Both the position numbers and the translations under genes were made by a program. This document shows, one piece after another, positions 1-64,000 of a stretch of DNA of 64,000 nucleotides (within the stretch, counting starts at the first letter, position 1; each line of letters begins with the position of its first letter). This DNA is from an uncultured Draconibacterium sp. Its GTDB lineage: Bacteria > Bacteroidota > Bacteroidia > Bacteroidales > Prolixibacteraceae. The notes below the pieces were generated by a model. It had not been told where the DNA came from and did not search any database. It was given only the letters and a program-made list of their open reading frames with translations. The stretch is from the NCBI RefSeq assembly GCF_913060805.1, contig NZ_CAJXTC010000006.1:62001-126000 (forward strand), read 5' to 3'.

Positions 1-1396
1 TATACTGATCGAGATAGTTGGTGAAATAATTCCGTACATACTGTTTATTCAATTTGTCCACCTCAAAACCTGTAGCTTCGGGCGAAGCCGGGTGGTTCTC
101 GCGGCCGGTCAACGAAAATCCCATGCGGATGATGTTCCATTTTCCTTCGGGAACATCCCAGTTCAATGAGCCGTCTTCAGCCAATTGAGCGGTAAGGTCG
201 ATAATATCTTCTGTAGCGATAGCATTTGAAGTTTCCGGCGTTGGAACTTGTTCCAGGTCGGTAGCAGTGGCAAATCCTGCCTTGTCTTCGAAACGGTTAA
301 CACGTGCACCTGTATTCAATAACAATTCCATGACTTCGGTGCCGGTTGGAGCCGGTTGATTTCCACCGCCCAATCCCATCATGGCCATCATGCCTCCGCC
401 TCTTGATGGTTGGGGAGTGATAATGTTTACACGGAAATATTTTCCGGTAACAGGAGCAAAAGCCAGCGTTTTTTGTGCGGCTCTTCCGCCTCTGATATCA
501 ATAACTTTTTCGAAGTTGGTTCCGTCATTGCTCACCTCCAGGTTTTGGCTGGCAGGTCCGCCTCCAAAATTAAACTGTCCTCTACCGCCTCCGGTAACAA
601 TGCTTACTGATTGTATTGTTGTTGGTTCTTTAAATTCAAACTGAATCCACGAGAATTCTCCCGGTTTTTTGTAGGGGAGTTCGTTGGATGTTACCAGGTC
701 GCCATCAGTTAATTGTGCAATACTGAAACTGCCTCCGCTGGAAGTAATTTTGGGTTGTAGTTCCTGCATCGTGAAGTCATCTTCCGGAATACGATAAGCT
801 ATCACAGAAATGTCCTGATAGTATTCCGGCAAATGGTGTTCGCTATCCATTGCTCCCAGTGCACCTTCGGCTCCAACGTTTTGAAATGTTCCTGACGTTG
901 TTGGAGGATGCGGCAATTCGCCGCTGAACGATTGTCCGCCTTCAACACGCAATTCGCTCCATACTACTTTTTTCATGGCCTCTTCGGGTTTTACCCAGGG
1001 GCCGCCACTTTCGCTCCAACCGGGTGAACCGGCAATGGCCATTTCAAGCCCCAGCGAATCGGCCAGTTCGGTAGTAAAACGGAAAGCGTCTTTCCAGTCA
1101 GGAGTCATGTAAACAAGGCGTTCGTCTACAATTTTTGGCGTTGTCATTCCTGCATCAAAGTTCTGGAAACCACCAATGCCGTTTCGGTGCATCCATTCCA
1201 AATCTTTTTGTATTCCGTCTTTGGTAACATTGCCATTCATCCAATGCCACCAAACACGGGGTTGAGCTTCGTTCGGAGGGTTTATAAATTCTTCTTCAAG
1301 GTTTACATTTTGGTTTTGCAGGCCTGAATCTTGTTCGCACTGAACAAATAGTAAAGACGCAATTGTCAGAAATCCTGCCAAAGTTTTTTTAAGCAT
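1..1396 (-). CDS. GH106-like alpha-L-rhamnosidase lipoprotein, 3' end cut off by window edge
   Basis: This reading frame is open from an ATG at 1396 to the left edge, giving about 465 visible residues and no stop, so the C-terminal part is missing. The N-terminus is a lipoprotein signal (MLKKTLAGF, then a hydrophobic run ending FVQC, Cys20). Just after it comes PRVWWHWMNGNVT and then DLEWMHRNGIGGFQNFDAG, the N-terminal signature of the large GH106 rhamnosidase-type enzymes, which remove terminal L-rhamnose from pectic glycans. A Gly-rich stretch lies near residues 330-345. The gene follows SusD on the same strand but is separated from it by a strong hairpin (1517-1547), so it may be transcribed at a reduced level or from its own promoter. 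Family assignment is from motif recognition; the catalytic region was not seen in full. Confidence 0.8.
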   Translation of the reverse strand, partial: MLKKTLAGFLTIASLLFVQCEQDSGLQNQNVNLEEEFINPPNEAQPRVWWHWMNGNVTKDGIQKDLEWMHRNGIGGFQNFDAGMTTPKIVDERLVYMTPDWKDAFRFTTELADSLGLEMAIAGSPGWSESGGPWVKPEEAMKKVVWSELRVEGGQSFSGELPHPPTTSGTFQNVGAEGALGAMDSEHHLPEYYQDISVIAYRIPEDDFTMQELQPKITSSGGSFSIAQLTDGDLVTSNELPYKKPGEFSWIQFEFKEPTTIQSVSIVTGGGRGQFNFGGGPASQNLEVSNDGTNFEKVIDIRGGRAAQKTLAFAPVTGKYFRVNIITPQPSRGGGMMAMMGLGGGNQPAPTGTEVMELLLNTGARVNRFEDKAGFATATDLEQVPTPETSNAIATEDIIDLTAQLAEDGSLNWDVPEGKWNIIRMGFSLTGRENHPASPEATGFEVDKLNKQYVRNYFTNYLDQY

Positions 1397-1516
1397 GAGG
1401 TATCGATTTTCAGTTTACTAATGGTCCTAATCGTAATGAAATTATGGGGATTGAACATACGTCTTCCAGGGGCTGGATTTTAATTGGGTACCTGCTGATT
1501 TTGAAAGAAATTGAAG

Positions 1517-1547
1517 AAAAGGATGGTATAAAATATACCATCCTTTT
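1517..1547 (-). terminator. Hairpin after SusD (terminator or attenuator)
   Basis: A perfect 14-bp inverted repeat (1517-1530 with 1534-1547, 3-nt loop) lies 20 nt beyond the SusD stop on the minus strand. On that strand the stem ends in CCTTTT followed by a pyrimidine-rich stretch. It would end or weaken transcription of the SusC/SusD operon before the GH106-like gene. Confidence 0.65.
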
Positions 1548-1567
1548 ACCTTTTTTACTTTATATTA

Positions 1568-3391
1568 TTACCATCCTGGGTTCTGATCAAGTCCTCCTTC
1601 TGTATTCGCATTGATAACAGTTTGAGGAATTGGGAACAGTGTCCAATCGATAGATCCGGTGTAATAAGGCACATCGCCCATAAACCGTGAATGATTGGTA
1701 AGTTGAGTTACCAAAACTTCGTTTGAACCTGAGCTGCTACCCATACGAAGCAAGGTTGGGAAACGGTGTTCTTCGTAACACAACTCGCGAGCACGTTCAT
1801 CAAGAATCAGATAAATATCCACTTCGCCTGCAGAAACCATCTTAGTAGCCTCTGCACGGGTACGAATTTGATTGATATCGTCAGCTGCCATACCAGCGCT
1901 TCCTTTTCTGAAATAAGCCTCAGCACGTAGTAACAAAGTCTCAGCAGAACGAACTGCATACCAATCTCTACCATACTGGTTAATGTGCATTGGAATTTCT
2001 GATGGATGCCATCCCCAGTCGTCCATTTTAATTTTCGAACGCATCGGAGTCATCATTTCAGGAACGGAGATCATATCTTCAGTAACAGGTTGCAAATACA
2101 AGCTATGATCCTGATCGAGGCACAAAAATTCTCTGAGAAGGTTTATCGGAAGATTACGCATATCATCAGCATAATCGCCGGCCCAAACTTTTTTCGAAAC
2201 ATAATCGGTTTCGGCAGTACCACCTGTAGAAAATCCACCTAAATAGGCACATGTATTTCCTCCCGGGAAAAGGCTTTGATCAACATTCCCGCTAAATGGG
2301 CAAGCTGCTGCACCTTCCTCGGCTAAATCTGAACGCCAAACCATATTACGGAAAACAGGACCAACAAAGGCTGTAATACTGTAATAAGGGTTTGCTCCCG
2401 GCCATCCGCCAATAAGTCCGTTTGCCTGGGCTTCTTCATAAGTTGCAGCTTCTAAAGTCCATACGGCTTCAGTATTTCCTGCGCTATAATCGTAGTTTCC
2501 TATTTGGAACATATCGAAGAAAACGTTACCATCTTCGCGGTATGCAGGAACTCCGTTATTCATAGACATATCAGATGGATTTGCACGTGAGCCAAAACGT
2601 TGAGTCATAAGTGGGTGAGCATCAATTGTTTTTGTCGCAGCTGCAATAGCTTTGTCATAAGCGCTTGCATCGTTGGTTTCTACGCCAAGTGCCAAATATG
2701 CTTCAGCAATAAAGTGGTTAGCCGCACCTTTTGCTATACGTCCATCTTGTGAAGGATACTGTGGAAGAAGTGCTTCTGCTGCTTCCAAATCGGCAATTGC
2801 AAATTCATAAACAGCCTGGCGACTATCGCGTGTATAATCTAATTTAAGCGACTCACTAACCTCCTGAACAATTGGCACACCACCAAAACATTCAGCTAAA
2901 CGCAAATAGCCATATCCACGGAAGAATCGAGCTTGCCCAACTGCAAAATCTTTATCTGCTGCATTCGACCACTCAACCAGTTCGGCCCCTGCAATTGCAA
3001 GGTTTGCATAACTGATAAGTTGGTACATATCAACCCAAAGGTTGTTGAACATAGCGAAGTCAGACGACCAGCGAGAATAATTTGAAAATGCATTTGCTGT
3101 TGGCGCTGCTGCACCGGTGTATACATTGTCGAAAAAGTCGGCACCTTGTCCGTGTAACAATTGTTGTGTAGAAGCTCCTGTCCAGAACATTCGGTAACCA
3201 CCATACATATTAAAGGCCTTGCGGTAGGCGGTAACCAGCTGGGCATCTACCTGGCTGCTCTTTTCAAAAGCAGATTCAGGAGTATAAATCGTTTTTGGAT
3301 CTTCAGTAAGAAAATCCTCATCACTTTCACAAGCTGGTAAAAATGATGATATGGCAAATAAGCCTATAATTAAATACTTAAAGTTTTTCAT
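1568..3391 (-). CDS. SusD-family surface glycan-binding lipoprotein (cassette A)
   Basis: A 607-residue SusD/RagB-type protein. It starts with a lipoprotein signal (MKNFKYLIIGLFAISSFLPA, Cys21), has the helical repeats typical of the family (for example GQARFFRGYGYLRLAECFG near 150-170) and ends LDQNPGW, a usual SusD C-terminus. SusD proteins sit on the cell surface as the lid of the SusC pore and help capture oligosaccharide. The gene lies 13 bp after its SusC partner. At 607 residues it is somewhat longer than many SusD proteins. The exact sugar cannot be read from the sequence; the neighbouring GH106-like gene suggests a rhamnose-containing pectic substrate, which is inference. Confidence 0.93.
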   Translation of the reverse strand: MKNFKYLIIGLFAISSFLPACESDEDFLTEDPKTIYTPESAFEKSSQVDAQLVTAYRKAFNMYGGYRMFWTGASTQQLLHGQGADFFDNVYTGAAAPTANAFSNYSRWSSDFAMFNNLWVDMYQLISYANLAIAGAELVEWSNAADKDFAVGQARFFRGYGYLRLAECFGGVPIVQEVSESLKLDYTRDSRQAVYEFAIADLEAAEALLPQYPSQDGRIAKGAANHFIAEAYLALGVETNDASAYDKAIAAATKTIDAHPLMTQRFGSRANPSDMSMNNGVPAYREDGNVFFDMFQIGNYDYSAGNTEAVWTLEAATYEEAQANGLIGGWPGANPYYSITAFVGPVFRNMVWRSDLAEEGAAACPFSGNVDQSLFPGGNTCAYLGGFSTGGTAETDYVSKKVWAGDYADDMRNLPINLLREFLCLDQDHSLYLQPVTEDMISVPEMMTPMRSKIKMDDWGWHPSEIPMHINQYGRDWYAVRSAETLLLRAEAYFRKGSAGMAADDINQIRTRAEATKMVSAGEVDIYLILDERARELCYEEHRFPTLLRMGSSSGSNEVLVTQLTNHSRFMGDVPYYTGSIDWTLFPIPQTVINANTEGGLDQNPGW

Positions 3392-3404
3392 TGTTCTAAT
3401 TAGT

Positions 3405-6400
3405 TTAGAGTGTAAAGTTAATACCTAGAGTAAATGTTCTTGGCAATTGTGCTGCCGAGAAACTTCTGATTTCAGGATCACTGTATTCCCAATCAGGAGC
3501 AATAAAGAATAAGTTAGAACCCGATACAAAGATTTTCAGGCTAGAGAAATAAATTTTCTTAAGCAGATCTCTGTCAAACGTGTAGGATAAATTTAACTCT
3601 TGAAGTCGCACAAAAGTGTATTTCTGCAATGCGGTATATCGTGCGTCGGTAAAGTTAACGCGAGGATAAGTTTCGCTAGGATTTTCCGGTGTCCACCAAG
3701 GGTGGTTCAGCATGTTGTGGTATTGGAAACCATCAGAACTAAGGTATGCAATGTTATTTTCGGCATAACCATAATCGCCACCGCTGAATATTCCGTTAAA
3801 CAAGGCATAAAGTTGGAAATTCTTATAAGTTAAAGTGTTACTTAAACTCATTCTGAAATTTTCCATACCGAAACCAAGAATCTTTCTGTCGGTTACACCA
3901 ATTACGCCGTCTGCACTTCCGTCAAGGTTTTTATACATTGCATCGCCCGGCTCGCCACCGTTTGCAGCAAGATATTCTGTGTCATCAGCTTGTACAATAC
4001 CATCCCATTCATAACCATAAATAGCCGATAATGATTCGCCGATAAATAAACCTGCGTTTATATCGTCTTCTTCGTCGCCACCATATAACTCAACTAATTT
4101 GTTGCGGTTAAGCGTAAATGTTAAACCTGAAGTCCAACGGAAATCGCCCGATTCAATATTGGTAGTGTTCAAAACTGCTTCAATACCCCAGTTATCAACT
4201 TTACCCATCGTAGCCATTTGCGAAGTAATACCAGCTCCCATTACCGGGATTGTTCTGCTGAAAATCTGGTCGGTTGTAGACGATTTATATCCATCGATTT
4301 CTAAATGAATACGATTCATCATATCGATTTCGGTACCGATGTTAAAAGAAGTAGTGGTTTCCCATGCCAACTCGGTGTTACCCAATGTTGCAAGGCTTTG
4401 TCCCCACAAAATCTGATCATCGAACCAGTAACCGATACCACCACCTCTACCAACATTCATTGTAGAAAGCGTTCCGTAAGGACGTAAAGTTTGGTTACCG
4501 TTTTTACCCCACGATGCTTTTAGTTTTAAGTTGTCGATGAAGGTACTTGAGCTTAAGAACGATTCGTTCGACATGGTCCAGGCTGCTCCAACAGCAGGGA
4601 AATTACCCCATTTTTTGTCGGACCCGAATACCGAACTACCATCGCGACGGAACGATGCGTTAAGGTGATAGGTGTCTTTGAACGAATAACTTGCACGTGC
4701 CAGATAACCAACATCAGTATGCAATTCGTAGCCAATTTCCTGAATTTGTTGTGTTACCGCATTCGATAATCCGTAGAAACCTAAATTGGTGTTACCAATA
4801 CCGGTGTAATCGGTACCGGTCATTCCAAACGAATCCATTCTTCTCGAGTCGCGGGTATATACCGCTGTAGCACTAATAAAGTGGTCGTCGAACTGGTTGG
4901 TGTATGAAAGAATATTATCGATTACCCACGAAGTAGTTTTATCTTCCTCGATCGATCCGTTAGCTCTGTCTAAATAAGCAGCTTGTGCTTCAGATGTGTA
5001 TCCATCTTCGCCAAGAGCTAAGTTTACAAAGTTTGTTTCGTATTGAAATTGGCGACGTAATCTTGTATTGGTGGTATACGAACCAGTTAATTTATAACTC
5101 AATCCCTGAATTCCAGGAATTTTGAAATCAACAGTTCCACCAATTATTGTTGCATTTCTGCGGTCTTCATCGTCTCTTCCAACTTTGGTATTCCACAAAG
5201 GGTGTCGTGTTGTTTCTTCACGACCGTCAACATAATATCTTATTCTACCATCGGATAAAGTAGGTTCTGTCCAAGGCGAAAGCGTAACTGCAGCACCGTA
5301 GTTAGGTGATATACCATCGCTGTTGTTAAACGATTGGTCGAAGCTGGCACTTACTGAAAGGTAGTCGTTAATTTTTGTATTGACTCTTGCTGTAAAAGTG
5401 GCTCTTTTGTACTGGTCGCCAACAACAAAGTTTTTGTTATCCAAATAAGATGAACCAATGAAATAATCCATTGCTTCGCCACCACCGGAAACATTTACCG
5501 AATAGTTCTGCTGAACACCGGTACGTGTAATCATATCGTAATAACTGGTAGGTGTATTGGCATCGATATTTGCCTGTTCCAATGCCGACATCCAGGTTGT
5601 TGATGCAGTACGTGCATTCATCAATTCAATATAACCTTCCGGTCCGCGCATATCAGGCGTGTAGTTTGGATTTGAAATACCGAGCGATGTGTTTACAGAG
5701 ATACGTGGTTTACCTTTGATACCTTTTTTGCGGGTAATCATGATAACTCCGTTTGCAGCTTTCGATCCGTAGGCAGCCAAAGATGTAGCATCTTTTAATA
5801 CCTGAATATTTTCTACTGTGGAAGGATCGATATCGTTCATGCTTCCGGAGAAAATAATTCCGTCAACAACTAATAAAGGTGCCGAACTGTTGAATCCGTC
5901 AGGTGTTGTTTCGTCATTGATTGATTTTTGACCACGAACCAAAAGTTCTGTTTCTTCGCCGGCTTCACCCGATTTTGAGAAGTTAATACCGGTTGTAATA
6001 CCATCCAGTAATGAAAAAGCATCGGTTGTGGCTTTATTCATAATTGGCGAATTCTCCATATCAACCGTAGCAACAGAACCCGTAAAGTTTTTACGTTTTG
6101 TTACCCCGTAACCAATTGTTACAATTTCTTCCAGTCCAATGGCATCTACTTCAAGAGTAACCATAAAACTGGTTTTTCCTTCGATAGGAATAATTTGGGT
6201 TTTCATTCCCACAAACGAGAAATGCAACTGTTCGGCATCGGCCGGAATGGATAAGGTAAACGAACCATCTGGATTGGTGATGGTACCAATAGTAGTACCT
6301 TCAACAACAACAGTAACACCCGGCAGTGGAAGTCCCTGGTCGTCGGTAACTACACCGGTAACGTTTTTCTGATCCTGCACTCCATCGAGCACGGCATCGT

Positions 6401-6764
6401 CGGTTTTACGAATAATAACTTGTCTGTCGTAAATGTTGTAAGTTAAGTCGCTACCTTGAAGCAACTCTCCTAAGATAGTTTCAATATCAGCATTTTCCAG
6501 CGAAATATTCACGAGGTCGCTCGACCTTACATCTTCGTCTTTGTATAAAAAGATGAATTCGCTGTTGTGCTCAATGTAGTCGAAAGCAGCAGTAATAGTG
6601 CTGTTTTGCAACTGTACATTCATTCGTTTAGCTTGAGCGTAAGAATCACTGGCGTTTGCCGCAAAGATGATTCCGAATAGTAAGATGATAGTTAGACGCA
6701 TAGTTCTAAGAATTTTCTTAGTGATCCCCGGGTCAAGGGAATCACTTAACCAATTTTTTTTCAT
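3405..6764 (-). CDS. SusC-family TonB-dependent transporter with STN domain (cassette A)
   Basis: An 1119-residue outer-membrane TonB-dependent importer of the SusC/RagA type. After a cytoplasmic-side N-terminal stretch and a hydrophobic segment (LTIILLFGIIFAANA) comes an STN secretin/TonB short N-terminal domain at about 45-125, starting MNVQLQNSTITAAFDYIEHN. A carboxypeptidase-D-like domain follows (GVVTDDQGLPLPGVTVVVEG, about 133-215), then the plug (ends ANGVIMITRKKG) and the beta-barrel. The STN domain signals ligand binding to a periplasmic FecR anti-sigma factor, which matches the FecR and ECF genes directly upstream. A stem-loop at 6815-6844 lies between FecR and this gene. Start chosen at the ATG giving MKKNWLSD, in keeping with the similar N-termini of the two other STN-type SusC proteins here. 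Confidence 0.95.
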   Translation of the reverse strand: MKKNWLSDSLDPGITKKILRTMRLTIILLFGIIFAANASDSYAQAKRMNVQLQNSTITAAFDYIEHNSEFIFLYKDEDVRSSDLVNISLENADIETILGELLQGSDLTYNIYDRQVIIRKTDDAVLDGVQDQKNVTGVVTDDQGLPLPGVTVVVEGTTIGTITNPDGSFTLSIPADAEQLHFSFVGMKTQIIPIEGKTSFMVTLEVDAIGLEEIVTIGYGVTKRKNFTGSVATVDMENSPIMNKATTDAFSLLDGITTGINFSKSGEAGEETELLVRGQKSINDETTPDGFNSSAPLLVVDGIIFSGSMNDIDPSTVENIQVLKDATSLAAYGSKAANGVIMITRKKGIKGKPRISVNTSLGISNPNYTPDMRGPEGYIELMNARTASTTWMSALEQANIDANTPTSYYDMITRTGVQQNYSVNVSGGGEAMDYFIGSSYLDNKNFVVGDQYKRATFTARVNTKINDYLSVSASFDQSFNNSDGISPNYGAAVTLSPWTEPTLSDGRIRYYVDGREETTRHPLWNTKVGRDDEDRRNATIIGGTVDFKIPGIQGLSYKLTGSYTTNTRLRRQFQYETNFVNLALGEDGYTSEAQAAYLDRANGSIEEDKTTSWVIDNILSYTNQFDDHFISATAVYTRDSRRMDSFGMTGTDYTGIGNTNLGFYGLSNAVTQQIQEIGYELHTDVGYLARASYSFKDTYHLNASFRRDGSSVFGSDKKWGNFPAVGAAWTMSNESFLSSSTFIDNLKLKASWGKNGNQTLRPYGTLSTMNVGRGGGIGYWFDDQILWGQSLATLGNTELAWETTTSFNIGTEIDMMNRIHLEIDGYKSSTTDQIFSRTIPVMGAGITSQMATMGKVDNWGIEAVLNTTNIESGDFRWTSGLTFTLNRNKLVELYGGDEEDDINAGLFIGESLSAIYGYEWDGIVQADDTEYLAANGGEPGDAMYKNLDGSADGVIGVTDRKILGFGMENFRMSLSNTLTYKNFQLYALFNGIFSGGDYGYAENNIAYLSSDGFQYHNMLNHPWWTPENPSETYPRVNFTDARYTALQKYTFVRLQELNLSYTFDRDLLKKIYFSSLKIFVSGSNLFFIAPDWEYSDPEIRSFSAAQLPRTFTLGINFTL

Positions 6765-6814
6765 AAGTTTACAATGTTTTTGATTAATACTATTGATAAA
6801 GATGGTATTGGTTT

Positions 6815-6844
6815 AACCGGTATATGTTGCAGCATGTACCGGTT
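6815..6844 (-). promoter_or_regulatory. Stem-loop between FecR and SusC (cassette A)
   Basis: An inverted repeat of 12 bp (6815-6826 with 6833-6844, one G-T pair, 6-nt loop) starts right at the FecR stop codon and finishes 50 nt before the SusC ATG. Read on the minus strand the loop is CTGCAA. Equivalent hairpins occupy the same place in the other two ECF cassettes (28283-28310 and 45191-45218). It lacks a U-run, so a leader or attenuator role is as likely as a terminator. Confidence 0.55.
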
Positions 6845-8035
6845 TTATTTTATTAGGTAATTTCTTTCATTGATTTTTTCGAAGTTTAAGCCGGTTAAAG
6901 AATTCATGTACTCAAATACCACATCTCTGTCTTTCGAAATATCGAGTTTCCCCGAAATCCGAAGCGATCCGTCGAGCGGATCTTCATATTTCATGTGGAT
7001 GTTATAATAGCGCTCCAGTTTTTTTACCACGCGATTTAGGTCGCTGTTGGTAAAGGTTAGGTATCCTTCTTTCCAACTGGTAAAATATTCGGTTTCTACG
7101 TCGTAAATATTAGTCGATGAATTTTGTTTGTTATAGGCTGCCAACTGTCCGGGTTTCAGCACAATATTACGGTCGAAAACGCCCTGGCTTTTATGGCTTA
7201 TTTCAACGCTGCCTTCGGTTAGTACGGTGTGTGCCACATTTTCGTCGGGGTAAGCCGATACATTAAACTTAGTTCCGAGAACATGAACTTCTATGTCGGG
7301 AGTTTTAACAGTAAATGGTTTTTCTTCCATTTTACTTACATCGAAAAAAGCTTCTCCAATCAGCATCACTTCGCGGTTTTTATCGATAAAACGCGATGGG
7401 TAGATTAACCGGCTACCGGCATTTAGCCATACTTTGGTGCCATCGGATAAGGTAATTGTTGAATGGTTGCCATAAGGAATTACCAAGGTATTCATTTTTA
7501 CCTCGTCGGTAACATCGTCTTCAATAACCTGTTGTTTGTCGATAATTATTTTTCCTTCTTCAGAGTACTCCAGTTCCGATTTTCCTTTACTTAAAGCAAC
7601 TTCTTGTTTTTCATCGATGATGAGGGTAGGTTCCTGGATGTTTAAACTTTGTGGAGCCGGGAAACTGGCATATCGGTTTGAGATGGTATCCTCAAGAAAA
7701 TACCAGGTTACTGCGCTTCCTACCATTAAAAATAGAATGGCAGTGGCGGCATAACGCATGGTTAAGCGAATGGTTTTTCTATACTTTTTTTTATGATCGA
7801 CCTGTTCAATTTTTTTTAGAATTCTGATGGCCAGATCTTTCTTTTCTTTAGCAGAAAGTTGATGGTCGTCGTATTGAAGGTGTTGCTCGAATCCGGCTTT
7901 AAATTCGCGAATTACATCAGCATCATCGGGATGTTCATCGAGAAAATGTTCCCAATAATCATTGATTTCAGGAGAGTTATGATATATCCACTTAAAGAAT
8001 AGAGGATTCTCTATCAGTTGATGATATACGTTCAT
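6845..8035 (-). CDS. FecR-family anti-sigma factor (cassette A)
   Basis: A single-pass inner-membrane anti-sigma factor. I place the start at the ATG at 8035 (MNVYHQLIEN, 396 aa); the frame is open further upstream but that extension would overlap the sigma gene and is basic and non-family-like. An N-terminal cytoplasmic domain (about 1-90) would bind the ECF sigma factor. A membrane helix follows at about 93-113 (YAATAILFLMVGSAVTWYF). Then comes a periplasmic FecR domain with TITLSDGTKVWLNAGSRL and VLGTKFNVSAYPDE, and a C-terminal DUF4974-like domain with LNRVVKKLERYYNIHMKY. It should contact the STN domain of the SusC encoded next and release the sigma factor when substrate is bound. Confidence 0.92.
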   Translation of the reverse strand: MNVYHQLIENPLFFKWIYHNSPEINDYWEHFLDEHPDDADVIREFKAGFEQHLQYDDHQLSAKEKKDLAIRILKKIEQVDHKKKYRKTIRLTMRYAATAILFLMVGSAVTWYFLEDTISNRYASFPAPQSLNIQEPTLIIDEKQEVALSKGKSELEYSEEGKIIIDKQQVIEDDVTDEVKMNTLVIPYGNHSTITLSDGTKVWLNAGSRLIYPSRFIDKNREVMLIGEAFFDVSKMEEKPFTVKTPDIEVHVLGTKFNVSAYPDENVAHTVLTEGSVEISHKSQGVFDRNIVLKPGQLAAYNKQNSSTNIYDVETEYFTSWKEGYLTFTNSDLNRVVKKLERYYNIHMKYEDPLDGSLRISGKLDISKDRDVVFEYMNSLTGLNFEKINERNYLIK

Positions 8036-8108
8036 AAGATTAGGTTGCTTTAAACACTTATAAGAGCAGCGGTTTTTAAAAAGGGGACGTTTTTTTGAAA
8101 TATTCTTT

Positions 8109-8699
8109 CTATGTTTTAGAACACATAAGCCAAAATACGGCAACTTCGGCACCAATTTTCCGACGTAACTGTTTTAAAATTCGGTACACTTGTTTCTTAA
8201 CCGTATCGGGTTTCAGGTCTAAAAGTTTACCGATTTCAACATAACTTAAATTGCTGTTGAATTTTAAAAACAGGAGTTCGCGTTTTGATGGTTTTAGCTC
8301 CGAAACTTCGCGTTGCAATAACTGAATAGCTTCGTCATCTTCTTCACTGAAACTTTCTTCTTCGATAGAAAAAATCAGGTTAAAAAGAGACGGGACTTCC
8401 TGTATGGAAGAATAGTGTTGTTTCTCCGACAACTTTCTTATAATGATTCGCTTGAGCGTTTTGAAAAGATAAAATTCAAGGAGTTCCGGTTTCTTGAGAT
8501 TTGAACCATAGGTGTAAACATTCACAAACAGATCCTGAATTGCATCTTTAAGAAGCTCACGGTCGGAAGTAAATCTGGCACCATACGAGAATAATGAATC
8601 ACTAAATTCATTGTAGATGGTTTTAAAAGCAGTCTGATCCCCACTTTTAAATTTGTTCCATACAAGTTGCCAGTATTCTGCATCAATTTTTTTGTCCAA
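8109..8699 (-). CDS. ECF RNA polymerase sigma factor (cassette A), TTG start
   Basis: A 196-residue sigma-70 family ECF factor. Region 2 is at about 25-95 (FSDSLFSYGARFTSDRELL ... AIQDLFVNVYTYG) and region 4 at about 130-180, with the helix-turn-helix YVEIGKLLDLKPDTVKKQV. The start codon is TTG: an in-frame stop lies at 8706-8708 and no ATG occurs before region 2, so a TTG start is the simplest choice. The C-terminus is a short hydrophobic tail (AEVAVFWLMCSKT), a feature shared by the two other ECF factors in the window. It is expected to drive the adjacent SusC/SusD genes when released by the FecR protein encoded next. Confidence 0.93.
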   Translation of the reverse strand: MDKKIDAEYWQLVWNKFKSGDQTAFKTIYNEFSDSLFSYGARFTSDRELLKDAIQDLFVNVYTYGSNLKKPELLEFYLFKTLKRIIIRKLSEKQHYSSIQEVPSLFNLIFSIEEESFSEEDDEAIQLLQREVSELKPSKRELLFLKFNSNLSYVEIGKLLDLKPDTVKKQVYRILKQLRRKIGAEVAVFWLMCSKT

Positions 8700-8739
8700 A
8701 ATACCTTAGTTTAGTTTAGTAATAATTAGTCTCTGAAAG

Positions 8740-8770
8740 TAAAGGTATAAAAATATGTACCTTTTCCAAA
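8740..8770 (-). promoter_or_regulatory. Candidate housekeeping promoter for the sigma/FecR genes
   Basis: Read on the minus strand there is TTTG (8770-8767), a 19-bp spacer, then TACCTTTA (8747-8740). This matches the Bacteroidota pattern of a -33 TTTG and a -7 TAnnTTTG element except for the last base. Transcription would start about 34 nt before the TTG start codon. Confidence 0.5.
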
Positions 8771-8931
8771 TTCGACGCTTGGGTTGTTGATATCTTGTAT
8801 GTTTCCGATTTTTAGGAAGTTAACTTGCAGACTGTTTTTAGCAAAAAGAAAAGTACTGTTTTAAAAACAGAAGCGGTTTGGATAGGAGCAGTTAAAATTT
8901 CGGCAGACCAGTGAGGGGTGGAAATGGACAC

Positions 8932-8960
8932 AAAAAAAAGGAAGCAAAACTGCTTCCTTT
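8932..8960 (-). terminator. Rho-independent terminator after GH51
   Basis: A perfect 10-bp stem (8937-8946 with 8951-8960, 4-nt loop) followed on the minus strand by a run of T residues, 25 nt after the GH51 stop codon. This is a textbook intrinsic terminator closing the GH43-GH43-GH51 operon. Confidence 0.88.
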
Positions 8961-8984
8961 CCTATTTTGTAAAACGATAATCGC

Positions 8985-10517
8985 TTATTGTAATTGTATT
9001 AAAACAACTGATTTTGATGGTAGCTCAACGGTTAATTTACCGTTTTTAGGTTTTGCTACATCAAAGTCTTTTAAGCTCACCGTTTCCTGCCTGCCAAAAT
9101 CGTTATAGTTATTCATTTTGTCCGAAGTGATGATCTGTCCGTTTGCAGACGCAAATTCATCTCCGGTTACTTCAATTTCGATTGTTTCGCTTTTGTTTGG
9201 ATTCAGATTACACATGGTAATTGAAACCACTCCGTCTTTTGTTGAAGCCGAAGTATGAACAGCCGGAACTGATTTTCCGTCGAACTCATATTGTTCGGTT
9301 TTCAGGTTCGTAGGAATCATTGTTGCATCCTGGTGAACGCTGTACATTTTAAACACGTAGTAAGTTGGCGTTAACACCATTTCGTCTTCTTTGGTAAGAA
9401 TTACCGATTGCAAAACGTTAACGGTTTGTGCAATGTTACTCATCTTAACACGGTCGGCGTGGTTGTTAAAAATATTCAGGTTGATACCGGCTACCAATGC
9501 ATCGCGCAAAGTGTTTTGCTGATACAGGAAACCAGGATTTGTACCTTCTTCAACATTAAACCAGTTTCCCCATTCGTCAACGATCAAACCAACACGTTTG
9601 GCCGGATCGTATTTGTCCATAATGGTTGAATGACGGTTAACCAGTGTTTCCATGTTTAGGGTGTTATTCATTACCGAAATCCACTCTTTTTCGCCAAAAT
9701 CGGTAGCGTGCCCTTTGTCTTCCCACGAGTTGGTAAACGTGTAAGCGTGCAACGAAACTCCCTGAACAAGGTGAGGGTGACGCATTGTTTTTTGCATTAC
9801 CACTTCCATCCAGTTGTAGTCGGCAATGTTTGGTCCACCGGCGATTTTATACTCGGCACCACCACAGTAGCTGGCAAAACGATTGTATAAATCAGAATAA
9901 TATTCCGGAGTCATGTTTCCGCCACATCCCCAGTTTTCGTTACCAATTCCCCAGTATTTTACATCCCAAGGCTCTTCGCGACCGTTTTTTTTACGCAGGT
10001 CGGTCATTGGGCTAACGTTAGATGAAGTAACGTATTCAACCCATTCAGAAGCTTCCTGAACGGTTCCCGAACCAACATTGATGTTGATGTATGGTTCGGC
10101 ACCAATAATCGAGCAAAAATCAAGGAATTCGTGTGTTCCAAAACTGTTGTCTTCGGTAACTCCACCCCAGTGAATATTTACCATTGACGGGCGATCTTCT
10201 TTTGGGCCAATTCCATCTTTCCAGTGGTAAGTGTCACCAAAACATCCTCCGGGCCAGCGCAGTACAGGAATGTTCATTTCCTGAAGTGCAACAATTACAT
10301 CGTCGCGGAAACCGCGTGTATTCGAGATGTCGGAATTTTCTCCCACATAAATACCACCGTAAATACAGCGGCCAAGGTGCTCGGCAAAGTGTCCGTAAAT
10401 TTCTTTGTTGATTTTTGTTTCTGCCTGATCAGTGTGCAAAGTCAGTGTACTTTGTGCAAAAGCCACCGAAACCGCCAATAGAAGAAAAGCAGATAATGTG
10501 AATTTTAATTTTAACAT
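8985..10517 (-). CDS. GH51 alpha-L-arabinofuranosidase
   Basis: A 510-residue retaining alpha-L-arabinofuranosidase that removes L-arabinofuranose from arabinan or arabino-oligosaccharides. A Sec signal peptide ([15 protein letters not shown], cleavage near 22) sends it to the periplasm or beyond. The catalytic domain shows [20 protein letters not shown] (about 85-104), the acid/base Glu194 in [11 protein letters not shown] and the nucleophile Glu315 in IVDEWGNWF, with the usual C-terminal beta domain ending KSVVLIQLQ. Length matches the family. It is the last gene of the operon that begins with the GH43 gene ending at 12,686 and is closed by a strong terminator. The order (GH43, GH43, GH51) suggests it finishes oligosaccharides made by the endo-acting enzymes. 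Confidence 0.95.
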
Positions 10518-10696
10518 GATTCAGCTAATTTATGTTTGTTTCTATACTAATTTTTAATTCATAGGCAGTCAGGAGCCCTTTAAACGAAAGTACTAAATTA
10601 GCCTTTCTTAGCGAAGTTTCCCAATTGTAAAGGGAGCTTTGCACGTGGTAAGAACATTGTCCTGCCCCGACATAGTTGCCGGTATTCGGCAAATTG

Positions 10697-11674
10697 TTAT
10701 TTCGTTTGATCAACAACAGGCCAACCGTCGTTGTCCCACTCCATTTCCCGAATAATCAATTTTTGCCTTCCATTATCGTGCGCATCGTAACCATGACAAA
10801 CCAAATAGTCTTTCCCATTAAAAGTGTAAGCGGCGTTGTGTCCGATGGCGTACCAGTTATCGTTGCCTTTTAGTACCAGCGAACCTCCACCGGTAAGCAT
10901 CGATTTTCCTTCTTTATCTAAATAGGGTCCCTCGATGTTTTTGGCGCGGCCAACCATAATTTTGTATGTACTTTCGGCGGCACGGCAACAATAATCGAAA
11001 GAAACAAAAAGGTAATAATAGCCATTCTGTTTGAAGATAAACGGCGCTTCTATTGCTCCATCGCCGGCTTCGGTTTCTTCAATATCAAAACTTCTTTCAC
11101 GTTTGGCAATGGTGTGCCATTCTTCGGGTTGAGCGATAGTTGTAAGGTCGTCGTTTAATTTTACAAGTTTTAAGCCATTCCAGAACGAACCAAACGACAT
11201 CCATGGTTGCCCGTCATCGTCGAAAGCAATGGCCGGATCGATGGCGTTCCAGTCGTCTCTTCCGGGAACTGACTGAATTACTTTTCCGTGATCTGTCCAC
11301 TTATAATCCGGATCATCAGGATCGAGTGTTTTATTGGTAGCTACACCAATACACGAGGTGTTTTTACCAAACGCTGAAACCGAATAGTATAAATAATACT
11401 GATCGTTGTGGAAAATAATATCGGGTGCCCACATGTGCCCTGCAAAATCAGTCAGCGATTCTAAAACCCATTGCGGGGTTTCTTTAAAAACAGGGCCTTC
11501 TTTCGTCCAGTTTTTCATATCGGGCGACGACCACTGTGTAATTCCAAATCCTGTGCAAAACAGATAATAATTATCGTTCTCCTGAGTAATAACAGGATCG
11601 TGAACAAATATTTGCGACAATACATTTCCTGAAAAAAGGAACAGCGCTATTATAATGAGAATTGATTGCTTCAT
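10697..11674 (-). CDS. GH43 arabinan-active enzyme (endo-arabinanase type, subfamily 5-like)
   Basis: A 325-residue five-bladed-propeller enzyme with a signal peptide (IIIALFLFSGNVLSQ). All three GH43 catalytic carboxylates are visible: base Asp26 in VHDPVI, pKa-tuning Asp146 in WNAIDPAIAFDDDG and acid Glu209 in GAIEAPFIF. The compact length, and motifs such as HMWAPDI and FGSFWNGL, are those of endo-1,5-alpha-L-arabinanases. It would cut the arabinan backbone or its oligosaccharides. It lies 10 bp downstream of the previous GH43 gene, so the two are co-transcribed. The subfamily call is by recognition and could be an exo-acting relative. Confidence 0.88.
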   Translation of the reverse strand: MKQSILIIIALFLFSGNVLSQIFVHDPVITQENDNYYLFCTGFGITQWSSPDMKNWTKEGPVFKETPQWVLESLTDFAGHMWAPDIIFHNDQYYLYYSVSAFGKNTSCIGVATNKTLDPDDPDYKWTDHGKVIQSVPGRDDWNAIDPAIAFDDDGQPWMSFGSFWNGLKLVKLNDDLTTIAQPEEWHTIAKRERSFDIEETEAGDGAIEAPFIFKQNGYYYLFVSFDYCCRAAESTYKIMVGRAKNIEGPYLDKEGKSMLTGGGSLVLKGNDNWYAIGHNAAYTFNGKDYLVCHGYDAHDNGRQKLIIREMEWDNDGWPVVDQTK

Positions 11675-11684
11675 TTCTATGTGA

Positions 11685-12686
11685 TTATTGAATTCCTTCA
11701 GATGTCATAATTACCCGTTTCATAGTGCCATCGGGGTTGTAGTGCAGTTCGTCGATACAAACCGACCGGCGGAAACTTCCACCGTTGGGTTGAATACCAC
11801 CAGTGTGATAAATGAAATACCACTGATCTTGAAATTCGATGATGGCCTGGTGGTTTGTATTTGAGTTGCCAGCCAATTCGTTTAAAATGCCTTTGTATTC
11901 CCACGGGCCGGTAATCGACTTGCTCATTGCATAAGCCGTTTTTTCCGGGAACTGATAAGCGTACGATAGGTAGTACCAGTCGCCTCGTTTATGAATCCAC
12001 GGTGCTTCGGTAAAATTAGGCAGCTCAACTGTATGTATTTCGCCATCCAACTCAATCATATTGTCTTTTAGTTTTGCCCAGTAACAAGCTGTATTTCCCC
12101 AATAGAGGTAAGCCTGTCCATCGTCGTCGATGTAAACGGTTGGGTCGATATCGTCCCAGGTGATCTGGGTATGTTCAGTGGTCATGTCGTTTGTGATTAT
12201 AGCTTTTCCCAGTGCATCTTTAAACGGACCAACCGGACTATCGGAAACAGCAACACCAATTGCTTTTCCCTGAACGCTGCCATGTTCAACAGTTACATAC
12301 CAGTAAAATTTTCCGTTGCGCTCGATAACTTGTGCGGCCCAGGCATCGCCTTTTGCCCACTCGAAATCTGTAGTTTTTAACGGAACGGGGTGCTCTGTCC
12401 AGTTTACCAGATCGGTGGAAGAATATACCAGCCACTCGTTCATGCGGTAAAAGTTAAAATCGTTTGGCGCTTCGTCGTGACCTGCGTACAAAAACACGGT
12501 ATCGTTAAATACCAGCGCAGCAGGATCGGCAGTGAACTTATCCTTGATTATGGGATTATTGATATTAAGTTCTTTATGGGGCGGGTTAACGACAGCTTGC
12601 TGTTTTTCATCTTTTTGTTCCGTGGAGCAGTTCCAAAGAAACAGTCCAAAAAGACAAAGTGTTGCTAAGTTTTTTAATGATTTCAT
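11685..12686 (-). CDS. GH43 lipoprotein, arabinofuranosidase/xylosidase type
   Basis: A 333-residue GH43 enzyme with a lipoprotein signal (MKSLKNLATLCLFGLFLWNC, Cys20). Catalytic residues are visible as Asp54 (TADPAALVF), Asp181 (WDDIDPTVYIDDDG) and Glu227 (NFTEAPWIHKRG). The LYAGHDEAP and GSVQGKAIGVAVSDSPVGPF motifs resemble GH43 proteins annotated as exo-acting beta-xylosidase or alpha-L-arabinofuranosidase; the surrounding genes favour arabinose. It is the first gene of the operon whose promoter region (12,885-12,941) holds two 21-bp-spaced operator-like repeats. I cannot decide the subfamily (29-like or 1-like) from reading alone. Confidence 0.88.
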   Translation of the reverse strand: MKSLKNLATLCLFGLFLWNCSTEQKDEKQQAVVNPPHKELNINNPIIKDKFTADPAALVFNDTVFLYAGHDEAPNDFNFYRMNEWLVYSSTDLVNWTEHPVPLKTTDFEWAKGDAWAAQVIERNGKFYWYVTVEHGSVQGKAIGVAVSDSPVGPFKDALGKAIITNDMTTEHTQITWDDIDPTVYIDDDGQAYLYWGNTACYWAKLKDNMIELDGEIHTVELPNFTEAPWIHKRGDWYYLSYAYQFPEKTAYAMSKSITGPWEYKGILNELAGNSNTNHQAIIEFQDQWYFIYHTGGIQPNGGSFRRSVCIDELHYNPDGTMKRVIMTSEGIQ

Positions 12687-12884
12687 AGTTAAAATTTACA
12701 TCAAACGGAACCGACATTTTATGCCTTGAGAAGGCTGGCTTTTATGCTTTTTTCGTTTGACATATTGGTTTGATTATTTTTAAATATAAAATTGATTACT
12801 ATCCAGGTTTTGTACTTCTTAAATCACAGTTGAGTCAATCTTTAATTCTTGTTTTATCGTATTAGTCAGACCAAAACTGTACTT

Positions 12885-12941
12885 CAAAGATTCGAAACAA
12901 AATCTGTAAACAGGTGGAGTTTTAAATAATCCGGGTGGAGT
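12885..12941 (-). promoter_or_regulatory. Candidate hybrid-regulator operator and promoter of the GH43-GH43-GH51 operon
   Basis: On the minus strand ACTCCAC occurs at 12941-12935 and again at 12920-12914, a 21-bp direct repeat (GGTGGAGTTTT twice on the plus strand). Exactly 28 bp after the start of the nearer copy is AATCTTTG (12892-12885), a -7-like element with one mismatch to TAnnTTTG. The same layout is found before two other transcription units (22,005-22,061 and 33,971-34,048). AraC-type proteins bind direct half-sites two helical turns apart, and the hybrid regulator encoded at 22,112-26,398 ends in such a domain. Confidence 0.6.
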
Positions 12942-13079
12942 TTTGGATAAAAAAATGGTTTTACTCCTGTGTCCACTTTGTCCTATTTAAAAGTCTCCGT
13001 CAGAAAAGCTTTTACTGAAAGCTATAATTCATTCACAGCATTGATTTATAGAAGTATATGGTTTTTAAGATCACAAATA

Positions 13080-13112
13080 AAAGTCTGCCCAAATCTTGTT
13101 TGAGCAGACTTT
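13080..13112 (-). terminator. Terminator after the GH43 endo-arabinanase gene
   Basis: A 9-bp perfect stem (13080-13088 with 13104-13112) that extends inward by further pairs after one mismatch. On the minus strand it is followed by TTTTATTT. It sits about 72 nt past the GH43 stop codon and closes the operon that begins with the surface lipoprotein gene ending at 21,666. Confidence 0.7.
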
Positions 13113-13183
13113 ATAAATATCCTATCTATCGATGTTATAAATCGAAACTTCCAAGCTTATATTATCCAATCCCAACATCGTAA

Positions 13184-14875
13184 TTATTCTGTTTTTTTAC
13201 CCCAGTAAGTTGCGTCCAGATTTTTCTCAGTACCGGCATAAACCAGTGTTACAGCACGTGGAGAGGCTTCCCAATCCACTTCGCGTTCAACACAAACAAT
13301 TACATTACCCAATGTTAGTTGTTTGTTCGATTCATCGTAGCTCCAGTTTCCTGTAAGTGCACCTGTCATCGTACCATCCGATTTCAGGGTAAGACCGGTA
13401 GCGCCATCTTGCTGCGCATAGTGGTAACTCAGGTTAATGTGCTCCCAGGTACCAACCAGCTCGTCTTCGGTAATCGCACCGTATTCTTCAGGTACGCCGG
13501 CATAACGTTCGGGCAATGCAATTGGCCACAGGTTATTGGGTTCGTTTACCGACGCCGGACACCAAACAATGCGGCGTACGTGACCCATCATTATGGCATT
13601 GGAGTAAGCGTTACCACCCACATTTTTAGGCAGTCGTCCCTGCGACATGTAGAACCATTCGTCGGTATTTTCTTTTTGGAAAATGCAGCAGTGTGCAATT
13701 CCTACCCAGCCGTAACCCTCACTAAATTTGTAAGGATGCGTTACAATCGGATAACTGTCTCCTTGCCCGTCGGTAAAGTTCCGACCGGTAATATCGTAGT
13801 ACGGACCTTCAATGTTTTCGCTTCGTACCACTCGCGTGTTATACGGAACATCCAGTCCATCGTAAGCCATAAACAGGTAGTAGTAACCGTCTTTGTAAAT
13901 TACTTCCGGCGCTTCACTTCCTTGCCAGCGCGATCCTGCGGTACGTGTACCGATTCTCACACCATAACGCTCAGCCAGCTCGCTTGCACTGTCGGCCCAT
14001 GGATTACCCAGCGGATTGATTGGTTTTCCGGTTGTTGCATCAACTTGTAACAATGCAAAACCGCTGTGCCACGATCCGTGTATCAGGTAGTGGTTTCCAT
14101 CGGGTGCTACAATGTATGTTGGGTCGATGGCGTTGTAGTAGAAATAACCACTCCAGTCGGATAAACTTGAGCGACTGTAGTCCAGTCCACGATCCGATGA
14201 TGAGGTAGTTACAAAACCTTTGTCTTCCCAAACAGCTCCGGCCGGATCGGTTGATTCGCACATACCAATAAAGGCACGCTCGGTCCAGCTTCCGTCGAAG
14301 TTTTCTGCCGAATTGGTTTTACCCGACTCAATGTAATTAAAGATTACCACGCTGTAATACATGCGCAAAATCTCTTGTCCGCCAACGTTTACGCGGCGCA
14401 CTACCGGTGCCCAGTATCCGTATTGAATATTGTCTTCAGCGATGGCATCCAATCCCATGCGCGAACGAATTGAGTTAAGCGAATCGGCTACCCATTCCGG
14501 TGCGTCGTAAAAAGGTCCGCCAACCCATTCCCAGTTTACCAAATCGGTTGAACGTTTTCCCTGAAAATGCCCGTGTCCTTCGTGAGCATTACCATACGAT
14601 GCATCGGTGGCATACATGTAGTAATAACCGTTGTAGTAAGCAACCGATGGGTCGTGAACGTTGGCCAGGTTCCACTCGTCTCGGTTATTCCACGATGCTA
14701 TTGCAGAATAATCGTCGGGATATGATGGTATGGTGAAATCGATATCGGGATCAGTGTTATCATCCGGATCTTCAGGTTTTGTTACAATTCCTGTTGGTCC
14801 TGAATCATCGCTGCACCCGACAAATGTGAGGGAAGTTATGCTGATGAGAATAATCAATAAATACTTGAGCTTCAT
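13184..14875 (-). CDS. GH43 endo-arabinanase-like surface lipoprotein (subfamily 4 type, C-terminal beta domain)
   Basis: A 563-residue lipoprotein (LIILISITSLTFVGC, Cys21, followed by acidic SDDS as often seen in surface-exported Bacteroidota lipoproteins). After a short acidic linker (about 30-50) the propeller carries Asp75 (NVHDPSVAYYNGYYY), Asp251 (YNAIDPTYIVAPDG) and Glu321 (WQGSEAPEVIYKDG). The extra length, the CCIFQKENTDEWFYMSQGR segment and the C-terminal lipocalin-like part (LVGTWEHINLSYHY ... SDGTMTGALTGNWSYD) match the endo-acting arabinanases of arabinan loci such as that of B. thetaiotaomicron. It lies 83 bp after SusD, so it is probably the surface endo-enzyme making oligosaccharides for the adjacent SusC/SusD importer. 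Confidence 0.9.
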   Translation of the reverse strand: MKLKYLLIILISITSLTFVGCSDDSGPTGIVTKPEDPDDNTDPDIDFTIPSYPDDYSAIASWNNRDEWNLANVHDPSVAYYNGYYYMYATDASYGNAHEGHGHFQGKRSTDLVNWEWVGGPFYDAPEWVADSLNSIRSRMGLDAIAEDNIQYGYWAPVVRRVNVGGQEILRMYYSVVIFNYIESGKTNSAENFDGSWTERAFIGMCESTDPAGAVWEDKGFVTTSSSDRGLDYSRSSLSDWSGYFYYNAIDPTYIVAPDGNHYLIHGSWHSGFALLQVDATTGKPINPLGNPWADSASELAERYGVRIGTRTAGSRWQGSEAPEVIYKDGYYYLFMAYDGLDVPYNTRVVRSENIEGPYYDITGRNFTDGQGDSYPIVTHPYKFSEGYGWVGIAHCCIFQKENTDEWFYMSQGRLPKNVGGNAYSNAIMMGHVRRIVWCPASVNEPNNLWPIALPERYAGVPEEYGAITEDELVGTWEHINLSYHYAQQDGATGLTLKSDGTMTGALTGNWSYDESNKQLTLGNVIVCVEREVDWEASPRAVTLVYAGTEKNLDATYWGKKTE

Positions 14876-14958
14876 GTTTAATTGCTTTTGATTAAAAACT
14901 TCCTTATCGACACAAAAAATATGCCGATAAGGAAGTGGCTATTTTTTTTGAACAGTTC

Positions 14959-16716
14959 CTAATTCAGATCAACAATCGGACGAACAGTGTACCCTTTTTC
15001 AAAGAAAGCAGGTCCGTTGTCTTCGTTCTTGTTTGCCGAGTTACCCACAAGATTTGGGTTAGCATTCAAGGTTGACTGAAAGATTGGGAAATATTCATGT
15101 CCTTTATAGTAATATTCGAACGATGAATCATCAGCTGTTTCTGCAGTAAGCAGTTCTGTTGAAGCTGTACCATCACGTTTGTAATAAGCGTGCTCAACCA
15201 ACTGATTCAAACGATCAGCATCGTAGAAAAATCCCCAACGAAGCAAGTCGATACCACGTCCGTTTTCGCAACCAAATTCTTTTGGACGCTCAACGTTAGC
15301 AATTTGTTCGAACAGCGCATTTGCCGATGGGAAGTCTGAAACCTGAAGATCTTCAAGAGCAACACGGTTACGCACCTGGTTAATGTAATCGATAGCCGTT
15401 TGTGTTGGGCCGTTGATTTCGTTTTCGCACTCTGCAGCACGTAATAAAACGTCGCTGTAACGCATTAGGCGCAAGTTAACACCACAGTGCAATCCGTTTG
15501 TAATCGAGCTGTAAATGTTGTTTCTCGCATTGGTGAATTTCGCAATTGAGATACCACCCTGTGCATTGTTCGAAAGTGGAGTTTCAGTAATCTCTTGCTG
15601 ATAAATGGTGTTACTACGAGGATCTCCGTTTGGATATGCATCGGTTTTCAAACCGGTGTAAGTGTTATATTCCGGTTCGTAAGTTACCAGTGTCCAGTAT
15701 AAACGAGGATCTAAACGACCATCAGTACAGTTTTCAGCTCTGAACAGGTTGTACAACCATGGTGCTCCTGCAAGGTCACCCCAGCTACCCAATTCCTGAG
15801 AAGCGAAGTTACTTTCTACAGCGTGTCCCTGAGTTGCTTCAGAGCTAATGTTTACCGGAGTCCACTCTTCGTCAGTTCCGCCTGTTCCGTAGTCTAAAAA
15901 TTGTACTTCGAAAAGACTTTCAGCGTTGTTCTCAGTATCTTCTTTAAAGTTGTCGCCATAGTCGGGCACCAACTCGTAATGTCCGTATTTACCGGCAATA
16001 ATGTCTTTCAGTACGGTGTAAGCTTCGTTAAATTTATGACGGAACATTAAAGTACGCGCCAAATATCCGGCAGCAGCACCACATGTAGCACGACCTCCGG
16101 CCCACTCGCCACCTTCATCGCGCGATGGCAAAATGTTCATCGCTTCGGCAAAGTCAGCCTCAATTTGGTCGAATACTTCGTCTTGCGTGTTGTTAGCTGC
16201 ATACATGGTGTTAATATCCGAGTACGAAGCATAATCAGTAATTAAAGGAACTGTTTGGTAATACGTTGCCAAAGCATAGTAAGCCAAAGATCTCAGGAAC
16301 AATGCCTGACCTTTAATTTGGTTGTATGCATCTTCCGACATTTCAACTTCATCAACTTTCGATAATACAAAGTTGGTGCGGTTTACCACGTGGTAGTTGT
16401 CGCGCCAAGGCCACTCGTCACCAATTCCGATGGTTCCCGGAGAGTTCAAATTATCGTAATCTAAATACCACTGTTGAGATGAGTTCCAAACTTCGTCGCC
16501 ACGTACAGCATCCAAAGTATAACCAACACGGGCGTAAGTACCTTCAAGGCGAATGCGGTTGTAGCACGCAACAATCGCCTCCTGAAGTTCTGATTCTGTG
16601 TTACCAAAATCATAGGTGGTCTGGTTGTTCGGATTCACAACATCCAGTTGCTCATTGCAGGCGGTAAAACCTCCAATAAGCGCCAACATTATTAGAATTA
16701 TATTTAATCTTTTCAT
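14959..16716 (-). CDS. SusD-family lipoprotein of the arabinan operon
   Basis: A 585-residue SusD/RagB protein with lipoprotein signal (MKRLNIILIMLALIGGFTAC, Cys20) and typical helices such as KGQALFLRSLAYYALATYYQ (about 135-155) and YSDVLLRAAECENEING. It pairs with the SusC ending 29 bp upstream. The C-terminus does not show the common QNPGY ending but FFEKGYTVRPIVDLN, so the last segment differs from the other three SusD proteins here. Being in the hybrid-regulator operon, it most likely binds arabino-oligosaccharides; that is inferred from neighbours. Confidence 0.93.
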   Translation of the reverse strand: MKRLNIILIMLALIGGFTACNEQLDVVNPNNQTTYDFGNTESELQEAIVACYNRIRLEGTYARVGYTLDAVRGDEVWNSSQQWYLDYDNLNSPGTIGIGDEWPWRDNYHVVNRTNFVLSKVDEVEMSEDAYNQIKGQALFLRSLAYYALATYYQTVPLITDYASYSDINTMYAANNTQDEVFDQIEADFAEAMNILPSRDEGGEWAGGRATCGAAAGYLARTLMFRHKFNEAYTVLKDIIAGKYGHYELVPDYGDNFKEDTENNAESLFEVQFLDYGTGGTDEEWTPVNISSEATQGHAVESNFASQELGSWGDLAGAPWLYNLFRAENCTDGRLDPRLYWTLVTYEPEYNTYTGLKTDAYPNGDPRSNTIYQQEITETPLSNNAQGGISIAKFTNARNNIYSSITNGLHCGVNLRLMRYSDVLLRAAECENEINGPTQTAIDYINQVRNRVALEDLQVSDFPSANALFEQIANVERPKEFGCENGRGIDLLRWGFFYDADRLNQLVEHAYYKRDGTASTELLTAETADDSSFEYYYKGHEYFPIFQSTLNANPNLVGNSANKNEDNGPAFFEKGYTVRPIVDLN

Positions 16717-16745
16717 AATGATATCTTATTTATTCGATTATAGTT

Positions 16746-19700
16746 TTAGAATGAGAAGTTTACTCCAAACATCATGCTTCGTGGTGTTGGATACGAAGCG
16801 TAGTTGTAACCCGGAGTGAATGTTCCTCCTGCAAAATCTACGTTGTAACCTTTGTATTTCGACAATGTTGCTACGTTTTGAGCCGATGCGTAAACGCGAA
16901 CACCGCTAATGTATCCGCCAAACCAGCTGTCGGGCATGTTGTAACCCAACTCGATGTTGGCAATTTTAAGGTACGATGCATCCTGAATGTAACGCTGGCT
17001 AAACATATCGTTGGTAATTGAACCCGCCGATTTGTATGCAATACGTGGTACATCGGTATTTGTGTTGTCAGGTGTCCAGGCATTCAACAGGTCGGTGCTT
17101 TTGTTAAGTGCACCGTACGAGCTGTGCAAGGTAACGTCAACAAAGTCAACAGCTTTAAAACCTGCAGCTCCGTGTGTTGCCACGCTCAGGTCTAAACCTT
17201 TCCATTCTGCACGTGCATTAAAACCAAAGTTAAAGTCTGGCAAACCGCTTCCCAGGTAAGTCTGGTCTTCGTTGGTAATCTCGCCATCGTTGTTCAGGTC
17301 GGCGTAAGCCACGTCGCCCGGCTGTGCTCCGGGTTGATTGATGTATCCACCTTCTGAGTTGATACGGTTATCAATTTCTTCCTGCGACTGGAAGATACCT
17401 TCGTAAACGTAACCATAGAATGAACCCACTTCGCGACCTACCTCTGTGCGGCTGTTACCATCGGTACGAGGTTCGCCCGAAACACCTAACTTTTTCACTT
17501 CGTTGTTCAGCGTTGATAAGTTGGCAGTAAGGTCGAATTTAACCGCATTTTGGTGATTGTGGTAGGCAACCAGGAACTCAAGACCTGAGTTCTCCATTGT
17601 TGCAGCGTTCATTGTTACTGTTGCGTTTGTAGCACCGGCGTTTGTCGGAACGGCTACACTGTAAAGCAAATCTTCTGATGTTGATTTATACCAGTCGAAA
17701 GTAAATTCTAATTTATTGTTGAACATACCCAGGTCAAGACCAAAGTCGATGGTTTTTTTCTTTTCCCACATGATACCTGTGTTCACGTAGTTAGAAATTG
17801 CAGAACCGGTAACTTTGTTGTTATCGAAACTGTACGTGTAGTTACCTCTCGACATTACGTCCATGTACTGGTATTCACCAATGTTTTCGTTACCCAGCTC
17901 ACCGTAGCTACCACGAACTTTCAGTAAGTTAATTATCGATTCGTCAATATCGAAGAAGTCTTCGCGTTCGATACGCCAACCTCCCGAGATTGATGGGAAC
18001 CAATCCCAACGGTCTTCAGAAGAAAGACGGCTAGAACCATCGCGACGTACGGTTGCCGAAAGCAGGTATTTATCGTCGAAATTGTAGTTGATACGACCGA
18101 TGTACGAAGCCAAAACGTGTTCGCTTTCGTAACTGTTACCTGAAGTCTCCTCTGCATTATTGATTTGCAAATAGTAAGGCTCCGGCAGGTTCACACCTTT
18201 AGCGGCAAGTGTGTGGTAAAGCTCGCGCTGGAACGTTTGACCGGCAAGAACATTAACATGATGACGTCCGAATTTGCCATCGTAGTTAATTGTATTCTCA
18301 ATCAATGCATCGGTATATTTACGGTATCCTTGCGACAGCGTTTCGTTGCTTTTCGACAAGTAGTTTGTTGTACTTTGAATAAACGCAGGAACAAAAGTGA
18401 AATCCTTTGCAGTTGTTTGGCTGTACGATAAGTTAAGGTTGTAACTTAAATTGTGATTTTCGTTTGCCTGACCAACCATATCTAACAGGTCGACATTTGC
18501 TGAACCTGACGCAACAACACGGTCAACCTGAGAATTTCTTTCCAACAAATTATTGGTAAGCAAAAGGTTGGTTACACGCAAGTCGCCATGCACATCGTCG
18601 TAGTAAGTTCCGTAACCGTACGAGTCGTAGTTGTATTCTGATGCAGCCGAAATTTTATCGTCGAGCACCCAGGTTGATTCATCGTAAGCTTTAATACTCG
18701 GAGGAGTAAGCAATGCCGATGCCATAACCGGATATTGTGCACCATATAAACCCTGAACATACTCGTTAGCGTTACTCAACGACATGTTGTCCTGGTCGCT
18801 GTGGCTATAAACAATGTTTGTTTTAATCTTGATGAATTTAACATCCATGGTGTTGTTTACACGGGCAGTATAACGTTCGAAGTTAGGACCTGCACCTTCC
18901 ATTGTACCTTCCTGGCTGTAGTAGTCGAGCGCAATGTTGTAAGTGTTGTTTTCGCCACCACCCGATAAGTTGATGTTGTGGTTTTGGCGAATACCTGTTT
19001 TAAATGCTTCGTTGAACCAATCGGTGTTAACTACGCTTGGATCAAGGTATTTATCGCTTGTTGGATTGTATCCGGCAGGAACATCCATGTCGCTGTTATT
19101 GTATGCCATGGTAACGTACTGTCCGTATTGCGATGCATCCATAACATCGTAAACACCTTCTTGTACCTTGTCGATACCAAAGTAACCTTTATAGTCGATT
19201 TTCATCGCCTGGTTCTTTTTACCTTGTTTTGTGGTGATGATTACCACACCGTTTGCAGCACGCGAACCATAGATTGCAGCAGCCGCCGCATCTTTAAGCA
19301 CCTGGAGTGTTTCGATATCGTTTGGCGAGAAATCGCGGATTGTTGTTCCCATTGGTACACCGTCAACCACATAAAGAGGAGCAGTGCTACCAAACGAACC
19401 AATACCACGAATACGTACTGTTGGGTCGGCTCCCGGTTGTCCGTCAGAAGTAATCTGAACACCCGAAACTTTACCCTGAAGCATGGTTGAGATGTTTGAG
19501 TTTGAAACTTTTTTCATCTCTTCGGTATCAACAATTGCCACCGAACCGGTAAGGTCAACTTTACGCTGTGTACCGTAACCTACAACCACAACCTGGTCGA
19601 GGCCGATCATATCCGGAGCCAATGTAATGTTTCCGATTTGAGTTTTTCCTTCAACGGCTACTTCAATGCTTTTGTAACCGATAAACGAGATTGATAGTGT

Positions 19701-19943
19701 AGCATCAGAAGGAACAGATAGTGAGAAGTTACCATCTAAATCGGTGATGGTACCGTTTGTAGTTCCTTTTTGTTGAATGGTTGCGCCCGGAAGCGGTTCT
19801 CCGTTTTCGTCAACGATTTTACCATTTACTGTTATGTTGTCTTGTTGAGCCATCGCCACCTGGTCGGCAGTACCGTTACCTTCTGCGTATGTTGCCGTTG
19901 AAAATGCCAGCAACCCCAACAGGATTAAAAATAAATATTTCAT
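16746..19943 (-). CDS. SusC-family TonB-dependent transporter without STN domain (arabinan operon)
   Basis: A 1065-residue SusC/RagA importer. I place the start at the ATG at 19943 (MKYLFLILLGLLAFSTATYA, a good signal peptide); the open frame runs 12 codons further into the upstream gene. Right after the signal comes a carboxypeptidase-D-like domain (NGKIVDENGEPLPGATIQQK, about 40-120), then the plug with VVVGYGTQRKVDLTGSV and YGSRAANGVVIITTKQG, then the barrel ending SMMFGVNFSF. Unlike the three other SusC proteins in this window it has no STN domain. That fits control by the hybrid two-component regulator rather than by a sigma/FecR pair. Confidence 0.95.
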   Translation of the reverse strand: MKYLFLILLGLLAFSTATYAEGNGTADQVAMAQQDNITVNGKIVDENGEPLPGATIQQKGTTNGTITDLDGNFSLSVPSDATLSISFIGYKSIEVAVEGKTQIGNITLAPDMIGLDQVVVVGYGTQRKVDLTGSVAIVDTEEMKKVSNSNISTMLQGKVSGVQITSDGQPGADPTVRIRGIGSFGSTAPLYVVDGVPMGTTIRDFSPNDIETLQVLKDAAAAAIYGSRAANGVVIITTKQGKKNQAMKIDYKGYFGIDKVQEGVYDVMDASQYGQYVTMAYNNSDMDVPAGYNPTSDKYLDPSVVNTDWFNEAFKTGIRQNHNINLSGGGENNTYNIALDYYSQEGTMEGAGPNFERYTARVNNTMDVKFIKIKTNIVYSHSDQDNMSLSNANEYVQGLYGAQYPVMASALLTPPSIKAYDESTWVLDDKISAASEYNYDSYGYGTYYDDVHGDLRVTNLLLTNNLLERNSQVDRVVASGSANVDLLDMVGQANENHNLSYNLNLSYSQTTAKDFTFVPAFIQSTTNYLSKSNETLSQGYRKYTDALIENTINYDGKFGRHHVNVLAGQTFQRELYHTLAAKGVNLPEPYYLQINNAEETSGNSYESEHVLASYIGRINYNFDDKYLLSATVRRDGSSRLSSEDRWDWFPSISGGWRIEREDFFDIDESIINLLKVRGSYGELGNENIGEYQYMDVMSRGNYTYSFDNNKVTGSAISNYVNTGIMWEKKKTIDFGLDLGMFNNKLEFTFDWYKSTSEDLLYSVAVPTNAGATNATVTMNAATMENSGLEFLVAYHNHQNAVKFDLTANLSTLNNEVKKLGVSGEPRTDGNSRTEVGREVGSFYGYVYEGIFQSQEEIDNRINSEGGYINQPGAQPGDVAYADLNNDGEITNEDQTYLGSGLPDFNFGFNARAEWKGLDLSVATHGAAGFKAVDFVDVTLHSSYGALNKSTDLLNAWTPDNTNTDVPRIAYKSAGSITNDMFSQRYIQDASYLKIANIELGYNMPDSWFGGYISGVRVYASAQNVATLSKYKGYNVDFAGGTFTPGYNYASYPTPRSMMFGVNFSF

Positions 19944-19968
19944 GTTTAAATATGTTTTATCAAAGTGA

Positions 19969-21666
19969 TTATTCAACAATTACGATATAAGATCCTTCCA
20001 GCACAATTGCAGTATTCAAATCAGAGCTGTCTACCGTTATTCCTGCATATTCCTGGAAATGTGTTTCGCCGGTGGCATAAGTAACATCGTAACGAATGTC
20101 GGCAGTGTTGTCGCCGTTATTGGTTACAGTGATCTCAATTAGTGATCCGCTAATGCTTGCACCAAAAATGTCGAAGTTCCAGTCGTTTGTATTAGTTGAT
20201 GTAGCATAACCGTCGCCCCAACCGAAGTTGTCCATACGAACTACACCGTATTCAGTCATGTCAGCTTTGCGAAGAATTGTACTCGGGCTGTTCCAGTTGT
20301 TAACACCATTCGAGTAAGCATACATTTTAATTGTTGTGCTTTCGCCTGATGGAACCGCGTAATCTTCAGAGAACTGTGTCCACCATCCGGTAGAGAAGTC
20401 GTAAGCACCTACCTGGCCAATACCTTTAGTAAGCGTAAGCGGGCATGTAGTAGTAACTGTGTTTGTTGCACCAACATACGATATAACTGCTTCCTGAGCA
20501 CCTTCGGCTGCCGGAATTGTGCTAAACTGAAGTGATTCGTTCGATAATACACCGGTTGTTCCGTCGGAATAGGTAGCTGTAACAACCAATCCTCTGGTGT
20601 TGAATATGATATCCATTGTGTCGGTGTAGAAATAGTATTCAGTAATATTTGGTAATGTAGTAACCTCAAGAGCAGTAACCGAGTTGGTAACTTCCAAAGT
20701 ATATAAGGTTGTTACAGGCTCGCTCAATTCGCCTTGTTTGGTTTTGTTGTAAGCTACAATAACTGTCTTTTCTCCAAGAGTTGTCATATCAGGAATTACC
20801 GAGAAAGTAATATCTGTAGTGTCAACTTCTTCAGACGATCCGTCGGCGTAAGTAACAGTTGCTACTGCATTTCCCCAGAAATCTTCGTTGCCAATTTCAA
20901 CAAATTCAGGTGTTCCTGTAACCGAAATCGAAACCGGTGCAACATCTTCAACAACAGTTATCTCAGAAGGTAAAAGGTATGCTTCTTTCATCTCGAACCA
21001 GCTGCCATCAGTAATTAGGTAAGCATAAATATCGGCAGTTGCTGATACCGGTTGTTGGTAAGTCATGGTTAATACTGTACCGTTAGTTCCTTCAGCAACG
21101 GCTGTAACAAATGCGTTACCGGTAACTGAGTGGTCAATTTCCAGTGTAACATAAGCGCCTTGCATGGTTTCGCGGAAGTCATTCCAAATGTCGTCATCGC
21201 CATCGGTATCAGGATAATCCTGCGATACCAATCCTAAATCGAAATCATCGTTACCCCAGCCGTAAGCATCAGAACGAAGAACGAAATATTGTTCAAAACC
21301 ATCGGCATCACGATCATCCATATTTGCTACAGCAAGGTTCCAGTTGTTCCAGTTATTAACTCCGGAGCCGTGGTTCACAAATTCTAAATGCAACAGTTTG
21401 TTTGTAGGAATGCCAAAGTAATCAGAGACTACAGTGTTCCATCCGGAACTGTTATCCTCCGCTCCAACTATTGGTGTAATGATGTTAAGGTAAGTAGTGT
21501 CTCCTGTGTTTACACTTGCTTTCGCATCTGCGATTGAGTCGATCCGGCTCTGCAAGTCAGATGGCGCATCAATTGAATAAGTCTCCAATTGCTCGCAACT
21601 AACCAGGCCAAACGCTGCCAAAACTGCTACGCATAAAGCGTATCTTATCAGTTTAGTTGTCTTCAT
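19969..21666 (-). CDS. Surface lipoprotein with duplicated glycan-binding-like module and two Ig-like domains
   Basis: A 565-residue lipoprotein starting at the ATG at 21666 (MKTTKLIRYALCVAVL, Cys24); an upstream in-frame ATG adds only 8 non-signal residues. The N-terminal module (about 55-235) and the C-terminal module (about 420-565) look alike: both have GVNNWN, an aromatic VLR/VVRMD segment with GWGxD or GWGDG, and a DFDLG/NFDIFGAS-type stretch before a beta-strand-rich end. Between them are two Ig-like repeats, seen as ATVTYADGSSEEVD and ATYSDGTTGVLS. It is the first gene of the SusC/SusD/GH43 operon, a place where surface glycan-binding proteins are found in other loci. I do not know a named family for the repeated module; carbohydrate binding is inferred. 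Confidence 0.72.
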   Translation of the reverse strand: MKTTKLIRYALCVAVLAAFGLVSCEQLETYSIDAPSDLQSRIDSIADAKASVNTGDTTYLNIITPIVGAEDNSSGWNTVVSDYFGIPTNKLLHLEFVNHGSGVNNWNNWNLAVANMDDRDADGFEQYFVLRSDAYGWGNDDFDLGLVSQDYPDTDGDDDIWNDFRETMQGAYVTLEIDHSVTGNAFVTAVAEGTNGTVLTMTYQQPVSATADIYAYLITDGSWFEMKEAYLLPSEITVVEDVAPVSISVTGTPEFVEIGNEDFWGNAVATVTYADGSSEEVDTTDITFSVIPDMTTLGEKTVIVAYNKTKQGELSEPVTTLYTLEVTNSVTALEVTTLPNITEYYFYTDTMDIIFNTRGLVVTATYSDGTTGVLSNESLQFSTIPAAEGAQEAVISYVGATNTVTTTCPLTLTKGIGQVGAYDFSTGWWTQFSEDYAVPSGESTTIKMYAYSNGVNNWNSPSTILRKADMTEYGVVRMDNFGWGDGYATSTNTNDWNFDIFGASISGSLIEITVTNNGDNTADIRYDVTYATGETHFQEYAGITVDSSDLNTAIVLEGSYIVIVE

Positions 21667-22004
21667 AAAATTAAATTTGATTAAATACATTTTTGTTGAT
21701 TATAAAGTATTGTTCATAAAACTTTCGTGGTATAATATTCTAACAGATCTTGCTATAAAGTATTGATAGACTGAAGTGTTAAAATCGAGCCCAGTGCACA
21801 CTTTGCAGTTTATGTTCCGTGTAGTGTACTTTTTTCAACTTTGCTAAATCCGGGAAGTGAATTGCTCCGGTTGCGGAATACGGCACCGGTTAAGGTGCGT
21901 TGTGCAAAACTTGTGTCTGAAGAAAACAGAGACAGGCGCACAATTAGATAAGTTAAGTTCTTTTTCATAATTAATTAAATTGGTTTACACGTAATTTCTG
22001 TTTG
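21667..22004 (-). promoter_or_regulatory. Long leader upstream of the arabinan SusC/SusD operon
   Basis: The 445-bp gap between the hybrid-regulator gene and the lipoprotein gene holds no credible open frame. If transcription begins just after the -7-like element at 22,005-22,012, the mRNA has a leader of roughly 330 nt. Several partly complementary stretches occur, for instance GCACAA/TTGTGC around 21,900-21,945, but I saw no known riboswitch. Confidence 0.4.
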
Positions 22005-22061
22005 TAAAACTACGTAAGACCCGTGGGAGCCGGGTGGACAATTTAATATGCTTAGTGGACG
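22005..22061 (-). promoter_or_regulatory. Candidate hybrid-regulator operator and promoter of the SusC/SusD arabinan operon
   Basis: Read on the minus strand, CGTCCAC (22061-22055) and TGTCCAC (22040-22034) form a direct repeat with a 21-bp step. The nearer site continues as TGTCCACCCGG, sharing CCACCCGG with the farther site at the GH43 operon promoter. Exactly 28 bp after the first base of the nearer site is TAGTTTTA (22012-22005), one mismatch from TAnnTTTG. The adjacent regulator gene is transcribed toward this operator. Confidence 0.62.
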
Positions 22062-22111
22062 ATTGTGGAAATCTGTTTTTAGCGTGTGTTTTCGGTGCTT
22101 TTGGCTGGTGT

Positions 22112-25100
22112 TCAGGCCTTTTTAGTGTAGTCGCTTGGGCTTATTCCGTAGAACTTTTTGAAGATGCGACTGAAGTATTTTGGGTCGTTAAAGCCGGTTT
22201 TAAAGGCAATTTCAGAAATCGATTGATCGGTTGTTTTAATCAGTTCAACCGATTTTTTCAGTTTGTAGGAGTTAATAAAATCGGTAATGTTGAGGTCGGT
22301 TAATGCCTTTATTTTTTTGTACAATAAGCTTCGGCTTACAAACATTTCGCGCGCAAATTGTTCCACCGAAAAGTTGGGTTCGGCATAATTTTTCTCCAAA
22401 ACCTGGTAGGCTTTTGTTATGAACTCCTCGTCTAATTTGTTCGACGAAAACTTATCGGGAGCCACCGGTTCAGGGCTGCTAAAACTATTTTTAATTTTTC
22501 GGCGCGACTCGATAATGTTGCGCATTTTTATCTCAAGAATCTGCAGGTTGAACGGTTTTGGAATGTAGTCGTCGGCACCGGTTTCCAATCCTTCAATCCA
22601 GCTTTCCACCATATTTTTTGCCGTTAGCAGAATAATCGGGATGTGGCTGGTTTGAATGTTCTTTTTCAGTCGGCTGCACAATTCAATGCCGTCCATAACC
22701 GGCATCATTACATCGCTGATAATTAATTCGGGCGAATATTTTTTGGCCATTTCCAAGCCAATTTTTCCGTTTTCGGCACCCAAAACCCGGTAGTCCGATC
22801 GCAGCGTTTGCAGCAAGAAACTGCGTAAATCGAAATTGTCCTCCACAATTAATATGGTAGGTTTTGTTTTGTTGCTCGGTGTAACTTCGTCCAGTTCGTA
22901 GTTGGTGTTACGCGCCACAATATGCTCACTTAATACATTCACCCGGCCTTCGAGGTTGATTTCGGTTGGCACGCTGGTTTCGTTAATCTGGTCGCTTTCA
23001 AAACGGTCTTTCGAATAAGGCATGTAAACGGTAAACGTACTGCCTTTCCGGGGTTCGCTTTCCACTTTAATTTCGCCATTTAGTGCTTGCACAATTTCGT
23101 AGGTAAGCGCCAACCCAATTCCCGAGCTGGTAAAATCGGTTTGTTTTCCCGATTCAACATCTTTATAAAATCGGTTAAAAATGTGCGGCATATGTTCTTC
23201 GGAGATTCCGCGTCCGGTATCGATAACACTGATGGCCACAAACGGAGCATCAATACCATCTTTCCGGTCTTTTGTAATCTTCTCCACTTTTAAGGTGATT
23301 GAACCCGAAGCCGGCGTGTTTTTAAAGGCGTTGGAAAGCAGGTTGTAAAATACGTTCTCTACTTTCTCGGCATCAAACCAGGTTTCTTCTTCTATGTCGG
23401 TTTCAACAAAGTGGTAGTTAATTTTCTGGTGCTCGGCCAGGTCTTTAAACGACTCGAAAATACCGTGTAAAAATTCCTGCAGGTTGCCTTTGCTCACATT
23501 CAGTTTTAGTTTTCCGGTTTCAATGCGGCGGAAGTACAGCAACTGGTTAATAAGGTGCAGCAAACGCTGTGCGTTGCGGTTAATAATGTTCAGCGTATTT
23601 TGCGTGTTGGCGTCGGCTTTCATGTTTTTCATTAACTGCTCAAGCGGGTCGATAATAAGCGTTAACGGTGTGCGGAATTCGTGCGAAATATTGGTAAAAA
23701 ACCGCAGACGCAACTGGTTTACCAGCTTTACTTTTTCGTTCAGCTCAATTACTTCGTCGCGTTGTTTGGCAATTTGCTGGTTTTGTTTCTCCAGCTCTTC
23801 TTTTTGCTCCTCGATTTTAAAAGTACGTTCGCGCACCTGCACTTCCAGCTTGCGTTTTTGCTCTTTCAGGAATTGCGTACGGTAGCGAATGTAGATTAAA
23901 ACCATGGTGATGATAAACATTATCGCCAGCATCTGAAACCAGGCAGTTTCCCAAAACGGAGGAACAATGGTTATGGTGAGTGCGGTGTAATTCTCCGACC
24001 AGATTCCATCGCTGTTGGCCGCTTTTACCTTAAAAACATACTGCCCGCCGGAGAGGTTGGTATAGTTGGCAAAACGGCGGTTCGACGAAACTTCAACCCA
24101 GTCCTGATCTACGCCCTCCATTTGATAAGCGTATTCTATTTTGCCCGGCTGAAAATAGTCGAGCGCCGAAAACTCGATGGAGAAAACAGCATCTTTGTAG
24201 GAGAGTTCGATCTTGTTGGTTTCGCTTATTGGCGCATCTAAAATTACCTTCGAATGGTATTTCTCGCCAATAACAACCGGCTCGCTAAACACCGAAAACT
24301 GTGTAAATACCGGCTGCGGAATATTCGGGTACGATTCAAATTCGGCCGGGTTGAAATAGTTCAATCCATCAACGCCACCAAAATATAAATTGCCACGATC
24401 GTCGGAGCAGGAGGCCGACCAGTAAAACTGATCGCTCAATAATCCATCGCTCGAGTAGTAGTTTTGGAAGTTTTCCTCAATCGGATCAAATCTCGACAAG
24501 CCGTTATCGGTTGAAATCCACAGATTCCCTTCAGAATCTTCCTCAATGCCATAGGCAACGTTGTTACACAATCCGTTTTGTTGATTGTAACTAATAAAAC
24601 CGCCACCACTCCCGTTTTCGGTGTATTTACAGATGCCGTTTCCGTAGGTGCCAATCCAGATGGTTCCGTCGTGGGCTTCAAAAAATGAGGTGACATAATT
24701 ACCGGCCAACGAAGCTGAATCGGTTGGATCAGTTAAGTATTTTTCGAAACCGATTTCTTCGGTATTTTCGTTAAGCGCCAAAAGTTCGGAGCGCTTAAAC
24801 CGGTACAAACCATTTTCGGTTCCTACCCAAACTCTGTTTTGGCTGTCGGTTAAAAGACATCCAATTTCGAGTGGCTCATCGATGTTCATTTTTTCGTGAA
24901 CATGCAGGAAAATATTTTCTTCAGGATCGTAAATGTCAAGTCCGCCGCGGGTTCCAATTAATATGTGTTCGTTATCGAGGTACTCGAGACTTGAAATAAA
25001 ACTGCTGCACAAACTTTTGTTGTCGCCGGGTACGTTTACCGAAACTTCGAAACGATTTTGCCGCTCCGAGAGCAACTTGTTCAATCCGCCTCCCCAGGTA

Positions 25101-26398
25101 CCAACAAGCAGGTGGTTTTGGTGGTCGCGGATAAACGAGGTTACAAAGTTGCTGTTTATACTTTGCGGGTTATCGTCCGATTGCTCGAAATGGATCGTTT
25201 TCCGCCCGTTGTTGCTAATGCGGTTTACTCCGCCACCGGCTGTTCCCACCCACAAAACATCGTTTTCGGTAAAAACCGAGTTAATGGTGTTGTGGCTTAT
25301 AGAATTCGGATTGGAAGCTTCGTGAGTAAGCGCATTAAATGGCTTTTGGTAGGTGTTGTAATGGTTAATACCTCCTTTTTCGGTACCGATCCAAATGTTG
25401 CCCAGTTTGTCGGCATACAGCGAATTGATAAAAGGATTGTTCAGGTATTCGCGTTCCTCGCTACTTGTTGGCAGGCTTGTAAAACGCTGAGTGGCCGGAT
25501 TATAAAAATTCAATCCTCCCAGTGTGCCAACCATTATTATTCCGTTGCGGTCTTCAATAATATCGTAAACCGACAGGTGATTCAGGTCGTTTGGATTGTT
25601 GTTATCGGCGCCGTAGTAAGTAAGATCGAGCGTGCTGGTGCTGTAATGGTACAAACCAACATCGATGGTGCCCAGCCAAATATCGCCTCTTCGGTCGGCA
25701 AGAATGGTAAGTATGTTTAACCCGCCAATATTGCTGATGTCTTCATAAAGTCGTTCCCAAAGCGGTTTGAGTTTTCCACCCGATAAGTTAATAACCGATA
25801 AACCGTTGTTGGTGCCGGCCAGTAAATAATTGTCGGGCAACAGGCATAAGTTATTTACATTTTTATCGGTAAGCTGGTTTTCAAAAACCGACTCAACCGA
25901 TGATGCGGTCTGTCCTTCGTTTTCAATTTTCCAGATGCCGCTGCCGGCTGTTGCCGCCCAAAGTGTATTGTTTTTGTCGTTTATAATGTGGGTAATGGAA
26001 ATGCCACCAAGTTTTTCAGTTAAAAGCCGTATTTCGGTAAACTTCATCAGCGAGTAGTCGAAAAAGGCCAATCCTTTATTGGTACCCACCCAAAGGTTTC
26101 CGTTTTGGTCTTCGCAAAGTGTTTGTATAAAGTTTCCGGGAAGCCATTCCTCCTGCTGGCTCTGAAAGATCTGAAAAGTATACCCATCAAAACGGCACAG
26201 CCCGTTCCAGGTGCCAAACCACATAAATCCTTTGCTGTCTTTTAAAATACAGTCGATGGTGTTTTGTGGCAGTCCTTCGTTGGTGGTGAGATAATTCAGG
26301 CGGGGCTGTTCGAGTATTACCCCCGATTGCGCATGGCTATTCAGTCCTATCTGAAAAAGGAGGATTAGAAGAATACCATATTTTAAAACGGTTTGCAT
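22112..26398 (-). CDS. Hybrid two-component system sensor/regulator (HTCS), arabinan type
   Basis: A 1428-residue one-protein two-component system. It has a signal peptide (residues 1-24, ending NSHAQ). Next is a periplasmic sensor made of many Reg_prop propeller repeats (W-x-GT/N-x-G-L-type motifs, about 35-720) and a Y_Y_Y domain (about 730-800, EYAYQMEGVDQDW). A membrane helix lies near 820-840, a coiled coil at about 845-890, then HisKA (TNISHEFRTPLTL, His near 902) and an HATPase domain with GRGISEEH and SSGIGLALTYEIV. The receiver begins TILIVEDNFDLR, with phospho-acceptor Asp near 1228 in ISDVMMPVMDG. The C-terminal AraC-type helix-turn-helix is at about 1335-1425 (SISEIAFKTGFNDPKYFSRIFKK). 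Its position upstream of the arabinan operon and the shared operators suggest it activates three operons. Confidence 0.95.
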   Translation of the reverse strand: MQTVLKYGILLILLFQIGLNSHAQSGVILEQPRLNYLTTNEGLPQNTIDCILKDSKGFMWFGTWNGLCRFDGYTFQIFQSQQEEWLPGNFIQTLCEDQNGNLWVGTNKGLAFFDYSLMKFTEIRLLTEKLGGISITHIINDKNNTLWAATAGSGIWKIENEGQTASSVESVFENQLTDKNVNNLCLLPDNYLLAGTNNGLSVINLSGGKLKPLWERLYEDISNIGGLNILTILADRRGDIWLGTIDVGLYHYSTSTLDLTYYGADNNNPNDLNHLSVYDIIEDRNGIIMVGTLGGLNFYNPATQRFTSLPTSSEEREYLNNPFINSLYADKLGNIWIGTEKGGINHYNTYQKPFNALTHEASNPNSISHNTINSVFTENDVLWVGTAGGGVNRISNNGRKTIHFEQSDDNPQSINSNFVTSFIRDHQNHLLVGTWGGGLNKLLSERQNRFEVSVNVPGDNKSLCSSFISSLEYLDNEHILIGTRGGLDIYDPEENIFLHVHEKMNIDEPLEIGCLLTDSQNRVWVGTENGLYRFKRSELLALNENTEEIGFEKYLTDPTDSASLAGNYVTSFFEAHDGTIWIGTYGNGICKYTENGSGGGFISYNQQNGLCNNVAYGIEEDSEGNLWISTDNGLSRFDPIEENFQNYYSSDGLLSDQFYWSASCSDDRGNLYFGGVDGLNYFNPAEFESYPNIPQPVFTQFSVFSEPVVIGEKYHSKVILDAPISETNKIELSYKDAVFSIEFSALDYFQPGKIEYAYQMEGVDQDWVEVSSNRRFANYTNLSGGQYVFKVKAANSDGIWSENYTALTITIVPPFWETAWFQMLAIMFIITMVLIYIRYRTQFLKEQKRKLEVQVRERTFKIEEQKEELEKQNQQIAKQRDEVIELNEKVKLVNQLRLRFFTNISHEFRTPLTLIIDPLEQLMKNMKADANTQNTLNIINRNAQRLLHLINQLLYFRRIETGKLKLNVSKGNLQEFLHGIFESFKDLAEHQKINYHFVETDIEEETWFDAEKVENVFYNLLSNAFKNTPASGSITLKVEKITKDRKDGIDAPFVAISVIDTGRGISEEHMPHIFNRFYKDVESGKQTDFTSSGIGLALTYEIVQALNGEIKVESEPRKGSTFTVYMPYSKDRFESDQINETSVPTEINLEGRVNVLSEHIVARNTNYELDEVTPSNKTKPTILIVEDNFDLRSFLLQTLRSDYRVLGAENGKIGLEMAKKYSPELIISDVMMPVMDGIELCSRLKKNIQTSHIPIILLTAKNMVESWIEGLETGADDYIPKPFNLQILEIKMRNIIESRRKIKNSFSSPEPVAPDKFSSNKLDEEFITKAYQVLEKNYAEPNFSVEQFAREMFVSRSLLYKKIKALTDLNITDFINSYKLKKSVELIKTTDQSISEIAFKTGFNDPKYFSRIFKKFYGISPSDYTKKA

Positions 26399-26421
26399 AA
26401 GCCCTGCTACATGTATCGCTA

Positions 26422-26452
26422 CAAAACTATGTATTTAAATAGGATTGGGCAA
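26422..26452 (-). promoter_or_regulatory. Promoter of the hybrid regulator gene
   Basis: On the minus strand TAGTTTTG (26429-26422) matches TAnnTTTG exactly and is preceded by TTG (26452-26450) with a 20-bp spacer. The expected start of transcription is about 17 nt before the ATG, so the leader is short. No operator-like repeat lies upstream, which suits basal expression of a sensor. Confidence 0.6.
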
Positions 26453-26510
26453 GATATGTAGTTCTGGTAATCATTCAAAACGATTTTGCAGAACAGCGTT
26501 GAATAAATAA

Positions 26511-26543
26511 TTTGGATTTTCGGATTAAACAATGTTATTTTTG
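26511..26543 (+). promoter_or_regulatory. Promoter of the second ECF sigma gene
   Basis: TTTG at 26511-26514, a 21-bp spacer and TATTTTTG at 26536-26543 (exact TAnnTTTG). Transcription would start near 26,550, only a few bases to about 15 nt before the GTG start codon at 26,564. It is divergent from the hybrid-regulator promoter, about 60 bp away. Confidence 0.55.
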
Positions 26544-26563
26544 TTTCAATCAAACTATTCTAC

Positions 26564-27112
26564 GTGGATCGACTAAAGTTGTGGAAAGATATTCAGAGCG
26601 GCGATGTAAACGCATTGCACGATTTGCACAAACGGTATTTTCATCCGATGTGTTTGTTTGCGTTTAAATCAATCAACGATCACCAACAGGTTGAGCACAT
26701 CGTTTCGGATTGTTTTTTGAAGATCTGGAAAAACAGAAAGCGCATTGAAATAAAATCTTCGCTTGAATCGTATCTGTATCAAATTCTGCGAAATGCCATT
26801 ATCGATTATCACCGGGCAAAACACGATAACACCATTTCTTTTGATCAGATTCCGGATATTCCCGACGAGGCGGAAGTGAACAACGAACAGCGCTATGCAA
26901 AATTATACACTGCCATTTCGCGATTGCCCGAAAAACGCCGGCAAATTTTAGAACTCGCCATTTTTGAATCGTGCACTTACCAGGAAATTGCCGAAAAGCT
27001 CGGTATCACAAAAAATACGGTAAAAACGCAGATGGTTCGTGCCTACGGGTTTTTAAAAGAATCGCTGGATCCCGTCGACTTCTTCTTTTTCTGTTTCCTG
27101 AAGAAAATTTAA
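26564..27112 (+). CDS. ECF RNA polymerase sigma factor (cassette C), GTG start
   Basis: A 182-residue ECF sigma-70 factor. Region 2 is at about 18-85 (LHKRYFHPMCLFAFKS ... IVSDCFLKIWKNRKRIEIKS) and region 4 at about 118-165 with YQEIAEKLGITKNTVKTQM. The start is GTG at 26564; the nearest upstream ATG (26532) is out of frame. The C-terminus is hydrophobic (DPVDFFFFCFLKKI), like the tails of the two other ECF factors in this window. It opens a cassette with FecR, STN-type SusC and SusD and is divergent from the hybrid regulator. Confidence 0.93.
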   Translation: MDRLKLWKDIQSGDVNALHDLHKRYFHPMCLFAFKSINDHQQVEHIVSDCFLKIWKNRKRIEIKSSLESYLYQILRNAIIDYHRAKHDNTISFDQIPDIPDEAEVNNEQRYAKLYTAISRLPEKRRQILELAIFESCTYQEIAEKLGITKNTVKTQMVRAYGFLKESLDPVDFFFFCFLKKI

Positions 27113-27208
27113 AATATTCACTTTTCCTGTCACCCTTTCACCAACTTTTCTTCGTCATACTATTGCGAATACGTTTTTTATAGATTAGTTTGGTTAGGTA
27201 GGATTTAT

Positions 27209-27239
27209 AAGAGCAGCAGCAAAAACAACTGTTGCTCTT
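27209..27239 (+). promoter_or_regulatory. Hairpin between sigma and FecR genes (cassette C)
   Basis: A 10- to 11-bp stem with one G-T pair and a 9-nt A-rich loop (27209-27219 with 27229-27239), followed by TTTAAAAAAAG, ending 13 nt before the FecR start codon. It may partly terminate transcription or hide the FecR start region and so set the sigma to anti-sigma ratio. That role is inference. Confidence 0.45.
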
Positions 27240-27252
27240 TAAAAAAAGTTAG

Positions 27253-28251
27253 ATGATAGAACACAACAAAGATAGATTTTGGGAGCTGGCAACGCTAAAG
27301 ATTCACAACGAAGCAAACGCCGATGAATTAAGTGAGCTGAGTTCGTATCTATCGGATGAAAAATATGCCAAAATATACACCGAAATAGCGCATTTAAGAG
27401 AAGATGTAAAAGCCACTCAAAAGCTTTCGCTTGTTTCGCAGCAAAACTCATGGACCCATATTACAACCCATTTGCAAAACAAAACCATACAGTTGTTCCG
27501 AAAAGTTTCGGGCTATGCCGCTGTTTTTGTAGTTGCCTTGTTGTTGGGAGGTTTGGCGGTTCAAATGTGGAGCCAGAAAAGCTACGAAGAGCGGTTTGCA
27601 GAAGTAAAAGTGCCGCTGGGGCAAATGTCGGAAGTTACCTTGTGCGATGGTACGCATGTTTGGCTGAACTCGGGAACTACACTGAAATACAGCAATGCGT
27701 TTGGCCGAAATAGCCGAAATGTTACCCTCGATGGAGAAGCTTTTTTTGACGTGGAAAAATCCGATGTTCCGTTCCGCGTAAAGTTAAAGCACTCATTCGT
27801 AGAGGTTTTGGGAACCCAGTTTAATGTTATCTCGTACAAACACGATAGTAACAGCGAAATTACGCTGGTTGAGGGGAGTGTTAACGTAAATAATCTGAAT
27901 GGAAATAACATCGCACATCTGGAACCATCGCAGCAGCTTACTATCGACGATGAGTCGCTGAAAGCAAAACTGAGAACCGTAGATACCGGTTTTTATGTGT
28001 CGTGGACCGAAGGAAAAATTGTATTCCACGACGAAAAACTCTCGGAAATATGCGAGCGGTTGGAACGGTGGTACAATGTGGATATAACGCTGGAAGACAA
28101 AGAGGTAGAAGAATTAAATTTTTCGGGAACAATACTTAAGGATAAACCATTTAGCCAGATTATAACAGCATTCGAACTTTTATTGCCGGTTGAAATTGAA
28201 TTCAGGCATGTGTCGGGTGCTAAAGACAAAGTAACCATTTCTAAAAAATAG
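27253..28251 (+). CDS. FecR-family anti-sigma factor (cassette C)
   Basis: A 332-residue inner-membrane anti-sigma factor. The cytoplasmic N-terminal part (1-85) is followed by a membrane helix at about 87-107 (GYAAVFVVALLLGGLAVQMW). The periplasmic FecR domain shows LGQMSEVTLCDGTHVWLNSG and EVLGTQFNVISYKHD, and the C-terminal DUF4974-like domain shows LSEICERLERWYNVDITLED. It should hold the ECF factor encoded 140 bp upstream and respond to the STN domain of the SusC encoded downstream. Confidence 0.92.
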   Translation: MIEHNKDRFWELATLKIHNEANADELSELSSYLSDEKYAKIYTEIAHLREDVKATQKLSLVSQQNSWTHITTHLQNKTIQLFRKVSGYAAVFVVALLLGGLAVQMWSQKSYEERFAEVKVPLGQMSEVTLCDGTHVWLNSGTTLKYSNAFGRNSRNVTLDGEAFFDVEKSDVPFRVKLKHSFVEVLGTQFNVISYKHDSNSEITLVEGSVNVNNLNGNNIAHLEPSQQLTIDDESLKAKLRTVDTGFYVSWTEGKIVFHDEKLSEICERLERWYNVDITLEDKEVEELNFSGTILKDKPFSQIITAFELLLPVEIEFRHVSGAKDKVTISKK

Positions 28252-28282
28252 TGCCTATGTAAAAACGCGTATGAACTAAAAA

Positions 28283-28310
28283 CGGTAAAGATGCTGCCAC
28301 ATCTCTACCG
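28283..28310 (+). promoter_or_regulatory. Stem-loop between FecR and SusC (cassette C)
   Basis: An 11-bp stem with one mismatch (28283-28293 with 28300-28310) and a 6-nt loop CTGCCA. It lies 31 nt past the FecR stop and ends 46 nt before the SusC ATG. Its size, place and loop (CTGCCA here, CTGCAA in cassette A) match the other junction hairpins. Confidence 0.55.
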
Positions 28311-28356
28311 CAAATCGATTTAAATATCTCAGTAATAATTTAAACCATGTAAATGT

Positions 28357-31300
28357 ATGAAAAAACTAATTAAAGCGATTGGTAGTAACCGGTCGTGGAA
28401 CCAAATTTTATTGAAAATGAAACTTACGTTTTCCTTTCTGTTGATTGGATTGATTACAGTCAGTGCCTCAACGTATTCGCAAAACACCAAGCTTGATGTT
28501 TCGTTAGAAAACAACAACATTATCGAGCTGTTCCGTCAAATCGAAGAAAAGAGTGAGTTCTACTTCTTTTATCAAAAAGAAGATCTTTTAGCATTTAACG
28601 AAGTATCAGTATCGAAAGAGAATGCTACAATTAATGAAATTCTGGACGATGTACTTGCAGAAACCGATATGATCTATGAAGTAGTGGATCGGTATGTAAT
28701 TGTTCGCAAGGATGGAAAATCGTCTTTCGGAGTGGATGATGATGCAGACCAGCAAAACCGGGTTACTGGTAAAGTGGTCGACGAATTTGGAGAGCCGCTG
28801 CCCGGTGTAACCGTTGTTATTAAAGGAACTGCGCAGGGAACCGTTACCGATGTAAACGGTGAGTACAGCCTGGAGGTAGCTGCCGAAGATGCTGTTTTGC
28901 AGTATTCGTTTGTTGGAATGCGCTCGCAGGAAATTGCAGTTGCCGGCCAAAGCAACATCGATGTAACTCTTGTGGTTGATGCCATTGGAATTGAAGAGGT
29001 AGTTGCGATTGGTTACGGAACCGTAAAAAAGGCCGATGTAACCAGTGCGGTATCTTCAGTTAAATCGGAAGACTTTGTAAAAGGTAGCGTAAAAGATGTT
29101 GGTCAGTTGATCCAGGGAAAAGTTGCCGGTTTAACCATTACATCAAGCAGTGGCGACCCGCTTGCCGGAACATCAATTACTTTAAGGGGTAACACTACGC
29201 TGTTCGGAACCAGCAGCAGCCCGCTGGTATTAATCGATGGCGTGCCGGGCGATTTTAACGCTGTAGCTCCTGAAGATATCGAATCAATCGACGTATTAAA
29301 AGATGGTTCGGCAGCAGCAATTTACGGTACCCGTGGTACAAACGGTGTAATCCTTATTACAACAAAACGTGCCAGTGGCGATTACGAAGGAAATGTTGAA
29401 TACACCGCATATATTTCTACACAGCAAATTGCGCAAAAAGCCGAAATGCTTACCGCTGCTGATTACCGTCAGCAAATTGCAGCCGGTATTCGCGATGCCA
29501 GCGACGATCTTGGCGCAAACACCGACTGGATCGACGAGATAACTCAGACACCATTTTCGCAAGTTCACAACTTAACATTCCGTGGCGGAAATAATAAAAC
29601 AAATTATTTGGCCAGCATTAACTACAACGACACTGAAGGTATTTTCCTGAAAACAGGTAAAAAAACCTTTACTGCCCGTACCGATATTAACCACAGTATG
29701 TTTGATGATCTGATCAAATTTAACCTGGGTATTCTATCGCGTAATATTTATCACGACAATGTGGCCAGTACCAACTACACATATCGTCAGGCAAAAATCT
29801 ACAACCCAACAGCGCCGATAACAAATCCTGATGGAACATGGTACGAAAATCCGGGAGCTTTCAACTACGACAACCCTGTTGCCCGAATTAAAGAAAGTAA
29901 CGGCGAGGATCGTTCGCAGTGGTCGCGACTGAACGGAACAGTTATCATTAATCCATTCGAAGGTCTTACTTTGAAAGGATTATTTAGCTACTCGAAATAC
30001 AATTCGCGCGGCAGTTACTACGAAACCAAAAATCATATTTCAAACGTTCGTAACGGATTGAATGGTTATGCTTCAAACTCATCGGTTGAGTCGATCGACC
30101 GTTTGGTTGAATTAACAGCCGAATACCTTAAAATTATTGGCGAACACCGTTTTACCATTTTGGGTGGTTACAGTTATCAGGATAACGACTGGCACGATTT
30201 GTTGATGACCAACCAGGATTTCCCTACCGACCTTTTTGGTGCCGATCAAATTCAGTTGGGTACCGGAATTCTTGAAGGCGGAACTTCGTCGGGTATCAGA
30301 AGCAGAAGAACCAAAACTAACCTTATTGGTTTCTTCGGACGTTTAAATTATAACTACAAAAACCGTTACCTGTTAATGGCAAGTTTGCGTCACGAGGCAG
30401 CAAGCCAGTTGTACGGAACCGAAGAACCTTGGGGTACTTTCCCATCTGTTTCTGTTGGTTGGCGTATTTCGGAAGAGTCGTTTATGGAGAATGTTTCTTT
30501 TGTTGACGACTTAAAATTCAGAGCCGGTTATGGTGTAACCGGAACACAGCCAAGTAACTTGTTCCTTGGAGTAGCTACAATCGGTTATTCCGGTTCGGTT
30601 TATTCAAACGGACAGTGGATGCAAACATTGGCTCCAACCCGAAACCCAAATCCATACCTGCGTTGGGAGGAGAAAAAGGAAACCAACCTCGGTGTTGATT
30701 TTGTTTTGGCCGACAGCCGTGTAAGCGGTAGTATCGATGTGTATAATCGTACCATCGACGGATTGTTGTACGATTACACTGTTCCTGTGCCTCCAAACTT
30801 AGTTACAACTACACGCGCCAATGTTGGTAAAATGGAAAACAAAGGATTGGAAGTATTGGTAAATGTAGTGCCTGTGCGCACCAGAGATTTTGAGTGGATA
30901 AGCAGTTTTAATTTCTCTACCAACTCGAATAAACTGGTTAGCCTGTCAAACGACTTGTACCAGGCAACCCAGGAGTATTTTACTACCGGAGGAACCGGCG
31001 AACCAATTCAGACTTTTACTCACCGTGTTGATATTGGCGATAAGATCGGTAATTTCTACGGGTTCAAAGTGGTTGACGTTGATGAAGACGGAAAGTGGAT
31101 TTACGAAGACGCCGAAGGAAATGAAGTTCCTTCTGATGAGTTCTCGCGTGCTTTCGAAGACAAACATGTGTTAGGAAACGGTTTGCCAAAATTCTATGCC
31201 GGCTGGAACAACAATTTCCGTTACAAAAATTTCGATCTGGGTGTTACTATGCGTGGTGCATTTGGTTACCAGATTCTGAATTTCGAGCGCATGTACCTCG

Positions 31301-31647
31301 AAAATACCATGTCGATTCAGTACAACCGTTTACAATCGGCTTACGATCCAATATTCGGAAAAGCTGTATTGAGCGATGAAATGGACCTGGAATACAACTC
31401 GTACTACATTGAAGACGGTGATTACTGGAAGATTGACAATATTACATTGGGATACACTTTTGATCTCGACAATGAATACATTAAAGGAGCGCGCGTTTAC
31501 GTATCTTCTCTGAACACCTTCACCTTCACAGGTTATAAAGGTGTCGATCCGGAAGTATCCAGAAGCGGCCTTTCTCCGGGCAACGACTATCGCGATAAAT
31601 ATCCGACAACACGGACATTTACTTTGGGTGTAAACGTTAACTTTTAA
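28357..31647 (+). CDS. SusC-family TonB-dependent transporter with STN domain (cassette C)
   Basis: A 1096-residue SusC/RagA importer. A short basic N-terminus and hydrophobic signal segment (LTFSFLLIGLITVSAS) precede an STN domain at about 45-125 (DVSLENNNIIELFRQIEEKS), a carboxypeptidase-D-like domain (GKVVDEFGEPLPGVTVVIKG, about 137-220), the plug (AIGYGTVKKADVTSAVSSV; TRGTNGVILITTKR) and a barrel ending FTLGVNVNF. The STN domain and the preceding sigma/FecR pair make this an autoregulated cell-surface-signalling transporter. Its SusD partner starts 18 bp later. The substrate is unknown. Confidence 0.95.
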   Translation: MKKLIKAIGSNRSWNQILLKMKLTFSFLLIGLITVSASTYSQNTKLDVSLENNNIIELFRQIEEKSEFYFFYQKEDLLAFNEVSVSKENATINEILDDVLAETDMIYEVVDRYVIVRKDGKSSFGVDDDADQQNRVTGKVVDEFGEPLPGVTVVIKGTAQGTVTDVNGEYSLEVAAEDAVLQYSFVGMRSQEIAVAGQSNIDVTLVVDAIGIEEVVAIGYGTVKKADVTSAVSSVKSEDFVKGSVKDVGQLIQGKVAGLTITSSSGDPLAGTSITLRGNTTLFGTSSSPLVLIDGVPGDFNAVAPEDIESIDVLKDGSAAAIYGTRGTNGVILITTKRASGDYEGNVEYTAYISTQQIAQKAEMLTAADYRQQIAAGIRDASDDLGANTDWIDEITQTPFSQVHNLTFRGGNNKTNYLASINYNDTEGIFLKTGKKTFTARTDINHSMFDDLIKFNLGILSRNIYHDNVASTNYTYRQAKIYNPTAPITNPDGTWYENPGAFNYDNPVARIKESNGEDRSQWSRLNGTVIINPFEGLTLKGLFSYSKYNSRGSYYETKNHISNVRNGLNGYASNSSVESIDRLVELTAEYLKIIGEHRFTILGGYSYQDNDWHDLLMTNQDFPTDLFGADQIQLGTGILEGGTSSGIRSRRTKTNLIGFFGRLNYNYKNRYLLMASLRHEAASQLYGTEEPWGTFPSVSVGWRISEESFMENVSFVDDLKFRAGYGVTGTQPSNLFLGVATIGYSGSVYSNGQWMQTLAPTRNPNPYLRWEEKKETNLGVDFVLADSRVSGSIDVYNRTIDGLLYDYTVPVPPNLVTTTRANVGKMENKGLEVLVNVVPVRTRDFEWISSFNFSTNSNKLVSLSNDLYQATQEYFTTGGTGEPIQTFTHRVDIGDKIGNFYGFKVVDVDEDGKWIYEDAEGNEVPSDEFSRAFEDKHVLGNGLPKFYAGWNNNFRYKNFDLGVTMRGAFGYQILNFERMYLENTMSIQYNRLQSAYDPIFGKAVLSDEMDLEYNSYYIEDGDYWKIDNITLGYTFDLDNEYIKGARVYVSSLNTFTFTGYKGVDPEVSRSGLSPGNDYRDKYPTTRTFTLGVNVNF

Positions 31648-31665
31648 TTCTAAAACTGATCAGAA

Positions 31666-33294
31666 ATGAAAAAAATAAAATATAGCAATCAATTCGGCAT
31701 ATTATTTCTAATTCTGGCCTTGGTGATTTCATCATGTACCGAGTTGGAAGACACGAGTTACGGAGAAATTATTGCCGAACAATTCGAACCAACAGAAGAA
31801 GATATTGTAGCCATTGTTGGCTCGGCATACGGAAACTGGAGACAAATATTATTGGAGTGGAATGGTTTGTGGCGAGCTCAGGAAGTAGGCGCCGACGAAA
31901 TCGTAATTCCGGGCCGCCCAAACGGTTGGGTTGATGGTGGTATTTACCGCCGTATGCACGAACACGACTGGACTACCGACGACAATAATGTGTATGTAAC
32001 ATGGGACAGAACATTCTCGGGAATTGCCAACTGTAACCGTGTAATTTACCAGGTAGAATCGGGCTTTTTGCCGCTCGAAGAAACAAAAGATGAGGTACTT
32101 GCTGAATTAAAAGTTCTTCGTGCAAGTTACTATTATATCCTGATTGACCTGTACGGAAATGTTCCGTTGGTAACCAGTTTTGATGTGGAAGAAGGTTATT
32201 TGCCTGAGCAAAGTTCAAGAGCCGAAGTGTTCAACTTTATTGTATCCGAAATTACCGATAACATTCAATACCTGTCGTCCGATTTTAACGCGCTTACTTA
32301 TGGCCGTTTTAACGAATGGGCAGCACGTACTTTGTTGGCAAAAATGTATTTAAATGCTGAGGTTTACACCGGCACGCCAATGTGGAACGAATGTATTGAG
32401 CAGTGTAATGCAATCATCAACTCGGGCGCAGGTTACGAGCTGGAAGGTAACCAGAAAAGTGTGTTTGTTACCGAGAATCAAAACTCGAAAGAGATTATTT
32501 TCGGATTATCGATCGACGACCAGTATACAACTGCCTGGAACGCGTTCGATATACATATGCAAACTTGTCAGCCGTCAATGCAGGCTAAATACAATTTGCA
32601 AATGACTCCGTGGGGAGGTATGTGTGCCATTCCGCAGTTTATCGACACTTTCGATCCGGAAGATAAGCGCCTTACCAATAACTTTATGATGGGGCAACAA
32701 TATTCGGCTGCCGGCGATCCGCTGTATGTTACAATGGGTAGCCTGGTTGGCGAGCCACTGGCATTGGTAAACGAACTGCCGGGCGTACATTCTTCGGAAG
32801 AAATCCACGGTTATCGTTTCGAGAAATTTGAGATCGCACTGGGTTCTTCAAATATTCTGAACAACGATTATCCATTGTTCCGTTACGCCGATGTGTTGAT
32901 GATGAAAGCCGAATGTTTACTTCGTACAGGAGATGCTGATGAAGCAGCAGCAATTGTTTCTGAAGTTAGAGCACGTGCTTTCGACGATGCAGCAAAGGCA
33001 ACAGTTACGGGTGCTGAATTGATGGAAGGAAGTGTTTACGACTATGGTTTGCGTAACGAATTCGACACTACTGAAGAAGGTGGTGCAGATGTTCAGTACG
33101 GTCGTTTCCTTGATGAGTTGGGCTGGGAGTTCAACCAGGAAGGACGCCGCCGTCAGGATATGATTCGTTTTGGAATTTACACAACCAAGTCTTATTTGTC
33201 GCACACGCCAAATGGCGAGTACCGTGCCTTGTATCCAATTCCTCGCGGAAGACTGGAATCAAACACCAATTTGAGCCAGAATCCGGGATATTAG
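31666..33294 (+). CDS. SusD-family lipoprotein (cassette C)
   Basis: A 542-residue SusD/RagB protein with lipoprotein signal (FGILFLILALVISSC, Cys24), helices such as LAELKVLRASYYYILIDLYG (about 145-165) and LFRYADVLMMKAECLLRTGD, and the usual end LSQNPGY. It forms the extracellular lid of the SusC encoded just upstream. A strong hairpin follows the stop codon. Confidence 0.94.
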   Translation: MKKIKYSNQFGILFLILALVISSCTELEDTSYGEIIAEQFEPTEEDIVAIVGSAYGNWRQILLEWNGLWRAQEVGADEIVIPGRPNGWVDGGIYRRMHEHDWTTDDNNVYVTWDRTFSGIANCNRVIYQVESGFLPLEETKDEVLAELKVLRASYYYILIDLYGNVPLVTSFDVEEGYLPEQSSRAEVFNFIVSEITDNIQYLSSDFNALTYGRFNEWAARTLLAKMYLNAEVYTGTPMWNECIEQCNAIINSGAGYELEGNQKSVFVTENQNSKEIIFGLSIDDQYTTAWNAFDIHMQTCQPSMQAKYNLQMTPWGGMCAIPQFIDTFDPEDKRLTNNFMMGQQYSAAGDPLYVTMGSLVGEPLALVNELPGVHSSEEIHGYRFEKFEIALGSSNILNNDYPLFRYADVLMMKAECLLRTGDADEAAAIVSEVRARAFDDAAKATVTGAELMEGSVYDYGLRNEFDTTEEGGADVQYGRFLDELGWEFNQEGRRRQDMIRFGIYTTKSYLSHTPNGEYRALYPIPRGRLESNTNLSQNPGY

Positions 33295-33315
33295 TCAGTT
33301 AATTCAACTTTATAA

Positions 33316-33350
33316 AGGGAGCCTGACTTCGCGATGAGGTCAGGCTCCTT
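33316..33350 (+). terminator. Terminator after SusD (cassette C)
   Basis: A 10-bp perfect stem (33318-33327 with 33339-33348), extended inward by three more pairs, followed by TTCTTCAAATTTG. It is likely a terminator or attenuator between SusD and the small twin-arginine protein gene. Confidence 0.75.
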
Positions 33351-33367
33351 CTTCAAATTTGATTGAG

Positions 33368-33940
33368 ATGGAAGCCAATAATACCAGCAATAGTCGCAGG
33401 AGTTTTATCAAGAAATCATGTTTGGCAGGTTCTTGTGCTTGCGGATTTTTAGCTTTTGCGAATGAAAGTCGTGCAGAGGAGCAACCCGATTCCGGGAAAT
33501 TACTCATGCAGCAGTGGATTTCAACTCTCTTAAAAAGTATCGACGATAACACCGAAGCTTCGCAACAGATTTTGAAGAATTGTGCCCAGGTACATTTTCA
33601 GCATTTAGAAATGGAAAAAGTGCTGCAACCGTACAAAGGCGACAACGAAAAATTCATCTCATTTTTGGAAAAAGAGTGGGGCTGGAAGATTGATTACGAT
33701 AAAGATGCCGGTGTAGTATTGGCCAACGAAAACAAGGATTACTGTGTTTGCCCAATGGTAAATCAGGAAAAAGGAGTGGACTCATCAATATTGTGTTACT
33801 GCTCTGAAGGATTCGCCGAACTCATGTTTTCCTTTGTTTCAGAACATCAGGTTAAAGCAGAAGTAGTATCATCAATCCATCGCGGAAAGAATACCTCTAT
33901 TTATAACAATAATACTTGTATTTATAAAGTGCTTCTATAA
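33368..33940 (+). CDS. Small twin-arginine-signal, Cys-rich protein of unknown function
   Basis: A 190-residue protein read from the ATG at 33368 (MEANNTSNSRRSFIKKSC); a TTG three codons earlier is less likely. SRRSFIK followed by a mildly hydrophobic stretch with SCLAGSCACGFLAFA is a good twin-arginine export signal. The mature part is mostly helical and charged, then has CVCPMV and LCYCSEGFAELMF with a final CIYKVLL. This C-terminal Cys pattern recalls small families related to 4-vinyl-reductase or aminothiazoline-carboxylate-hydrolase domains, but I would not name it. Twin-arginine export would suggest folding or cofactor loading before export. It follows SusD after a terminator and precedes the GH27 operon. 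Confidence 0.7.
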   Translation: MEANNTSNSRRSFIKKSCLAGSCACGFLAFANESRAEEQPDSGKLLMQQWISTLLKSIDDNTEASQQILKNCAQVHFQHLEMEKVLQPYKGDNEKFISFLEKEWGWKIDYDKDAGVVLANENKDYCVCPMVNQEKGVDSSILCYCSEGFAELMFSFVSEHQVKAEVVSSIHRGKNTSIYNNNTCIYKVLL

Positions 33941-33970
33941 TTTTTCATGAGATTTACGTGATAACAAATA

Positions 33971-34048
33971 TGTGCAAGTTTTTTACCGATTTGTCCACAT
34001 AATACTCATAAATGTCTTCTCAAAAAATAAGAGTTTGTTTTACTTTTG
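33971..34048 (+). promoter_or_regulatory. Candidate hybrid-regulator operator and promoter of the GH27-GH127 operon
   Basis: TGTGCAA (33971), TGTCCAC (33992) and TGTCTTC (34013) follow one another at exact 21-bp steps. The middle copy is identical to the nearer site in the SusC/SusD arabinan promoter; the outer two are weaker. TACTTTTG at 34041-34048 is an exact TAnnTTTG and begins 28 bp after the last copy, the same distance as at the two minus-strand promoters. No -33 TTTG is present, which fits an activator-dependent promoter. The leader is about 40 nt. Confidence 0.6.
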
Positions 34049-34095
34049 TTATTATGCTTTAGGCGTTTGTGTTGTAAATAAATTCAATAAAAAAT

Positions 34096-35463
34096 ATGAA
34101 AAACTTAAAACTACTTTCTGTCGCAATTCTTTTTGCACTTTTTGCATGTAATAATCAGAAACAAGCGGAGCCGTTTGCCAAAGGCGAGTTTAAAACCTGG
34201 GCCGAAACGCCACCAATGGGGTGGAATAGTTGGGACTGCTACGGGCCAACTGTTGAGGAACACGAGGTAAAAGCCAATGCCGACTACATGGCCGAGAAAA
34301 TGAAAGATTACGGTTGGGAATACATTGTGGTTGACATCCGTTGGTTTGTTGAGAACGACAAAGCCGGTGGTTATAACCAAACCGATCCGCGTTATGTAAT
34401 CGACGAATACGGACGTTACCAACCTGCCGTAAATCGTTTCCCGTCGGCTGCCGATGGTAAAGGTTTTAAAGAACTGGCCGAATATGTACACGGCAAAGGA
34501 TTAAAATTTGGTATCCACATTATGCGCGGTATTCCAAAAGTGGCGGTTGAAAACAAATTACCGATTTTAGGAACCGATGGAATTACTGCCGATCAGATTT
34601 ACACAACCGAATTGCAATGCCCATGGTTACGAGATAATTACACCATTGTTGCCGATAAACCCGGCGCACAGGAATACTACAACTCGATTATGAATATGTA
34701 TGCAGGCTGGGGAGTTGATTTTATCAAGATCGACGACTTGTCGCGCCCATACCATCAGGCAGAAATTGAACTGATCCGCAACGCCATCGATAATTGTGGC
34801 CGCCCGATCGTTTTAAGTACATCGCCCGGTGCAACTCCAATTACAGCTGCCGACCACGTAAAAGAACATGCCAACATGTGGCGTATGGTCGACGATGTTT
34901 GGGACTCGTGGTGGCATTTCGATCACCTGATAAAAGTAACTGAACAATGGTATCCGCACATTGCGCCCGGAACCTGGCCCGATTGCGATATGATTCCGCT
35001 GGGACGTATCTCAATTCGTGGTGAACGTGGCGAAGAGCGCATGACCCGTTTGACTCCTGATGAGCAATATTCGTTAATGACCTTGTTTACCATTTTTAAA
35101 TCGCCACTGATGTTTGGCGGCGACCTGCCAAGTAACGATGAATTCACGCTGTCGTTGTTAACCAACGAAGAAGTGCTGAAAATGCACCGCGAAAGCACCG
35201 ATGTTAAACAACTTTTCCAGGATGAAAGCAAAGTGGGAATCACTTCAAAAAATCCAGATACCGGAGATGTTTACCTGGCACTATTCAATATTTCTGATGG
35301 TGAAGAGCCGTTGAATGTGGGTGTTGAACTTTCAGAATTGGGTATTGATGGCGAATGTTCTGCAATAAATATGTGGACAGGAGAAGACCTTGGAACGTTC
35401 TCCGGATCCATTGATGAAAATCTTTTGGCACACGAAAGTATCTTGTTAAAACTACAACAGTAA
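34096..35463 (+). CDS. GH27 alpha-galactosidase/beta-L-arabinopyranosidase-type lipoprotein
   Basis: A 455-residue retaining enzyme of clan GH-D with a lipoprotein signal (LLSVAILFALFAC, Cys18). TPPMGWNSWDCYGP opens the barrel. The nucleophile is Asp213 in WGVDFIKIDDLSRPY and the acid/base is at Asp266/267 in MWRMVDDVWDSWW; a small C-terminal beta domain follows. Family members act on alpha-galactosides or beta-L-arabinopyranosides. The GH127 and GH51 partners make the arabinopyranoside activity attractive, but this is inference. It is the first gene of the operon preceded by the phased repeats and lies 11 bp before the GH127 gene. Confidence 0.88.
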   Translation: MKNLKLLSVAILFALFACNNQKQAEPFAKGEFKTWAETPPMGWNSWDCYGPTVEEHEVKANADYMAEKMKDYGWEYIVVDIRWFVENDKAGGYNQTDPRYVIDEYGRYQPAVNRFPSAADGKGFKELAEYVHGKGLKFGIHIMRGIPKVAVENKLPILGTDGITADQIYTTELQCPWLRDNYTIVADKPGAQEYYNSIMNMYAGWGVDFIKIDDLSRPYHQAEIELIRNAIDNCGRPIVLSTSPGATPITAADHVKEHANMWRMVDDVWDSWWHFDHLIKVTEQWYPHIAPGTWPDCDMIPLGRISIRGERGEERMTRLTPDEQYSLMTLFTIFKSPLMFGGDLPSNDEFTLSLLTNEEVLKMHRESTDVKQLFQDESKVGITSKNPDTGDVYLALFNISDGEEPLNVGVELSELGIDGECSAINMWTGEDLGTFSGSIDENLLAHESILLKLQQ

Positions 35464-35474
35464 TTTCTAATTTG

Positions 35475-37856
35475 ATGAAGTATACAGCGTTATTCATATT
35501 GTTATTTTTTGCCCTGAATTCATGTGTTAAAAAAGAAGTAGATGATTCGCCGGTTGAGTATTTTGATCTCAGCGATGTAAGATTACTCGACAGCGAATTT
35601 AAAAACGCGCAGGAACAGGACATTGCCTACCTGATGGCGCTTGATCCCGATCGTTTATTAGCTCCGTTTTTGCGGGAAGCCGGTTTGGAACCAAAGGCCG
35701 AAAGTTACCCGAACTGGGAAAACACAGGCCTCGACGGGCACATTGGCGGGCACTACCTTACAGCGCTGTCGTTGATGTACGCTTCAACCGGCAATACGGA
35801 GATGAAGGAAAGACTCGACTACATGATCTCCGAGTTGAAACGCTGCCAGGATGCCAACGGAAATGGTTACATTGGCGGTGTGCCGGGTGGACAAACTGCT
35901 TGGGATGAGATTAAAAGTGGTAATATCCGTGCCGGAGGTTTCAGTCTGAATGGCAAATGGGTGCCGCTGTATAACATTCATAAAACTTACGCCGGGTTGC
36001 GCGATGCGTGGTTGTATGCCCACAGCGAAACGGCCAAACAAATGCTGATCGATATGACCGACTGGATGCTGGATTTGGTATCGGGGTTAAACGATGAGCA
36101 GATACAGACCATGCTAAACAGCGAACATGGCGGTTTAAATGAGACTTTTGCCGACGTAGCCGAAATTACCGGCGACGATAAATACCTCGAGCTGGCTAAA
36201 AAGTTCTCGCATCATGTAATTCTTGATCCTTTAATCAAGCATCATGATGAGTTGAATGGGAAACATGCGAATACGCAAATTCCAAAAGTTATCGGTTATC
36301 AGCGCATTGCCGAATTGGACGGCGACTCTGCCTGGTCGGATGCGGCCCTGTTTTTTTGGGATGAAGTGGTAAATGGCAGAAGTGTGGCAATTGGTGGAAA
36401 CAGCGTACGCGAGCACTTTCACCCAAAAGATGATTTTTCGGAAATGATCTCGTCGGTTGAAGGTCCTGAAACCTGCAATTCGTACAATATGCTGAAACTG
36501 ACCAAAATGTTGTACCCCACTTTCGGCAACAACAGCAAGTTTATCGACTATTACGAGAGGACACTTTACAATCATATTTTGGCGTCGCTTAATCCCGACA
36601 ACGGCGGCCTCGTTTATTTTACGCCCATGCGTCCCAACCATTACAGGGTTTATTCGCAACCTCAAACCAGTTTTTGGTGTTGCGTGGGGTCCGGTATCGA
36701 AAATCCGGGGAAATATGGTGAGATGATCTATGCGCACACCGATAAGTCGCTCTATGTGAATCTGTTCATTCCTTCAGTACTAAACTGGGAAGCAAAAAAC
36801 ACAGAGCTTGTTTTGGAATCGCAATTTCCTGATGAGGACAAGGTTTTTTTAACCATCAATCCGAACGAAAAAACGAATTTTGAATTACACCTTCGTTATC
36901 CATCGTGGGTAGAAGAAGGAGCGCTAAAGGTATTGGTGAACGGTAAAAACGCAAAATACCAGGTGTCGGAAAATGGTTATGCCGTTGTTACTCGCGAATG
37001 GGAAAAAGGCGATAAAGTTGAGCTGGTTTTACCGATGAAAGTTACGGTAGAACAGTTGGAAGATGGTAGTAATAATTATGCTTATGAATATGGCCCGATT
37101 GTGCTGGCAGCAAAAACCGGCACCGAAGATTTGAAAGGATTGTACGCCGATGCAAGTCGTATGGGACACGTTGCACACGGTAAAATGATTCCGCTGAAAG
37201 ACCGCCCTGTAGTTGTGTCATCAGCTGATAATTTGCCATCGATGCTTGAAAAAGAATCCGGAGATAAGCTGGCATTTAAACTAAACAATTTATACCCGGA
37301 AGAATACGAGAGCGGACTGGAACTTTTACCGTTTTACCGGATACACGAGTCGCGATATAACATTTACTGGTCGCAGGCAACTAAAGAAGAGATGAACGAT
37401 ATGATTCGCCAGGTTGAGGAAGAAGAAAAAGCCCGAATTGCCTTAGATGCCATTACTGTTGATAAGGTTGAATCAGGTGAGCAGCAGCCCGAATCAGATC
37501 ACTTCGTCAAGTTTGAACGATCAAGAATCGGGTACGCAAATGATTATCACTATCGCGAAACAAGCGACTTCTTTAGCTATAACCTGAAAAATCCGGATAA
37601 GAAAGGTCGTTTTTTACACCTGAAATATTTTGATTCAGGTTATCCGCGCACGGCAGAAATTTTGGTGAATAACAAATCTGTAGGTACTTTGGAACTGAAT
37701 GGAGGAGATGAAAATGCTATTCTGGAAAAAGTAATCCCGATACCTGAAAGCGAAGTAGCCAAACAAGAACTGGTATTTAAGGTGCAGGCTTCCAACGATC
37801 AAGCCAGCATGCGTCTGATTGAAGTTCGTTTACTGAGTAGTAACGAAATTCCTTAA
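35475..37856 (+). CDS. GH127 beta-L-arabinofuranosidase-type lipoprotein, long form
   Basis: A 793-residue GH127 (DUF1680) enzyme. The start is the ATG at 35475 (MKYTALFILLFFALNSC, Cys17); a TTG just before it is ignored. The alpha/alpha barrel contains LDGHIGGHYLTALSLMYAST (about 78-97) and the zinc/nucleophile residues as Glu-x-Cys in GPETCNSYNMLKL and the Cys pair in SFWCCVGSGIENPGKY. Beta domains follow, and the protein is about 140 residues longer at the C-terminus than the second GH127 encoded in this operon. GH127 enzymes release beta-L-arabinofuranose using a zinc-bound cysteine nucleophile. Confidence 0.9.
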   Translation: MKYTALFILLFFALNSCVKKEVDDSPVEYFDLSDVRLLDSEFKNAQEQDIAYLMALDPDRLLAPFLREAGLEPKAESYPNWENTGLDGHIGGHYLTALSLMYASTGNTEMKERLDYMISELKRCQDANGNGYIGGVPGGQTAWDEIKSGNIRAGGFSLNGKWVPLYNIHKTYAGLRDAWLYAHSETAKQMLIDMTDWMLDLVSGLNDEQIQTMLNSEHGGLNETFADVAEITGDDKYLELAKKFSHHVILDPLIKHHDELNGKHANTQIPKVIGYQRIAELDGDSAWSDAALFFWDEVVNGRSVAIGGNSVREHFHPKDDFSEMISSVEGPETCNSYNMLKLTKMLYPTFGNNSKFIDYYERTLYNHILASLNPDNGGLVYFTPMRPNHYRVYSQPQTSFWCCVGSGIENPGKYGEMIYAHTDKSLYVNLFIPSVLNWEAKNTELVLESQFPDEDKVFLTINPNEKTNFELHLRYPSWVEEGALKVLVNGKNAKYQVSENGYAVVTREWEKGDKVELVLPMKVTVEQLEDGSNNYAYEYGPIVLAAKTGTEDLKGLYADASRMGHVAHGKMIPLKDRPVVVSSADNLPSMLEKESGDKLAFKLNNLYPEEYESGLELLPFYRIHESRYNIYWSQATKEEMNDMIRQVEEEEKARIALDAITVDKVESGEQQPESDHFVKFERSRIGYANDYHYRETSDFFSYNLKNPDKKGRFLHLKYFDSGYPRTAEILVNNKSVGTLELNGGDENAILEKVIPIPESEVAKQELVFKVQASNDQASMRLIEVRLLSSNEIP

Positions 37857-37875
37857 TGATAAGGCAAGAATAACT

Positions 37876-37912
37876 CAAAAGAAAGCTATCGGAACAGGAT
37901 GGCTTTCTTTTG
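37876..37912 (+). terminator. Hairpin between GH127 and propeller-GH51 genes
   Basis: A 15-bp stem with one G-T pair (37876-37890 with 37898-37912, 7-nt loop) begins 20 nt after the GH127 stop codon. The descending arm ends CTTTCTTTTG but no separate U-run follows. It is probably a partial terminator or mRNA-stabilising 3' end inside the operon. Confidence 0.55.
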
Positions 37913-37967
37913 CTTATAACTAAATTAGCACCTTCAATAATTTGTAAACCAATATTTTAACAAACCT

Positions 37968-40553
37968 ATGAAACTCTATATTTTCACTTTTTTCCTACTA
38001 TTGTCATCAGTGGCTTTAAAAGCTAACGAGCCTGATTCGGCCTACGTATTTTCGTATACCTGCGGAAAAAATAACAACACTGCCGGCCTGAATTTTGCCT
38101 GGAGTGTCGATCGTGAAAACTGGCACGCCATCGGACCGGAATTCCGGTTTCTGGCAAGTGATTTTGGAACCTGGGGTGGGCAAAAGAAAATGTTCGATCC
38201 GTTTTTGTTTCAGGATAAAGATGGCTTGTGGCATTGCCTGTGGACATTGAACGTAGACGTACAACAGTTTGCACACGCCGCTTCAACCGATCTTTATAAT
38301 TGGAAACGCCAGTCGTACCCCGAAGTTGTTGAAGACGGAAATGTAGCCAACATTGAAGTTGTTTTTGACGAGCAAAACAAAGTTTATACAATCACCTGGA
38401 TTAACGAAATCAACGGTACTGAAAAGATCTTCAAAACCACCACAAACGATTTTAAAATCTATTCCGAGCCGGAAGTAGCTAGTGAAGCGGACCGGATGAA
38501 TTTACGCGAAACCGTTCGTATTGACGGTGAAGAGCAAACCGGAGTGATCAATAAATTGGCATGGAATGAAATTGATGCCCTGATTAAATGGAATGAGTGG
38601 AGCCGTTTTCATGAGCAGCAACGGGCGGATAATACATCGTTGGATGCCGAGCGGTTTAAGGACCTGAAAACTGTGGATGCAGAAATCTCGGTTCTTCCTG
38701 AAAAAAGCAAAGCCATCAGCGATATGCTGATCGGGATATTTTTTGAAGATATTAACTACGCGGCCGATGGTGGTTTGTATGCCGAGTTGGTTCAGAACCG
38801 TGGTTTTGAATACCAACTTTCCGACAGAAAAGGAAGCGATCCAACATGGAATGCTAAAAAAGCCTGGAGTTTATCAGGTGAAGGAGCCAGTTTTTCCATT
38901 GATTCGGTTTCGCCGATTCATATCAACAACAAACATTTTGCAGTGCTCGATATTGAAAAACCGGGCGTTGCATTGGTGAACGATGGCTTCAACGGAATTT
39001 CTATTAAGCAAGGCGAGAAATACAACTTCTCTGTTTTTGCCAAAATGCTGGACGGAGCAAAAAATAATTTGCGTGTGGCGCTGGTTGATGAAAATGGCGA
39101 GGTGCTGACGGAGGTGAGAAGGAAGGCTTTTGGCGGTGATTGGAAAAAGTTGGAAGCACAATTAACAGCAACAAAAACCACTGCAAAAGCAAAATTGCAG
39201 GTCATTCCCCAGGATGCGGGGAAAGTGGCTTTAGACATGATTTCTCTCTTCCCGGAAAACACTTTTAAAAATCGCAAAAATGGCTTGCGTGCCGATTTAG
39301 CACAAACAATTGCCGATATGAAACCACGATTTGTGCGTTTCCCCGGAGGTTGTGTTGCGCATGGCGACGGACTGGAAAATATCTATCACTGGAATAATAC
39401 TGTTGGACCACTTGAATCGCGTGTACCGCAGCGAAACATTTGGAACTACCATCAGTCTGCAGGATTGGGCTATTTCGAATATTTTCAGTTTTGCGAGGAT
39501 ATTGATGCGGAGCCGATACCTGTGTTAGCGGCGGGTGTTCCTTGTCAGAATTCGTCGTGTGGCGGACATGGTCAACAAGGCGGAATCCCGATGTGCGACA
39601 TGGGTGATTACATTCAGGAAGTGCTCGATTTGATTGAATGGGCAAACGGCGATAAAACCACTGAATGGGGAAAAGTACGTGCTGAGGCCGGACACCCGGA
39701 GCCGTTCAACCTGAAATACATCGGCATTGGAAATGAAGACCTGATCACCGATGTTTTTGAAGAACGTTTTACCATGATCTACGACGCCGTTCTCGAGAAA
39801 TATCCTGAAATTACCGTGATCGGAACTGTTGGCCCTTTTTACACCGGCACCGACTATGTTGAAGGATGGGAGCTGGCAACAAAACTCGAAGTTCCGATGG
39901 TGGACGAGCACTACTACCAGCCGCCGGGTTGGTTTATCCACAACCAGGATTATTATGATCGTTACGACAGGAGCAAATCGAAAGTTTACCTTGGAGAATA
40001 CGCGGCGCATTTACCTGGCCGTCCGAACAATATCGAAACCGCGCTTTCAGAAGCTCTGTATTTAACCGCTGTTGAACGAAATGCCGATGTGGTTACCATG
40101 ACTTCATACGCGCCGCTGCTGGCTAAAGAAGGATTTACACAGTGGAATCCTGATCTGATCTATTTCAATAACGAAGAAGTTCACCCAACGGTGGGATATT
40201 ACGTACAAAAACTTTACGGAAACAACGCCGGCGATTCGTACATTCCATCCGAAGTTAAACTTTCGGACAACAGCGAAGCCGTTAAAAAACGTGTGGCGAT
40301 TTCGGTAGTGAAAGACAGTAAAACCAACGATATTATCGTAAAACTGGTGAACCTGCTTCCTGCAGAAGTTGATGCGGACATCGATCTTTCCGGATTTGAT
40401 GTTTCCGGATCAGAAGCCGTATTGTCAGTATTAAAAGGCAAACCGGATTCTAAAACCGCAAAACCGGAGGAGACTAAAATAAGCGTGTCGGAGAAATTCG
40501 ATTATTCGCTGCCGGCTTATTCTTTTTCAGTGATACGAATTAAAAATCTATAA
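37968..40553 (+). CDS. GH51 arabinofuranosidase fused to an N-terminal propeller-like segment
   Basis: An 861-residue secreted enzyme (signal peptide LYIFTFFLLLSSVALKA). Residues 25-175 look like part of a GH43-type propeller (FAWSVDRENWHAIGPEF, KMFDPFLFQDKDGLWHCLWT, AASTDLYNWKRQ) but are too short for a full domain and show no full GH43 catalytic triad. After a linker, GIFFEDINYAADGG (about 257-270) starts the GH51 core, interrupted by a CBM-like jelly roll (about 285-425). The acid/base is Glu590 (GIGNEDLI) and the nucleophile Glu677 (YLGEYAAHL). It likely removes alpha-L-arabinofuranose, perhaps with the N-terminal part positioning the substrate. It lies 11 bp before the next GH127 gene. 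Confidence 0.88.
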   Translation: MKLYIFTFFLLLSSVALKANEPDSAYVFSYTCGKNNNTAGLNFAWSVDRENWHAIGPEFRFLASDFGTWGGQKKMFDPFLFQDKDGLWHCLWTLNVDVQQFAHAASTDLYNWKRQSYPEVVEDGNVANIEVVFDEQNKVYTITWINEINGTEKIFKTTTNDFKIYSEPEVASEADRMNLRETVRIDGEEQTGVINKLAWNEIDALIKWNEWSRFHEQQRADNTSLDAERFKDLKTVDAEISVLPEKSKAISDMLIGIFFEDINYAADGGLYAELVQNRGFEYQLSDRKGSDPTWNAKKAWSLSGEGASFSIDSVSPIHINNKHFAVLDIEKPGVALVNDGFNGISIKQGEKYNFSVFAKMLDGAKNNLRVALVDENGEVLTEVRRKAFGGDWKKLEAQLTATKTTAKAKLQVIPQDAGKVALDMISLFPENTFKNRKNGLRADLAQTIADMKPRFVRFPGGCVAHGDGLENIYHWNNTVGPLESRVPQRNIWNYHQSAGLGYFEYFQFCEDIDAEPIPVLAAGVPCQNSSCGGHGQQGGIPMCDMGDYIQEVLDLIEWANGDKTTEWGKVRAEAGHPEPFNLKYIGIGNEDLITDVFEERFTMIYDAVLEKYPEITVIGTVGPFYTGTDYVEGWELATKLEVPMVDEHYYQPPGWFIHNQDYYDRYDRSKSKVYLGEYAAHLPGRPNNIETALSEALYLTAVERNADVVTMTSYAPLLAKEGFTQWNPDLIYFNNEEVHPTVGYYVQKLYGNNAGDSYIPSEVKLSDNSEAVKKRVAISVVKDSKTNDIIVKLVNLLPAEVDADIDLSGFDVSGSEAVLSVLKGKPDSKTAKPEETKISVSEKFDYSLPAYSFSVIRIKNL

Positions 40554-40564
40554 AATAGAAACTA

Positions 40565-42526
40565 ATGAGACTAACTTTTTCTGCGGCTATTGCAGCCTTA
40601 TTCTTTTTTGCGAGTTGTTCAACTCAGCCGAAAGAAACAAAACCGGAACACGCGGAATATCCCATAAACGGGGTGTCGTTTAGCGATGTTCAGGTGAATG
40701 ATATTTTTTGGTTGCCAAAGATTGAAACCAATCGCAAGGCAACCATTCCGGCGTCTTTTCAGAAATGTGAAGAGACCGGTCGCCTCGAGAATTTCCTGAT
40801 TGCCGGTGGCAAAATGGAAGGCACCGTGCGTGGCGACATGCCCTTCGACGATACCGATGTGTATAAAATTATTGAAGGAGCGGCCTATTCAATGACCACG
40901 ATTCCCGATCCGAAATTGGATGCCTACGTTGATTCCTTGATCGAGATTATCAGTATCGGGCAGGCTGAAGATGGTTACCTGACTACCTGGAAAATTATCG
41001 ACCCGACACATTCGCCGGCCGAATGGTGTCCTCCGGGAGAGCGCTGGGAAGGATTGGCCTGGAGTCATGAGCTCTATAATGCGGGCCACATGTACGAAGC
41101 TGCTGCAGCACACTATCATGCAACCGGGAAAAAGAACTTCCTGGATATTGCCACAAAAAATGCCGATTTGCTGGTTTCTGTTTTTGGAGCCGATAAAAAT
41201 CCGCAGGTTCCGGGTCACCAAATTGTTGAAACCGGCCTGATCAAATTGTACCAGATCACCGATAAAAAGGAATACCTCGATTTGGCCAAGCATTTCCTGG
41301 ATTTCAGAGGAGACAGCACCAAACGCGAACTTTGGGGGCCTTATAACCAGGATCATGTACCGGTTGTTGAACAGGACGAAGCTGTTGGACACGCAGTTCG
41401 TGCAGCTTATATGTACGCGGGAATGACCGATATTGCCGCCCTTTATAAAGATGCAGCTTACTCAAATGCTGTTGACAAATTGTGGGATAATGTGGTGAAT
41501 AAAAAGATCTATATCACCGGAGGAATTGGCTCGAAACACGAGGGTGAAGCTTTTGGCGAAAACTACGAATTGCCAAACTTAACAGCTTACAACGAAACCT
41601 GTGCCGCCATTGCCAATGTGTATTGGAATTACCGCATGTTTTTGCTGCATGGCGATTCAAAATATATCGATGTGTTGGAGCGTAGTTTGTACAACGGAGT
41701 AATTTCGGGAGTCGCACTCAACGGAACGAATTTCTTCTACCCGAATCCGCTGTCGTGCGATATGCGCTATCATTTCAACAGTGGTGGCAGCCTTACCCGC
41801 GAGCCTTGGTTCGATTGTTCATGTTGCCCATCAAATATGTGTCGTTTTATGCCATCGGTTCCTGGTTATATTTATGCGCAAAAAGACAACGATATCTACG
41901 TAAACCTGTTTGTTCAGAGCAGCACTTCAGTAAAAATGGCTGACTCGGAAGTAAAAATTGATCAGGAGACAAAATATCCGTGGGATGGCAAGGTGAAGAT
42001 TTCTGTATCACCTGAAACAGCATCGCAATTTGCTGTTCGAGTTCGTATTCCGGGATGGGCACAAAACCAACCGCTGCCGGGCGATTTGTATAGTTACGAA
42101 AATGCTCCGGCCGCAAAACCTGAAATTTTGGTTAATGGCGAAAACGTAAGCTACGCAACTGAGCAAGGTTACGCCGTATTAGATCGCGAGTGGAACAGCG
42201 GCGACGAGGTGGAATTTAGTTTGTCAATGCAGGTGCGCACGGTAAAAGCCAGCGAACTTGTTGAGGCCGACAAAGGCAAAGTTGCCATTGAAAGAGGCCC
42301 GATTGTATACTGTGTGGAAGAAAAAGATAATCCTGAAATTGAAACAATTCAGGTATCGGAAGAAACACAGTTTGAGAGTAATTATAACGCCGATTTGCTG
42401 GCAGGAGTTGAAGTAATAAAAGCTTCGGGCAAAACAAAAGCAGAAACATTTACAGCTATTCCGTATTACGTTTGGAATAATCGTGGAGCCAATAAAATGG
42501 ATGTTTGGCTTTCGAAGGCTGATTAA
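40565..42526 (+). CDS. GH127 beta-L-arabinofuranosidase-type lipoprotein, short form
   Basis: A 653-residue GH127 enzyme with a lipoprotein signal (FSAAIAALFFFASC, Cys18). The conserved active-site residues are all present: Glu344 and Cys346 in YNETCAAIAN, and Cys420/Cys421 in FDCSCCPSNMCRF. This matches the zinc site of the founding Bifidobacterium enzyme, with nearly the same spacing. AWSHELYNAGHMYEAAAAHY near 160-180 is also typical. It is the last gene of the GH27-GH127-GH51-GH127 operon. Its stop codon is the first bases of a terminal-inverted-repeat element (42,524-42,682), followed by an intrinsic terminator. Confidence 0.93.
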   Translation: MRLTFSAAIAALFFFASCSTQPKETKPEHAEYPINGVSFSDVQVNDIFWLPKIETNRKATIPASFQKCEETGRLENFLIAGGKMEGTVRGDMPFDDTDVYKIIEGAAYSMTTIPDPKLDAYVDSLIEIISIGQAEDGYLTTWKIIDPTHSPAEWCPPGERWEGLAWSHELYNAGHMYEAAAAHYHATGKKNFLDIATKNADLLVSVFGADKNPQVPGHQIVETGLIKLYQITDKKEYLDLAKHFLDFRGDSTKRELWGPYNQDHVPVVEQDEAVGHAVRAAYMYAGMTDIAALYKDAAYSNAVDKLWDNVVNKKIYITGGIGSKHEGEAFGENYELPNLTAYNETCAAIANVYWNYRMFLLHGDSKYIDVLERSLYNGVISGVALNGTNFFYPNPLSCDMRYHFNSGGSLTREPWFDCSCCPSNMCRFMPSVPGYIYAQKDNDIYVNLFVQSSTSVKMADSEVKIDQETKYPWDGKVKISVSPETASQFAVRVRIPGWAQNQPLPGDLYSYENAPAAKPEILVNGENVSYATEQGYAVLDREWNSGDEVEFSLSMQVRTVKASELVEADKGKVAIERGPIVYCVEEKDNPEIETIQVSEETQFESNYNADLLAGVEVIKASGKTKAETFTAIPYYVWNNRGANKMDVWLSKAD

Positions 42527-42682
42527 TTCTATTTTAACAGATTCAATAAATTATTGATAAAATCAATCTGTTTTACCCTGAACCCTGAAGGGAACCAGAT
42601 TGCTTTTTAGGATTTCACCCTTCAGGGATGGGGTAAAAATCCTAAAATCATATTTGAAAGATAATCTGTTAAAACAGAATTA
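42524..42682. repeat. 159-bp element with 20-bp terminal inverted repeats
   Basis: The left end (42524-42543, TAATTCTATTTTAACAGATT) and right end (42663-42682) are inverted copies with one mismatch in 20. Inside are smaller palindromes, CCCTGAAGGG and CCCTTCAGGG, and a second inverted pair around GTTTTACCC/GGGGTAAAA. No open frame is present. It could be a small non-autonomous mobile element or a large foldback at the operon end; its left end overlaps the GH127 stop codon. Confidence 0.6.
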
Positions 42683-42701
42683 TAAAGAGTGGATATATAG
42701 G

Positions 42702-42734
42702 AAGCCCGTTAACTTAGTATTAACGGGCTTTTTT
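42702..42734 (+). terminator. Rho-independent terminator of the GH27-GH127 operon
   Basis: AAGCCCGTTAA and TTAACGGGCTT form an 11-bp stem with a 7-nt loop, followed directly by TTTTT. It is the clearest plus-strand terminator in this part of the window. Confidence 0.9.
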
Positions 42735-42791
42735 ATTAGTTGTGCCAACAATTTTAATTTGTAGTTGTTTGGGGTAAAAAATATATACGCT

Positions 42792-43202
42792 ATGAAGAAG
42801 TTATTTCAAACAAAATTAAACAATACTAGTGTTGATTTATCGCTGTTGCTGCTGCGTTTGGCAACAGGAGGTTTTATGCTTACCCACGGAATTCCAAAGT
42901 TACAGCGCCTTTTAGCCGGCGAAATGCAATTTGGCGATCCACTTGGATTAGGTCCCGAGGTTTCGTTGGTATTGGCCGTTTTTGCCGAGGTTGTCTGTTC
43001 CATACTTATCGTACTTGGTTTAGGAACGCGTCTGGCGGTAATTCCATCAATCGTAACTATGGCCGTTGCTGCTTTTATTGCGCATGGTGCCGATCCGTTT
43101 GGCCGCAAAGAATTGGCTTTACTTTACCTGGTAGGTTATATTGTTTTACTGCTGTCGGGAAGTGGAAAAATTTCGGTTGATCGCATTATCAGCCGCAAGT
43201 AA
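42792..43202 (+). CDS. DoxX-family small membrane protein
   Basis: A 136-residue integral inner-membrane protein with four predicted helices (LSLLLLRLATGGFMLTHG, VSLVLAVFAEVVCSILIVLG, VIPSIVTMAVAAFIAHG, ALLYLVGYIVLLLSGSG). GIPKLQRLLAGEMQFGDPLG and AHGADPFGRKELALLYL are typical of DoxX/DoxD-type proteins. I use the ATG at 42792; a TTG 27 bp upstream is open but lacks support. The function of the family is not well defined (redox or membrane-associated roles are proposed). It stands alone between the GH127 operon terminator and the third ECF cassette and is probably not part of the glycan system. Confidence 0.85.
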   Translation: MKKLFQTKLNNTSVDLSLLLLRLATGGFMLTHGIPKLQRLLAGEMQFGDPLGLGPEVSLVLAVFAEVVCSILIVLGLGTRLAVIPSIVTMAVAAFIAHGADPFGRKELALLYLVGYIVLLLSGSGKISVDRIISRK

Positions 43203-43356
43203 AATTTACCATTACATTTTATCAATTGGCTCTCTCATTGTTAAAGCGTGGGATTGACACTTAGTTTATTTGTATTGCTTTCTCTTAAATTCATTTGTTT
43301 GTAGCAATATAAAGTTTGTAATTCATAAGTTTATATTTATTTTGCTGAAATAACTT

Positions 43357-43950
43357 ATGGAGGATAGACAGAAATACCTACTGAAGAAGCTGAAGTCGGG
43401 TGACGAGGGAACCTATATATCACTTTTTGAAGAGTATTATGTTGGTTTGTGCGCTTACTCCAGAAGGTATGTGGGGAGAAAAGATATTGCTGAGGATATT
43501 GTTTCCGAGACCTTTTTTAAGATTTGGGAGAACCGAAAAAAACTGGAAATTACCAGCTCGGTAAAATCATATTTGTTTCAGGCGGTGGCGAATAATTCGC
43601 TGAATCATTTGCGGAAACTGAAGAAAGAAGAAAAGTTAGAAGATTATTTTTCGGGCACCGATAATGAAAATATTGGCTTTAAAGAAGTGGCGGAAAGCGT
43701 TACTGAGAATAGCCTTTTGATAAAAGAACTGAATTCAAGAATAGAAGAAGCTGTTAATCTTTTGCCTCCTCAGCAACAAACAGCTTTTCGGCTAAAACGA
43801 TTTGAGGGCAAAAAGAACAAAGAAATTGCCGATGAGATGGGACTGGCTGTAAAAACAGTTGAAATGCACCTCTCAAAAGCGGTTATTTCGTTACGAAAAA
43901 ACTTACAGGATTACCTTCCGGCTTTTCTTCTTTTTATGCTTCTGAAATAA
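43357..43950 (+). CDS. ECF RNA polymerase sigma factor (cassette E)
   Basis: A 197-residue ECF sigma-70 factor starting at an ATG. Region 2 is at about 22-90 (FEEYYVGLCAYSRRYVG, AEDIVSETFFKIWENRKK) and region 4 at about 135-180 with NKEIADEMGLAVKTVEMHL. It ends in a hydrophobic tail (QDYLPAFLLFMLLK), like the other two ECF factors here. It heads the third sigma/FecR/SusC/SusD cassette. The stop codon is directly followed by a repeat element (43,951-44,109) that separates it from FecR. Confidence 0.94.
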   Translation: MEDRQKYLLKKLKSGDEGTYISLFEEYYVGLCAYSRRYVGRKDIAEDIVSETFFKIWENRKKLEITSSVKSYLFQAVANNSLNHLRKLKKEEKLEDYFSGTDNENIGFKEVAESVTENSLLIKELNSRIEEAVNLLPPQQQTAFRLKRFEGKKNKEIADEMGLAVKTVEMHLSKAVISLRKNLQDYLPAFLLFMLLK

Positions 43951-44109
43951 GAGGCTGTTTAAATTTTATTAATTAGAGATATTATGAAGTATTTTTTACT
44001 AATTCAAGGCGGAATTGACGCGAATAGCACAGCTATTTAAGGAGATTCCAACGCAGAAGTAGTGAAAAAGACGAGTAATAAAATGATTGGATAAATTTTA
44101 AAAAGCTTC
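43951..44109. repeat. 159-bp element with imperfect 18-bp terminal inverted repeats
   Basis: GAGGCTGTTTAAATTTTA at 43951-43968 is the inverse of 44092-44109 in 15 of 18 positions. Inside, AATAGCACAGCTATT is a hairpin core, flanked by GGCGGAATTGACGCG and GGAGATTCCAACGC and by a longer inverted pair (TTTTTACTAATTC with GAAGTAGTGAAAAA). No coding frame is seen. It resembles dispersed structured repeats of Bacteroidota intergenic regions (from memory, not checked). It lies between the sigma and anti-sigma genes and so may affect their relative expression. Confidence 0.55.
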
Positions 44110-44186
44110 TAAAATTTTAAAAAAGTTTATCTTCCATACAGGGTTTTTTTATTTCAATGCATCATGGCAATAGAAACACAAAATTC

Positions 44187-45161
44187 ATGTTGGAAGAAAA
44201 CATACATAATCTGATTATTCGTCTCTTTAGTGGAGAGGCAACCACTAAAGAAAAAGCATCGGTTCAACACTGGATCAACGGGTCTGATGAAAATCGGGAA
44301 ATGTATGCTGACTTGCAGGAAATCTGGTTAGCAACCGGAGATCAAAACGAATACAATACCGAAAAAGCCATCCTTAAATTCAAGGATGAAATCCATCAAG
44401 AGCAGAAAAAAAACTTTAGAATTGGCGAAGTATTAAAATACGCTGCCATTGCCGTGCTGCTTATTTCTCTGCCATTTATTTATTTCCTCGGAAAACAACA
44501 AAACGTTAGCGAACCAACATTCACGACAATAACATGTGCTTTGGGCGACAAATCAACCGTTACGCTGCCCGACGGCTCGTTGGTTTACCTGAATTCTGGA
44601 AGTGAATTGCGTTTCAACAATAACTTTCAGCAGGAATACCGCGAAGTGGAGATTGAAGGAGAAGCTTATTTTAAAGTGGAGAAGAACAAGGAAGTTCCAT
44701 TCAGGGTTGAAGCCGGTGCTGTTACAGTGGAAGTGTTGGGCACCGAATTCAATTTAAAAGCATACCCGGAGGAAAATACCATATCAACCACTTTGGTTGA
44801 AGGAAGTGTACAAATTTCGAGCACTTCGCAGCAAGCGATAATGAAGCCTAATCAGAAAATTGTTTTCGATAAAGAAAGCAACAAAATGACACTTCATAAT
44901 TTAAAAGATGTCGATCCTGAAACCGAATGGAAAGAAGGAAGATTGGTGTTCAGAAATGAATCGCTGGGCGATTTGGAACTAAAGCTGGAGCGCTGGTTTG
45001 ATGTTGATATCGAATTTAGCGACAATGAAGTAAAATCCAGAAGGTTTACAGGAATTCTGGAAAGAGAAAGTATTCTGGAAGCATTGGCATATTTCAGTAT
45101 TTCGGATAAGGTTGGATATAATATAAACAACAATGAAATAACATTTTACACTAAGAACTAA
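44187..45161 (+). CDS. FecR-family anti-sigma factor (cassette E)
   Basis: A 324-residue anti-sigma factor, read from the ATG at 44187 (MLEENIHNLIIRLF); an ATG ten codons earlier is possible but adds a His/Asn-rich extension not typical of the family. The cytoplasmic domain (1-75) is followed by a membrane helix at about 80-100 (YAAIAVLLISLPFIYFLG). The FecR domain has GDKSTVTLPDGSLVYLNSGS and EVLGTEFNLKAYPEE, and a C-terminal DUF4974-like domain has LGDLELKLERWFDVDIEF. It should couple the STN-type SusC downstream to the ECF factor upstream. Confidence 0.91.
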   Translation: MLEENIHNLIIRLFSGEATTKEKASVQHWINGSDENREMYADLQEIWLATGDQNEYNTEKAILKFKDEIHQEQKKNFRIGEVLKYAAIAVLLISLPFIYFLGKQQNVSEPTFTTITCALGDKSTVTLPDGSLVYLNSGSELRFNNNFQQEYREVEIEGEAYFKVEKNKEVPFRVEAGAVTVEVLGTEFNLKAYPEENTISTTLVEGSVQISSTSQQAIMKPNQKIVFDKESNKMTLHNLKDVDPETEWKEGRLVFRNESLGDLELKLERWFDVDIEFSDNEVKSRRFTGILERESILEALAYFSISDKVGYNINNNEITFYTKN

Positions 45162-45190
45162 AAGAGAGAGAATAAGAATGGTTTAAAAAA

Positions 45191-45218
45191 AAGAGGAAGT
45201 GTTCCCGCACCTCCCCTT
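45191..45218 (+). promoter_or_regulatory. Stem-loop between FecR and SusC (cassette E)
   Basis: An 11-bp stem with two A-C mismatches (45191-45201 with 45208-45218) and a 6-nt loop TTCCCG, inside an outer 7-bp pair GGTTTAA/TTAAACC (45180-45186 with 45227-45233). It starts 30 nt past the FecR stop and ends 43 nt before the SusC ATG, the same position as in the other two cassettes. Confidence 0.5.
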
Positions 45219-45261
45219 AGTAAAAATTAAACCGAAGTTTAACTTTAAGACAATCAAATTT

Positions 45262-48200
45262 ATGAATTTAAAACGAATTCTTTGGCCCTGCCATGGGCAC
45301 AAAGTGAAAAAGTATGTACGAATTATGAAATTAACGTGGTTTCTTGTTCTGGTTTTTACCTTACAAACCAATGCCAGCTTGTGGTCTCAAACCACAAAAA
45401 TGGATGTTAATGTACAAAACACGACACTTCTTGAGCTTTTCACACACATCGAAAAAAACAGCGAATACCGCTTTTTTTACAGTAACGATGAAGTTGATAT
45501 AAATCAGCGCGTTACTTTGCATGCCGAAGACGAAGTGATTGGTGATATTCTTAAATCAGCCTTCGCCGAGTTGCCATATTCATTTAAAGAGCTGCAAAGC
45601 AATATGATTTTGGTTGAGCTAAAAGATGAACCCGCAAATTCGGGTGCTCAGCAAAATGGTGTGCGCGGATCGGTAAAAGATGAAGACGGACTTCCTCTGC
45701 CGGGTGTAACGGTAATTGTAAAAGGAACTACAAACGGAACTGTTACCGACATCGACGGAAACTTTTCGCTTTCAGGAGTTGAACAGGGAACTGTTCTCCA
45801 GATTTCGTTTGTGGGGATGCGCACCGTTGAACTTGAGGTAGGCGATAAAACGGTTTTCGATGTTACCATGACAGAAGAAAACATTGGTATCGACGAAGTT
45901 ATTGCCATTGGTTACGGATCACAATCAAAAAGAAATATTACCGGTGCTGTTCAGAATTTAAGTACCGACGAAATTGCTGATATTCCAACAGCACAGCTTT
46001 CGCAAAAGCTGCAGGGAAAACTGGCCGGTGTTCAGATCAATCAAACATCAGGTATACCAGGACAGGGAATGTCGATCCGTATTCGTGGTCAGGCTTCTAT
46101 TTCTGCAGGTAGCGACCCGCTATACGTAGTTGATGGTTTCCCTATTACCGGCGACATCTCGAATATCAACCCGGACGAAATTGAAAGCATTTCGGTTTTG
46201 AAAGATGCATCTTCAACAGCACTTTACGGATCGAGAGCTGCAAACGGTGTGGTAATGATTACTACAAAACAGGCAAAATTTGGCGAGTCGAAAGTAGACG
46301 TGAATGTGTACCAGGGGCTTCAGCAAATTCCTGAATACCTGTTGCCCGATATGATGGATGCCAGACAATTTGCCCAGTTTAAAAAAGAAATTCACGAAGA
46401 AAACGGATGGGGAGTACCTGAAATGTTCCAGAATCCGGAACAATACGGAGCAGGAACAGATTGGCTGGATGCCATTACACGCACAGCCTTAATTCAGAAC
46501 TACTCGGTACAATACAGTGCCAGTAAAGATAAATTCAAATCATCGGTTGTTGGTGGATTTTTCAGCCAGGAAGGTGTTTTGTTAAATTCAAAATTCAACC
46601 GCTTCTCGTTACGCGCCAACTCTGAATACCAGTTTAACGACCGTATTAAAGTGGGTGTAAACTTGTCGAATACAGTTACGCACAACAAAACTCCTTCGAG
46701 CGATGGTGTTTGGTACGAAACTGGCGGTATTCTGCAGGGTGCACTGTTAACCTCGCCACTGGCTCCATACATTAACGAAGACGGAACTATTCCGATCAAT
46801 GCCGGAGAATGGGGAAATGATTACGGTTCGCAGCCGGGTCCAAACTGGTACAACCAGGTTCAGGTAGTAAAAAATACAGCTAAAAATATTGGTGTTTTGG
46901 CCAACGCTTTTGTTGAGATCGATCTGTGGAAAGGTTTAAAATACAAATCTTCTGTAGGTGTTGATTTAGGAAGTAATGTTGCCGATTCATTCCGTCCTTC
47001 AACTGCAGGTGGAATCTTTGATCCTGGTAGCGCGACTGATTTCTCACGTACTTCAGGTTCTCACTCAAATTCTTTTGGTTACTCGTGGTTATGGGAAAAT
47101 ATCCTGACTTACAAGAAGAGTATCGACGATCATAACTTCGATGTTTTAGCCGGTTATTCATCGCAAAGTGCACACGGCGAAAGTGGTGTAATGTACGGAT
47201 CAAGCTATCCCGACAATAACATTCAAACATTAAACGTTGCGACAACTATTACCGGGTCAACTGATATTCAGGACTGGTCGCTGGTATCGTTGATCAGCCG
47301 TGTAAACTACAACTATAAACAACGTTACCTGGTATCGTTGGCTTATCGTCGCGATGGTTCTTCAAAGTTCGGTTCTGATAACCGCTGGGGAGATTTCCCT
47401 TCAGCATCTTTGGGCTGGGTTGCTTCTGAGGAAGAATTTATGTCGGTAGTTCCAAAAATGTCGTTCCTGAAGTTACGCGCCAGCTATGGTGTAACCGGTA
47501 ACAATAACATTGGTAACTACACACAATATGCAAGTATGGTGGCTACCAATTCGCCAATGAACAGTGTTCTTCAAAGCGGAAAAAGTTTGAACGGACTGAA
47601 CAACAATGAACTGGGCTGGGAGAATACATCGGAGTTCGACGTTGGTTTCGATATCGGATTCTTTAATAACCGTATTTACCTGATTTACGATTATTTCCAC
47701 AGAAATACCGATAACTTGTTGTACACCGTTGATATTCCTGTTTCTTCAGGTTTTAACAGCTTTACTACCAACATTGGCGAGCTGGAATTTTGGGGACATG
47801 AATTTACGTTGAACACCAAAAACTTAACCGGCGACTTTAAATGGAGCACTGATTTCAACATCTCTTTCAACCGCAATAAAGCGTTGAAACTGGGTACTTC
47901 GAATGCTGCAATTTATGGCGAAAATACAATTACAGAAGTTGGTCAGCCAATTGGTCAGTTGTACGCTTTGAAATGGGAAGGACTATATTATACTCAGGAA
48001 GAAATTGATGCAGTTGGCAGAGACGGTGCTCAGGTAGGAACCGTAAAATTTGCCGATAAAGATGGCGATGGTTGGGTGAATAACGACGACCGCGATAAAT
48101 TTGTACTCGGAAGTTCTGCACCAAAAGCAACTTACGGTATTACAAACACCTTCAACTATAAAAATTTCGATCTTTCAATTGTTGGCCAGGGAGCTTTCGG

Positions 48201-48618
48201 CCACAAAATATTCAATCACATCGAGCGTTTCACCACCAACCTCGACGGTGCATTTAATGTGCTTGAAGCAGTTGATCGCAGATGGCGTTCGCCGGAAGAT
48301 CCGGGTGATGGAATTTACGGTAAAGTAATCTCGGGAACAACAGGTTACGAGCGCGACTGGATGAGCTCGAAATTCTTATACGATGCCAGCTATTTTGCGA
48401 TTAAAAACATCACTTTAGGGTATCAGGTACCTTTTAAAAATTCAGGAATTGTTAAGGGCTTACGCGTTTACGGAAGTATTCAGCAGGCTTATGTTTTCAC
48501 CAAGTATCCGGGTAATAACCCCGAGGTATCAGCAGCCGGTGGTTTGTATGCCGGAAACGATAAAACTGCTTACCCGGTACCAAGAACATTTACTTTGGGT
48601 CTTAACTTGAACTTATAA
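45262..48618 (+). CDS. SusC-family TonB-dependent transporter with STN domain (cassette E)
   Basis: An 1118-residue SusC/RagA importer read from the ATG at 45262 (MNLKRILWPCHGHKVKKYV), which gives the same short basic leader before the signal segment (MKLTWFLVLVFTLQTNA) as in the other STN-type SusC proteins. The STN domain is at about 48-125 (DVNVQNTTLLELFTHIEKNS), the carboxypeptidase-D-like domain at about 135-215 (GSVKDEDGLPLPGVTVIVKG), then the plug (IGYGSQSKRNITGAVQNL; YGSRAANGVVMITTKQA) and the barrel ending FTLGLNLNL. It imports an unknown oligosaccharide; the downstream GH5, GH78 and beta-helix genes hint at a rhamnose-bearing glycan. Confidence 0.95.
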   Translation: MNLKRILWPCHGHKVKKYVRIMKLTWFLVLVFTLQTNASLWSQTTKMDVNVQNTTLLELFTHIEKNSEYRFFYSNDEVDINQRVTLHAEDEVIGDILKSAFAELPYSFKELQSNMILVELKDEPANSGAQQNGVRGSVKDEDGLPLPGVTVIVKGTTNGTVTDIDGNFSLSGVEQGTVLQISFVGMRTVELEVGDKTVFDVTMTEENIGIDEVIAIGYGSQSKRNITGAVQNLSTDEIADIPTAQLSQKLQGKLAGVQINQTSGIPGQGMSIRIRGQASISAGSDPLYVVDGFPITGDISNINPDEIESISVLKDASSTALYGSRAANGVVMITTKQAKFGESKVDVNVYQGLQQIPEYLLPDMMDARQFAQFKKEIHEENGWGVPEMFQNPEQYGAGTDWLDAITRTALIQNYSVQYSASKDKFKSSVVGGFFSQEGVLLNSKFNRFSLRANSEYQFNDRIKVGVNLSNTVTHNKTPSSDGVWYETGGILQGALLTSPLAPYINEDGTIPINAGEWGNDYGSQPGPNWYNQVQVVKNTAKNIGVLANAFVEIDLWKGLKYKSSVGVDLGSNVADSFRPSTAGGIFDPGSATDFSRTSGSHSNSFGYSWLWENILTYKKSIDDHNFDVLAGYSSQSAHGESGVMYGSSYPDNNIQTLNVATTITGSTDIQDWSLVSLISRVNYNYKQRYLVSLAYRRDGSSKFGSDNRWGDFPSASLGWVASEEEFMSVVPKMSFLKLRASYGVTGNNNIGNYTQYASMVATNSPMNSVLQSGKSLNGLNNNELGWENTSEFDVGFDIGFFNNRIYLIYDYFHRNTDNLLYTVDIPVSSGFNSFTTNIGELEFWGHEFTLNTKNLTGDFKWSTDFNISFNRNKALKLGTSNAAIYGENTITEVGQPIGQLYALKWEGLYYTQEEIDAVGRDGAQVGTVKFADKDGDGWVNNDDRDKFVLGSSAPKATYGITNTFNYKNFDLSIVGQGAFGHKIFNHIERFTTNLDGAFNVLEAVDRRWRSPEDPGDGIYGKVISGTTGYERDWMSSKFLYDASYFAIKNITLGYQVPFKNSGIVKGLRVYGSIQQAYVFTKYPGNNPEVSAAGGLYAGNDKTAYPVPRTFTLGLNLNL

Positions 48619-48637
48619 TCCTAAAATGACTAGAAAG

Positions 48638-50149
48638 ATGAAAAAATATAATTTAATATACTTGATAATTGCTGCCTTGCTTGGAGCAACTTCATGCAGC
48701 GACGACTTTTTAACGAACCTGCCGGAAACAGTTGTTTCGGCCGAGGACTTTTACAAAACCGAATCAGATTACGCACAGGCCATTATTGGCGTTTATCAGC
48801 CGGTGCGCTCGCTTTATAACACCGGTTTGGCCGGTTACGGCGCCTGGACGATGGGTGAAATGCGATCGGACAACACCACATTTAGCTACAATGTATCGAA
48901 CCGCGGTTATGCCGACAGAGAATATGTTGACTTGTTTATTGATGATTCGAACGGCGGATCAACATCGAACAAATACAATAACAACTACTATATAATTGGA
49001 AGGGCCAACCAGATTTTAAGCCAGATTGACGATGCTGATATCAGCGAGGCTTCGAAAAACAATTATAAAGGACAGGCTTTGTTTTTAAGAGCTTTTGCAC
49101 ATTTCGATTTGGTTCAGTATTTCGGCGATGTTCCGTTAATGACTGAGCCTGCAACAAGCTACGAGGAAACATTGAAAAACAGAACGCCAAGAGCAGAGGT
49201 TCTGGAGCAAATTGTTGCTGATGCAGCAGAGGCTGCCGAGTTGTTACCAGGCCGCGATGCTCAAGCTCCCGGATATGTGGCAAACGGAGCCGCCTATACT
49301 TTGTTGGGTAATGCTTACCTTGTTATGGAAGATTGGGCGAATGCCGAAGCTGCTTTGAGAAACGTAACAGGTTATTCACTGTTATCGGATTATGCAGCAA
49401 TCTTCGATCCAAATAATAAGAACAATGCCGAGATGATTTTTGAAGTTCAGTATACCGATGATCCAACAGCGGGAGCTGCAAGTAACTGGGCCTATAACTT
49501 CTTGCCAATTTTAACCAATCCGGGCGTTATTCCTGGATTTCCAAGCGGAAGTACAAATAACTATGCAGGTTGGAATACTCCAACACCCGACTTAATTGCA
49601 CAATACGAAGAAGGTGATTTACGTCTCGACGCTTCAATCGGTTTCTACACCGGCGAAGGTTATGTTGATCGTCCTTACGTGAAAAAATATGTACACGGTG
49701 CGCAAATTGCACCAAATACAAATAACGACTGGCCGGTTTATCGTTACTCTGAGGTGCTGCTAATGTTAGCTGAGGCATTAAACGAACAAGGCGAAACCAG
49801 TGATGCATTAACTTACCTGAATATGGTTCATGCACATCCAAGAACAGGATTGAGTGAGTTGGCATTAAGCAGCCAGTCGGAATTGAGAGAGGCGATTATG
49901 AAAGAAAGACAAATTGAGTTGGCTTTCGAAAATAAACGCTGGTTAGATTTGGTACGTTGGGGAACTGCCGTTGAGGTAATGAATGCTCAAGGAGCAAAAA
50001 TCAAAGCAAATCCACAGGCTTATTATTATCCTGAAGGTGTTTCGCCAATCAACGAAGCTTATAACGTAACAAGCGATCGTTTGCTTTTCCCAATTCCTGA
50101 AAGAGAATTACGTTTGAATCCGGATATGGTACAAAATCCGGGATATTAA
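48638..50149 (+). CDS. SusD-family lipoprotein (cassette E)
   Basis: A 503-residue SusD/RagB protein. I choose the ATG at 48638 (MKKYNLIYLIIAALLGATSC, Cys20) because the preceding bases align with those before the SusD gene of cassette C, where the start is unambiguous; an in-frame ATG at 48626 would add four residues. Typical segments are KGQALFLRAFAHFDLVQYFG (about 142-161) and IELAFENKRWLDLVRWGTAV, and it ends MVQNPGY. It pairs with the SusC just upstream, and a terminator follows. Confidence 0.94.
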   Translation: MKKYNLIYLIIAALLGATSCSDDFLTNLPETVVSAEDFYKTESDYAQAIIGVYQPVRSLYNTGLAGYGAWTMGEMRSDNTTFSYNVSNRGYADREYVDLFIDDSNGGSTSNKYNNNYYIIGRANQILSQIDDADISEASKNNYKGQALFLRAFAHFDLVQYFGDVPLMTEPATSYEETLKNRTPRAEVLEQIVADAAEAAELLPGRDAQAPGYVANGAAYTLLGNAYLVMEDWANAEAALRNVTGYSLLSDYAAIFDPNNKNNAEMIFEVQYTDDPTAGAASNWAYNFLPILTNPGVIPGFPSGSTNNYAGWNTPTPDLIAQYEEGDLRLDASIGFYTGEGYVDRPYVKKYVHGAQIAPNTNNDWPVYRYSEVLLMLAEALNEQGETSDALTYLNMVHAHPRTGLSELALSSQSELREAIMKERQIELAFENKRWLDLVRWGTAVEVMNAQGAKIKANPQAYYYPEGVSPINEAYNVTSDRLLFPIPERELRLNPDMVQNPGY

Positions 50150-50168
50150 TTTGTTAGTCTAAAGTAGC

Positions 50169-50217
50169 GTAAGCAACCGGAGTATGACCGTATACGATGG
50201 TTGCTTACTTTATTTTT
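50169..50217 (+). terminator. Terminator after SusD (cassette E)
   Basis: GTAAGCAACC (50169-50178) pairs perfectly with GGTTGCTTAC (50199-50208), with a short inner GTAT/ATAC pair in the loop, followed by TTTATTTTT. It separates the transporter genes from the GH5-GH78-beta-helix group. Confidence 0.82.
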
Positions 50218-50246
50218 CTATAACATACCCTCCAAATTTTACCATA

Positions 50247-50254
50247 TAATTTTG
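50247..50254 (+). promoter_or_regulatory. Candidate -7 element for the GH5 operon
   Basis: TAATTTTG is an exact TAnnTTTG match 43 bp before the GH5 ATG. No -33 TTTG is present at the usual distance, so an activator is likely. I found no TCCAC-type 21-bp repeat here, which sets it apart from the hybrid-regulator promoters. Confidence 0.4.
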
Positions 50255-50296
50255 GCAGTTTATCATCGTGTTTTGTGCTGCGTGTAATCTTTTAAA

Positions 50297-52543
50297 ATGG
50301 TTAAGATGAAGAAGTTAATACTAGGAGTTTTTGTCGTAGTAGTTGGGCAGTTATTGATTTCTAATCAGGCGTGTTTTGCTCAGTTCACTTCCTCCGATTT
50401 TCTTAAAGCTTCAGGGCCTGTAATCCGCAATCAGTCGGGTGAAGGCGATGTGGTTGCTTTGCGCGGAACAAACTTTGGATCGTGGCTAAGTATGGAGCAT
50501 TGGATCGGGCCATTGGGATATGGTTTGATCGACCGCTCGGAGTGGACAATTTCGGCTTCTGCCAATGTTTCCGGCGACAATCTGAATTATATTATCGACG
50601 GAGATGAAACAACTCGATGGAACTCATCAACCAACCAAACTTCGGTGGTTGAACAGTCGTTAACTTTCGATCTTAAAGAGAAAGTTGTTTTCGATAAAAT
50701 TAGCCTGGTGGGTGGCGACAATGCAAATGAATCGCCATCGCAATACCGCATTGAGATTTCAACAAACGGAACCAGCTGGACTGAAATTACATCGGGAAGT
50801 GGTTCTACCAGTACAGTTGTGGATATTGAAATTGGTGCCGTTGAAGCGCAGTACATGAAAATCACGCTGGCGGCCAGCTCGCTTAACACCTGGACCATTT
50901 CGGAATTGTACCTTTTGATGAACGACGATTATTCGGTTAGAAACGCGATGTACGACCGTTTTGGTGTGGCAAAAACCGATTCGATTTGGGATTACTACCA
51001 GGATTTGTGGATTACCACCGCAGATTTGGACAGTATAAAAGCGATGGGAATGAACATGGTTCGCGTGCCGTTTTACTGGATGGAAGTAATGAACAACGAC
51101 GGAACCATAAAAGAAAACGCCTTTACCCAACTCGACTGGGTGGTTGAAGAATGTTCTCAACGAGAAATATATGTGATGCTCGATTTGCATGGCGCACCCG
51201 GTGGATTGGACGGCTACATTACAAGCGGTCAGGCCGTAACCAACCAACTGTGGAGTAGTCAGGAATATCAGCAAATGACTGTTGACCTGTGGAAAGCTGT
51301 AGCCGAGCATTTTAAAGGAGAACCTGCTGTTTGTGCCTACGATTTGATGAATGAACCGGTGAGTAACAATTCATCCTTCTCAACCAGTTCCATGTACGAT
51401 AAAATTTATCAGGCGGTGCGCGAGATCGATCCCGATCACATTATTTCGGTTCAGGCATTTTACAATTTCGATATGATTGATGCCCCGGTTGCCCGAGGTT
51501 GGGAAAACGTGTTATACCAGGCGCATTATTATAATACCGACTTTTACAATTGGGACTCACAAAATGGATTTATTCAATATGCTTTGGCCGATATGTCGTG
51601 GCACCAAATGCATTGGAATGTTCCTGTTTTGGCGGGCGAATATAACTTTTGGACGCATCTTGATCTTTGGAGCAAGTGGATGAGGGGAGTTAATTCTTTC
51701 AGCGGATCGTGGTCGAACTGGTGCTATAAAAACAATACCAGTGAACGAAACTGGGGATTATACCTCGGGAACTTTAATCCGGCGCCCGATCTGAACTTCG
51801 ATACCGAAGAAGAGATAAAAGCTAAGTGGGATAAATTTACCACACCCAATTTTATAAGAAATGATCAATTGATCGACACCATTGTAAACTTCACGCAAAC
51901 CGACTCTTACATCGGAATTGGAGATAACGTGTGGTTTGAAGCCTACAATGGTAGTTTCATCAGTTCTGAGAATGGAACGTCGCCAATGACTTGTAATACT
52001 TTTACAGTTGGCGAAACCGAAGTTTTTACCGTTGTTGATGCCGGCGATGGCAAAATTGCATTGCTCGGAAACAATGGAAAATATGTGAGCTCGAACAACG
52101 GTACCACCTCAATGACATGTACCAAAGATGAAATTGGCGAAACGGAAAAGTTTTACTGGATAAACCTTTCAAACGGCCAAATGGCGCTGTTGGGACAAGG
52201 TGGATTTGTGTCGATGGAGGACGGAAGTGTTCCGATAAATGCCAATCGTAATGCCATCGACGGATGGGAAATATATTCGTGGGGAAAGCAGGACATTCAA
52301 ACATCGGTAATTGAATACAATCAATCGATCGAAATTTATCCCAATCCACTGGGAGCTGATCGTTTGCTGAATTATAATCTTCAAAACATCAACGATATTC
52401 CAATTCATATTTACAATGCGAAAGGGCAAAAAATTTATACTGAAAATCTCTCCGGAAATGGAGTAATTAATCTGTCTTTTCTGTCTTCGGGCACGTACAT
52501 AATTGGTCTTGGTTCAAAAAGAGAAAAACTTGTTGTCAGATAA
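50297..52543 (+). CDS. Multidomain GH5 enzyme with inserted F5/8C-like domain, trefoil and type IX sorting tail
   Basis: A 748-residue secreted protein (signal peptide ending NQACFAQ). VALRGTNFGSWLSMEHW (about 54-70) is the first part of a GH5 barrel resembling exo-beta-1,3-glucanase-type GH5 proteins. A discoidin/F5-8C-like domain (about 78-213, YIIDGDETTRWNSS ... YMKITLAAS) is inserted there. The barrel then resumes with the acid/base Glu353 (YDLMNEPVS) and the nucleophile Glu448 (VLAGEYNFW). Residues 535-665 form three repeats (GDNVWFEAYNGSFISSENG, NNGKYVSSNNGTTSM, QGGFVSMEDGS) like a fascin-type beta-trefoil. The last 75 residues (IEIYPNPLG ... GTYIIGLGSKREKLVVR) are a type IX secretion sorting domain. 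The substrate cannot be read from the sequence. Confidence 0.88.
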   Translation: MVKMKKLILGVFVVVVGQLLISNQACFAQFTSSDFLKASGPVIRNQSGEGDVVALRGTNFGSWLSMEHWIGPLGYGLIDRSEWTISASANVSGDNLNYIIDGDETTRWNSSTNQTSVVEQSLTFDLKEKVVFDKISLVGGDNANESPSQYRIEISTNGTSWTEITSGSGSTSTVVDIEIGAVEAQYMKITLAASSLNTWTISELYLLMNDDYSVRNAMYDRFGVAKTDSIWDYYQDLWITTADLDSIKAMGMNMVRVPFYWMEVMNNDGTIKENAFTQLDWVVEECSQREIYVMLDLHGAPGGLDGYITSGQAVTNQLWSSQEYQQMTVDLWKAVAEHFKGEPAVCAYDLMNEPVSNNSSFSTSSMYDKIYQAVREIDPDHIISVQAFYNFDMIDAPVARGWENVLYQAHYYNTDFYNWDSQNGFIQYALADMSWHQMHWNVPVLAGEYNFWTHLDLWSKWMRGVNSFSGSWSNWCYKNNTSERNWGLYLGNFNPAPDLNFDTEEEIKAKWDKFTTPNFIRNDQLIDTIVNFTQTDSYIGIGDNVWFEAYNGSFISSENGTSPMTCNTFTVGETEVFTVVDAGDGKIALLGNNGKYVSSNNGTTSMTCTKDEIGETEKFYWINLSNGQMALLGQGGFVSMEDGSVPINANRNAIDGWEIYSWGKQDIQTSVIEYNQSIEIYPNPLGADRLLNYNLQNINDIPIHIYNAKGQKIYTENLSGNGVINLSFLSSGTYIIGLGSKREKLVVR

Positions 52544-52554
52544 AAAACCAGAAA

Positions 52555-55500
52555 ATGAATAAAACTCGAATCTTACAAAAACATTTAACTGCATACCTGC
52601 TGGTAGTGGTTTTAGCTGCTATGTTTGGCTGTTCAAAAGAAAAGGTGGCAATTGATAAACTCACCGTTGAATATATGCCAAATCCTTTGGGAATTGATGT
52701 GGAACTTCCGCGCTTCGGATGGCAAATGAAAGCTCCCGAAAATCAACATGGATTTTATCAGACTGCTTATCAATTGCAGGTAACGAGTGCCGATGGCGAA
52801 CTTGTTTGGGACTCGGGTAAGATTGACGATGGTAAAGCTTTGGCGATAGAATATGCCGGTAAACCATTAAAAGCCGAGACAAGATATAACTGGACAGTGA
52901 ATGTCTGGGATCAAAACAATGAAATGCATGCAGCAAATTCATGGTACGAAACCGGAATGATGAACCCAAATATTGAAGCATGGGACGGCGCCCAATGGAT
53001 TGGCGGAGGTGATGACGACCTTGTTTTCTTTGCAGATTATCAATTGATTTTTGGATTGAAATACAAGGTGGCAATTGAAGAAGGAAGTACAAAAGCGGGT
53101 TTTATTTATGGTGCCAACGACCTTCGTTTAATGGATAAATACAAAAACATTTACCAGCTCGAAAACAAGCTCAACGAAAGTTACATCAAGCTCGAATTGG
53201 ATATTTCAGACCTTGAAAAGTCGGCAAATGGATTAGCTAAAATGAATATTTACCGCGCCGGTTACGCACCTAACGATGATGCAAATGAACCGTTTAAAAC
53301 ATTTACGGTAAAATCCTCTGTAATCAATTCGAAAAACAAATATGCCCCTCATAATATCGCATTTAACAGTGCTTATGGAAAAATTACGATTAGCATTGAC
53401 GGAAAGGATGATTTTTTTGTAAGCAATAAAGCCAATCAGCCAAGTGGTGGAATGCCACAGTTTGGGCCGGGTAACAGTGGGGCAACCATAATCCTGAACC
53501 CGATAGGACACAATCACGACTATATTCCGTTCGGGATGGTTTGCGATATGGGCTTCTCAATGGAGGCTGGACAAAAAGCTACTTTTTCTGATCTGGAAAT
53601 TTTTAATGACCGGACGCCAAATAATACACTTTTTAAAGAAGACCTTTCGGACAATTATAATGGAATTTTCGCGGGGAAAGTGAAGGTGGAGAATGATGCG
53701 TATGTTGTTGAAGGAGGCCAGACCGGTAGTTTTATTGTTGCCGATCCGAGTCGAAATGCAGCACCTATGTTACGCACTGAATTCAATACGAAAAAAGGAA
53801 TAGAAGCGGCTCGTTTGTATGTTACTGCCCGCGGTATTTACGAGGTTCAAATAAATGGAGAAAAGGTAGGAAACGACTATTATAATCCCGGGCAGACACA
53901 ATACAACAAAACACATTTCTACCAAATCTACGATGTTACCGATCAACTTCAGGAAGGAGCGAATGCTATGGGAGCAATGCTTTCTGAAGGTTGGTGGAGT
54001 GGACTTTTAAGTTTTGGTGCCATTTGGAACCATTTTGGCGACCGTCAATCGTTGCTGGCAAAACTGGTAATTACATACGACGATGGTTCAAAAGATGTGA
54101 TAGTAAGTAACGATAAAGACTGGCAATTTTATAGCGACGGACCAATTCAATACAGTAGTCTTGATCTTGGCGAGATTTATAATGCCACGAAAGAAGAAAA
54201 AATCGCAGGATGGTCTGAGGCCGGATTTGATAATTCCGAATGGGTATCGGCTTCTATTGTTCCGCTTGAAGGAACTACTTTCGATGAGGAAGAAAGGGAT
54301 TTTACCGGCGAGGTTACCCAGTTCAATTATGATGAAATGAAACTGATCGGTCAGATTGGTGACAACGCCGGGCAATACACTACATTAACGGCACAAAGCA
54401 TGGACGAAGTGCGGACGGGTGTTTATGTTTACAATATGGGGCAGAACTTTGTTGGTGTGCCAAAAATTACCATAGCCAATGGTGCTCCCGGCGACACTAT
54501 GATTCTTCGTGTGTCGGAAATGTTGTACCCCGATCTGGAAGAATCGGGCGATAATGTGGGGATGATTATGACGGAGAATTACCGCGCAGCCATTAGTCAG
54601 GATATGTATATTATGAAAGACGGAGAACAGGTTTTCCAGCCAAAATTTACTTCGCACGGTTACCAGTATATCGAAATTACCGGTATCGATCAACCGTTGC
54701 CATTGGAAGCTGTTCAGGGTGTTTCAATTAGTTCGGTGGTTGAGCTTACTGCCGATTATAAAACTTCAAATTCAAAAGTAAATCAACTTTGGTCGAACCT
54801 TACCTGGTCGAATGTCGATAACTTTTTGACCTTGCCAACCGATTGTCCGCAGCGTAATGAGCGCATGGGTTGGTCGGGTGATATTTCTGTTTTCTCACGA
54901 ACTGCAACATATATTTCCAATACTTCTCAGTTCTTGCGCAGGCATATGATTGCCATGCGCGACGTTCAAAAAGCAAGTGGTAAGTTTACCGATATTGCTC
55001 CGATTGGCGGTGGTTTTGGAGGTTTGCTTTGGGGAAGTGCAGGACTAACAGTTCCATGGGAGGTATATCAGCAATACAACGATGAGGCGCTGTTGGCCGA
55101 GCACTACGATGCAATGGTGGCTTACATCGAGTACCTTGACAAGTCGATTGATCCAAAAACAGGAATGAGCAGCGATGTTCAGTTGGGCGACTGGTTAGGA
55201 CCACAAAACAACCAGCTTGGACCGCAATTTTTGGCAACTGCTTATCACGTTTACGACTTGTGGATTATTAAAAATACAGCAGAATTACTGGGAAAGGAAG
55301 AGGATGCCGCACGTTTCGAAAACATGTATCAGGATCGAAAAGAGTTTTTCAATAAAACCTTTGTGAACGACGAAGGAAAAACGCTTGGCCTTATTGGTGG
55401 GGGCGGATTTGGTGCTCCTCCGGGGCAAAAAGCTGAATTCAAATTGGCAGATACACAAACTTCTTACGCCGTTGGTTTGGCACTTGGAGCTTTTGATGAA

Positions 55501-56163
55501 GACAAAGAGCAAGAAATGGCGCAACGGCTTGCCGAAAGTATTGAGCGTAAGAATCTGGATGACGAAGGTATCGAACGCCCGGAATATTCATTAATGACCG
55601 GATTTATCGGTACTTCGTGGGTGAGCAAAGCACTCTCGGATTACGAGTACAACGAGCATGCTTATAAACTACTTCAAAATAATCAGTATCCATCGTGGTT
55701 GTATTCTATCGATCAGGGCGCCACAACAATTTGGGAACGCCTGAATGGTTATACAGTTGAGAACGGTTTTGGCGGAAACAACAGTATGAACTCGTTTAAC
55801 CACTATTCGTTTGGTGCCGTCGGACAATGGATGATTGCCTACTCGTTAGGTATTCAACGTGATGAGCCGGGCTTTCAAAAGTTTATCCTGCAACCAACAC
55901 CCGATCCAACAGGAGAGATGACATGGGCAGAAGGTTATTACGAATCGATGTACGGTAAAATCTACAGTAAATGGGAAGTTGAAAACGGTCAGTTGACTTA
56001 CACAGCAACTGTTCCGGCCAACACTTCAGCAACATTGTATTTGCCCGCAAAATCGGAAAATGATGTTATTGATGCGAATGGTTGCGAACTGCTTAAGTTT
56101 GAAAATGGGAAAGCGGTTTATTCTCTGAAATCCGGAAAATATAGTTTCGTTACAAACTTATAA
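52555..56163 (+). CDS. GH78 alpha-L-rhamnosidase lipoprotein with long N-terminal insertion
   Basis: A 1202-residue inverting alpha-L-rhamnosidase. The lipoprotein signal is LVVVLAAMFGC (Cys26). The N-terminal fibronectin-like domain (MPNPLGIDVELPRFGWQM) is followed, at about 155-395, by an inserted beta-rich domain with a laminin-G/concanavalin look (NSAYGKITISIDGKDDFFV). The rhamnosidase N domain resumes with LYVTARGIYEVQINGEKVG. The catalytic barrel shows the family signature DCPQRNERMGWSGD at 763-776 and a second carboxylate in TTIWERLNGY. The start is 11 bp after the GH5 stop codon. It would remove terminal rhamnose, as in rhamnogalacturonan side chains. Confidence 0.93.
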   Translation: MNKTRILQKHLTAYLLVVVLAAMFGCSKEKVAIDKLTVEYMPNPLGIDVELPRFGWQMKAPENQHGFYQTAYQLQVTSADGELVWDSGKIDDGKALAIEYAGKPLKAETRYNWTVNVWDQNNEMHAANSWYETGMMNPNIEAWDGAQWIGGGDDDLVFFADYQLIFGLKYKVAIEEGSTKAGFIYGANDLRLMDKYKNIYQLENKLNESYIKLELDISDLEKSANGLAKMNIYRAGYAPNDDANEPFKTFTVKSSVINSKNKYAPHNIAFNSAYGKITISIDGKDDFFVSNKANQPSGGMPQFGPGNSGATIILNPIGHNHDYIPFGMVCDMGFSMEAGQKATFSDLEIFNDRTPNNTLFKEDLSDNYNGIFAGKVKVENDAYVVEGGQTGSFIVADPSRNAAPMLRTEFNTKKGIEAARLYVTARGIYEVQINGEKVGNDYYNPGQTQYNKTHFYQIYDVTDQLQEGANAMGAMLSEGWWSGLLSFGAIWNHFGDRQSLLAKLVITYDDGSKDVIVSNDKDWQFYSDGPIQYSSLDLGEIYNATKEEKIAGWSEAGFDNSEWVSASIVPLEGTTFDEEERDFTGEVTQFNYDEMKLIGQIGDNAGQYTTLTAQSMDEVRTGVYVYNMGQNFVGVPKITIANGAPGDTMILRVSEMLYPDLEESGDNVGMIMTENYRAAISQDMYIMKDGEQVFQPKFTSHGYQYIEITGIDQPLPLEAVQGVSISSVVELTADYKTSNSKVNQLWSNLTWSNVDNFLTLPTDCPQRNERMGWSGDISVFSRTATYISNTSQFLRRHMIAMRDVQKASGKFTDIAPIGGGFGGLLWGSAGLTVPWEVYQQYNDEALLAEHYDAMVAYIEYLDKSIDPKTGMSSDVQLGDWLGPQNNQLGPQFLATAYHVYDLWIIKNTAELLGKEEDAARFENMYQDRKEFFNKTFVNDEGKTLGLIGGGGFGAPPGQKAEFKLADTQTSYAVGLALGAFDEDKEQEMAQRLAESIERKNLDDEGIERPEYSLMTGFIGTSWVSKALSDYEYNEHAYKLLQNNQYPSWLYSIDQGATTIWERLNGYTVENGFGGNNSMNSFNHYSFGAVGQWMIAYSLGIQRDEPGFQKFILQPTPDPTGEMTWAEGYYESMYGKIYSKWEVENGQLTYTATVPANTSATLYLPAKSENDVIDANGCELLKFENGKAVYSLKSGKYSFVTNL

Positions 56164-56214
56164 CCAGAATTTTCATCAACTTTTGGAGTTGGAACCTTGA
56201 AAAAGAACGCTAAA

Positions 56215-57939
56215 ATGAATAAAACATATCTGAGTTTATTTCTACTATTTCTTCTGAGTCAATGTAATTTGGCCAACAAAACGGAGAACCCTGATTATAC
56301 CGATCTGGGCGAAAATGCATACCTGTTCTCACCCGAAATGGAAATGGGAACCATTCAGCATTTAATCGATTCAATCTACGCTATTCAAACAACTAATGAG
56401 AGTGAATTTAACGAGAATCGTATTGCCTTTTTGTTTCAACCGGGCGAGTATGAGCTCAATGTAAAAGTTGGATATTATACACATGTTATCGGCTTGGGTC
56501 AATCTCCAAACGATGTTACTATTAATGGTTCGGTAACGGCAGTTGCACCACCAACTTATAATGGTAGTGTATTAATAAATTTTTGGCGGGCAGTAGAAAA
56601 CCTAACGATAAATCCATCAACCGATTCGACCAATGTTTGGGGAGTTTCGCAAGCTGCTCCAATGCGGAGAGTTCATGTGAAAGGTAATTTGCAACTTCAT
56701 GATAATGGCGCTGCCAGCGGAGGATTTTTAGCCGATTCAAAAATTGATGGGCAGGTAGTTTTTGGTGGTCAGCAACAGTGGTTTTCACGCAACAGCGAAT
56801 GGGAAAGTTGTAACGGAGGACTGTGGAATATGGTTTCCTTAGGTGTTATTGGAGCACCCGAGGCAGATTGGCCAAACAAACCCTATCTTTCAATAGAAGA
56901 TACGCCATTTGTTCGTGAAAAACCGTTTTGGAGCATGAATGACTCGGGCGAATTGTGGCTTGAGGTTCCCGCATTAAAAAAGAATACAAAAGGTGTTAGT
57001 TGGGACAGCACGAAAGAGAGCAGCAACAAAAAAATTAGTATTTCGGAATTTTATATTGCTAATCCAAAAGTTGACAATTCTGAAAGTATTAATGCCGCTT
57101 TGGCTGATGGGAAAAACATTCTTTTTACTCCCGGAATTTATTGGCTGAAAAACAGCATTGAAGTAAAAAATCCGGGCACAATAGTTATTGGAATGGGAAT
57201 GCCATCGCTGATTCCAGAAGGAGATAAACCGGTGATAAAAATTGCCGATGTTGATAATGTAACTTTAGGTAGTATTCTGGTGGATGCCGGTTTGACTAAA
57301 ACAGATCAACTGATTCAGATTGGAGAGCCAGATGCCAATTTGGATCACAGCGAAAATCCCACATTCATTTATGATCTTTTTATTCGTGTAGGAGGTTTTC
57401 ATGCAGGTACTACAAATAATTGTGTAACCATAAACAGTAACAATGTTGTGGTTGATCATGTTTGGCTGTGGCGCGCAGATCACGGCAATGGTGTTGGTTG
57501 GGATATTAACAAAGCAGCGAATGGTTTAACGGTAAACGGTAATGATATTACGATTTATGGCTTGTTTAACGAGCATTTTCAGGAATATCAAACCATATGG
57601 AACGGCGAAAATGGAACAGTTTATTTTTACCAGTGCGAAATGCCATACTTTGTGCCAACTCCTGAAGCCTGGCAACATGACGGCAAAAATGGATATGCAT
57701 CCTATAAAGTAGCCGATCACGTTAAAAATCACCAAGCCTGGGGACTGGGTATTTACAACGTATTTTTTAACAGTGCCGCTATTGTTGATTATGCTATTGA
57801 AGCTCCACAAAGTCTTGAACAAAACTTTCATCAGGCAACTACTATTTGGCTTGGCGGAAACGAGGGGAGTGAAGTTAAAAGTATTATCAACGGTAAGGGA
57901 GCTGCAGTTAATCAGAACAACAGAAAAGCGACCTGGTAG
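56215..57939 (+). CDS. Parallel beta-helix lipoprotein, function unknown
   Basis: A 574-residue lipoprotein read from the ATG at 56215 (MNKTYLSLFLLFLLSQC, Cys17); a TTG six codons upstream is less likely. The protein is rich in short repeating beta-strand turns (VENLTINPSTDSTNVWG, VDNVTLGSILVDAG, CVTINSNNVVVDHVWLWRADHG, LTVNGNDITIYGLFNEH) typical of right-handed beta-helices of the pectate-lyase/GH55 kind. The conserved-looking NNVVVDHVWLWRADHGNGVGWD segment could be part of an active cleft. It closes the GH5-GH78 gene group and is followed by a terminator. It may be a lyase, hydrolase or glycan-binding protein; I do not recognise a characterised family with certainty. Confidence 0.72.
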   Translation: MNKTYLSLFLLFLLSQCNLANKTENPDYTDLGENAYLFSPEMEMGTIQHLIDSIYAIQTTNESEFNENRIAFLFQPGEYELNVKVGYYTHVIGLGQSPNDVTINGSVTAVAPPTYNGSVLINFWRAVENLTINPSTDSTNVWGVSQAAPMRRVHVKGNLQLHDNGAASGGFLADSKIDGQVVFGGQQQWFSRNSEWESCNGGLWNMVSLGVIGAPEADWPNKPYLSIEDTPFVREKPFWSMNDSGELWLEVPALKKNTKGVSWDSTKESSNKKISISEFYIANPKVDNSESINAALADGKNILFTPGIYWLKNSIEVKNPGTIVIGMGMPSLIPEGDKPVIKIADVDNVTLGSILVDAGLTKTDQLIQIGEPDANLDHSENPTFIYDLFIRVGGFHAGTTNNCVTINSNNVVVDHVWLWRADHGNGVGWDINKAANGLTVNGNDITIYGLFNEHFQEYQTIWNGENGTVYFYQCEMPYFVPTPEAWQHDGKNGYASYKVADHVKNHQAWGLGIYNVFFNSAAIVDYAIEAPQSLEQNFHQATTIWLGGNEGSEVKSIINGKGAAVNQNNRKATW

Positions 57940-58018
57940 TGTTTGTCTCACACCCGTTTAAGGTCAAAAAATGAAATAAGATAATTAGTTTTTCATACAT
58001 AGTCTAGTTTAGTTGGCG

Positions 58019-58051
58019 GGAGGTTGTCGGGTTCGACAGCCTCCTTTTTTT
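58019..58051 (+). terminator. Rho-independent terminator after the beta-helix gene
   Basis: An 11-bp stem with one G-T pair (58019-58029 with 58034-58044, loop GGTT), followed by seven T residues. It ends the plus-strand glycan genes just before the oppositely oriented histidine-kinase gene. Confidence 0.88.
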
Positions 58052-58053
58052 GC

Positions 58054-59406
58054 TTAAAAAACCAGAACCGCTGAAGTATATTTATCAGGAACAGAGCTCA
58101 TTTTCAGGCTGCCACCATGCAATTGCATGATTTGCCTGGAAATACTGAGCCCAATCCCCGAACCATTTTCTTTGGTAGTGAAAAAGGGAACAAAGATTTT
58201 ATCCATCAACTCCTCCGAAATTCCCGGTCCATTGTCGGTAACAGAAATGGTCGGGTGACCTGTTTCATTCACCATTGCCTTAATCGTTATTTTTGCATTT
58301 TCATTGCCTTCATTGGCCTGATACGCATTTTTTACAAGATTGATTAATACCTGTGAAATCTGTTTTTCATCGGCATGCAATTCCAGTTCTTCAGGAGTAA
58401 CATTGCACGATAGCTCCACATGGTCGGCATTCTCAAACGACGACGATAAAATTCGGATATGATCGATAAGGTTACTCACCTGGAAGACTTTCTTTTCAGG
58501 AGCCGGAAGTCGTGTGATCTTTCGGTACGACTCCACAAAATTGATCAGTCCTTTGCCTTGCTCGCGAATAACTTCCAATCCGCGAATAGTTGTCACTATG
58601 GTTTTTGTATTGATATCTTCCGGCGACACCATTGCCCCGTTTTTGTAAAAATATCCGGCCAGACTTTCAGATAACGAAGTAACCGGAGTGATGGAGTTCA
58701 TGATCTCGTGCATCATAACACGTATCAGTTTACGCCACGATTCCAGCTCTTTTTCATCCAGCTGGTTTTTAATGTCGTGCACCGAAATCAGCATCAACTC
58801 ATCTTTCTCCGAGATAAATGAATTCGACTTGATGAGCAGTTGAAAAATTCCGCTTTTTAAGTGCAGTGTAATCAGACGTTGTTCTGTCGGTTGGATCTCT
58901 TTTATGGTTTGAAAGAGTTTAGGATCAATCCGCTCCAGCTGGTTGATGTGCGTAAGAACATCCACTTCAAAAAGTTGTTTGGCCAGCTTATTCGAATGCA
59001 GAATAAAACCTTTTCTGTTGAAGGTGAACATGCCCGTGGCAGCGTGTTCCAGCAGTGCCTGGAAATACTGTTCCTGCTTCTGGTTTTCCAGGTAGATTTG
59101 TTGTATTTGTGAGTTTACTTTTTGTAGGCTTTGGTTCAGGTCGTTTATAACTTTGTGGTTGATATTATTCGGGAACCGAAGCGTAGAATCTTCATTTCTG
59201 ATGGCATCGAAAAAGTAGAAAATCCGGCGGTTAATGCGGTTAAGAAAGTAGATGAGGTTGATGGTTACTCCCAAAAGAAACAGCGAGGGGATGATGGCAA
59301 AAACGTAAGCTTTTTGATCGAAGATAAGCCACCCCAAAAATAGGGCACCGGCCAGCAAAAGCAGGACTCTGACAAGGATTTTGACGTATAGATTCTTACT
59401 GATCAT
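58054..59406 (-). CDS. Membrane sensor histidine kinase (NtrY-like)
   Basis: A 450-residue kinase. Two membrane helices lie near 8-27 and 33-53 (VLLLLAGALFLGWLIF; AIIPSLFLLGVTINLIYFL), with almost no periplasmic loop. A linker region leads to a PAS-like domain (about 115-215, ALLEHAATGMFTFNRKGFIL), then HisKA with WRKLIRVMMHEIMNSITPV (about 222-240). The HATPase domain shows LINLVKNAYQANEG, VTDNGPGIS and KENGSGIGLSISRQI. It overlaps the regulator gene by four bases (ATGA), so the two are translated together as a two-component pair. It probably senses membrane or cytoplasmic stress rather than a sugar. Confidence 0.92.
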   Translation of the reverse strand: MISKNLYVKILVRVLLLLAGALFLGWLIFDQKAYVFAIIPSLFLLGVTINLIYFLNRINRRIFYFFDAIRNEDSTLRFPNNINHKVINDLNQSLQKVNSQIQQIYLENQKQEQYFQALLEHAATGMFTFNRKGFILHSNKLAKQLFEVDVLTHINQLERIDPKLFQTIKEIQPTEQRLITLHLKSGIFQLLIKSNSFISEKDELMLISVHDIKNQLDEKELESWRKLIRVMMHEIMNSITPVTSLSESLAGYFYKNGAMVSPEDINTKTIVTTIRGLEVIREQGKGLINFVESYRKITRLPAPEKKVFQVSNLIDHIRILSSSFENADHVELSCNVTPEELELHADEKQISQVLINLVKNAYQANEGNENAKITIKAMVNETGHPTISVTDNGPGISEELMDKIFVPFFTTKENGSGIGLSISRQIMQLHGGSLKMSSVPDKYTSAVLVF

Positions 59407-60767
59407 AGCCCGTATTTTTTAATTTTATTATACAGCGTTTGGCGTGTAATTCCGAGCTTTTCGGCAGCCAGACTCATATTCCCGGCATTTTTATCGATGG
59501 CCGAAACGATCATGCGTCGTTCCATTTCTTCAATGGTCAGCAGCTCGTCTTCAAACTTCGATGCAAATACCTGTTTAAAGAAAAAATCTTCCGGTTTTAA
59601 TACCATTGAATCGCTCAAGATCACAGCTTTTTCGATGGTATGTTGTAGTTCGCGAATGTTGCCGGGCCAATTGTATTTCAACAATTTTTCCTGTGCCGGC
59701 TGATTAATTTTCAGGCCGTGTTTTTCGTATTTCGCAGCAAATTTCTTCAGGAAGAAATCGGCCAGAACAATTATGTCGTCGCCTCTTTCGCGCAGTGGCG
59801 GAACCTCTATCTGAATGGTGTTGATGCGGTACAACAAATCTTCGCGAAACAAACCATCGGCTACCATGTTTTCCAGTTTTTTGTTGGTGGCGCAAACCAG
59901 TCGTATATCAACCGGAATCGGTTTGTCTGATCCCAGTCGCATAAACTCACGGTTCTGAATGGCGGCCAGCAATTTGGCTTGCAAATGAAAGGAAAGGTTC
60001 CCTATCTCGTCGAGAAAAAGTGTTCCTTTGTGCGCCGTTTCAAATTTACCGGCGCGGTTTTCGCGGGCATCGGTAAAAGCACCTTTTACGTGGCCAAAAA
60101 GTTCGCTTTCAAAAAGTGTTTCGCTAATGGCGCCCATGTCAACACTTACCATAACCTCATTTCGGCGCTGCGAAAGGCGGTGTATTTCGCGGGCGATCAG
60201 TTCTTTCCCGGTTCCGTTTTCGCCGGTAATCAGGATATTAGCATTGGTTTTTGCTACTTTGCGCACCATGTTCATCACCTGCGTAAGTTGTGGCGACGAG
60301 CCAATAATAAATTTCTGATCGCGGTTGAGTTCCTGTTTTAAACCGGCTTCTTTTTGCCGGAGTTTTCCAACTTCTGTTTTCGAAAAATTAAGTTGAACGG
60401 CAGCTTTAATCGTTGCCAGCAGTTTGCTGTTGTCCCACGGTTTTGGCACAAAATCTGTGGCTCCCTGTTTCAGTGCTTTTACGGCCAGTTCCACTTCGCT
60501 ATAGGCGGTGATCAGCACTACCGAAATTTCGGGATAACTCTTTTTAATCTGTTCGAGCCAATACAAACCTTCGTTGCCGGTGTTTATTCCGGCTTGAAAA
60601 TTCATGTCGAGAATAACAACATTGTAGTTGCCAATCCTGAGTTCGTTGGGAATCAAATTCGGATTGGTAAGTCCTTTTACGACATCGAATTCCTGGCCCA
60701 GCAAAATTTCCAGGGTGCTGATGATACTTTTGTTGTCGTCGACTATTAAGATATTTCCTTTTGGCAT
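59403..60767 (-). CDS. NtrC-family sigma54-dependent response regulator
   Basis: A 454-residue regulator starting at the ATG at 60767 (MPKGNILIVDDNKS); an in-frame ATG at 60788 lies inside a palindromic repeat and is unlikely. The receiver domain (1-120) has the phospho-acceptor Asp in NVVILDMNFQAG. The AAA+ sigma54-activation domain (about 140-375) shows Walker A GENGTGKEL, the GAFTDA loop in HVKGAFTDARENRAGKF and Walker B GTLFLDEIGN. A Fis-type helix-turn-helix ends the protein (MSLAAEKLGITRQTLYNKI). The GAFTDA motif means it works with sigma54, and a -24/-12 promoter lies before the divergent efflux genes. Confidence 0.95.
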   Translation of the reverse strand: MPKGNILIVDDNKSIISTLEILLGQEFDVVKGLTNPNLIPNELRIGNYNVVILDMNFQAGINTGNEGLYWLEQIKKSYPEISVVLITAYSEVELAVKALKQGATDFVPKPWDNSKLLATIKAAVQLNFSKTEVGKLRQKEAGLKQELNRDQKFIIGSSPQLTQVMNMVRKVAKTNANILITGENGTGKELIAREIHRLSQRRNEVMVSVDMGAISETLFESELFGHVKGAFTDARENRAGKFETAHKGTLFLDEIGNLSFHLQAKLLAAIQNREFMRLGSDKPIPVDIRLVCATNKKLENMVADGLFREDLLYRINTIQIEVPPLRERGDDIIVLADFFLKKFAAKYEKHGLKINQPAQEKLLKYNWPGNIRELQHTIEKAVILSDSMVLKPEDFFFKQVFASKFEDELLTIEEMERRMIVSAIDKNAGNMSLAAEKLGITRQTLYNKIKKYGL

Positions 60768-60780
60768 GGTGTACAATATT

Positions 60781-60867
60781 GTTGTCATTTCGAAGGAGGA
60801 ACGACTGAGAAATCTCTTGCAATTTATTCTGAAGAAACAGATTTCTCACTGCGTTCGAAATGACAAT
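60781..60867. repeat. 87-bp palindromic intergenic repeat
   Basis: TTGTCATTTCGAA (60782-60794) and TTCGAAATGACAA (60854-60866) are perfect inverted copies. Inside them GAGAAATCT and AGATTTCTC form a second pair. Repeats of this wording are, as I recall, scattered through many Bacteroidota genomes; I could not check copy number. It lies in the 5' region of the NtrC-type regulator gene and covers an alternative start codon. Confidence 0.6.
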
Positions 60868-61015
60868 TGATTTTGGAACTGATGGATCAAAATTAGATCA
60901 AGCCAAAACCAATTCCAATCAACTGTAAAAATATTTTACAATTTTCTGTAAATAATTTTAACGTTTTTAAGAGAGGGCAATTTGTAAGGTGCACGAAATC
61001 AGGGTAAAAGGTTTG

Positions 61016-61031
61016 TGGCATTATAATGGCA
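61016..61031 (+). promoter_or_regulatory. Candidate sigma54 (-24/-12) promoter for efflux genes
   Basis: TGGCATTATAATGGCA has GG (61017-61018), 10 bp, then GC (61029-61030), as needed for sigma54, with TGGCA at -24 and TGGCA instead of TTGCA at -12. It is 27 bp before the TolC-like start codon. The divergent gene encodes a sigma54-activating regulator, which supports the call. Confidence 0.55.
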
Positions 61032-61057
61032 CGGGGAGTGGAAACAATTTTTACACG

Positions 61058-62410
61058 ATGATAAAGAAACGAATAGTTCTCATTATAATTTTTTATTTGA
61101 TGATAGGAAATACGGTTCAGGCCCAGCAAAAATGGAGCCTGAGCCAATGTATTTCTTATGCCATTGAAAATAATATTAATTTAAAGGAATACGAGATTCT
61201 TGAAAAACTATCGCTGGAAGACGTGCAGCAAGCCAAACGCAACATGTTGCCGGGAATAAGTGCTTCAACCAGGGCAGGTTTAAGTTTCGGTCGTTCGGCG
61301 GATCCGAATACCAACGATTATATCAATACAGAGTTTTTTTCCAGCAGCTTCGATTTGGGATCGTCCATCGCTGTCTTTGATGGATTTCGTATTCAGAACC
61401 AGATAAAATACCAGAAATTCAGAAAACAGGCCTCGGAATACATTCGGATAAATGCAACCGACGATTTGGCGTTTAACGTGATGGTGGCCTTTTTTGATGT
61501 GGTTTACTATAAAGGAATGCTCGGAATTGCCAATGAGCAGGTAGAAGCCTCGAAGCTAAGTTTGAAAACAACAGAAAAGAAAGTGGAAGTCGGGTTAAAA
61601 GCCAAGACCGACTTATTGGACATGCGCGCCAATCTGGAGCGCGAAGAACTCAACAAAATTCAGATTGAAAACACTTTGGAAACAGCGACTTTGAAACTAA
61701 AGCAGATGATGAATCTTATTTCTGCTGAGGAAATGGAACTGGTGGATGAATCGTCGGTGGTAATAAACGAACAAGTGGCTCAGCCGCGACAGCTTTTTGA
61801 GCAGTACACCGGTTGGTCGCCGTATTACCAGTCGATTTATGCCAACGTGAAAGCCACCGAAAAAGGTCTTGCTTTAAGTCGTTCGGCACTTTATCCGTCT
61901 ATTTATGCCAGTGGCTCGATAGGTACCGGTTTTTACGAAACCAACACCGATGCCGAGGGTAATACTTTGGCATTTAGCGATCAGTGGAAAAACAACAAAA
62001 GCCAGTATGTGGGAGCCTCGTTAAGTATCCCGGTTTTTAGCCGGTGGAGCAATCGTTCCGAGGTAAAAAAGGCAAAACTGGAACTGGAACGTGCCCAAAA
62101 TAATCTGGACGATGAACGTCAAAAAATGTTTTTCGAGATGGTGAATGACCTTACAGAATTGGAAGCTTTATACAAAGAACACAGTCAGTATGTAAAACGC
62201 ACTGAGGTTGACGAACTGGCTTTTCAGGCTGCTGAAAAGAAATTCGACCAGGGACTGATTGACATTAACGATTACTACATTGCTAAAAACCGCCTGGCAA
62301 ACACACAAAGTCAGGTTTTGCGCTCGCGTACGCAGTGGGAGATAAAAATGAAAGTATTGCAGTTTTATCGCGGACAGCGCTTTTGGGAGTTGGATGAAAG
62401 TGCTCAGTAA
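61058..62410 (+). CDS. TolC-family outer-membrane efflux protein
   Basis: A 450-residue outer-membrane factor, read from the ATG at 61058 (MIKKRIVLIIIFYLMIGNTV, signal peptide ending VQAQ); an upstream in-frame start at 60989 would put the signal peptide inside and cover the promoter. It has the two similar halves of the family, with WSLSQCISYAIENNINLKEYE at the start and long coiled helices (ASKLSLKTTEKKVEVGLKA, ERAQNNLDDERQKMFFEM) that build the periplasmic tunnel. It forms the outer-membrane exit duct of the export system whose fusion and ABC proteins are encoded next. Confidence 0.92.
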   Translation: MIKKRIVLIIIFYLMIGNTVQAQQKWSLSQCISYAIENNINLKEYEILEKLSLEDVQQAKRNMLPGISASTRAGLSFGRSADPNTNDYINTEFFSSSFDLGSSIAVFDGFRIQNQIKYQKFRKQASEYIRINATDDLAFNVMVAFFDVVYYKGMLGIANEQVEASKLSLKTTEKKVEVGLKAKTDLLDMRANLEREELNKIQIENTLETATLKLKQMMNLISAEEMELVDESSVVINEQVAQPRQLFEQYTGWSPYYQSIYANVKATEKGLALSRSALYPSIYASGSIGTGFYETNTDAEGNTLAFSDQWKNNKSQYVGASLSIPVFSRWSNRSEVKKAKLELERAQNNLDDERQKMFFEMVNDLTELEALYKEHSQYVKRTEVDELAFQAAEKKFDQGLIDINDYYIAKNRLANTQSQVLRSRTQWEIKMKVLQFYRGQRFWELDESAQ

Positions 62411-62459
62411 TCAGTTGCAGTTGACAGAAAATTAATTGAAAAAAGTAAAGACCATAGAT

Positions 62460-63716
62460 ATGGGAATGGATAAAAAAATTGAAAAAAAGAAAGGCTTAAA
62501 AGCCAAGCACATTATTTGGATTGTTGGCGGATTGGCGTTTGCCTTTCTGTTGTACAAAGTCGTTTTGGGAAGCAGCGGTTCGGTGTTTCGGGCCGAGAAA
62601 GACAAGCTGACCATAAGTTCCGTAACCGACGGCGAGTTTAATGATTACATTACTGTAATTGGACAAGTGGAGCCGATTACTACCATTTTCCTTGATGTGG
62701 AAGAAGGCGGAAAAGTGGAAGAGATTTTCATTGAAGAAGGCGAGATGGTAAAAAAAGGTGACGTTATTCTTCGTTTGAAAAACAACGACCTGAACACCAC
62801 CATTATGAACAGCGAGTCGAATATGGCCTACCATTCCAACGAACTTAGGAATACACAAATTGCCATTGAGCAGCAGCAAATCGGTAACCAACGTGCCAAG
62901 TTGCAGATCGATCTTCAGGTAACACAGGCCGAGCGAAAATACAAGCAATTTAAAGCATTGTACGACGATGACCTGATTGCCCGCGAGGACTATCTGCAAG
63001 CCAAAGAAGATTACGAACTGGCACTTAAAGAAAAGGAATTGACTTACCTGAAATTTGAACAGGACTCGATTTTCCGTGCCAACCAAAAGAAAAACATGGA
63101 CGAGAGTCTGGACAATATGCGTGATAACCTGGCAATGGCGCGCCTGCGTTTAGATAACCTGAATGTAAAAGCTCCTGCCGACGGTCAGTTGGGCTTATTA
63201 AATGCTGAGATCGGGGAGTCAATCGCCCGTGGACAGCGAATAGGTATGGTGAATATTTTAACCGACTTTAAAATCAATGCGCTTATCGACGAGCATTACA
63301 TCGACCGCGTTCGCCGTGGTTTGAATTCGTCGTTCGATCGCGGGGGTGAAAACTATAACCTTACCGTTAAAAAGGTCTACCCTGAAGTGCGCGAAGGACA
63401 GTTCGAAATTGACATGATCTTTGAAGGAGACAAACCGGATAACATTCGTACCGGACAAACATATCATACAAAATTACAGCTTGGTCAACCCGAAAAGGCG
63501 GTGTTAATTCCAAAAGGTGGTTTCTTTCAAAGTACCGGCGGCCAGTGGGTTTATGTGTTGAACGACAACGGAACGGAAGCCGAAAAACGCAGCATTCGTA
63601 TCGGGAAACAAAATCCACAATACTACGAAGTTTTGGAAGGTTTAACACCGGGCGAGAAAGTAATTACTTCCAGCTACGATTTGTTTGGTGATAATGATCG
63701 GATTGTGTTTAAGTAA
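62460..63716 (+). CDS. HlyD/RND-type periplasmic adaptor (membrane fusion) protein
   Basis: A 418-residue adaptor read from the ATG at 62460 (MGMDKKIEKKKGLK), with a TTG 24 bp upstream as an alternative. One N-terminal membrane helix (HIIWIVGGLAFAFLLYKVVL) is followed by a barrel-sandwich/biotinyl-lipoyl-like domain (ITTIFLDVEEGGKVEEIFIE). A long coiled-coil hairpin covers about 105-215 (LRNTQIAIEQQQIGNQRAKL ... KKNMDESLDNMRDNLAMARL), then lipoyl and beta-barrel domains (NVKAPADGQLGLLNAEIGE). It links the inner-membrane ABC transporter to TolC. Confidence 0.92.
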   Translation: MGMDKKIEKKKGLKAKHIIWIVGGLAFAFLLYKVVLGSSGSVFRAEKDKLTISSVTDGEFNDYITVIGQVEPITTIFLDVEEGGKVEEIFIEEGEMVKKGDVILRLKNNDLNTTIMNSESNMAYHSNELRNTQIAIEQQQIGNQRAKLQIDLQVTQAERKYKQFKALYDDDLIAREDYLQAKEDYELALKEKELTYLKFEQDSIFRANQKKNMDESLDNMRDNLAMARLRLDNLNVKAPADGQLGLLNAEIGESIARGQRIGMVNILTDFKINALIDEHYIDRVRRGLNSSFDRGGENYNLTVKKVYPEVREGQFEIDMIFEGDKPDNIRTGQTYHTKLQLGQPEKAVLIPKGGFFQSTGGQWVYVLNDNGTEAEKRSIRIGKQNPQYYEVLEGLTPGEKVITSSYDLFGDNDRIVFK

Positions 63717-63740
63717 AAGCAGAGGGCGAATAGCTTTACC

Positions 63741-63862
63741 CCTCTGCCTTTCGGCATCTCCCCTCACGAGGGGAGAACGTTCTAATCTGTTTAGCAGAAA
63801 ATAAGTTCAGAAAGCTTTTCCCTTTTTAAGGGAAAATGTCGACAGACAAAAGGGTAAAAAAT
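63741..63862. repeat. Compound palindromic repeat between adaptor and ABC genes
   Basis: Two inverted-repeat units follow each other: CTCCCCTCACGAGGGGAG near 63759-63776 within a CCTCTGCC...GGCA context, and TTTTCCCTTTTTAAGGGAAA near 63816-63836 followed by TGTCGACAGACAAAAGGGT. No gene is seen. Units of this kind look like dispersed intergenic repeats of Bacteroidota (from memory). Being inside a likely operon it may act as an mRNA-processing or attenuation site. Confidence 0.5.
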
Positions 63863-63890
63863 ACGAGTAGAATCAAATAACAAAAATATC

Positions 63891-64000
63891 ATGATAAAGA
63901 CAGAAAATCTTACAAAAGTATTTCGCACAGAAGAGGTGGAAACCAGTGCATTAAATGAGGTAAGTTTACACGTAAAAAAAGGTGAGTTTGTGGCCATTAT
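63891..64000 (+). CDS. ABC transporter ATP-binding protein, 5' part only
   Basis: The first 36 residues of an ATPase (MIKTENLTKVFRTEEVETSA, then LNEVSLHVKKGEFVAI) of the MacB/LolD type, stopping before Walker A because the window ends. The phrase E-x-x-x-A-L-N-x-V-S at the start is typical of that family. It lies 174 bp after the adaptor gene and very probably belongs to the same export operon, with a permease beyond the edge. Confidence 0.88.
   Translation, partial: MIKTENLTKVFRTEEVETSALNEVSLHVKKGEFVAI

Follow-up and report, generated by a model that had tools for sequence, protein, structure and literature searches.

The direct repeats found at three promoters in the window, i.e., the whole stretch of 64,000 nucleotides of Draconibacterium DNA analysed here, are most likely, judging from the sequence, the operator of the HTCS regulator encoded at 22112–26398. 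In the model that we favor with considerable confidence, this single HTCS acts through two half-sites to activate the SusC/D, GH43–GH43–GH51 and GH27–GH127 operons, together with an unlinked GH2 gene. The model is based on the anatomy of the repeats, their conservation, their co-occurrence with the HTCS, and the finding of the same geometry at the susC promoters of other Bacteroidota HTCS loci.

The regulator and its neighboring operons

The genes concerned are the following:

22112–26398, minus strand: HTCS regulator with Reg_prop/Y_Y_Y sensor, HisKA, HATPase_c, receiver and AraC-type HTH (Pfam)
14959–21690, minus strand: susC operon, comprising an ORF (19969–21690), SusC (16746–19979) and SusD (14959–16716)
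8985–12686, minus strand: GH43–GH43–GH51 operon, comprising GH43 (11685–12686), GH43 (10697–11674) and an alpha-L-arabinofuranosidase of GH51 type (8985–10517)
34096–42526, plus strand: GH27 operon, comprising GH27-type, GH127, alpha-L-arabinofuranosidase and GH127 genes

The regulator combines a periplasmic propeller sensor, a histidine kinase, a receiver and an AraC-type HTH in one chain, which is the composition of an HTCS (Pfam). Its receiver–HTH part matches PDB 12aw, a solved HTCS receiver–HTH chain, with an E value of 7.8e-58, its sensor part matches PDB 4a2l, and its translation contains SHIP, a form of the S/CHIP receiver motif that is described as a trait of the HTCS family (PMC11253607). 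The HTCS gene is separated from the GH27 operon by an ECF sigma/FecR/SusC/SusD locus (26564–33294).

Anatomy of the repeats

The elements of the three promoters are listed below; the 17-bp extent of the half-sites was derived from 50 promoter boxes drawn from many HTCS loci and then applied to the operator of the window.

22055–22071, minus strand: distal half-site of the susC operon, 17 bp, containing CGTCCAC at 22061 (extent from the phylum-wide profile)
22034–22050, minus strand: proximal half-site of the susC operon, containing TGTCCAC at 22040
22005–22012, minus strand: -7-like element TAGTTTTA of the susC operon, first base 22012 (direct reading)
12935–12951, minus strand: distal half-site of the GH43–GH43–GH51 operon, containing ACTCCAC at 12941 (direct reading and alignment)
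12914–12930, minus strand: proximal half-site of the GH43–GH43–GH51 operon, containing ACTCCAC at 12920 (direct reading and alignment)
12885–12892, minus strand: -7-like element AATCTTTG of the GH43–GH43–GH51 operon, first base 12892 (identical in two aligned relatives)
33961–33977, plus strand: outermost (third) half-site of the GH27 operon, containing TGTGCAA at 33971 (GTGCAA identical in 5 aligned genomes)
33982–33998, plus strand: middle half-site of the GH27 operon, containing TGTCCAC at 33992 (direct reading and alignment)
34003–34019, plus strand: proximal half-site of the GH27 operon, containing TGTCTTC at 34013 (TGTCCTC in one relative)
34041–34048, plus strand: -7-like element TACTTTTG of the GH27 operon, first base 34041 (direct reading)

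Direct reading reproduced, base for base, the repeats reported in the initial annotation, with every step being 21 bp and with 28 bp between the near copy and the -7-like element at all three promoters. The 7-mers described there do exist, but each is only the gene-proximal part of a half-site of about 17 bp. The single-base lag-21 profile and the peak of the 17-bp window (see below) yield an araI-like arrangement of two such half-sites with a 4-bp gap, and the two direct-repeat sites about 21 bp apart that are expected of an operator of the type described by Ravcheev et al. are found at each of the three promoters. The -7-like elements, candidates from sequence, match TAnnTTTG in 5, 5 and 6 of the 6 fixed letters.

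Pattern counts in the window and the genome

Within the window, exact TCCAC-N16-TCCAC occurs twice, at the susC and GH43 operon promoters, and the number of matches rises to 8 with one mismatch, compared with an average of 2.79 in shuffled sequence (8 were reached in 1 of 100 shuffles). The composite of dimer, 21 N and TAnnTTTG, searched with at most two mismatches, is found at 8 places in the whole 5.48 Mb genome; the perfect one lies before a GH2 gene on another contig (Pfam), the GH43 and susC promoters have one mismatch each, and five places, including GH27, have two. The genome contains 14 exact dimers, and the ORF surroundings were examined for three of those outside the window: the one before the GH2 gene, one located inside a gene, and one in the promoter of a GPH-type symporter gene, where the spacing is 27 bp and the divergent gene encodes a BT_3657-like arabinosidase domain.

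The check set by the initial annotation, namely whether the dimer pattern is equally common at random positions of the genome, did not come out in its favor, since the bare dimer, with 14 exact matches versus 19 for the reversed control, shows no enrichment. Its enrichment was therefore rejected as proof, and counts alone would not establish the operator; nor is the composite enriched in this genome at up to three mismatches (62 versus 97 for the reversed control). The case rests on conservation, not on pattern counts. A chance resemblance of the three promoters, helped by the letters that the reader chose to compare and with GH27 above all falling outside the group, would fit the loose pattern counts and the degenerate proximal GH27 copy, TGTCTTC, which shares 5 of 7 letters with TGTCCAC. 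This explanation is very improbable, because every one of the three sites recurs in relatives with an unchanged step and a spacing of the same class, and because the GH27 site, third copy included, is retained in five aligned genomes.

Conservation of the sites in relatives

Of 80 loci, six (L045–L050) were read, namely those with the greatest similarity to the HTCS as a whole. In three of them the exact dimer directly follows the HTCS gene, and in two others TGTCCAC is followed 21 bp on by AGTCCTC or CGTCCTC; in the remaining one, L049, a different gene follows the HTCS and no dimer was seen there. Counting by eye gave 28 bp to the -7-like element in L046, L047, L048 and L050, and 29 bp in L045.

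Among 140 genomes of the family, the HTCS was found in 37 (E at most 1e-220), and in 27 of these the dimer lies just after the HTCS gene. This number is made up of 14 genomes identified by pattern search (including the genome under study), where the sites start 55–77 bp beyond the end of the HTCS match, nine identified in fetched sequence, and four that are inferred, for which only an N-terminal HTCS match is listed (G011, G094, G096, G110). In three of the 12 fetched regions (G117, G071, G127) the dimer after the HTCS is absent or degraded, and seven further HTCS genomes, judged by pattern search alone, gave no match there (G024, G026, G027, G028, G100, G102, G123). One genome, G043, has an extra 28-spaced site on the divergent side of the HTCS gene. 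The site thus lies upstream of operons at the HTCS locus and is conserved in orthologs, the three exceptions among the 12 fetched regions notwithstanding, and the initial annotation's concern that the repeats might be lost in orthologous loci was for the most part not borne out. Alignment of orthologous susC promoters, and likewise of GH43 promoters, shows that both the dimer and the -7 block are retained between diverging flanks.

The nine fetched positives all have a step of 21 bp (the best among the steps of 19–23 allowed) and a spacing of 29 bp. They had been chosen because the 28-bp pattern had missed them, so the true distribution of the spacing is 28 or 29. The fixed distance of 28 bp proposed initially therefore holds for the three promoters of the window, but a strict 28-bp rule has to be rejected, with 29 bp at nine orthologous susC promoters and 27 bp at the candidate site of the GPH symporter gene.

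For a search of the 140 genomes, the final G of the composite pattern was dropped and at most one mismatch was allowed. This gave 37 places in 32 genomes versus 18 places for the reversed control (hand count); at up to two mismatches there was no enrichment over the 140 genomes (68 versus 84, hand count). The composite occurs in 23 of the 37 genomes with the HTCS versus nine of the 103 without it (Fisher p 4e-10), i.e., a split, by hand count, of 23 with both, nine with the site only, 14 with the HTCS only and 94 with neither. In at least three of the 23 co-occurrences (G051, G071, G102) the match is on a contig other than that of the HTCS and may be due to chance; in G047 the match is the GH2 site.

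The GH27 site, including the outermost GTGCAA copy, is kept in all five aligned genomes. In four of them the similarity continues through to the -7 element, which makes the repeat less conspicuous there than in G045, the most diverged of the five. Three aligned genomes retain the GH43-operon site, which pattern search shows in a fourth as well (G051), and alignment shows the GH2 site to be kept in two. In G075 the start of the GH27 gene lies within about 1 kb of the HTCS start, in divergent orientation, whereas G047 and G051 have the GH27 gene and the HTCS on separate contigs, the GH27 gene nonetheless retaining the site. The conservation of the site in both linked (G075) and unlinked (G047, G051) arrangements ties the GH27–GH127 operon to the HTCS regulon, in support of the proposal that it forms one regulon with the arabinan operons.

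The same unlinked sites in G047 and G051 could also be taken to mean that the repeats are bound by a different regulator, be it an AraC-family protein or a second HTCS encoded elsewhere, which co-regulates arabinose-type genes, as could the nine of 32 composite-site genomes without an HTCS match at E 1e-220 and the presence of about a dozen HTCS-like proteins in the genome under study. We regard this as unlikely, since the site follows directly upon this very HTCS gene in 27 of 37 HTCS genomes (four of them inferred) and co-occurs with the HTCS. Moreover, similar HTH domains pair with similar half-sites and not with similar flanks (Mantel 13/1000), a result from only 18 promoters preselected for the repeat, which makes it only suggestive of HTH-to-half-site specificity. 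Co-occurrence, position after the HTCS gene in orthologs and the ortholog alignments all support the assignment of the operator to the adjacent HTCS.

Geometry at other HTCS loci

The geometry was also followed by a method independent of any motif. Across eight genomes, 141 HTCS places were listed, and regions were fetched from Bacteroides cellulosilyticus (52), B. neonati (16), P. goldsteinii (21), Pedobacter steynii (11), Maribacter luteus (9), Chitinophaga tropicalis (11 of 13), a Marinilabiliaceae genome (1 of 7) and Carboxylicivirga mesophila (0 of 12). Together with the 80 loci, the own-genome loci and the window, these yielded 163 susC genes, whose starts were called mechanically, and 148 unique upstream regions, in which only 51 exact TAnnTTTG boxes were scored, exact boxes being the minority. 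Each promoter was then compared with itself at lags of 12–32 and distances of 8–44, giving 777 cells.

Lag 21 tops the 777 cells, and the seven top cells listed are all at lag 21. At distances of 26–30 its identity is 0.405 versus 0.275 ± 0.018 in shuffles (0/100), and 0.400 when the window and its orthologs are left out. The single-base profile is raised in two blocks, 38–30 and 27–22 bp upstream of the box, and a 17-bp window peaks from 38 to 22 bp upstream (0.416 versus 0.298 re-paired, 0/10000, 50 boxes), the signal disappearing when near and far halves are re-paired between promoters. It is present at susC genes with noncoding upstream sequence (0.426 versus 0.303 re-paired, n = 45, 0/2000) and weaker at other genes in the loci (0.332 versus 0.286, n = 280, 0/2000), as expected if some of these are HTCS targets; intragenic boxes have none (0.263 versus 0.259, n = 400, 490/2000). 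With one mismatch allowed in the box, lag 21 is weaker yet still at the top (0.334 versus 0.277, 282 boxes). The scored boxes are mostly from Bacteroidales, with two from Maribacter (0.412) and a single one from Chitinophaga that gave no signal (0.176).

A first, smaller run with one-mismatch boxes comprised 59 susC regions (50 regions and 78 boxes without orthologs). There, the global maximum was reached in 7/200 shuffles and the predicted cell in 1/200; a subset of 13 regions far from an HTCS gave no clear signal (10/200), and two near-HTCS subsets failed on the global maximum (28/200 and 29/200). Loss of the -33 TTTG was considered as a hallmark and found unsupported, its absence not being clearly special to susC promoters (2/45 versus 34/280 boxes, counts only).

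The likeness at lag 21 might be thought to reflect phased A-tracts or DNA curvature near promoters instead of a bound repeat, given that 21 bp corresponds to two helical turns and that lags 11 and 31 are slightly raised (0.307 and 0.321 versus about 0.28). Lag 21, however, exceeds every other lag by a wide margin, with lag 22 coming second at 0.340; the matched letters in the window include the C-rich TCCAC, the promoters of the HTCS genes themselves, taken from the same loci, show no such signal (0.298 versus 0.284, n = 71, 228/2000), and re-pairing abolishes it. Curvature thus has little to recommend it as the explanation. A bound repeat is preferred, and HTCSs across Bacteroidota probably share a near-rigid geometry in which a gap of 4 bp separates two half-sites of 17 bp, the nearer of which ends about 22 bp (21–23) before TAnnTTTG.

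Proposed mechanism and its implications

The repeat would consist of two AraC-type half-sites of about 17 bp each, with a 4-bp gap and a 21-bp step, to which two phosphorylated C-terminal HTH copies of the HTCS could bind on one face of the helix. The gene-proximal half-site ends 22 bp before the first -7 base and lies over the -33 region, with the -33/-7 promoter elements taken as given in PMC7366714. The near half-site covering the place of the -33 element, activation would be class II-like: the bound dimer might make contact with the primary sigma factor or RNA polymerase and bring it to the promoter, thereby turning on the arabinan SusC/D, GH43–GH43–GH51 and GH27–GH127 operons and the unlinked GH2 gene. 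Binding, dimerisation, polymerase contact and arabinan as the inducer are all steps that we infer.

In B. thetaiotaomicron, HTCSs have been described as the commonest type of regulator at glycan-use loci (PMC6874557), and their operators appear, from the literature seen, to be mostly predicted and not mapped. The layout recurs before transport genes beside HTCSs in several related bacteria, and may thus help to predict target genes. With a geometric rule tied to the -7 element, the operator and regulon could be predicted from one genome and unlinked operons (here GH27–GH127 and GH2) assigned to a sensor; the rule also offers a testable model of class II-like activation for promoters with a non-standard sigma factor. 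If the shared geometry is true, one promoter would be enough to locate an HTCS operator whose letters are not known beforehand, and discovery would become lookup for a major class of polysaccharide regulators.

Comparison with known systems

The 21-bp direct repeat, put forward initially as a defined operator architecture, is present here, but the idea was already in print: the predicted motifs of 16 Bacteroides HTCSs are direct repeats with an average distance of 21 bp, and Ravcheev et al. proposed in 2013 that an HTCS dimer binds on one face, two turns apart, and that regulons can take in distant operons (PMC3878776). The operator of the window resembles these motifs in both the repeat distance and the possible reach to distant operons. 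In its treatment of HTCS regulons, however, that account covers Bacteroides only and gives no distance to the -7 element, on which the operator of the window is anchored. The literature search, which covered text passages, found neither the promoter anchoring nor any stated fixed distance to the -7 element; a supplementary figure of PMC5061871, the legend of which has predicted sites and -7 boxes marked together, could show it.

Direct binding has been published, in the sources as seen, for BT0366 and for BT1754 at its own gene (PMC5061871, PMC3404733): EMSA showed that BT0366 of B. thetaiotaomicron shifts the arabinan promoters of its own system (PMC5061871), and ChIP-seq showed binding of a BT1754/BT0366 chimera at the BT0366 arabinan locus (PMC3404733). 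BT0366 (HTCS_Ara-1) is thus an HTCS that controls an arabinan SusC/D locus by direct promoter binding, and the HTCS of the window is likened to it as a system, with no orthology implied. Relative to that arabinan system, the predicted regulon of the window would add GH27–GH127 and GH2.

E. coli AraC binds araI1/araI2, 17-bp direct half-sites 21 bp apart, with the near half-site at the -35 region. The operator of the window is similar, with its 17-bp half-sites, 4-bp gap and near half-site at the -33 region. Unlike AraC, the HTCS is membrane-bound and phospho-activated and has no arabinose-binding arm, and the -7 element is the TAnnTTTG of Bacteroidota.

Promoters and flanking genes

The promoter of the GH27 operon carries an additional, third half-site, with a GTGCAA core that has the same letters in five genomes; this half-site falls beyond the two-site model, i.e., two 17-bp half-sites with a 4-bp gap per promoter. 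The operon is separated from the hybrid two-component regulator (HTCS) by another locus, an arrangement that differs from that in G075, a genome of the same family, where the GH27 gene is near the HTCS. Elsewhere in the own genome (contig C34, locus L012), a TCCAC dimer with a spacing of 27 bp to the -7 element was found at a sugar symporter, a possible further member of the regulon.

33961-33977, window: third half-site, GH27 promoter
26564-33294, window: ECF sigma/FecR/SusC(STN)/SusD locus, between HTCS and GH27-GH127 operon
36-1382 and 1598-2548, L012: GPH-type sugar symporter and divergent gene encoding a BT_3657-like arabinosidase N-terminal domain

Ahead of the susC operon, an ATG at ~21968 (minus) starts a short, signal-peptide-like frame, MKKNLTYL... 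(~21850-21968), placed downstream of the -7 element and upstream of the first listed ORF (19969-21690, minus). A comparable start, MKRNLTY, was seen in several aligned relatives (ortholog alignment), and the frame might represent either a leader or a remnant resembling susC.

Comparison with other HTCS loci

Over many HTCS loci (50 promoter boxes), the gene-distal part of the half-site has a weak TGAACAA-like preference, the gene-proximal part being more variable. The susC promoters of two other HTCS loci, L192 and L110, have TGTCCAT-type half-sites with a 21-bp step, and their sequences suggest that a TCCAY core would be common to a subset of HTCSs.
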